The notes under the pieces: generated by a model
Databases searched by the model: none
Seen by the model: the letters and a program-made list of their open reading frames with translations, nothing else
What the model was told of the DNA's origin: nothing
Made by a program: the position numbers and the translations under genes
Source: a virus
Virus record (IMG/VR): IMGVR_UViG_3300042879_005897
Span: 1 to 25,226 of that record
Strand: one strand, 5' to 3'
Length of the DNA: 25,226 bases
Shown here: positions 1 through 25,226 of the stretch, piece after piece
How positions within the stretch are numbered: position 1 is the stretch's first letter
Layout: every line of letters starts with the position of its first letter

Positions 1-176
1 CGTGTCCAATTTACTCCATTTTCAATAAATGCTTCAAACAAAGGTGTACGCTTTTCAATTGAAGCAACACTATGCACATCACACAGCGTATATTCTGCAT
101 GACCTTTTGTAAAATTGTAGAGATATTCATTGCGGATAAAACAGGTTATTACTGGGATATTGTGGTTTAGATACAT
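1..176 (-). CDS. Hypothetical phage protein, N-terminal part (truncated by window edge)
   Basis: The frame is open from an ATG at 176 to the window edge and gives about 58 residues beginning MYLNHNIPVITCFIRNEYLY. It contains a regular alternation of hydrophobic and charged residues and no stop, so it is probably the start of a longer gene that continues leftwards outside the window. It lies just 3' of the first tRNA (CCA at 191), which matches the habit of genes in this array of starting soon after a tRNA. I do not recognise the family, and no function is assigned. Confidence 0.6.
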   Translation of the reverse strand, partial: MYLNHNIPVITCFIRNEYLYNFTKGHAEYTLCDVHSVASIEKRTPLFEAFIENGVNWT

Positions 177-190
177 TCAGTGTAGAAAAA

Positions 191-283
191 TGGTACTCCA
201 GGAGAGATTCGAACTCTCATCGGCGCGTTATCTACGACTTACCCCTTATAAGGAGGCTGCTTTAACCATTAAGCTACTGGAGC
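191..283 (-). tRNA. tRNA with anticodon TAT (Ile), extended variable region
   Basis: The cloverleaf has acceptor GCTCCAG/CTGGAGT, discriminator A and encoded CCA. The D-loop has the usual GG and the T-loop is canonical TTCGAAT. The anticodon stem GCCTC/GGGGT holds loop CTTATAA, so the anticodon reads TAT. The variable region is about 22 nt, which is class II length and unexpected for an isoleucine tRNA. Identity is by anticodon only. Confidence 0.75.
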
Positions 284-383
284 ATTTAGAAAATGACTGA
301 AGGTTTCAGCGACTCCTACAAACGCATTCTGTATTTTCTAGAACGCCTATTCGGCAACGGCATACAGAATTCATGGCCGAAAT

Positions 384-479
384 TGGTGGCCGGATCGATT
401 CGTCGTTATGAAAGCTCAAAACTTACAGCTGCTTAACGTTTGCAGGGAGAGGTTTCTCTTGCCTTTTCAGACGCCGACC
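384..479 (-). ncRNA. tRNA-like cloverleaf RNA ending in CCA, no usable anticodon
   Basis: The element is preceded by the array's usual AAATTGG linker and ends in ACCA. Six pairs, GGTCGG/CCGGCC, close it. Inside are four small stems in cloverleaf order: AGAG/CTCT, CTGC/GCAG with a 9-nt loop, AAG/CTT, and CGA/TCG. The loops do not match tRNA: there is no T33 and no TTC or TGC T-loop. It could be a decayed tRNA or a separate structured RNA processed with the array. This is inference from folding by eye. Confidence 0.4.
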
Positions 480-496
480 ATTTTTAGAAATTAATG

Positions 497-577
497 TGGG
501 TGAGAGTAATGATTACTCACAAGCTATCTTCCACGCTGCGTTATTCGGTCACTATCCAATGAGTTAATTACTCTCAC
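497..577 (-). ncRNA. tRNA-sized structured RNA closed by an 11-bp stem, followed by CCA
   Basis: GTGAGAGTAAT at 500-510 is perfectly complementary to ATTACTCTCAC at 567-577, and the minus-strand 3' end is followed directly by CCA (497-499). Total length is about 81 nt, tRNA size. Interior mini-stems TCA/TGA, ACG/CGT and AAG/CTT are possible. No T-loop or anticodon loop is recognisable, so it is not called as a tRNA. Confidence 0.4.
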
Positions 578-868
578 TGTTAACGATAGAGAGGAATGGT
601 TACCTCCAAGACAATACAGCCATCAGTATATGATACGATTTGTTGTCTTCTTACGTCACTCAGAGTTGTACTCTCTGGTTATTTCAACCTTACACAGCAT
701 GGCTATCACAACCCGCTTAGCATCTTTTCAGATGTTACACGATGCATTATGGGCTGGCGACCCATTATTCTGCCACCACGAATTCAAAAAATTTCAAAGA
801 TCAAATGAGCTTTTTCGCTCTTGTGAATATACTTTAACGTCTTGATCTTGCTTATCAACTAAAAAAGA
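578..868 (-). other. Gene-free stretch rich in hairpins
   Basis: No convincing reading frame exists here; two plus-strand frames of about 70 codons overlap one another and have no start signals. Several hairpins are visible: AAGACAA (608-614) with TTGTCTT (643-649), AGAGT/ACTCT near 660-675, and CATCT/AGATG near 722-735, whose minus-strand loop would be GAAA. It probably continues the structured-RNA content of the array. No tRNA can be folded. Confidence 0.3.
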
Positions 869-1393
869 TTATAAAATTGCACTTGGATCTAACACGACGA
901 GTGATAAATTATCTTTTATATTAATCTCTCCCTCACCAATATTACGATAAGCAAGAACTTTATACCCCGCTTTGCGGGCTAACTCTATACCTGCAGCATT
1001 CTCTTCTTCAAAATATCCGCCTTTATCCTTTAAAATTTTTGGATACAGCTTGTCTAGACTTATAGTATATCTAAAAATATGCCAGTCATCTTGTTCTACC
1101 ACTTCAAATCTAGTCTGAGCTTGAGCAAAAGTACCAAAATGTGATGCAAATCGTTGCTCATAGCCTTTATTTGAGCGAGCATCAAATACGCGTTTTTTTG
1201 ACAAAACACCCTTAAAGGCATTTATCTGCGGCATAGTTCGTAATTTAGCAAATAATATATTGCCCGTTAAATTAGGTACACTTTTGTTTACAGCTTTATC
1301 GTGAAAGCGATTGAGTTCAACACTCCAATCATATTTTTCATACATCAAAGCTACAATGCTAGCAAGTTCTTGATTATGGAATGAAATATACAT
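869..1393 (-). CDS. Hypothetical phage protein, 174 aa
   Basis: The frame runs 174 codons and starts 15 nt after the CCA of the upstream tRNA-Thr(GGT); CATAAATA lies in that gap, 9 nt before the ATG. The product is mixed alpha/beta and soluble, with no signal or membrane segment. Its C-terminal half (residues 130-174) contains EEENAAGIELARKAGYKV and ends LSLVVLDPSAIL. A closing VV-x-DPS-x-I motif is seen in ADP-ribosyltransferase-like and polyvalent phage proteins, but no catalytic R-S-E set is evident, so this is only a hint. Unknown function; the frame itself is well supported by its length and array position. Confidence 0.7.
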   Translation of the reverse strand: MYISFHNQELASIVALMYEKYDWSVELNRFHDKAVNKSVPNLTGNILFAKLRTMPQINAFKGVLSKKRVFDARSNKGYEQRFASHFGTFAQAQTRFEVVEQDDWHIFRYTISLDKLYPKILKDKGGYFEEENAAGIELARKAGYKVLAYRNIGEGEINIKDNLSLVVLDPSAIL

Positions 1394-1408
1394 ATAATTT
1401 AATATTTA

Positions 1409-1493
1409 TGGAGGTCTCAAAGAGATTTGCACTCTTCTATCACGAATACCAATCGTGTGCATCGCTTTCTATGCTTTGAGACCAAATGTGCTC
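1409..1493 (-). tRNA. tRNA-Thr(GGT), altered elbow (A18, G55)
   Basis: Perfect acceptor GGTCTCA/TGAGACC and encoded CCA. Anticodon stem CACGA/TCGTG holds loop TTGGTAT, giving GGT. The T-stem AAGAG/CTCTT closes loop TGCAAAT, so position 55 is G. The D-loop reads ATAGAA, with A18 G19 rather than GG. Confidence 0.88.
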
Positions 1494-1561
1494 CTTGCGA
1501 TTTTCAGGGTCACATGCACCGTCGCACATGGCTAGCTGTCGGGCGGAGCGATAGCTCGTTA

Positions 1562-1635
1562 TGGTAGGGAGTGAAGGTAACGCTCCTTCTTCTCTGGCGT
1601 GTCGAGCCAGTGTATTGCTTCTATACTAACTCCCC
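1562..1635 (-). tRNA. tRNA-Val(GAC), altered elbow and C33
   Basis: Acceptor GGGGAGT/ACTCCCT, discriminator A and CCA. The five-pair anticodon stem CTGGC/GCCAG holds loop TCGACAC, so the anticodon is GAC but position 33 is C instead of U. The T-loop is AGCGTTA (G55) under stem GAAGG/CCTTC, and the D-loop has TAGAA (A18). Its first 15 nt overlap the end of the upstream gene. Confidence 0.82.
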
Positions 1636-1902
1636 ATTTGTTGTAATTGTTTGTTTTGCATAAAGCGTATCATCCATAGTTACTTGCAATATGCGACTTG
1701 ACATATCCTCATCTATCTCCTTTTGTATTTCAAGAGAAACATGTTCTGTCATTGTTAGCAACGGTATGTAAGGGGCGTATACTATTCCTTGCCAATCCTT
1801 AAATGCTTTTGTTACTGTTTTAGTAGGTGTTGTCGAAATTGGTAAGAGAGGAGCGACTAATGCTCCTAGTGCGCTTTTGAAGAATGATCGTCTGTCAACC
1901 AT
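1621..1902 (-). CDS. Small protein with Tat-like N-terminus, 93 aa
   Basis: The protein begins MVDRRSFFKSALGALVAPLL, a near-ideal twin-arginine signal (RR-x-F-x-K followed by a hydrophobic stretch and a proline/serine region). The rest contains YAPYIPLL and is otherwise unrecognised. Such a signal would send a folded protein across the host inner membrane, but in a phage it could also be a structural N-terminus that only resembles one. The start overlaps the end of the upstream gene by 8 nt, which implies translational coupling. The stop codon lies inside the next tRNA, Val(GAC), with a 15-nt overlap. Confidence 0.72.
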   Translation of the reverse strand: MVDRRSFFKSALGALVAPLLPISTTPTKTVTKAFKDWQGIVYAPYIPLLTMTEHVSLEIQKEIDEDMSSRILQVTMDDTLYAKQTITTNGELV

Positions 1903-2392
1903 TGGCTTTGATGTTGAAATAATGATTTTTAGTCTTATCAGAAATGCCTGGATGTCTCATAAAGAAATCTACAACACTTTTAGGATCATATTTGCCTTTA
2001 CCACCATACATATTTCGCATCATGCGCAAAATAGCAACTTTGGTGAGTCTGTCTACTTTTGGAGGTGTGGTCAATGTAGCAATGAATGGATATATCCATC
2101 CCCAACCATTGGCCCAAAACTCCATGCTTTCTGTTACTAGACCATTGAGTGTAATTTCTTTGATGCGCTGACCATCAACAATGGGCTTTATGTATGTGAG
2201 TTCTTCAGAAGAAAGACCCTTGGATCCTCTTTCTTGATAGTGCTCAAAAGCACTGCGCCACTTTTCTGGATCGTAATCTTTAATTTCCTGCATATTGATA
2301 AAAGCAGGATTTTGTTTGAAATTACACCAAAAGAGAAAGTGATTCCAAACTCGATCTTTGCGAATTTTTTTTCTGCGTTGTTTAAGATTCAT
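1895..2392 (-). CDS. Hypothetical phage protein, 165 aa
   Basis: The frame starts 9 nt after the CCA of tRNA-Thr(TGT). The N-terminus is strongly basic (KQRRKKIRKDRVW), which suggests nucleic-acid contact or a virion role. The central part contains ESMEFWANGWGWIYPF and the C-terminal part a basic helix near RMMRNMYGGKGKYD. No signal peptide or clear membrane span is present. It overlaps the downstream Tat-like gene by 8 nt, so the two are likely co-translated. Family not recognised. Confidence 0.72.
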   Translation of the reverse strand: MNLKQRRKKIRKDRVWNHFLFWCNFKQNPAFINMQEIKDYDPEKWRSAFEHYQERGSKGLSSEELTYIKPIVDGQRIKEITLNGLVTESMEFWANGWGWIYPFIATLTTPPKVDRLTKVAILRMMRNMYGGKGKYDPKSVVDFFMRHPGISDKTKNHYFNIKANG

Positions 2393-2401
2393 AATATAAA
2401 A

Positions 2402-2477
2402 TGGAGGTCATAGTCGGATTTGAACCAACAACCTGCTGATTACAAATCAGCTGCTCTACCAGTTGAGCTATATGACC
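2402..2477 (-). tRNA. tRNA-Thr(TGT), canonical
   Basis: Acceptor GGTCATA/TATGACC with CCA. Anticodon stem GCTGA/TCAGC holds loop TTTGTAA, giving TGT. The D-loop has CTGGTAGAGC with GG and the T-loop is TTCAAAT, so the elbow is canonical. Confidence 0.93.
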
Positions 2478-2491
2478 ATAAGGTCTAAAAG

Positions 2492-2499
2492 ACTAAATA
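2492..2499 (+). promoter_or_regulatory. Late-promoter-like box ACTAAATA
   Basis: TAAATA at 2494-2499 is followed by exactly 5 nt and then the ATG of the small membrane gene. The same geometry recurs at seven other genes in the window. It resembles the T4 late box TATAAATA. Confidence 0.5.
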
Positions 2500-2504
2500 A
2501 TTAT

Positions 2505-2591
2505 ATGAACCTTCTTGAATTAATCAACACATTTTCAGGAATAATCGCCCTTGCGGTTCTTTTCATTGCCATTGCGAAAATTTTCCAATAG
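2505..2591 (+). CDS. 28-aa single-span membrane peptide
   Basis: ATG at 2505 to TAG at 2589 encodes MNLLELINTFSGIIALAVLF followed by IAIAKIFQ, almost entirely one hydrophobic helix from residue 10. A TAAATA-N5-ATG start signal precedes it. It lies in tandem with a second tiny hydrophobic frame 2-17 nt downstream, both opposite to the surrounding genes. Small phage membrane peptides often act in lysis or host-membrane modification, but no specific role can be assigned. Support comes from composition and the start signal rather than from a known family. Confidence 0.5.
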   Translation: MNLLELINTFSGIIALAVLFIAIAKIFQ

Positions 2592-2608
2592 CAGTGAATG
2601 CGATACTT

Positions 2609-2686
2609 ATGAGCACTTTACTTTTAATTTTTGGTCTATTTGGCGTTGCTCTTGGTCTATACCTCATGGCAACAGACATGTGTTAA
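2609..2686 (+). CDS. 25-aa single-span membrane peptide (alternative GTG start at 2594)
   Basis: ATG at 2609 gives MSTLLLIFGLFGVALGLYLM then ATDMC, a glycine-containing hydrophobic helix. A GTG at 2594, 2 nt after the previous stop, would add five residues (MNAIL). The stop overlaps the stop of the convergent 306-aa gene by 3 nt. The tandem arrangement suggests a pair of interacting membrane peptides, such as holin-like or spanin-like partners, but this is speculation. Confidence 0.42.
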   Translation: MSTLLLIFGLFGVALGLYLMATDMC

Positions 2687-3603
2687 CGTTGAATGCATTC
2701 ATACAATGCAATCAAATTTTTATCATCTGCATCAATGAAATGATCAACAGCAAGCTTGTAGCCATGTTGCTCCGAACCACCTTCAGGTGCACCACCTAAA
2801 TAATCAGCAGGTGAGTAATCAATGTTATTTTTTACTTGTAAATTTGCTTGTGAATTAGCCTTTTTTTGTTGGACTAGTTCTTTTTTTACAACTCTAATTG
2901 AATCTTTAATTACTCTATCAATAGAAGCTATTAATTCGTTGTCACCACGATACATTCCTTTGTCAGCCATATCCTTGGCAGAATACAAAATTTTATATTT
3001 GCTTGATTGCGGATTTATAGTATTGATGTCTCCATAATAGATATCTCCTGCAGGTATGTATTTAGGCTCTTTTAATGCATCCATTGCAATTTCAATAGGC
3101 TGCTGTACAAATTGGTCTATTGCATCTCTGTACCACTCGTCATCAGAATCATCAGAATCATCAGAATCATCAGAATCATCAGAACTACGAACTTGACGAT
3201 CTCCAAAATCATCTAGACCAGGATACATGCTTCCCATTCTTTTGACTACATCTTCTGGCATCATGCCAAGCAATTCTTCTTGCATATAATCTGCAAATGC
3301 ATCACCACCACCATTTGCATACGCAACTATCACTTTTGCCAAAGCATCATTTATTTTTAATCGGCCGGGCTGCTTTACAGCTTTTTGTGCTAATGCAGCT
3401 GCTTTTTCAGGCGATGTTAATTTAGAAAAAATATTTTTCCAAGCTGTTTCTGTAAATCTTTTTATATTAATTGATACACCCGCTAATCCATAACTATTAT
3501 GAGAAAATCTTTCATCTTGTGCCAAAGATACTATGGGTTTAGCAAAAGATGAAACCATGGTGCCAATCATTTTTTTGAGAATATCTCTACGTGTATCTTG
3601 CAT
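2683..3603 (-). CDS. 306-aa protein with twin-arginine-like start and Ser-Asp-Asp repeat
   Basis: The N-terminus MQDTRRDILKKMIGTMVSSF carries RR followed by a mildly hydrophobic stretch, similar in layout to the neighbouring 93-aa gene. Residues about 140-155 are five SDD units encoded by a 9-bp tandem repeat, an acidic flexible linker. Upstream of it are helical segments with KAAALAQKAVKQPGRLKI; the C-terminal part is charged and ends in ALYECIQR. TATAAATA lies 7 nt before the start. It is probably a virion-associated or exported protein of unknown role. Its stop overlaps the tiny convergent membrane gene. Confidence 0.78.
   Translation of the reverse strand: MQDTRRDILKKMIGTMVSSFAKPIVSLAQDERFSHNSYGLAGVSINIKRFTETAWKNIFSKLTSPEKAAALAQKAVKQPGRLKINDALAKVIVAYANGGGDAFADYMQEELLGMMPEDVVKRMGSMYPGLDDFGDRQVRSSDDSDDSDDSDDSDDEWYRDAIDQFVQQPIEIAMDALKEPKYIPAGDIYYGDINTINPQSSKYKILYSAKDMADKGMYRGDNELIASIDRVIKDSIRVVKKELVQQKKANSQANLQVKNNIDYSPADYLGGAPEGGSEQHGYKLAVDHFIDADDKNLIALYECIQR
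3141..3185 (-). repeat. Five 9-bp tandem repeats (CATCAGAAT)
   Basis: Five consecutive in-frame copies of a 9-bp unit, the last differing by one base, encode the Ser-Asp-Asp linker of the 306-aa protein. Copy number changes would keep the frame and alter only linker length. Confidence 0.95.
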
Positions 3604-3610
3604 ATGCTAT

Positions 3611-3618
3611 TATTTATA
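3611..3618 (-). promoter_or_regulatory. T4-like late promoter TATAAATA
   Basis: An exact TATAAATA on the minus strand ends 7 nt before the ATG at 3603. No Shine-Dalgarno is visible between box and start. Confidence 0.6.
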
Positions 3619-3637
3619 TCTGCGCTGTAAAAATATC

Positions 3638-3717
3638 GAGACAAACAACACGTGTGCATTCAAACACACCTGCCGACAACTGGAGTTCAACCTATAAACT
3701 TCGATGTTGCTTGTCTC
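3638..3717 (-). ncRNA. Tentative structured RNA closed by a 13-bp stem
   Basis: GAGACAA-N-CAACA at 3638-3650 pairs with TGTTG-N-TTGTCTC at 3705-3717, with one G-U on the minus strand, closing an 80-nt domain. A second stem GTGTG/CACAC with an 8-nt loop TTTGAATG sits where a T-arm would be. There is no CCA and no anticodon arm, so it is a tRNA-like or unrelated structured RNA between two genes. Confidence 0.4.
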
Positions 3718-3756
3718 AGTTAGATGTTAACTAAGGTTTCGAACTCTTGTTTGCAT

Positions 3757-3975
3757 CTATTCCGGAATTTTTGAAACTTCTAAAAATTGTTTCGCAAGAT
3801 GTTTATTTTCAAGCAATGATTTTGTAACAGCCATTATCCATTCACCATTAGCTGTTTCCCTAAAGCTTAATTCTTGCTTGCCTGGTGTATCAACTATGAT
3901 AACTCTTTTAAGCGTGATGTTTTTGCTAGTTTCATCACTAAAATTAATTTTTAAGATTGCGTTTTCCTTTTTCAT
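3757..3975 (-). CDS. Hypothetical phage protein, 72 aa
   Basis: It starts MKKENAILKINFSDETSKNI and shows alternating beta-type segments (LKINF, LKRVIIVD) followed by a C-terminal helix (SLLENKHLAKQFLEVSK). It overlaps the upstream 73-aa gene by ATGA, the standard translational-coupling junction, so the pair forms a small operon directly after tRNA-His. Not recognised. Confidence 0.68.
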   Translation of the reverse strand: MKKENAILKINFSDETSKNITLKRVIIVDTPGKQELSFRETANGEWIMAVTKSLLENKHLAKQFLEVSKIPE

Positions 3976-4193
3976 AAATCTTCTGCATGATGTACATTAT
4001 ATACATTGAACTCAAAAATGGTCCAATTGAATAATCTTAAGCTGATATCTGCTTTTGGACAATGATCACCATCATACCAATCAATGTCGCTTTTGAATTC
4101 AAACAATGACAAGCCATCATTCAATGATCGATGCTTGTGAAACATTGTAAATTCCCATGCATAGTCTTCGTTTATTTTGTTGTGTAATGTCAT
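3972..4193 (-). CDS. Hypothetical phage protein, 73 aa
   Basis: It starts 11 nt after the CCA of tRNA-His. The product MTLHNKINEDYAWEFTMFHK is rich in aromatic and histidine residues (WYDGDHC, YNVHHAEDL), a composition sometimes linked to metal binding, but no motif is complete. It is coupled by ATGA to the 72-aa gene. Not recognised. Confidence 0.65.
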   Translation of the reverse strand: MTLHNKINEDYAWEFTMFHKHRSLNDGLSLFEFKSDIDWYDGDHCPKADISLRLFNWTIFEFNVYNVHHAEDL

Positions 4194-4204
4194 ATATTTA
4201 GAAT

Positions 4205-4279
4205 TGGGCTCTCTACTGAGAATCGAACTCAGTTAAGACGCCCCACAAACGTCGGCCTTACCAATAGGCTATAGAGAGC
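4205..4279 (-). tRNA. tRNA-His(GTG) with encoded G-1
   Basis: The acceptor CTCTCTA/TAGAGAG is extended by G-1 pairing with C73, the hallmark of histidine tRNA. Anticodon stem GACGT/GCGTC holds loop TTGTGGG, giving GTG. The D-loop has TTGGTA and the T-loop TTCGATT, both canonical. Confidence 0.94.
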
Positions 4280-4287
4280 ATTTAAAA

Positions 4288-4364
4288 TGGTACCCTTGAC
4301 AGGACTCGAACCTGCATCGGTACAGAGTAGAAATCTGTTGCCTGATCCATTAGACTACAAGGGC
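4288..4364 (-). tRNA. tRNA-Arg(TCT), canonical
   Basis: Acceptor GCCCTTG/CAAGGGT with CCA. Anticodon stem ACAGA/TCTGT holds TTTCTAC, giving TCT. D-loop AATGGAT has GG and the T-loop is TTCGAGT. Confidence 0.94.
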
Positions 4365-4373
4365 ATTTAAAAT

Positions 4374-4448
4374 TGGAGGCCATTATGGGAGTTGAACCCA
4401 TCTACAGAGTTTTGCAGACTCCTGTCCACGCCAGCTGACTCAATGGCC
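4374..4448 (-). tRNA. tRNA-Cys(GCA), canonical
   Basis: Perfect acceptor GGCCATT/AATGGCC. Anticodon stem GGAGT/ACTCT holds CTGCAAA, giving GCA. The D-loop has GG, and the T-stem ATGGG/CCCAT closes TTCAACT. Confidence 0.93.
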
Positions 4449-4462
4449 TTTTAAAAATTGTT

Positions 4463-4600
4463 GGCACTCTACTGAGTAGCTAATTCAGTGAGTGCCCCAG
4501 ATATCATTCAATGAGATTGTGCAAGCGCTCTCATCCCAGAGCCGTTAGAGGCTCATGGCTTGCAAGAGCGGCCTCTAAAGTTGCGGATGGTTGAATATCT
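4463..4600 (-). ncRNA. Hairpin plus about 100-nt structured RNA between tRNAs
   Basis: The first part (4463-4496) is a hairpin GGCACTC-T-ACTGA / TCAGT-GAGTGCC with one bulge. The second part is closed by AGATAT (4499-4504) with ATATCT (4595-4600) and TCAA/TTGA inside. Within it are GCAAGC/GCTTGC (4521-4526, 4558-4563) and GAGCC/GGCTC (4539-4543, 4550-4554). The array linkers flank it on both sides. No anticodon or T-loop is recognisable. It is likely a stable RNA of unknown function. Confidence 0.45.
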
Positions 4601-4607
4601 CTGAAAT

Positions 4608-4682
4608 TGGTGGAGCGTAAGGGATTCGAACCCTTTCTTCAACCGTGCAAGGATCATGTGCTACCATTATCACTAACGCCCC
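4608..4682 (-). tRNA. tRNA-Ala(TGC), canonical
   Basis: Acceptor GGGGCGT/ACGCTCC with CCA. Anticodon stem TGATC/GGTTG with wobble pairs holds CTTGCAC, giving TGC. D-loop AATGGTAGC and T-loop TTCGAAT are canonical. Confidence 0.92.
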
Positions 4683-4688
4683 ATAAAA

Positions 4689-4764
4689 TGGTACCCGAGG
4701 ACGGGATCGAACCGCCGGCCTTATCCGTGTAAAGGATCTGCTACTACCGCTGAGCTACTCGGGC
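4689..4764 (-). tRNA. tRNA-Val(TAC), canonical
   Basis: Acceptor GCCCGAG/CTCGGGT with CCA. Anticodon loop TTTACAC on stem ATCC/GGAT gives TAC. D-loop has CGGTAG and T-loop is TTCGATC. Confidence 0.92.
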
Positions 4765-4771
4765 AACTTAC

Positions 4772-4966
4772 TTACTCTGAAACTTTTTGTTCTTTGCGAG
4801 CATTCTTTTCTGCTGTAATCTCGTTACGACGAGATTTTGCAAGTACAATAATATCTTGCAAACGCTTGCGTGCATTTGTACTTGCAGATAATTTACCGTT
4901 GTTGAACTTTTCGTCTTCAACAGCAAATGCTTCTAATAATTCTTTTAATTGTTCGTATGTTGTCAT
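4772..4966 (-). CDS. Histone Hc1-like small basic protein, 64 aa
   Basis: The sequence MTTYEQLKELLEAFAVEDEK followed by FNNGKLSASTNARKRLQDII and KSRRNEI matches the layout of the short Hc1-like proteins common in phages and some bacteria: an acidic first helix, a short N-G-K turn, a second helix with an ARKRLQ core and a basic third part. The family binds DNA non-specifically and is related to chlamydial histone Hc1. It probably coats or compacts DNA or acts on the host nucleoid. Assignment is from recall of the sequence pattern, not a search. It sits between tRNA-Val and tRNA-Met in the array. Confidence 0.6.
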   Translation of the reverse strand: MTTYEQLKELLEAFAVEDEKFNNGKLSASTNARKRLQDIIVLAKSRRNEITAEKNARKEQKVSE

Positions 4967-5010
4967 ATTCTATATATTAGATTATTAATTTACTTTATCA
5001 ACTTAAAATT

Positions 5011-5085
5011 TGGTTGCAGGCCGGGATTCGCACCACGCTCTCCAGCTTATGAGACTGGAATGGTCACTAGACCACCTACCCGCAA
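5011..5085 (-). tRNA. tRNA-Met-type (CAT), altered elbow, weak T-stem
   Basis: Anticodon stem CCAGT/GCTGG holds CTCATAA, giving CAT. The 5' TTGCGGG pairs with CCTGCAA just before the CCA, so the discriminator register is unclear. The T-loop is TGCGAAT (G55) with two mismatches in its stem, and the D-loop has CTAGT (A18). It could be initiator, elongator or a lysidine-modified Ile. Confidence 0.7.
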
Positions 5086-5093
5086 TTTAAAAA

Positions 5094-5169
5094 TGGCACA
5101 CGAGCTTGGGATCGAACCAAGTTCAATAGGGTAACAACCTACCGGCCCAACCGTGGTGCCTTCTCGTGT
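5094..5169 (-). tRNA. tRNA-Asn(GTT), canonical
   Basis: Acceptor ACACGAG/CTCGTGT, discriminator G as expected for Asn, CCA. Anticodon stem GTAGG/CCTAT holds TTGTTAC, giving GTT. T-loop TTCGATC, and the D-loop has GG. Confidence 0.9.
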
Positions 5170-5181
5170 ATCTATGAATCT

Positions 5182-5209
5182 ATTATAATGTATTTCCTAT
5201 AATGTTCAA
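5182..5209 (-). promoter_or_regulatory. Sigma70-like promoter driving the tRNA-Asn end of the array
   Basis: On the minus strand TTGAAC (5204-5209) and TATAAT (5182-5187) are spaced 16 nt, with transcription into tRNA-Asn. The stretch AGGAAATAC directly upstream of the -10 recurs at 7704-7720, so it may be part of a phage promoter class. Confidence 0.6.
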
Positions 5210-5218
5210 CTTAAAAAT

Positions 5219-5294
5219 TGGTACTCCTGATAGGACTTGCACCTACACTGAATGCGCCCTTAACGCATTGCCTCTACTATTGGGCTACAGGAGC
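5219..5294 (-). tRNA. tRNA with anticodon AAG, class I, altered elbow; identity uncertain
   Basis: Acceptor GCTCCTG/CAGGAGT with CCA. The perfect stem ATGCG/CGCAT holds TTAAGGG, so the anticodon reads AAG (Leu codon CTT). The variable loop is only about 5 nt, unlike leucine tRNAs. T-loop TGCAAGT (G55) and D-loop AATAGTAGA (A18). Confidence 0.78.
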
Positions 5295-5303
5295 ATTTGA
5301 AAT

Positions 5304-5388
5304 TGGTCCTTCTGGCAGGAATTGAACCTGCGTCTGAACCTTATCAAGATTCTGCTAAAACCACTCAGCTACAGAAGGTTTGAAATTG
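5304..5388 (-). tRNA. tRNA-Ile(GAT), canonical elbow
   Basis: Acceptor CCTTCTG/CAGAAGG, discriminator A, CCA. Anticodon stem GAATC/GGTTC holds TTGATAA, giving GAT. The D-loop has GTGGTT and the T-loop is TTCAATT. Confidence 0.86.
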
Positions 5389-5396
5389 GAAGCGGA

Positions 5397-5465
5397 CCAG
5401 TGAATCGAACACTGCTTGCAGGCTTATGAGGCGAGCTAGACCACCAGGCCTTTTTTCCATCCGCA
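5397..5465 (-). tRNA. Degenerate tRNA-Met-like (CAT), possible pseudo-tRNA
   Basis: Only 69 nt long. The anticodon loop CTCATAA gives CAT but its stem has two internal mismatches. The T-arm CAGTG/CACTG with TTCGATT is good. The region before the D-arm holds an A-run, and position 1:72 appears to be a T-T mismatch. It may be a decayed copy of the Met tRNA at 5011, with which it shares GGTGGTCTAG. Confidence 0.5.
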
Positions 5466-5510
5466 TCTTGAAATTGTTTGTTAGCTGCCTACGCTTTATT
5501 TCATTATAGG

Positions 5511-5518
5511 CATAAATA
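5511..5518 (+). promoter_or_regulatory. Late-promoter-like box CATAAATA
   Basis: CATAAATA is followed by exactly 5 nt (CTTAT) and the ATG at 5524. No Shine-Dalgarno lies between. Confidence 0.6.
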
Positions 5519-5523
5519 CTTAT

Positions 5524-6252
5524 ATGAACTGTTTAAATTGTGAAACTGAATTAAAAATTGGGCAAAAGAAATTTTGCGGTCTTTCTTGTGCTGCAAAACA
5601 TCGCAATAAAAATCAAAATTGGGATGAAGTGTGGACTGAAGAAAAACGAAAAGCTGCTGCTGAAAAAACAAAAGCTAATAAAAAAGGATTTTTAGCTAAT
5701 CCAAAACTTTTTGGAGCAAAGGGTGGCAAAAGGAACTTAAACACTACTAGAGAGCTTATAAGAATTGAACTTGTGTGCCATCAATGCTCAAACAAATTCA
5801 GCGTTTTTCCATACCAAAAGTCACGTAAATACTGCTCACGTACTTGTTCAAATCTTAACAACTATCACCCCAACTCTACTAAAGTTCATCGCAAGATTTA
5901 CAAAAATATTCAATTTGATTCTGGTGCAGAAGTAGCCTTCGCTAAACTGTTAGATGAGCATAAAATTGAATGGCTCAAAAACAAATCTATTTTCTTTACA
6001 TTTACATCCTACGATGGTAAAGCCTGTAAATACTACCCAGATTTTTTTCTCCCTAAGTACAACTGGTGGGTTGAAATTAAAGGCAAACGCTTCGTTAGAA
6101 TTGACGATGATTTAAGGTTAGCTGCTGTTGGTAACATTGAAAGAATGTATTCAACACAGTTAAAATTACCTGCGCCATATTTGGCAGAGCTAACGGGAAT
6201 TGAACCCGTGTCTTCGATTCGACAGACCGACGTAATAACCACTATACCATAG
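5524..6252 (+). CDS. PD-(D/E)XK homing-type endonuclease with Cys zinc motifs, 242 aa
   Basis: Residues 3-6 and 18-22 (CLNC, CGLSC) form a first Cys4 zinc motif and CHQC with CSRTC (about 85-110) a second. The catalytic core follows: a helix with SGAEVAFAKLLDEHKIEW, then YYPDFFLP and WWVEIKG, matching the E / PD / ExK pattern of PD-(D/E)XK nucleases. Homing endonucleases of this fold are known beside cyanophage genes. It lies opposite to the array. The C-terminus after about residue 220 is read from the antisense strand of tRNA-Asp, so the natural end may have been lost or altered on insertion. A late-promoter box precedes the start. Confidence 0.82.
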   Translation: MNCLNCETELKIGQKKFCGLSCAAKHRNKNQNWDEVWTEEKRKAAAEKTKANKKGFLANPKLFGAKGGKRNLNTTRELIRIELVCHQCSNKFSVFPYQKSRKYCSRTCSNLNNYHPNSTKVHRKIYKNIQFDSGAEVAFAKLLDEHKIEWLKNKSIFFTFTSYDGKACKYYPDFFLPKYNWWVEIKGKRFVRIDDDLRLAAVGNIERMYSTQLKLPAPYLAELTGIEPVSSIRQTDVITTIP

Positions 6253-6256
6253 CTCT
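6182..6256 (-). tRNA. tRNA-Asp(GTC), canonical
   Basis: Acceptor AGAGCTA/TAGCTCT, discriminator G as usual for Asp, CCA. Anticodon stem TCGGT/ATCGA holds CTGTCGA, giving GTC. D-loop has AGTGGTT and T-loop TTCAATT. It is antisense to the end of the endonuclease gene. Confidence 0.92.
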
Positions 6257-6265
6257 ATTTGAAAT

Positions 6266-6339
6266 TGGCAACCCAGGACGGTTATGCTCCGTCGTCTTTA
6301 CGTTGAAAGCGTAGCGATTTACTATTAATCTACAGGGTC
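6266..6339 (-). tRNA. tRNA-Glu(TTC), altered elbow
   Basis: Acceptor GACCCTG/CTGGGTT has one mismatch; discriminator G fits Glu. Anticodon loop CTTTCAA on TACG/CGTA gives TTC. T-stem GACGG/CCGTC closes AGCATAA (A54, G55, T58). D-loop AATAGTA has A18 G19. Confidence 0.84.
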
Positions 6340-6348
6340 ATTTGAAAA

Positions 6349-6630
6349 CTATCTTATTGAGAATCGTGTTTTAAACTTATCTATGTCTTCTTGATTCTGA
6401 AACCAAAACATATACTTATATCCACCACCTAAATACGACCAGTTTGGATTGCTCTTCAACTGTTGTTCAATTGTAAAGAACATATTATTTGGAATAATTG
6501 GATATTCGCATGTATTGACATACTCATTAAACTCTTTCCAATACTCTCTGGTTGAATCATTGATTATATCCGGGCGCCCTATGTCTAGAGCTATATATTC
6601 TGTAATATCTGGTATTTCTTCTGGTATCAT
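6349..6630 (-). CDS. Hypothetical phage protein, 93 aa
   Basis: The start chosen is the ATG at 6630 (MIPEEIPDITEYIALDIGRP), 2 nt after the stop of the upstream 46-aa gene; a longer upstream frame would overlap that gene. The protein is acidic and aromatic, with a C-terminal segment WSYLGGGYKYMFWFQNQEDI. It lies between tRNA-Glu copies and probably shares a transcript with the 46-aa gene. Not recognised. Confidence 0.65.
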   Translation of the reverse strand: MIPEEIPDITEYIALDIGRPDIINDSTREYWKEFNEYVNTCEYPIIPNNMFFTIEQQLKSNPNWSYLGGGYKYMFWFQNQEDIDKFKTRFSIR

Positions 6631-6632
6631 AA

Positions 6633-6773
6633 TTATTTTGAAATTCTTTTGATGTATTTGATGTTTGGGTGAAACCAAGTACAGGCATTTACCATGCACT
6701 GACCTTCACCATTATAGTGCTGTTTCTTTGTCGCTCCGCAGTCACATTTAACATTTGATGGAATTGTTTTCAT
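6633..6773 (-). CDS. 46-aa Cys-rich (zinc-ribbon-like) protein
   Basis: ATG at 6773 to TAA at 6633. The sequence begins MKTIPSNVKCDCGATKKQHY and continues to CMVNACTWFHPN, so it carries C-x-C and C-x4-C pairs about 18 residues apart, plausible for one zinc site. Its ATG is provided by the array linker itself: the upstream tRNA-Glu CCA is followed by ATTTCAA and then the ATG. It is followed by the 93-aa gene after 2 nt. Too short for many gene finders; function unknown. Confidence 0.62.
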   Translation of the reverse strand: MKTIPSNVKCDCGATKKQHYNGEGQCMVNACTWFHPNIKYIKRISK

Positions 6774-6780
6774 TTGAAAT

Positions 6781-6858
6781 TGGCACCCTCACCCGGCGCT
6801 GCCCCGGGTACTTCGCAGTGAAAGTGCGATGTTATAACTGATCGTTAACTACAAGGGC
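6781..6858 (-). tRNA. tRNA-Glu(TTC), second copy, altered elbow
   Basis: Acceptor GCCCTTG/TGAGGGT with wobble pairs; discriminator G. Anticodon stem TCGCA/TGCGA holds CTTTCAC, giving TTC. T-loop GGCAGCG (G55 C56) on CCCGG/CCGGG; D-loop has TCAGTT (A18 G19). Its first 14 nt contain the stop codon of the endonuclease gene. Confidence 0.83.
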
Positions 6859-7654
6859 TACTAAAGTTTTGTTTTCTTCTATATTTACCAGCACAAATTC
6901 TACTACAAAATTTTGTTGTAGTTTTTGCTACTTTATCGGTACTAAAATTGGATCTACAATTATCGCAAATATAATTATATTTTGGTTTATATGAATCATA
7001 TAAAGTTAATATTTTTGCTTTGTCTTTTATTCCGTATTTTTCATTTATCCATTTAAATTGTTCTTGTAAATCCTGCTTATATAATACTTTTATAGTATAT
7101 CCTAGTTCCCTAGCTAAGGCAACTTTTTTATCAACTAAAGGTGTATGATAGCCTTTAATTTCTATTATTGTGTTGTTTTCTATTAAAAAGTCGGGGAAGT
7201 ATTTTAACTCTTCATTTTTAATATAACCGTCAAATCTTTGAAATGGTAAATTTTTATCAATTCTATAAATCACCCATGCAAGCTCATAAGTTGAACCACA
7301 GAATATTCCTTTATAATAACCAGACTTAGATCTTCCTGAACCTTGCCTATATCCACCCATTCCGTGTTGTTTAGCATTTTTAGAAAGATATTCATTAGAA
7401 CATTGTTTACTGCATACTTTTTGATTTTTTCTAGATGATCTTAAAATCATTTCACATTTACAAATTAAACATTTTTTTGTAAAAAATCCTTTATGTCTTG
7501 ATTTATTTTCAAGTTGCACAGCTATACTTTGCTTTGCTGCAATTGATTTTTTATTTTTATCTTCTTCTGTCCATATTCTAGAATTTGCACAAGATCTGCT
7601 ACAAAAATTACCATTATTATTGTGTTCTATATTACATTTTTTGCAATACTTCAT
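6845..7654 (-). CDS. PD-(D/E)XK homing-type endonuclease with three Cys zinc motifs, 269 aa
   Basis: Three Cys4-type motifs are visible: CKKC with CSRSC (residues 4-22), CLIC with CSKQC (about 62-85), and CDNC with CSRIC near the C-terminus. The nuclease core has YKGIFCGSTYELAWVIY, then KYFPDF and TIIEIKGY, matching E / PD / ExK. The helix after it (KKVALARELGYTIKVLYKQD) fits the fold. It is related in design to the plus-strand endonuclease at 5524 but diverged. It starts with AATAAATA-N5-ATG and stops inside tRNA-Glu, the same strand. Such genes spread by cutting unoccupied tRNA clusters and being copied in. Confidence 0.85.
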   Translation of the reverse strand: MKYCKKCNIEHNNNGNFCSRSCANSRIWTEEDKNKKSIAAKQSIAVQLENKSRHKGFFTKKCLICKCEMILRSSRKNQKVCSKQCSNEYLSKNAKQHGMGGYRQGSGRSKSGYYKGIFCGSTYELAWVIYRIDKNLPFQRFDGYIKNEELKYFPDFLIENNTIIEIKGYHTPLVDKKVALARELGYTIKVLYKQDLQEQFKWINEKYGIKDKAKILTLYDSYKPKYNYICDNCRSNFSTDKVAKTTTKFCSRICAGKYRRKQNFSSPCS

Positions 7655-7659
7655 GCATA

Positions 7660-7667
7660 TATTTATT
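7660..7667 (-). promoter_or_regulatory. Late-promoter-like box AATAAATA
   Basis: On the minus strand AATAAATA is followed by exactly 5 nt (TATGC) and the ATG at 7654. Confidence 0.55.
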
Positions 7668-7703
7668 CGAACTCACTAATTTTGTTTGATTAAATTACTC
7701 CTT

Positions 7704-7720
7704 TATTATATCGTATTTCC
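7704..7720 (-). promoter_or_regulatory. Promoter element GGAAATAC-N2-TATAATA
   Basis: The minus-strand sequence GGAAATACGATATAATA nearly repeats that at 5182-5203. A clear -35 is absent because the region is the CCA end of the upstream tRNA. It could start a transcript reading into the endonuclease gene. Confidence 0.4.
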
Positions 7721-7726
7721 TTAATT

Positions 7727-7801
7727 TGGTTGCTCCCGTGGGTATTGCCCCCACTTAGCACCGCTTATGAAGCGGTCCGAGATCCTTACCTCCCGAGAGC
7801 A
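7727..7801 (-). tRNA. tRNA-Met-type (CAT), altered elbow
   Basis: Acceptor TGCTCTC/GGGAGCA, discriminator A, CCA. Anticodon stem ACCGC/GCGGT holds TTCATAA, giving CAT. T-stem GTGGG/CCCAC closes GGCAATA (G54, G55). The D-loop GTAAGGAT is compatible with A18 G19. Confidence 0.85.
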
Positions 7802-7811
7802 TTTTGAAAAT

Positions 7812-7885
7812 TGGTAGCCCATGAGGGTAATGCTCCCCCTTATTCTGCTTCAAAGGCAGCTACATTACTTTTATGTTAATGGGCA
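7812..7885 (-). tRNA. tRNA-Gln(TTG), altered elbow
   Basis: Pairs 2-7 GCCCAT/ATGGGC are good and pair 1:72 is T-T. Anticodon loop CTTTGAA on CTGC/GCAG gives TTG. T-stem GGGGG/CCCTC closes AGCATTA (A54, G55, T58). D-stem ACAT/ATGT has loop AAAAGTA (A18 G19). Confidence 0.85.
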
Positions 7886-7907
7886 ATCTAAATGTTGTGG
7901 TTTATGT

Positions 7908-7982
7908 TGGTAGCTCCCCAGAGATTCGAACTCTGACTAGAAGGACCAAAACCTTCTGTGCTAGCCGTTACACCAAAGAGCT
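7908..7982 (-). tRNA. tRNA-Gln(TTG), canonical elbow
   Basis: Acceptor AGCTCTT/GGGAGCT with CCA. Anticodon stem GAAGG/CCTTC holds TTTTGGT, giving TTG. The D-loop has AACGGCTAGC (GG) and the T-loop is TTCGAAT. It is a same-anticodon partner of the altered Gln at 7812. Confidence 0.9.
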
Positions 7983-7993
7983 ATTGAAATTGT

Positions 7994-8077
7994 TGGAAGC
8001 TAGCTGGAAAGCGTTCGTTTAGCTTTCTTGCACAAGTAACACTTCTCCGCAGAGCGTCCACCTCAGCTAATACTTCC
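7994..8077 (-). ncRNA. Structured RNA in a tRNA-sized slot
   Basis: GGAAG (7995-7999) pairs with CTTCC (8073-8077), and GAAAGC (8007-8012) pairs with GCTTTC (8022-8027) around a 9-nt loop. Its minus-strand D-like part reads TTAGCTGAGGTGGACGCT. It resembles a tRNA with enlarged loops, but no acceptable anticodon arm is found. The usual linkers flank it. Confidence 0.42.
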
Positions 8078-8082
8078 TTAAA

Positions 8083-8157
8083 TGGAGGCCTATGAGTGAT
8101 TTGCGCACTCCTCTTCCGACTACAAAACGGATACGTCGCTGTCTACGCTTATGGGCC
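8083..8157 (-). tRNA. tRNA-Thr(TGT), second copy, altered elbow
   Basis: Acceptor GGCCCAT/ATAGGCC has one C-A mismatch. Anticodon loop TTTGTAG on TCCG/CGGA gives TGT. T-stem GAGTG/CACTC closes CGCAAAT (G55). The D-loop has TAGACAG, consistent with A18 G19. Its first 9 nt carry the stop of the upstream gene. Confidence 0.8.
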
Positions 8158-8400
8158 ATTTACTTGAATTATAACGAATGAATCAATGATTTCAACTGCA
8201 TCTTTGTCATCAGGATGTGCTGTATAGAATTTACCTGTTGTATAGAATTTACCTGTTGTAGAAGAAAGCATTCTAAAATCTTGATAAATGTATTTGAGTC
8301 CAATTTCTTCTTCATTAAGAACTTTGAATTCTTTTGTACCTCCATCGAGATACGATCCTTTATATTTGAGAATTGCTTTTTTTGGATATGGATAGTTCAT
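8149..8400 (-). CDS. Hypothetical phage protein with internal duplication, 83 aa
   Basis: The start chosen is ATG at 8400 (MNYPYPKKAILKYKGSYLDG), 9 nt after the CCA of tRNA-Lys; a longer frame would run into that tRNA. It contains a short tandem duplication, TTGKFY twice, from an 18-bp direct repeat near 8222-8257. The protein looks beta-rich with no signal or membrane part. The stop TAA is inside the next tRNA, Thr(TGT). Not recognised. Confidence 0.65.
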   Translation of the reverse strand: MNYPYPKKAILKYKGSYLDGGTKEFKVLNEEEIGLKYIYQDFRMLSSTTGKFYTTGKFYTAHPDDKDAVEIIDSFVIIQVNGP

Positions 8401-8409
8401 TTTTAAATT

Positions 8410-8488
8410 TGGTGCTTCAGGTGGTAGTTGCAACCACACGAATATTCTGGTTAAGAGCCAGCTGCCCGTCTACTGTAGCTTCTGAAGC
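8410..8488 (-). tRNA. tRNA-Lys(CTT), altered elbow
   Basis: Perfect acceptor GCTTCAG/CTGAAGC, discriminator A, CCA. Anticodon loop CTCTTAA on CTGG/CCAG gives CTT. T-stem GTGGT/ACCAC closes TGCAACT (G55). D-loop ACAGTAGA has A18 G19. Confidence 0.88.
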
Positions 8489-8498
8489 ATGTTGAAAT

Positions 8499-8575
8499 TG
8501 GCATCCGGCGTCAGAATTGAACTGACCCACGAGAATTTGGAGTTCTCATCGCCTAGCCTTGGAACATGGCCGGAT
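8499..8575 (-). tRNA. tRNA-Trp(CCA), canonical
   Basis: Acceptor ATCCGGC/GCCGGAT, discriminator G as expected, CCA. Anticodon stem GAGAA/TTCTC holds CTCCAAA, giving CCA. T-stem GTCAG/CTGAC closes TTCAATT. D-loop has AAGGCTA. Confidence 0.92.
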
Positions 8576-8578
8576 ATA

Positions 8579-8654
8579 TGGTACCCTATGGAGGAATTAA
8601 ACCCACCACCTCTCAGTTCGTAGCCGAGTGTTCTGTCCGTTATACTAATAGGGC
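8579..8654 (-). tRNA. tRNA-Arg(ACG) with T56 and A19
   Basis: Acceptor GCCCTAT/ATAGGGT. Anticodon stem CTCGG/CTGAG holds CTACGAA, giving ACG. The T-loop is TTTAATT, so position 56 is T instead of C, and the D-loop AACGGACAGA aligns with G18 A19, giving an A19-T56 pair in place of G19-C56. Confidence 0.88.
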
Positions 8655-8663
8655 ATTTGAAAT

Positions 8664-8748
8664 TGGTACCGTGGGAGAGATTCGAACCCTCAAGGATCAC
8701 TCGTTCTAAGCGAGGGAGTTCTGCCAATTTCCTCTTATCCACCACGGC
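8664..8748 (-). tRNA. tRNA-Leu(TAG), canonical elbow
   Basis: Acceptor GCCGTGG/CCACGGT with CCA. Anticodon stem CTCG/CGAG holds CTTAGAA, giving TAG. Class II D-arm with AAATTGGCAGA and T-loop TTCGAAT. Confidence 0.92.
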
Positions 8749-8760
8749 ATTTAAAATTAA

Positions 8761-8847
8761 TTACAAGTCATCGATTACCCACGACGATTAGGCTTTATTT
8801 CTTAAACAGGCTGATGGCTTTCAGCTTCAATAAAGACATACTTGTAA
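8761..8847 (-). ncRNA. Structured RNA closed by perfect 8-bp stem
   Basis: TTACAAGT (8761-8768) is perfectly complementary to ACTTGTAA (8840-8847). Inside, CTTTATT (8793-8799) pairs with AATAAAG (8829-8835), GCTGA (8810-8814) with TCAGC (8821-8825), and ATCG/CGAT forms a small arm near 8770-8788. The domain is 87 nt, flanked by array linkers, with no tRNA features. The nested stems make chance unlikely, and T4 RNAs C and D are precedents for unknown stable RNAs in tRNA arrays. Confidence 0.52.
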
Positions 8848-8850
8848 AAT

Positions 8851-8934
8851 TGGTAGCTCTGGAGGGAATTGCACCCTCAAGGATCATCGGTTTTAAGCCG
8901 AGCCATTCTGCTGTTTCTGGTTATCCACAGAGCC
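8851..8934 (-). tRNA. tRNA-Leu(TAA), altered elbow
   Basis: Acceptor GGCTCTG/CAGAGCT with CCA. Anticodon loop CTTAAAA on TCGG/CCGA gives TAA. T-stem GAGGG/CCCTC closes TGCAATT (G55). The D-loop has AAACAGCAGA where Leu(TAG) has AAATTGGCAGA, so G18 is replaced by A18. Confidence 0.92.
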
Positions 8935-8937
8935 ATT

Positions 8938-9022
8938 TGGTAGCCTCGGAGGGAGTTGCACCCTCAAGGATCATCGCTTTTGAGGCGAGCCGTTCTGCTG
9001 GTTTCCGGTTATCCACAAGGCC
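8938..9022 (-). tRNA. tRNA-Leu(CAA), altered elbow
   Basis: Acceptor GGCCTTG/CGAGGCT with CCA. Anticodon loop CTCAAAA on TCGC/GCGA gives CAA. T-loop TGCAACT (G55) and D-loop with ACCAGCAGA (A18 G19). It is a close paralogue of Leu(TAA). Confidence 0.92.
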
Positions 9023-9031
9023 ATTTGAAAT

Positions 9032-9117
9032 TGGTGCAGGCGATGGGACTCGAACCCACATAGTGATTACTCACACGGATTAAAAGTCCGTTGGTCAACC
9101 AATTGACCCACACCTGC
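9032..9117 (-). tRNA. tRNA-Lys(TTT) with class II-like variable arm
   Basis: Acceptor GCAGGTG/CGCCTGC. Anticodon stem ACGGA/TCCGT holds CTTTTAA, giving TTT. D-loop AATTGGTT and T-loop TTCGAGT are canonical. The variable region is 15 nt and folds as GTGA-GTAA-TCAC, a four-pair hairpin with a GNRA-type loop, which lysine tRNAs normally lack. Confidence 0.9.
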
Positions 9118-9125
9118 ATTGAAAT

Positions 9126-9201
9126 TGGTACTCCAGGTAGGACTTGCACCTACAACCTATCGCTAATCGGGCGACCGCTCTTCTGATTGAGCTACTGGAT
9201 C
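9126..9201 (-). tRNA. tRNA-Ile(GAT), altered elbow and C33
   Basis: Acceptor GATCCAG/CTGGAGT has one A-G mismatch. Anticodon loop CCGATTA on TCGC/GCGA gives GAT with C at position 33. T-stem GTAGG/CCTAC closes TGCAAGT (G55); D-loop AATCAGAAGA has A18 G19. The 3' end of the upstream small gene runs 39 nt into it. Confidence 0.83.
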
Positions 9202-9357
9202 ATTTGAAATTTGGTTTTTCCATTCTTCTTGCGATTCAATTAATATTGCTGTTTTGAGCTTTATTTCTGTCTTTCCACTCAATGATTTAGAGTCTGTATA
9301 ATCTAATACCTTACTCCACTTTTCAAGCAAATGTTTTGCACGTTCTTGTGTTATCAT
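9163..9357 (-). CDS. 64-aa protein whose end lies inside tRNA-Ile
   Basis: The ATG at 9357 lies 4 nt after the CCA of tRNA-Asn(GTT), with no room for a ribosome site. MITQERAKHLLEKWSKVLDY and the following charged helix look like a real soluble protein up to about residue 47 (EEWKNQ). The last 17 residues are translated from the linker and the first 39 nt of tRNA-Ile, ending at a TAG there. The gene therefore seems to use array sequence as its tail. Function unknown. Confidence 0.55.
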   Translation of the reverse strand: MITQERAKHLLEKWSKVLDYTDSKSLSGKTEIKLKTAILIESQEEWKNQISNDPVAQSEERSPD

Positions 9358-9361
9358 AAAT

Positions 9362-9450
9362 TGGCTCCCCCTCGACGTTACGATCGTCGCTGTACCTTAT
9401 AAGGGCCTCCTGGTTAACAGCCAAGCGCTCTACCACTGAGCTAAGGGGGA
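9362..9450 (-). tRNA. tRNA-Asn(GTT), long variable region and ATC T-loop
   Basis: Acceptor TCCCCCT/AGGGGGA, discriminator G, CCA. Anticodon stem CTTGG/CCAGG holds CTGTTAA, giving GTT. The D-arm GCTCAGTGGTAGAGC is canonical. The T-loop is ATCGTAA, with A54-T58 but T55 kept. The variable region is 19 nt and contains CCTTATAAGG. Confidence 0.88.
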
Positions 9451-9459
9451 TTTTGAAAT

Positions 9460-9536
9460 TGGTCGGGTGAGTGGGTAACGCTCCCACATTTACTCAGCTC
9501 CAAACCGAGTTCGTTTACTTGTCCAGACACCACCCG
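9460..9536 (-). tRNA. tRNA-Pro(TGG), altered elbow
   Basis: Acceptor CGGGTGG/TCACCCG begins with the C1-G72 pair typical of Pro. Anticodon stem CTCGG/CTGAG holds TTTGGAG, giving TGG. T-stem GTGGG/CCCAC closes AGCGTTA (A54, G55, T58). D-loop has CAAGTAAA (A18 G19). Confidence 0.87.
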
Positions 9537-9545
9537 AATTAAAAA

Positions 9546-9639
9546 TGGCGGATCCAGTAGGATTTGAACCTACGCAGCCTTTTTAGGGGCTGGCAACTCT
9601 TTAGCAAAGAGACACATTACCAGACTCTGTCATGGATCC
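9546..9639 (-). tRNA. tRNA-Ser(GCT), class II, canonical
   Basis: Perfect acceptor GGATCCA/TGGATCC, discriminator G. Anticodon loop TTGCTAA on CTCT/AGAG gives GCT. It has a long variable arm as expected for Ser, D-loop with CTGGTA, and T-loop TTCAAAT. Confidence 0.93.
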
Positions 9640-9645
9640 TTGAAT

Positions 9646-9719
9646 TGGTGCGCCATGTGAGAATCTAACTCACACTCCCGGATTGGAAGACCGGCGTGCT
9701 GACATAACACTTATGACGC
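9646..9719 (-). tRNA. tRNA-Gly(TCC) with T19 and A56
   Basis: Acceptor GCGTCAT/ATGGCGC. Anticodon stem CCGGT/TCCGG holds CTTCCAA, giving TCC. T-stem GTGAG/CTCAC closes TTAGATT, so position 56 is A. The D-loop TATGTCA aligns as G18 T19, so 19-56 becomes T-A instead of G-C. Confidence 0.9.
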
Positions 9720-9728
9720 TTTTGAAAA

Positions 9729-9810
9729 TTTGCGAGATGATCGCGAGGTTTTATCCGAAACGCCACATCATCAGTCTTTCGGCCGCACACCAGCATTTCT
9801 GCTTCGCAAA
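9729..9810 (-). ncRNA. Structured RNA closed by 7-bp stem
   Basis: TTTGCGA (9729-9735) pairs with TCGCAAA (9804-9810). The next helix GATGAT (9736-9741) pairs with ATCATC (9767-9772), and GCA/TGC closes a small hairpin near 9793-9802. It is a three-way-junction-like domain of 82 nt between array linkers, with no recognisable tRNA parts. Confidence 0.5.
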
Positions 9811-9812
9811 AT

Positions 9813-9888
9813 TGGTCGCCCATGCAGGACTTGCACCTGCGAATACTTGTTCCCAAAACAAGTGCGATAACTACTCCGCCAATGGACG
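9813..9888 (-). tRNA. tRNA-Pro(TGG), second copy, altered elbow
   Basis: Acceptor CGTCCAT/ATGGGCG with C1-G72. Anticodon stem CTTGT/ACAAG holds TTTGGGA, giving TGG. T-stem GCAGG/CCTGC closes TGCAAGT (G55). D-loop has GTAGTTA (A18 G19). Confidence 0.89.
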
Positions 9889-9898
9889 TTTGAAATTG

Positions 9899-9992
9899 TT
9901 AAGGCAGATGAGTTTTTTCCACTATCTGTGCACAGATACTCAATATTGGCACCCATTTCTCATCATAATTGGCTATTGATCAGCCGCCTTAA
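9899..9992 (-). ncRNA. Structured RNA closed by 7-bp stem with palindromic arm
   Basis: TTAAGGC (9899-9905) pairs with GCCTTAA (9986-9992). GATGAG (9907-9912) pairs with CTCATC (9959-9964) and encloses the perfect palindrome ATCTGTGCACAGAT (9924-9937). GGCT/AGCC (9971-9985) makes a third arm. The whole fits between two array linkers and is not a tRNA. Confidence 0.52.
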
Positions 9993-9994
9993 AT

Positions 9995-10066
9995 TGGTGC
10001 AGCGTTTTCATTCAGGTGTCTGCGATCTGAGAGGACTTGAGTTTAACCTGCGGTCCTTAGACGCAG
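9995..10066 (-). ncRNA. Possible structured RNA or decayed tRNA ending in CCA
   Basis: The slot begins with the usual TGG (CCA on the minus strand). CTGCG (10020-10024) pairs with CGCAG (10062-10066) and AGGAC (10032-10036) with GTCCT (10053-10057). No acceptor stem can be formed with the CCA end, so it is not called as a tRNA. Confidence 0.3.
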
Positions 10067-10072
10067 TTAAAT

Positions 10073-10146
10073 TGGAGCGTTATATGGGATTCGAACCCAT
10101 TCGATAACCTTGGCAAGGTCATATGCAGCCATCACATCCATAACGC
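10073..10146 (-). tRNA. tRNA-Gly(GCC), canonical
   Basis: Acceptor GCGTTAT/ATAACGC with CCA. Anticodon stem TGACC/GGTTA holds TTGCCAA, giving GCC. D-loop with GATGGCT and T-loop TTCGAAT. Confidence 0.92.
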
Positions 10147-10154
10147 ATAAAATA

Positions 10155-10352
10155 TTTGATAAGCTAGTCACTACTCTAGCTAGAAGCTGCAGGTACTGTT
10201 ACGTTCTGCGCCATGGTTGTGAAACCATTACTTGCGTCACACCGCTTTAACTCTTCGGTCAACAGAACACTACTCACAAGTAACTTTTACGTGATTGTTC
10301 TTGCTTTCTTGCCCTATTATTTTCCTGCGTGTCCATCCACGCCGTTATCAAA
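10155..10352 (-). ncRNA. About 200-nt structured RNA closed by perfect 8-bp stem
   Basis: TTTGATAA (10155-10162) pairs with TTATCAAA (10345-10352). Inner helices include ATGGTT/AACCAT, GTTCTG/CAGAAC, GTTAC/GTAAC, ACCG/CGGT and GCGTG/CACGC. The plus-strand frame through it has no coding features. It could be two fused elements or an intron-like RNA, but no group I core was recognised. Confidence 0.45.
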
Positions 10353-10354
10353 AA

Positions 10355-10446
10355 TGGAGGAAGAAGTGAGATTCGAACTCACGGAGGTTTTTAGGCCTCA
10401 ACGCATTTCAAGTGCGCCGCCTTCAGCCAGACTCAGCCATTCTTCC
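10355..10446 (-). tRNA. tRNA-Ser(TGA), class II, canonical
   Basis: Perfect acceptor GGAAGAA/TTCTTCC with CCA. Anticodon stem GCGCA/TGCGT holds CTTGAAA, giving TGA. Long variable arm, D-loop with CTGGCTGA, T-stem GTGAG/CTCAC closing TTCGAAT. Confidence 0.94.
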
Positions 10447-10614
10447 ATAAACTATTCCGTGATTATCGGGCTCACGGAAAAAGAAGCCATACCATTACCA
10501 TGAGGTAATAGGTGCTACCCTTTTCGATACTAGCGGTATAACTAGTCTGTTCTTGTTGGTTAGCGTTTTAAGAACAACACAGCGCGTTGCTCCCAACTTG
10601 AAACTGGTGGGCCC
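10447..10614 (-). other. Hairpin-rich gap in the array
   Basis: No gene or foldable tRNA. Perfect hairpins are TTCCGTGA/TCACGGAA (about 10455-10479), TTACC/GGTAA (about 10496-10509), ACTAG/CTAGT (about 10530-10548) and GTTCTT/AAGAAC (about 10551-10577). It probably carries one or more structured RNAs. Confidence 0.35.
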
Positions 10615-10705
10615 TAGTGGTAACGCACCACATGCCAACTTCCCATCTTATTAATGGCAACGGATTTACAGTCCATCGACGGGGTCAGGTCCCTTAAACT
10701 GGCCC
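10615..10705 (-). tRNA. tRNA-Tyr(GTA), class II, altered T-loop; 5' end overlaps tRNA-Phe
   Basis: Anticodon loop CTGTAAA gives GTA and a long variable arm (GCCA/TGGC) fits Tyr. T-loop TGCGTTA on GTGG/CCAC has G55. With CCA at 10615 the acceptor GGGCC/GGCCC has five good pairs and two mismatches, and its 5' end overlaps the CCA of tRNA-Phe by about 6 nt. The D-arm is irregular. Confidence 0.75.
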
Positions 10706-10775
10706 ACCAACTTGGTTATGCTCCAAGCTCTAGCGGGTTTCAACCGCTCGCTTTCTCTAGATTAGCTTTTGGTGG
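10700..10775 (-). tRNA. tRNA-Phe(GAA), altered elbow
   Basis: Perfect acceptor CCACCAA/TTGGTGG, discriminator G, CCA. Anticodon stem AGCGG/CCGCT holds TTGAAAC, giving GAA. T-stem CTTGG/CCAAG closes AGCATAA (A54, G55, T58). D-loop has CTAGAGA (A18 G19). Confidence 0.9.
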
Positions 10776-10854
10776 TAGTATTTGAAAAATATAGTTTTTA
10801 GTGGCTACACCAGGAAACTTCACGCGACATGCGTTACAAACCTTTATGCTTAAT

Positions 10855-11427
10855 TTATTTATATTTGTGAAAGAACTTTTGCTTTTTAACATCTATACCT
10901 GCTTTTCGCCTGTATAGACCTGTTTGAATAATTTTCCTAATTTGGAGAATCTGCTTACCAGCAAACTTCATTGAGTCTAACTTGTCATACCAAACATTGC
11001 GCCTAACAAGCGCTGAAATCTTTTGCATTATAAAACCTTGAAGGTCTTTTATCAACTGTATTTCTTTTTCTGACAAAAAATGTTTTTGTGATATCCATTG
11101 TTTATAATTTGCATATTCTTCATCAAAATTAATTTTTAAAGATTTAATGCGTATATCATCAATGTCTTTTGCTTGTTGTGAAATCCACTCACATTTTATT
11201 GCTGTATGCAATTCATTGTGACAATTGCGACACACAGGAAGCAAGTCAGTTATTTTTACATCTACAATGTTTCTATATACCATGTGATGCACATCAGTTG
11301 CAGGTCTACCACAACACTGACAGTTGGGTGAACTACCAAGTATGGTATTTCTTAAATTTTTCCATTCAGGAGAATCAAGATACTCTTCTCTATATTCTTT
11401 TTGTGTATATTTTACTTTGTGTTTCAT
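10855..11427 (-). CDS. HNH endonuclease, 190 aa
   Basis: Residues 36-39 (CQCC) and the later CRNC pair form the zinc-holding Cys pairs of the HNH fold. The catalytic histidines lie in DVHHMVYRN, and the closing part is LLPVCRNCHNELH. The N-terminal YLDSPEWKNLRNTILG is the usual helix before the HNH core. The C-terminal 100 residues are basic and helical and may contact DNA. Its position at the edge of the tRNA array and the absence of partners suggest a free-standing homing or packaging-type HNH nuclease. Start ATG at 11427 follows CAATAAAC without a clear ribosome site. Confidence 0.87.
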   Translation of the reverse strand: MKHKVKYTQKEYREEYLDSPEWKNLRNTILGSSPNCQCCGRPATDVHHMVYRNIVDVKITDLLPVCRNCHNELHTAIKCEWISQQAKDIDDIRIKSLKINFDEEYANYKQWISQKHFLSEKEIQLIKDLQGFIMQKISALVRRNVWYDKLDSMKFAGKQILQIRKIIQTGLYRRKAGIDVKKQKFFHKYK

Positions 11428-11787
11428 AGTTTATTGCGAGCATATTTGTGCTCCTGTTTCGCAGATTAGGTGATTGTAGCTCACTTTTTGCTTTTTCCGC
11501 CAACTCACTATCTTGGTTGACTACTGTTATGTTTTTGAAATTTTCTCTACTTGGTAGAGCTTATTATTGCTCTTTACTATGGCTTCAATCTATCTTGTTT
11601 CAACTTCTTTTTCCTACAATTATTTAAAATAGGAATTTCGTTGCAAGACGCATCTGAGCCAAGCGCAGCCTTGCGGGAGCAAACTATGCTCCCCGCGAAT
11701 ATCTATGGCTGCGAATAACGTGTTCATAACTAATGTACAACCTATTTAGGCTTGCACTATTTGTTTTTCCACAACTTTGTAGAAAAA
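11428..11787 (-). other. Intergenic region with a strong structured element (11664-11713)
   Basis: No convincing gene. CGCAGCC (11664-11670) pairs with GGCTGCG (11707-11713) and encloses GCGGGAGCA (11673-11681) with TGCTCCCCGC (11687-11696). There is no T-run on either side, so it is unlike a simple terminator. Other hairpins are GAGC/GCTC near 11440 and AGAGC/GCTCT near 11556-11573. It may be another stable RNA. Confidence 0.45.
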
Positions 11788-12993
11788 CTATGCATTTTTC
11801 CACTCATCGCCTTCTCCAAAATCCTCATCTTCATCATCAAATGAAAAATCATAATCCTGTTCAGGCTCTTCATTTTTTTGCTGCTCATCTCTATCATGCT
11901 GTCTTTCAGCATCAATTACAATGCTATCAATGATGCGTTTGCCTTCACCAGAGTTGGAAAGAACTATTTTAATTTGTTCTGCAGGTTTTTGCAGCAACAT
12001 TCTGTAAATGATGGGAAACAATTTGATCTTGTTGTTGGGAATGGTGGACATGAGCTTCTTGAATACAGCTGGTCCGGTCATGAGTTGCATGAATTCATCT
12101 TCCAGTGTTTCACTGCCATGTGTTCCAGGTGATATGTCTTGACCAAGATAGTCAAACAAACCTTTGACAATTTCGTGCACCAACACAGGGAAAATCAATC
12201 CTCTGATTTTTACATCTTCGCCATTTACCTCTTCACTTCCCAATCCCTCAGCAGTTTTGAGAATGTTTCCAGTCATATATGGGGTTCCATAATACAACAC
12301 ATGAACAATGGACATGATGAGACCATATTTTTCCGGCAATGTTGGGTCAATGTGGGAAAGTTTTTCTGAAGCGAGTTGGAACAAAAAGCTCTTGTGAAGG
12401 GCATTGCCCTGTGTTACAAAGTTGTGAAATGCTCTCTTGAGCTTTCTTTCTGGGTCTTGTGCCAACTCTAATGCTAGTTCTTCCACAAGCTCTTCTTGTT
12501 GCTCCTCTATTTTTTGTTCCAAGTCATCTTCTGTAATGGAATTTTGCAATTCAGCTGCCCCAAGAGCAACATCAAGCTTAATGTGTCCTTCCTCAATCAG
12601 CTCTTTGAACAAGGAAAATTCAGGCAACTCAAGCACCACATCTTTGGCCATTTGTTCCAACTCCTGCTTGTGTGCCTGCTCAATTGCCATCACTTGCTGC
12701 AATGTGCTGATGATGATGCCATTGAATGCATACATGTTTGGAAATCTTCTGTAAACCTGCTCAAGCGGAATGTTGAGATAAGTTGCAAGTTTCTTTACGC
12801 ATGTTGCATATGACTCACTTGTAAGAATTTCAATGGTTCTTGAATCCTCTTGTGTGGATGTTGGCAAAATCTGTTCAATATCATGTGGCTCTGGTGGAGA
12901 TGATACCAAATTCTTTTTGGATGCATCAAAGTACTTGTCTGTTACACCATCACCAAATTTTAAAGCTTCTAATACTAAATTAACAGCATTCAT
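11788..12993 (-). CDS. Unknown phage protein with acidic tail, 401 aa
   Basis: A long helical protein without signal or membrane segments. Residues about 120-200 are a Glu/Gln-rich coiled-coil (DDLEQKIEEQQEELVEELAL). The last 35 residues are extremely acidic (DYDFSFDDEDEDFGEGDEW), a feature of chaperone-like, scaffold or DNA-mimic tails. It starts 2 nt after the stop of the Pro-rich gene, so both share a transcript. It may be a virion or assembly protein, but this is not shown by sequence. Confidence 0.85.
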   Translation of the reverse strand: MNAVNLVLEALKFGDGVTDKYFDASKKNLVSSPPEPHDIEQILPTSTQEDSRTIEILTSESYATCVKKLATYLNIPLEQVYRRFPNMYAFNGIIISTLQQVMAIEQAHKQELEQMAKDVVLELPEFSLFKELIEEGHIKLDVALGAAELQNSITEDDLEQKIEEQQEELVEELALELAQDPERKLKRAFHNFVTQGNALHKSFLFQLASEKLSHIDPTLPEKYGLIMSIVHVLYYGTPYMTGNILKTAEGLGSEEVNGEDVKIRGLIFPVLVHEIVKGLFDYLGQDISPGTHGSETLEDEFMQLMTGPAVFKKLMSTIPNNKIKLFPIIYRMLLQKPAEQIKIVLSNSGEGKRIIDSIVIDAERQHDRDEQQKNEEPEQDYDFSFDDEDEDFGEGDEWKNA

Positions 12994-12995
12994 AA

Positions 12996-13295
12996 TTATA
13001 GTACCTTTCCGTTTTTGTGTTTGCGCTTGGCATGAATTTTAACATCACGATTTGCAATGGAATCATCTGGAGTTTCTTCATCTTCAAAAAAATCAGCATT
13101 GTTCATTGCAGCTTTTGGCTTGGGTGCTACTTGTGGCTTGGCTGGCAACCAAGGTCTGCTGGGACGCACTGGTTGACTTGGTGTGGGTGTGCGCGTTGGT
13201 GTTGGTGTGCGCGTTGGTGCTGGTTTGGTGGGTGCAGGCAATGTTACAGGCATCTCATTAAACAGCTTGCCGTACAAGTGATCAAAATTTTGCAT
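12996..13295 (-). CDS. Pro/Thr-rich linker protein, 99 aa
   Basis: The start is placed at ATG 13295 (MQNFDHLYGKLFNEMPVTLP), because CATAAATA lies exactly 5 nt before it; a longer frame would run into the tmRNA terminator. Residues 20-65 are a Pro/Thr/Lys repeat tract (PTRTPTPTRTPTPSQ), followed by an acidic patch and a basic C-terminus. Such low-complexity spacers are common in phage structural or assembly proteins. The 401-aa gene follows after 2 nt. Confidence 0.72.
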   Translation of the reverse strand: MQNFDHLYGKLFNEMPVTLPAPTKPAPTRTPTPTRTPTPSQPVRPSRPWLPAKPQVAPKPKAAMNNADFFEDEETPDDSIANRDVKIHAKRKHKNGKVL

Positions 13296-13300
13296 AACGT

Positions 13301-13308
13301 TATTTATG
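13301..13308 (-). promoter_or_regulatory. Late-promoter-like box CATAAATA
   Basis: The box is followed by exactly 5 nt (ACGTT) and the ATG at 13295. It decides the start of the Pro-rich gene. Confidence 0.62.
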
Positions 13309-13335
13309 CTTTGCATCGCTTTTTTACAAAAAAAA

Positions 13336-13357
13336 TGGGAGCCATTGCTGGCTCCCA
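13336..13357 (-). terminator. Intrinsic terminator of the tmRNA transcript
   Basis: On the minus strand TGGGAGCC-AGCAAT-GGCTCCCA is followed by a run of eight T. It lies 3 nt after the tmRNA CCA end. Confidence 0.88.
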
Positions 13358-13360
13358 AAT

Positions 13361-13802
13361 TGGTGGAGGCGAGGGGAGTCGAACCCCTGTCCAGATTCAA
13401 TTACGCAATTGAGTCTACATGCTTAGATGCATTTGCAATTTCATTGGCCAAGGGCTTGCATGGCGCATCAACCTGTGTTTTAGAGCCTGCCCACTTCAGT
13501 CAAGAGTCTGAAGTCACCCCAATGATTATTTTACGAGCATACATTGTTCAGCTCTACTCACTGTTTACCTCAATGCTTTTAATGAGATCCAGCATTGTTT
13601 TTGCTTAGGCAAAAAGAGTTTCTTCAACTTCTTCAACGATGAACTCGTCTGCGTTGTTGAAGATGTACTCTGCTTGTGCTAAGAGGGCATTGACTTCGTT
13701 GTCTTCTGCATTTGTGTTTTTGACTTGCTTTTTAGGTGGCCAGCTAGTCTACCACCGCATGCATCAATGGTTTCACTGTTCTGTCGAAACCAGTGCGCCC
13801 CC
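13361..13802 (-). ncRNA. ssrA: tmRNA (transfer-messenger RNA), 442 nt
   Basis: The 5' end GGGGGCGCACTGGTTTCGAC and the 3' end GGACAGGGGTTCGACTCCCC plus CGCCTCCACCA are unmistakable. The acceptor GGGGGCG/CGCCTCC pairs in full. Also conserved are TGCATGC before the tag region, TAAAAAGC upstream of the resume codon, and CTAAGCATGTAGA near the 3' end. tmRNA rescues stalled ribosomes by switching translation to its own tag frame, with SmpB. It is one-piece. It lies 4 nt after the Hsp20 gene, so the two are likely co-transcribed, a stress or quality-control pair, and ends with its own terminator. Confidence 0.95.
13605..13709 (-). other. tmRNA tag reading frame, 34 codons (unusually long)
   Basis: Aligned to E. 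coli ssrA, the resume codon is a GCA (13707-13709), 17 nt after TAAAAAGC. The frame begins AEDNEVNALLAQAEYI and runs 34 codons to a TAA at 13605-13607, ending VEEVEETLFA. Typical tags are about 10 residues and end in ALAA. The first 11 residues here already look like a complete tag, yet no stop follows. The TAA is in the four-base loop of hairpin TTTTTGC/GCAAAAA on the same strand, as expected for tmRNA helix 5, which supports the long frame. Confidence 0.75.
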
Positions 13803-13806
13803 AAAG

Positions 13807-14271
13807 TTATTTGACACTAATGAACACTGGTTGCTTTTCTTGTGCTTTAATTTTGTTGATGTGAATTGCAAGCACTCCATTAACAAATGTTGCTTCAATG
13901 TTTTGTGCATCATACACCTTGTCATCAATGGCAAAGCTTCTGCTGAAGTTGCTGCGCTTAATTTCACGGCGAATGTACTTGACATCAGCACAAGGCTCTT
14001 TGTCATTTCTGCTGCCCTGAATGGTTAGTACACCCTGCTCAAACTTGATTTTAATGTCTTGTTTGTTGAAATGCGGCACTTCAGCAATGATTTGAATTTT
14101 GTCATTTAAATCAATGATGTCAATGCGAGGATACATTTCTTTGGAGATGTTGTGAATGAAAGCATGATCCTCAAATGCATTGTTCCACAGGTTGTTGAAT
14201 ACTGACTCTAATGATGCAAAAGCATCATTGCGGAGCAGCGCCGGACTATTAGTTAGGTTTAGTAGTTTCAT
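13807..14271 (-). CDS. Small heat-shock protein, Hsp20/alpha-crystallin family, 154 aa
   Basis: The alpha-crystallin domain runs from about residue 45 to 145: YPRIDIIDLNDKIQIIAEVP, then QDIKIKFEQGVLTIQGSR, a strand ending RSFAIDD, and the closing NGVLAIHINK that carries the family G-x-L motif. The C-terminal tail QPVFISVK supplies an I-x-V-type motif for oligomer contacts. The start is placed at MKLLNLTNSPALL (14271); a longer frame extends through the promoter region. Hsp20 binds unfolded proteins without ATP. Phage homologues are known in cyanophages, where they may help particle assembly. It precedes the tmRNA by 4 nt. Confidence 0.95.
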   Translation of the reverse strand: MKLLNLTNSPALLRNDAFASLESVFNNLWNNAFEDHAFIHNISKEMYPRIDIIDLNDKIQIIAEVPHFNKQDIKIKFEQGVLTIQGSRNDKEPCADVKYIRREIKRSNFSRSFAIDDKVYDAQNIEATFVNGVLAIHINKIKAQEKQPVFISVK

Positions 14272-14304
14272 GTTTTTAACTGAGCCACAATGTGATGTGC
14301 ACTC

Positions 14305-14317
14305 ATTATAATTTATA
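14305..14317 (-). promoter_or_regulatory. Promoter region for Hsp20-tmRNA
   Basis: Minus strand TATAAATT overlaps TATAAT about 35 nt before the Hsp20 start. Divergent from the 126-aa gene. Confidence 0.45.
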
Positions 14318-14342
14318 TATGCAAACAAAAAATCAACAAAAT

Positions 14343-14350
14343 AATAAATA
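14343..14350 (+). promoter_or_regulatory. Late-promoter-like box AATAAATA
   Basis: AATAAATA ends 6 nt before the ATG at 14357, one nucleotide off the usual 5-nt spacing in this window. Confidence 0.4.
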
Positions 14351-14356
14351 AACAAA

Positions 14357-14737
14357 ATGAAAAATAGTGACTTGCAGAATTTAAATGAATGTTACATTAA
14401 TATTGTAAATGAGAAAAAAGAACATTCAAATGATGAATTTGAGGAATTTGCAGGTGCACGATTGCAAGGTGCTGAAAAAATAGTCAAGAATGCCAAGCAA
14501 AAGGGTGGAGCAGCAATGTTAACATATCATCACTTCAATGTAAAATTGCCGCATTATAAAAAAGCTGAGCAGGGCAAGTTTGATGCAGAAGCAGCCAAAA
14601 AGCAATTGAAGCAATTGACTCAGCAATTGAATGATGCTGTGGATGGCAAAGTTGAAATGCAGCAGATTGAATTTCAAAAAAATGTTGGCCTCATTGAAGT
14701 TTTGGGTGAGTTGTTAATTAAAATGCAATCAATATAA
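14357..14737 (+). CDS. Conserved-looking phage protein, 126 aa
   Basis: The protein begins MKNSDLQNLNECYINIVNEK and contains FAGARLQGAEKIVKNAKQKG, LTYHHFNVKLPHYKKA and a C-terminal coiled helix with QLKQLTQQLNDAVDGK. The middle block resembles proteins I recall from uncultured marine T4-like phages, always of unknown function. It is soluble and basic. It is followed 17 nt later by the 776-aa gene, which has its own promoter box. A virion or assembly role is possible. Confidence 0.82.
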   Translation: MKNSDLQNLNECYINIVNEKKEHSNDEFEEFAGARLQGAEKIVKNAKQKGGAAMLTYHHFNVKLPHYKKAEQGKFDAEAAKKQLKQLTQQLNDAVDGKVEMQQIEFQKNVGLIEVLGELLIKMQSI

Positions 14738-14741
14738 ATTG

Positions 14742-14749
14742 TATAAATA
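14742..14749 (+). promoter_or_regulatory. T4-like late promoter TATAAATA
   Basis: A perfect TATAAATA is followed by 5 nt (CTAAT) and the ATG at 14755. In T4 the box spans about -13 to -6, which would put +1 on the A of the start codon. Confidence 0.7.
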
Positions 14750-14754
14750 CTAAT

Positions 14755-17085
14755 ATGTTTGATGCATTCAATACAACATTTTTTAATCTCTACGAAGCTT
14801 ATGCACCTGGCATTGTTGCACAACTCAAAGACAAATTTAAAGCTGAAAATGCACATCTCACAGATGAAGTAATTGAGTGGTATCTCAATCGCTTTCAGCA
14901 ACTGAAAGATTCACCATTGATCAGAAACTATGCAAAGCGTATTTTTGATATAGAGCACCCAACAGATGTTTTCAATTACACTTGGGAGCAGCTGGAGGGC
15001 ACTGTTGATCAAGCAGCATCACCAGCGGATCGTCCCAAAGCAGGTAACGCAGCTGCATCAGCAGAAGCCAAGTTGATTTACAATCAAAATGGATTAAGAA
15101 TATATGATGCACCATCAGCAGAAGCATGCATCCAGCTAGGTCATGAGGAATTTGGTAGATCCTATACATTTTGCATAGCAAGACAGAATGGCAGCATGTA
15201 TTCATCTTATCGCTTGGGTGGCAAGTCTTTTTATTTTGTATATGACGAGAATAAACCAACAAGTGATAACACTCATTTGCTAGTGATACAAGCAAGCGGC
15301 AAAAAGAATGAATATATAGCTACAAAGGCAGACAACAAGGGTGATTCTACAAACACGTGGGAGCAAATTTTAAAGTTGCAGCCAAAACTGCAAGGGCTGC
15401 AGCATCTGTTCAAATTTCATCCATTTACTGCTGAAGAATCAGTAAATAGCAAAGGACCGAGTGGATTTGATAGGTTGCCATACGAGCACAAACGTTTGTA
15501 TATATCAAGCAAGCGGCCAATTTATATGAGTAGTTGGGATTTGCTACCAAGAGAGTTAAAAGCTCTATATTCTGAAATAGCAGCTGGACGACTGCCTAGC
15601 ACTTTTTTTTATAATGAGGCTCCATTGCCTGATTTGAATAATGCTAAAGGTTTGCAAGACTATATGAAGGAAAGAGACCCTGTGAGACTTTTGCAAAAAA
15701 CATTGCCACAAAATGCAGCTCGATATGCTGAGCGCACGAAACAATTTTTAAAATCAGCACATTTTAATGTTCATAAAAATAAACAAGGAGATTATGTTGT
15801 AGATTCCTATAATATATATGGTGGTGATACTCTTGAATTAAAATTCTTAAAAATATTTAATAGAGAAGATGTGCGGCATATATATAATTCTTTTGATCTT
15901 GTTGAGGTGCCGCAGGGCAACATTGTAAAAAAAGAAATTGGCATCGGAGATACAATGACAATTTCAACTGATGATAATGAACAATTTGAGCAAGTGAAAG
16001 ATGCATTTGTTTCATTTGATGCAGATAAAATTACACAGTTTATTCCAGGATTTTGGAATAAAATACATGTTCAGAATGAGTATAATGCAGAGGGTCGATT
16101 CTTCAAGTACTTATTTTCTAAATGCATGCTGCAGCAAGAGCCTGTGAACAAAGAGGTAAGCAATTTTATTAGTAAGTATGATTACTTTTTTCATTTTTTG
16201 AATTTTACTGGTGGTGTGAATAAGTCACAGAAGCAGATAATTAGCAGGCTATCGGACTCTGTTTTATTTTATAATGCTGTTGAGCGATACAATCTGGACG
16301 AGCAAAAACCTGGATATGTTGGCAAAGTTGATGTTGCAAGCAAGAAAAATTTGCGTTGCGCATTCATCTTTGATGAAACCGAAAGGAAAGTATGGGCTTT
16401 TGTTTTCAAGCAAGAAAATCAAAGCTTAGTGTTTCTGAATGCATACAAGCGGAGCAATGTCAGACAAAACAAACGCGAGGTTTATAAAGCCGTGAAAACA
16501 ATGCCAGGTATGCCTGTGTATTTGATCAGCACAGATGCAAGTGGTAAAGAGTTAATAAGCTTTGACGAAGGAATGCAGCAAATAAAAGACGAACAAAATC
16601 AAAAAAAGCTAGCAAAAAAACAGCAAATAGCCGCAACAACATCAGTTGTTGATAAATTCAAACAACTCAAGAAGCTCAACACTCAAGATAGACGAACATA
16701 CATGCAGCAACATGGAACAATGATGCCCATCAAAGTTGGCAGAAAAACCATTGTTGGCAATAATCCGGTGCTGGTTGCACCCTTTGGTGATGCTGTTGCA
16801 CTGTTGGCAACAGCCACCAAGAACAACATGGAAAGCATTGCAACAGCATTCAACATCACATGGGAGAAAATCATCATTGAACCTGTTGCACAAAGACCAG
16901 CATTTAGCTTTTTCATCAAAGGCAAAAAACGTGATGGTACTGTGGTGTATTATTGCCGCAAAGAATTTAACGCTGCTGGCGCAGGGCAGTCATATGTTAT
17001 AAATGCATCCACTGGCAATCAGTTTGTTGTGTCTCGTTTGATGAGCATCATTGCAAAGCAAGAAACGCACCAAATAAACATTTGA
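14755..17085 (+). CDS. Large phage protein of unknown function, 776 aa
   Basis: This is the largest gene of the window. Residues 1-75 are helical (NLYEAYAPGIVAQLKDKF, EVIEWYLNRFQQLKD, VFNYTWEQLEGTVDQ). Residues about 105-190 form a module with NGLRIYDAPSAEACIQLG, YTFCIARQNGSMYSSYR and FYFVYDENK. It resembles the WCTA-type module in other phage proteins, in which a conserved Cys sits between a P-x-x-x-A-x-x-x-G and an N-M-Y-x-Y segment; its role is unknown. The middle is mixed alpha/beta and residues 600-650 are a Lys/Gln-rich helix. No signal or membrane segment. Possibly a virion protein delivered into the cell, but this is inference. Confidence 0.88.
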   Translation: MFDAFNTTFFNLYEAYAPGIVAQLKDKFKAENAHLTDEVIEWYLNRFQQLKDSPLIRNYAKRIFDIEHPTDVFNYTWEQLEGTVDQAASPADRPKAGNAAASAEAKLIYNQNGLRIYDAPSAEACIQLGHEEFGRSYTFCIARQNGSMYSSYRLGGKSFYFVYDENKPTSDNTHLLVIQASGKKNEYIATKADNKGDSTNTWEQILKLQPKLQGLQHLFKFHPFTAEESVNSKGPSGFDRLPYEHKRLYISSKRPIYMSSWDLLPRELKALYSEIAAGRLPSTFFYNEAPLPDLNNAKGLQDYMKERDPVRLLQKTLPQNAARYAERTKQFLKSAHFNVHKNKQGDYVVDSYNIYGGDTLELKFLKIFNREDVRHIYNSFDLVEVPQGNIVKKEIGIGDTMTISTDDNEQFEQVKDAFVSFDADKITQFIPGFWNKIHVQNEYNAEGRFFKYLFSKCMLQQEPVNKEVSNFISKYDYFFHFLNFTGGVNKSQKQIISRLSDSVLFYNAVERYNLDEQKPGYVGKVDVASKKNLRCAFIFDETERKVWAFVFKQENQSLVFLNAYKRSNVRQNKREVYKAVKTMPGMPVYLISTDASGKELISFDEGMQQIKDEQNQKKLAKKQQIAATTSVVDKFKQLKKLNTQDRRTYMQQHGTMMPIKVGRKTIVGNNPVLVAPFGDAVALLATATKNNMESIATAFNITWEKIIIEPVAQRPAFSFFIKGKKRDGTVVYYCRKEFNAAGAGQSYVINASTGNQFVVSRLMSIIAKQETHQINI

Positions 17086-17120
17086 AATGCATTTGATGCA
17101 CAAAGAGTGAATTTGCAATT

Positions 17121-17501
17121 TTACAGCAAATCATCTTTTGTCAAAACTTTGCGCAAGTATTGCTGCACATGTTCGTTGGTGTGCGGCAATTTTTTATCTT
17201 TGAGTATTGCTACAGCCCATGCTTCTGCAGTTAAATAACGCCGATTGTGCAGCCACCACTCTTTGGTGCCAAGATCATACACAACAGCTGGTCCATCATC
17301 ACGATGCAAGGAGCCACTGCGATACCACATTTTGGTACCATTGGACCATTCTATGGCTGGCCCATCTTCACGATGACGCCAACCATTGCGCCAATATGAT
17401 ACAGTACCATTTGATGCAATGTGCTTTTGCGTTTCATGAGATAATTGAGCATTCTCTGTATATAGTGAATAAATGTTGTGAGCATCAGAACTGGTCATCA
17501 T
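17121..17501 (-). CDS. MORN-like repeat protein, 126 aa
   Basis: Residues about 30-90 carry consecutive W-x-x-G-x-x-H-R-(E/D)-D-G-P-A units (YWRNGWRHREDGPAIEW, WYRSGSLHRDDGPAVVY, EWWLHNRRY), similar to the MORN_2/YwqK repeat class seen in phages and bacteria. The N-terminus SSDAHNIYSLYTENAQ matches two other proteins in this window, and the C-terminus RKVLTKDDLL matches the broken paralogue at 18436. A repeat beta-sheet surface for binding is likely; the ligand is unknown. TAAATA-N5-ATG precedes it. Confidence 0.85.
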   Translation of the reverse strand: MMTSSDAHNIYSLYTENAQLSHETQKHIASNGTVSYWRNGWRHREDGPAIEWSNGTKMWYRSGSLHRDDGPAVVYDLGTKEWWLHNRRYLTAEAWAVAILKDKKLPHTNEHVQQYLRKVLTKDDLL

Positions 17502-17506
17502 GAAAT

Positions 17507-17514
17507 TATTTAAT
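17507..17514 (-). promoter_or_regulatory. Late-promoter-like box ATTAAATA
   Basis: TAAATA on the minus strand, exactly 5 nt (ATTTC) before the first ATG at 17501. Confidence 0.55.
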
Positions 17515-17624
17515 CAAAATGGCTGTATATAAAATTCTAGAATTTTGCGCAAAAAAAAATTTTTGAAATGAAGTGAATTGTGGCAAGAGGTTGCATTGTA
17601 AAAAATGGAGGCAAGTGTGATGGG

Positions 17625-17717
17625 AAAAAGATGCATTGCAGCAAAAAGCCGCATTGTGGCAAAAAGCCGCATTGTGTAAAAGGCCGCATTGTGGAAAAAA
17701 CCGCATTGTGGAAAATT
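17625..17717 (+). repeat. About five 16-18 bp tandem repeats with core GCCGCATTGTGG
   Basis: Copies run AAAAAGCCGCATTGTGGC with small changes (ATGCATTGCAGC, CCGCATTGTGTA, GGCCGCATTGTGG, ACCGCATTGTGG). The minus-strand frames through it repeat NAAFCHNAAF-like words and are not credible proteins. No gene in 17502-18435 is supported. Confidence 0.85.
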
Positions 17718-17818
17718 GAAAAATATGCGAAAAAAATTTGGCATGCAGGTGTAAACAAACCCACTCCCTCTTTTCATTAGTTCCATATTTTCACGCTACT
17801 GTCTCTAAACTACACCTG

Positions 17819-17854
17819 GGTTCCAGTTGACTGCTGCTCAAAATAGTCTAATAT
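17819..17854 (+). promoter_or_regulatory. Promoter-like GGTTCC unit pointing into the non-coding repeat region
   Basis: GGTTCCAG is followed by TTGACT (17827-17832), a 16-nt spacer and TAATAT (17849-17854). The layout matches the three gene cassettes at 19563, 20363 and 21068. No reading frame follows, so the product would be a non-coding RNA. Confidence 0.45.
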
Positions 17855-17897
17855 ACTATATGAGGCAACTAGACTAGCTAGAATCATCAGACGTTCT

Positions 17898-17969
17898 AGA
17901 ATCAGTACACTCATTAGAATCAGTACACTAGTTATAATCAGTACACTCATTAGCATCACTATACTGATC
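17898..17969 (+). repeat. 18-bp tandem repeat AGAATCAGTACACTCATT, three good copies and one degenerate
   Basis: Units at 17898, 17916 and 17934 differ by one to four bases and the fourth is degenerate. They contain the word CAGTACACT. No coding sense. Possible protein-binding iterons. Confidence 0.85.
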
Positions 17970-18035
17970 AGCATCATCATATACATCATATGAGTAGCAA
18001 TGATGATGCAAATGGTTCCAGGTGTAGCACAAGAG

Positions 18036-18118
18036 GTTATACCTATCTATATACCTCCATATACCTCCATATACCTCTACATACCTCCATATATATTAGT
18101 TCCAGGTGATGTGGAACT
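18036..18118 (+). repeat. 10-bp-periodic ATACCTCCAT tract ending in a 9-bp hairpin
   Basis: From 18036 to 18093 the sequence repeats ATACCTCCAT-type units at 10-bp steps. It ends in the perfect hairpin TTAGTTCCA (18094-18102) / TGGAACTAA (18110-18118) with loop GGTGATG. The period equals one helical turn. Confidence 0.85.
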
Positions 18119-18132
18119 AAGGTGTGTGAGTG

Positions 18133-18211
18133 TGTACCTCCACATACCTCTATATACCTCTATAGACCTCTATAGACCTCTATAGACCTTAGTTCCGGGT
18201 GATGTGGAACT
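18133..18211 (+). repeat. Second 10-bp-periodic tract ending in the same hairpin
   Basis: Units of CTCTATAGAC at 10-bp steps run from 18133 to 18186 and end in TTAGTTCC (18187-18194) / GGAACTAA (18204-18211). It is a diverged copy of the preceding repeat-plus-hairpin block. Downstream, TATGTGAGTG is also repeated at 10 bp (about 18261-18285). Nothing else is seen up to 18435. Confidence 0.85.
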
Positions 18212-18435
18212 AATGTGTGTGGTGTAGTGTATGTGGTGCAGTAGTAGGTGTATAAGGATGTATGTGAGTGTATGTGAGTGTATGCAGTTCTTTTGATTGA
18301 ATGGAACTATGCTGCAATGCAATGATGGATGTTTAATGAGCTATTTTATTGCTCAGATGCTGATGCACTTCTGATATTTCCGCAATGCTCTCATTGCAAC
18401 ATCATCATCTCAATTGCAACATCATGATGAGATCA

Positions 18436-18805
18436 TCACAACAAGTCCTCTTTCGTCAGGATGACTCTGGGGAAACGTTCAGCATCATCTGCTGCATGTG
18501 GCTTGTTGTGCAGTTTAAGCACCGCCTCAGCCCATGCAGTAGCATTTGCATACTGTGCATCATTCAACCACCATTCTTTGGCATCATCATCATTATAATA
18601 TTCAATGGCAGGTCCATCATCACGATGCAGTTTGCCATGCTGATACCATCCTTCATCACCATTTGGATATTTAATGGCTGCACCATCATCACGATGCAGG
18701 TTGCCATTCAGCCACCATTTTTTTGGCTCCATCTACATCAGTGGTCATCTGAGGCTGTGCAGCATTTTCCATGTATAAATTGTAGATGTTGTTGATGTCA
18801 CTCAT
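18436..18805 (-). pseudogene. MORN-like repeat protein interrupted by a frameshift at an A7 run
   Basis: The frame from ATG 18805 (MSDINNIYNLYMENAAQPQM) runs to a GCC-AAAAAAA tract (18718-18724 as T7 on the plus strand), after which the repeat part WWLNGNLHRDDGAAI, WYQHGKLHRDDGPAI and the tail RVILTKEDLL are in the +1 frame. One A fewer would join them into a single protein of about 122 residues, paralogous to 17121-17501. It may be a true mutation, a sequencing error in the homopolymer, phase variation, or programmed slippage. Confidence 0.78.
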
Positions 18806-18810
18806 CATCT

Positions 18811-18818
18811 TATTTACG
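18811..18818 (-). promoter_or_regulatory. Late-promoter-like box CGTAAATA
   Basis: TAAATA lies exactly 5 nt (AGATG) before the ATG at 18805, which favours that start over the ATG one codon upstream. Confidence 0.5.
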
Positions 18819-18857
18819 GTTGCAATGCTGCGGTTCCAATCTGCAAAAAAATAAAAA

Positions 18858-18887
18858 GGAGCCAAGTGCTTGTTGGCACTTGGCTCC
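18858..18887 (-). terminator. Intrinsic terminator of the membrane-protein gene
   Basis: Minus strand: a 12-bp stem GGAGCCAAGTGC/GCACTTGGCTCC with 6-nt loop, followed by TTTTTATTTTTTT. It lies 4 nt after the stop at 18892. Confidence 0.92.
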
Positions 18888-18891
18888 AGGT

Positions 18892-19359
18892 TTATTTGCG
18901 CTTGCGTGGCAGCAGCTGTTTTCTGGCATTTGTATCATATGACTTGGCTTCCACAGCAATGCTGCATCCACAAGAGACAGCATTGATGAGGCAAAGATAG
19001 CCTAATGCGGCATATCCAAGCCAACTCATGTCGGGCAGTGTTCCGGACATCACAAGCATGCCTTCAAGCAGCAGAGCAAAGGCTACAGCCTTGATCTTGT
19101 CTTGTTGGAATGCCAGCTTTCCCCAGACGATGACTGACTTCATGGAGAAATAGCATCCGCCCACCATCATCACTGACAACATCCAGAAAGAAAATTCCGT
19201 ATATTGCAGTGAAGGCAGTTTGTGTGTAACTGCAAACACCATAACAGGCACTACCGTTCCCAGAATGGCACCAATCATGGTTGCCAGTCTGTTGCCCCTC
19301 CTTGCAGCGATTTGAAGTTGCATGGTGATGGGGATGTGACGGGGTGCAGGTTGTTGCAT
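18892..19359 (-). CDS. Four-span membrane protein, 155 aa
   Basis: Four hydrophobic segments are visible: about residues 26-45 (LATMIGAILGTVVPVMVFAV), 55-75 (EFSFWMLSVMMVGGCYF), 88-108 (AVAFALLLEGMLVMSGT) and 112-135 (WLGYAALGYLCLINAVSCGC). Basic N- and C-termini (ARRGNR, KQLLPRKRK) suggest both ends are cytoplasmic. Similar four-span orphan proteins occur in marine phages, role unknown. It has its own TATAAT box and its own terminator, so it is a single-gene transcript. Confidence 0.85.
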   Translation of the reverse strand: MQQPAPRHIPITMQLQIAARRGNRLATMIGAILGTVVPVMVFAVTHKLPSLQYTEFSFWMLSVMMVGGCYFSMKSVIVWGKLAFQQDKIKAVAFALLLEGMLVMSGTLPDMSWLGYAALGYLCLINAVSCGCSIAVEAKSYDTNARKQLLPRKRK

Positions 19360-19367
19360 AGGCTTGC

Positions 19368-19373
19368 ATTATA
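19368..19373 (-). promoter_or_regulatory. -10 box TATAAT with near-zero leader
   Basis: TATAATGCAAGCC followed by ATG (after one extra T) is nearly identical to the upstream sequence of the gene at 22466. The short distance leaves almost no 5' leader. Confidence 0.5.
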
Positions 19374-19562
19374 TCACTTTTCCGCAATGGTGCAACTAAA
19401 AAAATAAATTGCAGCAACAAATGTTGCAGCATAAATGCAACACAAAATGCGATTGCTACACTTGAAGCTTTCCGCCAATGCTGCAATTGCAACAAATGCT
19501 AGTAGTGTGTTGGTGTAAAGTTGCATGTTTTTTTGATTTGGTTCCGCAGCAAAATATTTTTA

Positions 19563-19598
19563 GGTTCCAGTTGATTACTTTTTATTTTATATTATAAT
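19563..19598 (+). promoter_or_regulatory. Early-type promoter: GGTTCCAG-TTGATT-16-TATAAT
   Basis: GGTTCCAG (19563-19570), TTGATT (19571-19576) and TATAAT (19593-19598) have the same spacing as two later copies. An additional GGTTCCGCAGCAAAA lies just upstream (19540). The leader ends in CCAAAAACAAGCAAC directly before the ATG. Confidence 0.72.
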
Positions 19599-19676
19599 AT
19601 AAACGTTAATTAAAACGTAATTAATAATTAATTAAAACGTTTAATTAATATAAACCCAAAACCAAAAACAAGCAAC

Positions 19677-19997
19677 ATGAAAACAGACAACAAGCAACAC
19701 ACATTCAACAACATGATGAGCGACTGGAGATTTTTTGGAGAGCACATGTGGTGCCCACCAACACAAGGAGTTCAGTTGGGAGCATCAAAGATGTGGAAGC
19801 ATCTGGAGTATGGAACAGTGATTGACTGCGACTACAATCAAGAAGAGGTGCATGTGATGGAAGGTGCAGAAGGATGGACGTTGAGCTTCCACGACTTGAA
19901 ACCAAATTGGTGGAAGGGAAGCTTCACAAAAGCAGATGACATTCCGCAACCAGATTGGGAATGGCTCTTGAGCGAGTGGCAGTTGTTCAACAGCTAA
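19677..19997 (+). CDS. Orphan protein of early-type cassette 1, 106 aa
   Basis: An acidic, tryptophan-rich protein (8 Trp): MKTDNKQHTFNNMMSDWRFF, with DCDYNQEEVHVMEGAEGW in the middle and PDWEWLLSEWQLF at the end. No signal, membrane part or known motif. It is the only gene between a dedicated promoter and a strong terminator. This layout and its size resemble early host-takeover genes of large phages, but the target is unknown. Confidence 0.82.
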   Translation: MKTDNKQHTFNNMMSDWRFFGEHMWCPPTQGVQLGASKMWKHLEYGTVIDCDYNQEEVHVMEGAEGWTLSFHDLKPNWWKGSFTKADDIPQPDWEWLLSEWQLFNS

Positions 19998-20015
19998 AGG
20001 ATAATTAAAGCAATT

Positions 20016-20049
20016 GGCGAGCGGCTCATGAGCCGCTCGCCTTTTTTTT
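20016..20049 (+). terminator. Intrinsic terminator of cassette 1
   Basis: The 11-bp stem GGCGAGCGGCT/AGCCGCTCGCC with loop CATG is followed by eight T. Confidence 0.94.
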
Positions 20050-20289
20050 GTCTCGTTCATTTGCACCAATGATGCTGCATGCAGTTCCAGTGCACCAGGT
20101 GCATGCAGCTCAGATGCACATGATGCATTCATGAGCTGCACATGCTGCTCAGGTGCACATGGCACCTGCAGCAGTTCCACATGATGCATTTGAGGCGACA
20201 GCATCATGAGCGCCAACAGGCAGCAGCAGAAAATAAAGTATAATGTGATGGTGTGTTGAGGATGTTGTGCTCGCATGCTTCTGATATTA
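20050..20289. other. Non-coding, TGCA-rich spacer between cassettes
   Basis: No supported gene. The words GTGCACCAGGTGCA, GATGCACATGATGCAT and GCACCTGCAG recur in direct and inverted order. TGCA occurs many times. The long minus-strand frame here is an artefact of composition. Confidence 0.5.
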
Positions 20290-20362
20290 AAAAGGTTCCC
20301 ATTAGCATCAACTGAAAATGATGAGCAAAATGCGTGCTAGGTTCCGCAGCAAAAATAAAAAA

Positions 20363-20398
20363 GGTTCCCGTTGCTTATATTCTATTTTATATTATAAT
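20363..20398 (+). promoter_or_regulatory. Early-type promoter: GGTTCCCG-TTGCTT-16-TATAAT
   Basis: Same parts and spacing as the promoter at 19563; the -10 context TTTTATATTATAATATAAACG is shared. Extra GGTTCC boxes are at 20294 and 20340. Confidence 0.72.
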
Positions 20399-20497
20399 AT
20401 AAACGTAATGAAGAAAATGAAATGCAAATGTTATTAAATCAAATGCATTATTATATCAACATTACACCCAATACCAAAAACAAGCAACATTAAAAAC

Positions 20498-20767
20498 ATG
20501 AAAAATACAGCAATTGCAATTCTTGATATCAACAACAGCATCGTAGATGAGCGCAAGGGAACATGGTGCAAGGAAACATGGGATGTCATCAACAAAGACA
20601 TTGAAATGGGATACGAATTCGATGAATGGGGATTGGATGATGCATGTGGTGTGCATTGGAAAATGTACGCATGCGATGGAGCTGGTGCATTGGTGTGGGA
20701 TGCTGATGCAACAACCTGCAAGCAGGCCAAGACGGAATACTTGAAGATGATGCGAGCCAAATATTGA
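20498..20767 (+). CDS. Orphan protein of early-type cassette 2, 89 aa
   Basis: The protein begins MKNTAIAILDINNSIVDERK and includes ETWDVINKDIEMGYEFDEWG and a Cys-containing C-terminal helix (ATTCKQAKTEYLKMMRAKY). Acidic and compact, no known family. The leader CCAAAAACAAGCAAC matches cassette 1. Single-gene unit with its own terminator. Confidence 0.82.
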   Translation: MKNTAIAILDINNSIVDERKGTWCKETWDVINKDIEMGYEFDEWGLDDACGVHWKMYACDGAGALVWDADATTCKQAKTEYLKMMRAKY

Positions 20768-20783
20768 TGTTGAAGGAAATGAT

Positions 20784-20819
20784 GGCAAGGCGCAGCTTGA
20801 ATGCTGCGCCTTGCCTTTT
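20784..20819 (+). terminator. Intrinsic terminator of cassette 2
   Basis: A 13-bp stem GGCAAGGCGCAGC/GCTGCGCCTTGCC with loop TTGAAT, followed by TTTT. Confidence 0.93.
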
Positions 20820-21067
20820 GTCATGCTAGGTTCCACTTGTATGCTCATAATGGGCATTGCATCATTGAGTTGCCTGGCATTGTGCTTCATGATCAGAGGT
20901 TCCATGTGCTCTTGATGCAGCAACACCATCATGAGCAACACAACACAATGATGAAGAGAAGAGCATCAGAAGATTTTCGCATGCCCATGATATAAAAAGG
21001 TTCCGCTTGGCATCAACCAAAAAAGTAAAAAAACACCCCCCTGTGGTTCCGCAGCAAAAATAAAAAA

Positions 21068-21103
21068 GGTTCCCATTGATGCATTTTGCAAAAGGCATAT
21101 TAT
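21068..21103 (+). promoter_or_regulatory. Early-type promoter: GGTTCCCA-TTGATG-16-TATTAT
   Basis: Third copy of the cassette promoter with identical 16-nt spacing. GGTTCC boxes also occur at 20999 and 21045, and GGTTCCGCAGCAAAAATAAA is shared with cassette 2. Confidence 0.7.
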
Positions 21104-21185
21104 ATAAAGGTACAGTTGATATGAATGCAAGTGCATCTCATAACAATGTTACTCTCAAAACCAAAACAACACAACTACAAAAACG

Positions 21186-21512
21186 ATGACCATTAAAGAC
21201 ATTGAAACGCTGATGAAAATTCAAACCATTGCTGACATCAAAACAGTTGAAGTGGAAGCATACTATGAAGATGATCATCAGCAATGCGCAACAGCTAAAG
21301 TGAATGGAGCTGAAATTGAATTCCTTTGGTATGACAATTTAGGCTTTTTGGAATACTGGAACGACTCTGCAAAAGCAGCCAATGATTTGGTTGAAAATAT
21401 TAAGCATACATTGTATGCATTTTGCATCGAACGCAGAATCGTAGATGGCATTGCAACTGCGGAAATGCTTCAATGGGCAGATGCATATGATGAAGAGTTC
21501 AATAAGAAATAA
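21186..21512 (+). CDS. Orphan protein of early-type cassette 3, 108 aa
   Basis: The protein begins MTIKDIETLMKIQTIADIKT; strand-like VEVEAYYEDD and AEIEFLWYD are followed by helices (AKAANDLVENIKHTLYAFCI). It is acidic overall and has no recognised motif. It has the same promoter-leader-gene-terminator plan as cassettes 1 and 2 but no sequence similarity between the products. Confidence 0.82.
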   Translation: MTIKDIETLMKIQTIADIKTVEVEAYYEDDHQQCATAKVNGAEIEFLWYDNLGFLEYWNDSAKAANDLVENIKHTLYAFCIERRIVDGIATAEMLQWADAYDEEFNKK

Positions 21513-21522
21513 ATGAATGATG

Positions 21523-21556
21523 AAAGGTGCGGCTCAAAAGGCCGCACCTTTCTTTT
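21523..21556 (+). terminator. Intrinsic terminator of cassette 3
   Basis: An 11-bp stem AAAGGTGCGGC/GCCGCACCTTT with loop TCAAAAG, followed by CTTTTT. Confidence 0.92.
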
Positions 21557-21663
21557 TGCACTCATGAGGAACCAAACGCATCATCAGATCATCACAACCT
21601 CATCAGATCATCGTGCGTTTCCGATGGTGAGGTTGTTATTAGATGCACATGATGATCACAAAA

Positions 21664-21696
21664 GGAGCCGAAGAGCGCAACATGCTCTTCGGCTCC
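21664..21696 (-). terminator. Intrinsic terminator of the 72-aa gene
   Basis: On the minus strand a 13-bp stem GGAGCCGAAGAGC/GCTCTTCGGCTCC is followed by TTTTG. It closes the transcript of the gene ending at 21725. Confidence 0.88.
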
Positions 21697-21724
21697 ACCC
21701 ATTACCATTCACCTGAACTGACTA

Positions 21725-21943
21725 TTAGTCGTAATTGATGATCATATCTTGCAGCCACTCTCTCATCTCATCATACACTTCCAGTTTAGCTCTTGCAGCA
21801 GGGGAGCCAGTTTCTCCGAAATTCTCACCAGAAGGCAAGTAGCTTGCGATCTTTCTTTCAATTTCTTTTAGCTTGCTTTGTAGTTCTCCGTGCATGGTGT
21901 ATTGTTCTAGGTATAGGTTGTAGATGTTGTTTGCGTCACTCAT
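21725..21943 (-). CDS. 72-aa helical protein with shared N-terminal motif
   Basis: The protein begins MSDANNIYNLYLEQYTMHGE, the same SD-x-x-NIY-x-LY-x-E start as the MORN-like proteins at 17121 and 18436. The rest is two charged helices (LQSKLKEIERKIASYL and ARAKLEVYDEMREWLQDMI) without a repeat domain. The shared start may be a packaging, targeting or docking tag. TAAATA-N5-ATG precedes it and a strong terminator follows. Confidence 0.82.
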   Translation of the reverse strand: MSDANNIYNLYLEQYTMHGELQSKLKEIERKIASYLPSGENFGETGSPAARAKLEVYDEMREWLQDMIINYD

Positions 21944-21948
21944 GCCAT

Positions 21949-21956
21949 TATTTATT
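21949..21956 (-). promoter_or_regulatory. Late-promoter-like box AATAAATA
   Basis: AATAAATA followed by 5 nt (ATGGC) and the ATG at 21943. Confidence 0.58.
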
Positions 21957-22046
21957 TTGCATGAGACTTAATTATGGCTGCTTTTGCAGCACATGCAACA
22001 ATTATTTTGCAAGATCCATTATACAATGTTCCGCAAACTAATTAAC

Positions 22047-22466
22047 TCACTTTTGCGGCAAGTTGGCCAGCAATTGTTTCCAGTTGCTGGCTGTTGCAAT
22101 GGGTCCTTGAAAGCCGTTGGATACACCCCACAGTTCCGATTGATTTGCTCCATGGCCACAACGAGGTATAACAGTGTAGATGACATCACCAGTTGCAACA
22201 TTGCAGATGCGGAAATCATCATACAATGACCCATTGAATGAGCAGTTGTTCCTGAAGAACACATAAGCATCATCAACATCGATGTTCATTGCCTTGATGA
22301 ACTTCTTCACTTTGGGCATAAGTGTCTTGGCTTTGCGTTGCAGTGAGTGATCACGACAGAACCAATCATAGAAGTAGAAGCAATGACCCAGTGTTCCAAT
22401 CCAGGTGTTCATTGCAAAGGCTTCAAGCTGCTGACGAAGAGTGTAGGGTGAATGATTTTTGCTCAT
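22047..22466 (-). CDS. Hypothetical phage protein, 139 aa
   Basis: The start chosen is ATG 22466 (MSKNHSPYTLRQQLEAFAMN), which follows TATAATGCAAGCC as at 19359; an upstream ATG would lie in the -10 box. The protein is Cys- and aromatic-rich (GHCFYFYDWFCRDHS, FFRNNCSFNG, YTVIPRCGHG). A zinc site is possible but no spacing matches a known finger. Not recognised. Confidence 0.75.
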   Translation of the reverse strand: MSKNHSPYTLRQQLEAFAMNTWIGTLGHCFYFYDWFCRDHSLQRKAKTLMPKVKKFIKAMNIDVDDAYVFFRNNCSFNGSLYDDFRICNVATGDVIYTVIPRCGHGANQSELWGVSNGFQGPIATASNWKQLLANLPQK

Positions 22467-22473
22467 GGCTTGC

Positions 22474-22479
22474 ATTATA
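22474..22479 (-). promoter_or_regulatory. -10 box TATAAT with near-zero leader
   Basis: TATAATGCAAGCC-ATG: only 7 nt separate the hexamer from the start codon. It matches the sequence before the membrane-protein gene. Confidence 0.5.
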
Positions 22480-22572
22480 AACAGATGCACAAATTAATCA
22501 ACTGCAAAGAGAGCTTTTCATGTAGAGCTGCAGCGCGCTCAGAAATGATTTGGTTCCTCTCATCGAAACAAA

Positions 22573-22611
22573 AACATCATGACGATGCATTGATGATGCT
22601 GTCATGATGTT
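22573..22611 (-). terminator. Probable terminator of the 67-aa gene
   Basis: An 11-bp stem AACATCATGAC/GTCATGATGTT with a 17-nt loop is followed on the minus strand by TTTTG. It lies 19 nt after the stop at 22631. Confidence 0.6.
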
Positions 22612-22630
22612 ATTAGCTGCTTGTTAAGAT

Positions 22631-22834
22631 TTAATCTTCGCAAGGAAAGATGTTGCTTAGCTGTTCATCTTCACATGCCAGCATATGCAGTTCCTGAACA
22701 TCTTCAAGTTGCATTTCATCGCTGTCTACATCCACTTCACCACATTCATGGAAAGTGATTTTGGCCTGTTGATCTTTGAAAGACACAAGAACTGTTCTTT
22801 CTTCTTCATTGATGTTGATGATGTTGTATTTCAT
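22631..22834 (-). CDS. Acidic small protein, 67 aa
   Basis: The start is placed at ATG 22834 (MKYNIININEEERTVLVSFK), since the upstream frame is Cys-rich and lies close to the neighbouring terminator. The first half looks like a small beta-sheet (RTVLVSFKDQQAKITFHECG) and the second is highly acidic (DVDSDEMQLEDVQE). This could be a DNA mimic or inhibitor, but that rests only on charge. Confidence 0.72.
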   Translation of the reverse strand: MKYNIININEEERTVLVSFKDQQAKITFHECGEVDVDSDEMQLEDVQELHMLACEDEQLSNIFPCED

Positions 22835-22874
22835 GCAACTACATAATAGATGCTTTGCAGAGATGTGCAACAAA

Positions 22875-22904
22875 AAAGGGCCAGGAAATTAATCCTGGCC
22901 CTTT
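22875..22904 (-). terminator. Intrinsic terminator of the 74-aa gene
   Basis: A 12-bp stem AAAGGGCCAGGA/TCCTGGCCCTTT with loop TTAATT, followed on the minus strand by TTT. Confidence 0.9.
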
Positions 22905-22927
22905 CTCCCATTACCAATCACCCATCA

Positions 22928-23152
22928 CTACTCTCGATGTTCATCATCGAGAAATTCATCTGCTTCCATCATCATTTGCTCTTCCCATTCCATGGCAAGT
23001 GCAAGTTGATCTTCTTGGCTCATTGTGAAGTTGAATGTTGTATCCATGAAGCAATATGCATTGTTTTGTTGAAGATGCAACTCCAAAAAGGTTATTTCTT
23101 CTGGAGTTGCATCATAGTGCAGCAATGGATGCAATGCTAGAATCGAATGCAT
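22928..23152 (-). CDS. Acidic small protein, 74 aa
   Basis: The frame begins MHSILALHPLLHYDATPEEI and ends in a Glu/Met-rich helix (LALAMEWEEQMMMEADEFLD). Its start overlaps the end of the upstream 75-aa gene by 16 nt, suggesting coupling, and a terminator follows 24 nt after its stop. Not recognised. Confidence 0.7.
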   Translation of the reverse strand: MHSILALHPLLHYDATPEEITFLELHLQQNNAYCFMDTTFNFTMSQEDQLALAMEWEEQMMMEADEFLDDEHRE

Positions 23153-23364
23153 TGTACTTCAATGCTGGAATCTGGCAATGTGCGAACTGCAAAGCGAGTT
23201 CCAGATGCTAATTTGGTTCGACGGCTCAAAGAATTGGCCAGACGAATGATGCCTTTGTCGCGAGTGGTGAAGCATTCATTCATCTTGAGTGAGTGCAGCA
23301 CTTTGCGAAGTTCCGGTTGAGTTGTGGGGGTGCGTTGTTTGATGGCGAGGTTATTTGTTCTCAT
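23137..23364 (-). CDS. Basic small protein, 75 aa
   Basis: MRTNNLAIKQRTPTTQPELR is followed by a short helix pair and FTTRDKGIIRLANSLSRRTK, then strand-like TRFAVRTLPDSSIEVQC. The basic charge and helix-turn-like middle suggest nucleic-acid binding, but no family is recognised. It is coupled with the acidic 74-aa gene downstream. Confidence 0.72.
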   Translation of the reverse strand: MRTNNLAIKQRTPTTQPELRKVLHSLKMNECFTTRDKGIIRLANSLSRRTKLASGTRFAVRTLPDSSIEVQCIRF

Positions 23365-23393
23365 AGGACCAGATGATAGGTGATTTTTGGTAG

Positions 23394-23543
23394 TTACTCA
23401 ACTGCTTTTTTGAATTTGATTTTGCGATTGTATTTGCTTTTGTCTGGAAACGCAAATGTACCACCTTTGCCCTTGCCGCAGGTTCCGCGACGAATCTTGC
23501 GTGCAATGTCGCGATCATTGAGAGTAATGCAGAAGCCTTTCAT
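23394..23543 (-). CDS. 49-aa basic protein
   Basis: ATG 23543 to TAA 23394. The product MKGFCITLNDRDIARKIRRG continues as TCGKGKGGTFAFPDK and ends in a Lys-rich stretch (YNRKIKFKKAVE). It is strongly basic with two Cys, plausible for RNA or DNA contact. CTATAATA lies 5 nt before the ATG. It is below common gene-length cut-offs but has clear codon structure. Confidence 0.65.
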   Translation of the reverse strand: MKGFCITLNDRDIARKIRRGTCGKGKGGTFAFPDKSKYNRKIKFKKAVE

Positions 23544-23549
23544 GAATTT

Positions 23550-23555
23550 ATTATA
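23550..23555 (-). promoter_or_regulatory. -10 box TATAAT before the 49-aa gene
   Basis: CTATAATA followed by 5 nt (AATTC) and ATG 23543, the same spacing as the TAAATA group. Confidence 0.45.
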
Positions 23556-23606
23556 GCTGCGTTTTGACTATAGTGCAACAACGTTCTGAGCTGCATGCAC
23601 TCATGA

Positions 23607-23918
23607 TTAGTAGTTGACGTCATGATGACGCACTGCTGCCACCACATCATTGTTATCCATGATGATGATGAGAAACGGCAGCTCATCTTTGGTCAGCTGT
23701 TCCACTCGCTGCATCTGCTCATTGTTGAGCAGCATGGGAGTGTAACCATCTTTGAACATTTGGCGAATGCCAGCTTCAGTGGCAAATTGCTTGAACAGCA
23801 ATGCAGCTTCAGTGGCAATGACGTCTTCTTCCTGATCAAGAATGTAAATGTCATAAAAACATTCACTGTAAAACTTGAACATGTCTGAGCGGTTGACTTG
23901 GATGATAGGTAGGTTCAT
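23607..23918 (-). CDS. Hypothetical phage protein, 103 aa
   Basis: The protein begins MNLPIIQVNRSDMFKFYSEC, has a central helical part (ATEAALLFKQFATEAGIRQM) and a late hydrophobic strand FLIIIMDNNDVVAAV. Acidic, soluble, no known motif. CATAATC with 5 nt spacing lies before the ATG. Not recognised. Confidence 0.75.
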   Translation of the reverse strand: MNLPIIQVNRSDMFKFYSECFYDIYILDQEEDVIATEAALLFKQFATEAGIRQMFKDGYTPMLLNNEQMQRVEQLTKDELPFLIIIMDNNDVVAAVRHHDVNY

Positions 23919-24015
23919 GCAATGATTATGCTGTCAATTTGGATTTACTCAACGTCTTTTTCTATTTCTTTAATAGAACAAACCATCACTAGGAGTTTGA
24001 TGCCAAAAAAAGAAA

Positions 24016-24090
24016 TGGTGCGCAGTGAGGGAATCAAACCCTCCCCAAGGCGTTATGAGCGCCACGCTCTACTCAGTGAGCTAACCGCGC
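24016..24090 (-). tRNA. Isolated tRNA-Met-type (CAT)
   Basis: Acceptor GCGCGGT/ACTGCGC, discriminator A, CCA. Anticodon stem GGCG/CGCC holds CTCATAA, giving CAT. T-stem GAGGG/CCCTC closes TTTGATT, so position 56 is T; the D-loop is ACTGAGTAGA. It lies about 13 kb from the array. CAT could be initiator, elongator or a lysidine Ile. Confidence 0.9.
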
Positions 24091-24099
24091 AAAATGAAA

Positions 24100-24333
24100 T
24101 TAGAACTCAATGCGTTCCACCAGCGGCAGAATGCGTTTGATGCTCATATAATCTGCAACACCTGTCCTATGGACAGCATATGGTGTTCCATCGGCACTTG
24201 CAATGACGTTGTAGCTGCAGCTGTTTCGCTTTTGGCACAACTCATTAGTATCATTGATGAAGAACTGGTCTTCTTCAACTTGATTGAATGTGGGAGCAGG
24301 CAATGCAGCAGATGTTTTAAAGATGATTTTCAT
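24100..24333 (-). CDS. Hypothetical phage protein, 77 aa
   Basis: MKIIFKTSAALPAPTFNQVE is followed by DQFFINDTNELCQKRNSCSY and an end with YMSIKRILPLVERIEF. It looks like a small beta-rich protein. It ends 10 nt before tRNA-Met, so both probably share a transcript. Not recognised. Confidence 0.7.
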   Translation of the reverse strand: MKIIFKTSAALPAPTFNQVEEDQFFINDTNELCQKRNSCSYNVIASADGTPYAVHRTGVADYMSIKRILPLVERIEF

Positions 24334-24362
24334 GTGGAATGCAATGTAAATGCTTTTGCAGT

Positions 24363-24854
24363 TTAATCAACTTCTTTGCCAGAATGTTTGTAATAGGTGG
24401 TGCCCTTGAACACTCCATCTTCCCAAACGGAAAAAGCAAAGTGACCTGGCTTGTGCGCCACAGGCATGCCCACTTCATGTGCAGACTTGCATGGCCTGAT
24501 TTGCACCATGGGTCGTTCCTCTTTCTTCTTCATCATGGCTGGTTGCTTAGCAATGCATCGCAAAGGTTCCATGGCCACTGCATCTGCAATGGGCATGGGT
24601 GCAATGGCCATGACATCCAATGCATCATTGCTTTTGCGACACTTGCGGCATTTGTATTGTGCATACATTGCTTCAATGCTGCCAAATTCTTTGATGCGTC
24701 GCATCCAAATGTCTTTGGTTGGAGTGCTGCATTGCTTGTGACATTTGCAACATGGATTGTTGTATACAAATGAATTTTGAATGAGCATTTGCTTGGCTTG
24801 CTCCACATTTGCTTCTTTTGGAATTTTATGCATGCATTCAATATACATGTGCAT
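24363..24854 (-). CDS. Zinc-ribbon-type protein, 163 aa
   Basis: The start is placed at ATG 24854 (MHMYIECMHKIPKEANVEQA), because the upstream frame runs through the terminator of the preceding gene. Residues about 35-70 carry CCKCHKQC and later CRKCRK, two Cys pairs about 30 residues apart, fitting a zinc ribbon. The C-terminal part (GHFAFSVWEDGVFKGTTYYK) is beta-type. It may bind nucleic acid, but no exact family is recognised. Confidence 0.72.
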   Translation of the reverse strand: MHMYIECMHKIPKEANVEQAKQMLIQNSFVYNNPCCKCHKQCSTPTKDIWMRRIKEFGSIEAMYAQYKCRKCRKSNDALDVMAIAPMPIADAVAMEPLRCIAKQPAMMKKKEERPMVQIRPCKSAHEVGMPVAHKPGHFAFSVWEDGVFKGTTYYKHSGKEVD

Positions 24855-24886
24855 TGCAATGCATGCAACACAAAAGCACAAAAAAA

Positions 24887-24914
24887 GAAGGGGCTCCAAT
24901 CAAGGAGCCCCTTC
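24887..24914 (-). terminator. Intrinsic terminator of the coiled-coil gene
   Basis: An 11-bp stem GAAGGGGCTCC/GGAGCCCCTTC with 6-nt loop, followed on the minus strand by TTTTTTT. Confidence 0.93.
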
Positions 24915-24932
24915 TGATGGCATGCAAGAGAA

Positions 24933-25226
24933 TTATTCAGCAACAGGTTCCAATTGCTCTTCAGCAGGTGGTGTCAGAGTGATGACTGTTACATCAGCAG
25001 CAGCAGCCTTTTCCGCCATTTCGGCCATTTTAGCAGCCTCGCGTTCCGCTTTCTTGGCTTCCTTGGCTGCAGCCTTTTGAGCCTTGATTGCTTCGCGTTG
25101 CACAGCCTTTTCAGCTTTGGCTGTTTCGCGCTCTTGTGTGCGCAGATTTTTAACAGCAGCGCGTTCCGCTTCAGCTGCATCCTTGATGGCTGCGACTTCA
25201 GCGGCAATGAGTTCAGCATTGTTGCT
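24933..25226 (-). CDS. Ala/Lys/Glu-rich coiled-coil protein, C-terminal part (truncated)
   Basis: The frame is open from the window edge to TAA at 24933, giving 97 residues. Most are one long charged helix with repeated A-x-R-E-x-A and K-A-E-K motifs (KAEKAVQREAIKAQKAAAKE), ending in a Pro/Glu tail (PPAEEQLEPVAE). The low-complexity helix could be a scaffold, tail-fibre or filament-like protein. The terminator follows 18 nt after the stop. Confidence 0.75.
   Translation of the reverse strand, partial: SNNAELIAAEVAAIKDAAEAERAAVKNLRTQERETAKAEKAVQREAIKAQKAAAKEAKKAEREAAKMAEMAEKAAAADVTVITLTPPAEEQLEPVAE

Follow-up and report, generated by a model that had tools for sequence, protein, structure and literature searches.

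The G18-Psi55 contact is taught as a universal tertiary interaction of tRNA, and Psi55 as a near-universal modification. Staphylococcal cell-wall tRNA-Gly is a single isotype with an altered T-loop and a D-loop without GG that functions outside translation. In work of the Steinberg group on suppressor tRNAs selected in vivo from randomised D and T loops, U54-A58 was reportedly replaced by G54-A58 or G54-G58 in active clones. The long tRNA array of Anabaena (trn operon) is induced by translational stress, which is known for Anabaena alone, and is controlled together with rtcB by a common repressor; the T-loop is not mentioned in that report (PMC10272220). The rsr-yrlBA-rtcBA RNA-repair operon is regulated by damaged tRNAs and activated by broken ones (PMC7790460). 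No earlier description of tRNAs with A18 and G55 was found in the literature on the tRNA T-loop, G55 and A18/G18, older D/T-loop selection papers being outside the reach of that search.

The tRNA array and its two elbow classes

The window, i.e. the whole analysed stretch of 25,226 nucleotides (IMG/VR record IMGVR_UViG_3300042879_005897), contains 39 tRNA genes, all on the minus strand. Of these, 37 lie inside positions 1409-10775, giving a tight 9.4 kb cluster of supernumerary tRNAs of the long-array (trn/L-array) type. The structure scan yielded 32/39 genes, all with an encoded CCA at the end, and the other 7 were identified by eye from the sequence. Comparable clusters are present in the Nostoc and Verrucomicrobiota loci. 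A genome search with the RF00005 covariance model placed 26 window genes above the 29-bit cut-off, G55 members included.

An earlier note on this DNA had claimed about 17 array tRNAs with G55, nearly all with A18, and about 20 canonical ones. Seventeen G55 tRNAs were indeed found (Table 1). A18-G19 is present in all 16 with a readable D-loop, the D-arm of the remaining one (Tyr) being unreadable, and G18 in all 22 U55 tRNAs. Tabulation of positions 18, 19, 55 and 56 thus gave A18 in 16/16 G55 versus 0/22 U55 tRNAs (Fisher p = 4.5e-11; 4.5e-10 with Tyr scored as a miss). The loops quoted in the note (TGCAAGT, AGCATAA, GGCAATA and CGCAAAT), together with C56, were located in the window sequence, as was the contrast between a canonical Leu(TAG) and an A18/G55 Leu(TAA).

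Table 1 Positions of G55 tRNA genes and selected other tRNA genes in the window.
Gene	Position	Strand	Elbow and T-loop	Identification and remarks
Thr(GGT)	1409..1483	minus	A18-G19/G55-C56, TGCAAAT	Structure scan; Rfam tRNA 47.9 bits; missed by ARAGORN
Val(GAC)	1562..1635	minus	A18/G55, AGCGTTA	Structure scan, Rfam; missed by ARAGORN
Thr(TGT)	2402..2477	minus	Canonical G18/U55	ARAGORN, Rfam, structure scan
Met(CAT)	5009..5084	minus	A18/G55, TGCGAAT	By eye from sequence; ARAGORN; T-stem imperfect
Leu anticodon AAG	5219..5294	minus	A18/G55, TGCAAGT	ARAGORN, Rfam, structure scan; variable arm short; class kept in L017 and L093 orthologues
Ile(GAT)	5304-5378	minus	Canonical	Second copy of anticodon of 9126..9201
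Glu(TTC)	6266..6339	minus	A18/G55, AGCATAA	Rfam, structure scan; orthologues in L017, L093
Glu(TTC)	6781..6858	minus	A18/G55, GGCAGCG	Structure scan; L017 and L093 orthologue canonical
Met(CAT)	7727..7801	minus	A18-G19-G20/G55, GGCAATA	Structure scan; orthologues in L017, L093
Gln(TTG)	7812..7885	minus	A18/G55, AGCATTA	Rfam, structure scan, orthologue comparison
Gln(TTG)	7908..7982	minus	Canonical	ARAGORN, structure scan; same anticodon as 7812..7885
Thr(TGT)	8083..8157	minus	A18/G55, CGCAAAT	Structure scan, orthologue comparison
Lys(CTT)	8410..8488	minus	A18/G55, TGCAACT	Structure scan, orthologue comparison
Leu(TAG)	8664..8748	minus	Canonical, TTCGAAT	Structure scan, sequence reading; long arm
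Leu(TAA)	8851..8934	minus	A18/G55, TGCAATT	Structure scan, sequence reading; genome search 31.3 bits; long arm
Leu(CAA)	8938..9022	minus	A18/G55, TGCAACT	By eye from sequence; long arm
Ile(GAT)	9126..9201	minus	A18/G55, TGCAAGT	Rfam, structure scan, orthologue comparison
Pro(TGG)	9460..9536	minus	A18/G55, AGCGTTA	Structure scan, orthologue comparison
Gly(TCC)	9646..9719	minus	G18-U19/U55-A56	Structure scan; 19-56 covariation
Pro(TGG)	9813..9888	minus	A18/G55, TGCAAGT	ARAGORN, Rfam, structure scan, orthologue comparison
Tyr(GTA)	10611..10703	minus	G55, TGCGTTA	By eye from sequence; D-arm unreadable; overlaps/abuts CCA of tRNA-Phe
Phe(GAA)	10700..10775	minus	A18/G55, AGCATAA	Structure scan
Met(CAT)	24016..24090	minus	G18-A19/U55-U56	ARAGORN, structure scan; 19-56 covariation

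The search for the same pairing in related genomes, proposed in the note, was extended to 357 viral and bacterial loci. Among unambiguous unique sequences, A18 was observed in 678/683 G55/C56 tRNAs and G18 in 1,236/1,240 U55/C56 tRNAs, counts that refer to sequences rather than independent events and come from loci picked by their G55 or U55 pattern. A fixed rule served to locate the D-loop dinucleotides; loops with AGG were left out because they are compatible with both assignments. Of 19 apparent G18-G19/G55 exceptions, 18 contain AGG and are compatible with A18-G19-G20; true G18-G55 was seen in 5 cases of the larger set, including an initiator Met gene (locus L135). The G55 tRNAs do not have the G18-U(Psi)55 pair of RF00005, but the A18-G55 class is placed as a variant inside the tRNA family because the other defining features are present.

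A second covarying pair, 19-56, accompanies 18-55, with two window cases beyond those of the note, Gly(TCC) and the last Met(CAT) gene of Table 1. In the larger set, G18A19 accompanies U55U56 loops in 31/32 tRNAs (background 18.7%, p = 7e-22), A18U19 accompanies G55A56 in 12/19 (background 15.9%, p = 4e-6) and A18C19 accompanies G55G56 in 7/13 (background 11.4%, p = 2e-4). The T-loop is released in the G55 class, with U54 in 183/302 G55 versus 416/438 U55 tRNAs and a freer 54-58 combination (U-A, A-U, G-G, C-A).

Among viral tRNAs, ARAGORN recovered 98.6% of the U55 class and 49% of the G55 class, so that the latter is under-annotated. With a common tool losing about half of the G55 genes on viral contigs, phages and tRNA arrays are credited with fewer tRNAs than they encode.

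Retained structure, identity and probable use in translation

Stem changes between G55 orthologues follow the pattern of a structure kept by selection. The 18 orthologue pairs compared show 48 changed stem pairs, of which 27 were double compensatory, 15 were one-sided and still paired, and 2 were broken. Identity elements are also retained, namely A73 with G3-U70 in Ala (29/29), U73 in Cys (38/38), G73 in Asp (33/33), A73 in Leu (52/52) and the long arm in Ser (26/26) and Tyr (26/26); judged by these elements, anticodon and aminoacylation identity appear to agree. The G55 class spans all 20 isotypes, almost all of which are also represented in the U55 class. Between close relatives, direct switches are seen: the Met(CAT) genes of loci L169 and L200 differ at 7 sites, the two elbow bases among them, and the second Glu(TTC) of Table 1, compared with its canonical orthologue, is a lineage switch.

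In a few Patescibacteria, A18/G55 tRNAs were found as the only copy, which for G012, G013, G015 and G019 means within the assembly contents. The sole Cys and sole Tyr tRNAs of G015, a complete-looking single contig of 661,750 bp with 43 tRNAs, are A18/G55, as is the one initiator tRNA found in each of G012, G013 and G019. Among 145 Patescibacteria, the A18/G55 Tyr pattern occurred in 2 genomes, both without the canonical Tyr pattern matched by 74 others. Such sole Cys, Tyr and initiator tRNAs in tiny bacteria make A18/G55 look like a working second tRNA design, and the only-copy use in G015 argues against a staphylococcal-type exclusion from translation with weak EF-Tu binding.

Decay of phage-array tRNA genes, with the elbow changes arising by drift, would fit the slightly lower conservation of T8, T33 and A14 (76/89/80% in G55 versus 89/96/86% in U55 tRNAs) and the failure of ARAGORN to detect most window G55 genes. 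This explanation is scarcely credible, however, since it is already contradicted by the compensatory stem changes and the only-copy use in Patescibacteria, and both the near-perfect 18-55 coupling and the retained identity elements speak against it. The view of the note that selection and not decay drove a coordinated replacement is supported by coupling, stem changes and identity elements. Its comparison with staphylococcal tRNA-Gly is not, and neither is a non-translational main purpose, given the 20 isotypes, the kept G19-C56 pair and the only-copy Cys, Tyr and initiator genes.

The A18/G55 tRNAs are thus probably real and translation-competent, with an A18-G55 elbow that replaces G18-Psi55 while the 19-56 pair is kept. 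By structural reasoning, N1H and N2H of G18 would donate to O4 of Psi55 in the normal elbow. In the new elbow, N1 of A18 would accept from, and its N6H would donate to, the Watson-Crick edge of G55, and the UNR U-turn would give way to a GNR turn formed by G55-C56-R57. This turn and geometry would account for the near-absence of G18-G55 and A18-U55. As Psi55 and Gm18 are impossible in such a tRNA, its elbow should be independent of TruB and TrmH. A natural replacement with near-perfect covariation would mean that there are at least two elbow chemistries that work, and the old question of the role of Psi55 would become directly testable with natural pairs differing at few sites (L169/L200). A18/G55 tRNAs might also serve as modification-free scaffolds for engineering.

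Genomic settings and possible purposes

G55 tRNAs occur in phage arrays, in Nostoc arrays and in near-pure Verrucomicrobiota arrays. In the Nostoc arrays, among them that of plasmid NC_019677 (Nostoc PCC 7524), A18/G55 versions of Ile(GAT), Met(CAT) and Glu(CTC) are conserved. In canonical-pattern viral loci the G55 share is ~4% of tRNAs. No G55 tRNA was detected in the parts of huge phages LR756501 and LR756511 covered by the structure scanner, and every tRNA of Erwinia phage ChrisDB is canonical. Caulobacter phage CcrColossus has one unannotated A18/G55 Phe(GAA) (68452-68526), which is marginal with a weak T-stem. A host without TruB was rejected as the cause, PF01509 being present in 9/9 array-bearing bacterial genomes tested.

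RtcB and/or Ro60/Rsr genes adjoin 12/27 near-pure Verrucomicrobiota G55 arrays versus 3/68 other loci (Fisher-tested), a link observed in Verrucomicrobiota; among viral loci RtcB stands beside the array in L063 only, and none was found in the window. TROVE/Rsr lies within ~1.5 kb of G55 tRNAs in 9/12 TROVE-bearing array genomes and the examined RtcB genes have a G55 tRNA at that distance in just 3/26 genomes, so the tRNA block neighbours Rsr more often than RtcB. This adjacency suggests spare tRNA sets kept for conditions that leave housekeeping tRNAs damaged or under-modified, and hints at a place for such sets within RNA-damage responses.

The array context (phage, Nostoc, RtcB/Rsr neighbours) favours a spare-set role and does not discriminate between evasion of modifying enzymes and protection from tRNA-damaging systems. 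Tentatively, a modification-free elbow may suit spare sets, such as phage arrays, stress-induced cyanobacterial arrays and arrays beside RtcB/Rsr, that would have to function immediately when modification enzymes or housekeeping tRNAs are limiting or damaged. The 22 window tRNAs with a canonical elbow imply that modification independence is not required of every spare tRNA. It is rather doubtful that A18-G55 forms a modification-independent second elbow class across bacteria and phages in which spare sets with RtcB and Ro60 provide emergency translation rescue, adopted by phages and mobile arrays.

Neutral alternation, in which an equally good A18-G55 arises by rare paired mutations and spreads with mobile arrays without specific advantage, is conceivable but not probable. 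It agrees with the intermixing of both classes in one array and across nearly every isotype, with the switch between close relatives and with the variation of 19-56 pairs, but near-pure Verrucomicrobiota G55 arrays beside repair genes are unlikely from purely neutral switching, and the low G55 share in canonical-pattern viral loci also counts against it. Alternatively, the altered elbow could conceal tRNAs from enzymes that recognise the normal one, be they host toxins, defence nucleases or colicin-like killers. Phages, mobile arrays and RtcB/Rsr neighbourhoods are all settings of tRNA damage. The rsr-rtcBA operon is activated by broken tRNAs (PMC7790460), and the Anabaena trn operon and rtcB have a repressor in common (PMC10272220). 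Such evasion is nevertheless unlikely, because canonical tRNAs share the array, single A18/G55 genes also occur in core genomes of tiny bacteria and no elbow-reading nuclease was found. Moreover, the known phage escape acts via the anticodon loop. Non-translational RNAs, either of the staphylococcal tRNA-Gly type or Ro60-bound tRNA mimics like Y RNAs, would fit the adjacent Rsr in 9 Verrucomicrobiota genomes, Y RNAs being mimics of tRNA; this origin is very improbable, since every isotype is represented, the identity elements agree with it and the CCA is encoded, and since Cys, Tyr and initiator genes occur as only copies.

Comparison with known systems

The Anabaena/Nostoc trn arrays are likewise long and supernumerary with many encoded CCA ends, but their elbows are mostly canonical. 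RtcB and TROVE/Rsr proteins, known from the rsr-yrlBA-rtcBA operon, also adjoin Verrucomicrobiota G55 arrays, where a tRNA set is the neighbour, whereas the window is without such genes. The Y-RNA/YrlA mimics of Ro60 operons have a tRNA-like domain and no full charging set, and are not matched by the genes found beside Rsr, which are complete cloverleaves that carry CCA and identity elements. Staphylococcal tRNA-Gly shares the altered T-loop and the D-loop without GG, but it is restricted to glycine and non-translational, whereas the G55 class covers 20 amino acids, keeps G19-C56 and, judging from its only copies, would be used in translation. Both replacements from the Steinberg selection, G54-A58 and G54-G58, are natural here (GGCAATA and GGCAGCG). 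Canonical bacterial tRNA (RF00005) and the G55 class have in common the cloverleaf, stems, R57, G53-C61, a Watson-Crick 19-56 pair, CCA and identity elements; they differ at 18-55, which is G-U in the former and A-G in the latter.

Coupling of positions 18 and 55

The window is a virus fragment from IMG/VR, 25,226 bases long. ARAGORN listed 23 tRNAs in it, and a genome search with the Rfam tRNA model placed 26 above cut-off. Our own structure scan, which demanded no fixed base at positions 18, 19 or 55, returned 32 genes with an encoded CCA, and 7 further tRNA genes were read directly from the sequence (n = 39). G55 was present in 17 of the 39, with A18-G19 in all 16 of those with a readable D-loop, and G18 was present in all 22 U55 genes (Fisher p = 4.5e-11 for the 18-55 coupling). 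The division into A18-G55 and G18-U55 tRNAs tabulated in the earlier note is therefore correct.

The T-arm pattern (G55 with the spacer CCAATTT) matched at least 119 IMG/VR stretches. Loci were fetched as viral by the G55 pattern, viral by the U55 pattern and bacterial by the G55 pattern. Across all fetched loci, unique unambiguous sequences combined G55 with A18 in 678 cases and with G18 in 5, and U55 with A18 in 4 and with G18 in 1,236, these being counts of sequences, not independent events, from loci picked by pattern. Among loci picked by the canonical U55 pattern, G55 occurred in 38 of the 906 tRNAs, spread over 18 of the 99 loci; the class is therefore a minority, yet not rare. It has been overlooked because ARAGORN misses many of its genes, recovering 209 of 426 viral G55 genes (2 of 13 in the window) versus 1,417 of 1,437 viral U55 genes. 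A smaller C55 class (T-loop TCCGATT) with G18 forms a third 18-55 state in L011, L012, L054, L096 and L111, and C55/G18 tRNAs for Ile and Val also occur in L392-L425.

Constraint and probable use in translation

Window G55 tRNAs were compared with orthologues in related phage contigs (L017, L098, L093, L284, L026 and L022). Among 48 changed stem pairs in 18 G55 orthologue pairs, 27 were double compensatory, 15 were one-sided but still paired, and 2 were broken. Class was retained in 16 of the 18; the other two compare a single Glu(TTC) gene with two relatives, both canonical. As judged from the genes, identity elements agree with the anticodon: G3-U70 was found in 29/29 G55 Ala tRNAs, and no other G55 isotype had it in more than one gene; 38/38 G55 Cys tRNAs had U73, and the variable arm was long in every Ser and Tyr G55 tRNA. 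The excess of compensatory over broken pairs and the matching identity elements uphold the earlier proposal of selection, not decay.

Bacterial matches of the G55 pattern included single core genes. The 661,750 bp contig of the Staskawiczbacteria genome G015, read whole, contains 43 tRNAs. Its sole Cys tRNA and its sole Tyr tRNA are A18/G55, as are Thr(GGT) and one Met tRNA out of two. Among 145 Patescibacteria, the A18/G55-type Tyr pattern was found in two (G015 and G118), both devoid of the canonical Tyr pattern present in 74 others. In each of three further genomes (G012, G013 and G019), BLAST identified just one initiator gene, and it belongs to the A18/G55 class. Provided that the assemblies are complete, A18/G55 tRNAs must serve translation in these Patescibacteria, because no other gene was found for those isotypes. 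At the level of gene sequence, A18-G55 is shown to be a constrained replacement of both partners that is consistent with charging identity as well as essential decoding.

Other features of the window

Features of the window
Feature	Position	Strand	Remarks
tmRNA gene, complete	13361-13802	-	Rfam tmRNA, 120 bits; encoded CCA, canonical T-loop
HSP20 small heat-shock protein gene	13807-14274	-	Pfam E 3.5e-18
Array-internal protein genes	5524-6252 (+), 6845-7654 (-), 10855-11427 (-)		two zinc-finger-like without Pfam match, one HNH/DUF968-like
Long extra arm, Asn(GTT)	9362-9450		normally short-arm isotype
Long extra arm, Lys(TTT)	9032-9117		normally short-arm isotype
Long extra arm, Ile(TAT)	191-283		normally short-arm isotype
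tRNA with a Leu anticodon (AAG)	5219-5294		short variable arm
tRNA-Tyr(GTA)	10611-10703	-	either overlaps the tRNA-Phe CCA or has almost no D-arm
Structured-looking inter-tRNA elements	4450-4606, 7988-8082, 9895-9995, 9988-10072, 10148-10352		

The tmRNA stretch was matched at ~80% in L017 and L098 by blastn. The array-internal proteins may be homing endonucleases, and the Nostoc PCC 7524 array (L357) likewise has an HNH gene next to it. Unlike bacterial long-arm Leu tRNAs, Leu-anticodon tRNAs (AAG, TAG, CAA, GAG) with a short variable arm are common in phage and mobile arrays, occurring in the window, L160, L192, L200 and L214. Several inter-tRNA elements end in the same CAATTT-type spacer; no tRNA fold was returned for these elements by our structure scan of the window, and they are possibly novel small RNAs or very degenerate tRNAs.

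The altered elbow and its genomic setting

Position 19 tracked position 56 in both classes alike (G19-C56, A19-U56, U19-A56, C19-G56), with A19-U56 pairing in 31 of 32 U55U56 loops. Pair 54-58 was mostly U-A, with A-U, G-G and C-A frequent among G55 tRNAs; U54 was lacking in 119 of 302 G55 versus 22 of 438 U55 tRNAs. Laboratory selections of active suppressor tRNAs reportedly found G54-A58 and G54-G58 as substitutes.

In the proposed model, the normal elbow has G18 donating to O4 of Psi55, whereas in the new elbow A18 would replace G18 and face G55 with N1 as acceptor and N6H as donor. At 18-55, a pair with like edges (G-G, A-U) would clash, which fits the rarity of G18-G55 and A18-U55. The UNR turn would become a GNR turn; R57 was always retained in G55 tRNAs. 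Such an elbow would need neither Psi55 nor Gm18. Loss of the Psi55 enzyme was ruled out as the source of the class, since TruB was found in all nine array hosts tested. Neutral alternation between A18-G55 and G18-U55 is a serious rival; the likeliest explanation for the presence of the class in spare sets is that its tRNAs do without modification or withstand agents recognising the normal elbow.

Verrucomicrobiota genomes harbour arrays that are almost wholly A18/G55 (21 G55 to 0 U55 in L158, 24 to 0 in L229). RtcB and/or TROVE/Rsr, both RNA-repair proteins, were encoded in the same 8 kb at 12 of 27 near-pure G55 loci but at just 3 of the remaining 68 bacterial loci (p = 8e-6), and these neighbours were confirmed by Pfam at L229. 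Genome-wide, TROVE was present in 12 of 27 array genomes, with G55 tRNAs within ~1.5 kb in 9 of the 12; RtcB was present somewhere in 26 of 27, with a G55 tRNA within ~1.5 kb of the fetched copies in only 3 of the 26. A 267-aa protein with no Pfam match recurs beside Rsr and Verrucomicrobiota G55 arrays (L229:6778-7581, minus strand; L220; L231).

The Salmonella rsr-rtcBA operon responds to broken tRNAs (PMC7790460). Conserved A18/G55 genes for Ile, Met and Glu are present in Nostoc arrays resembling the Anabaena trn operon, which is induced by translational stress and has its repressor, TrcR, in common with rtcB (PMC10272220).
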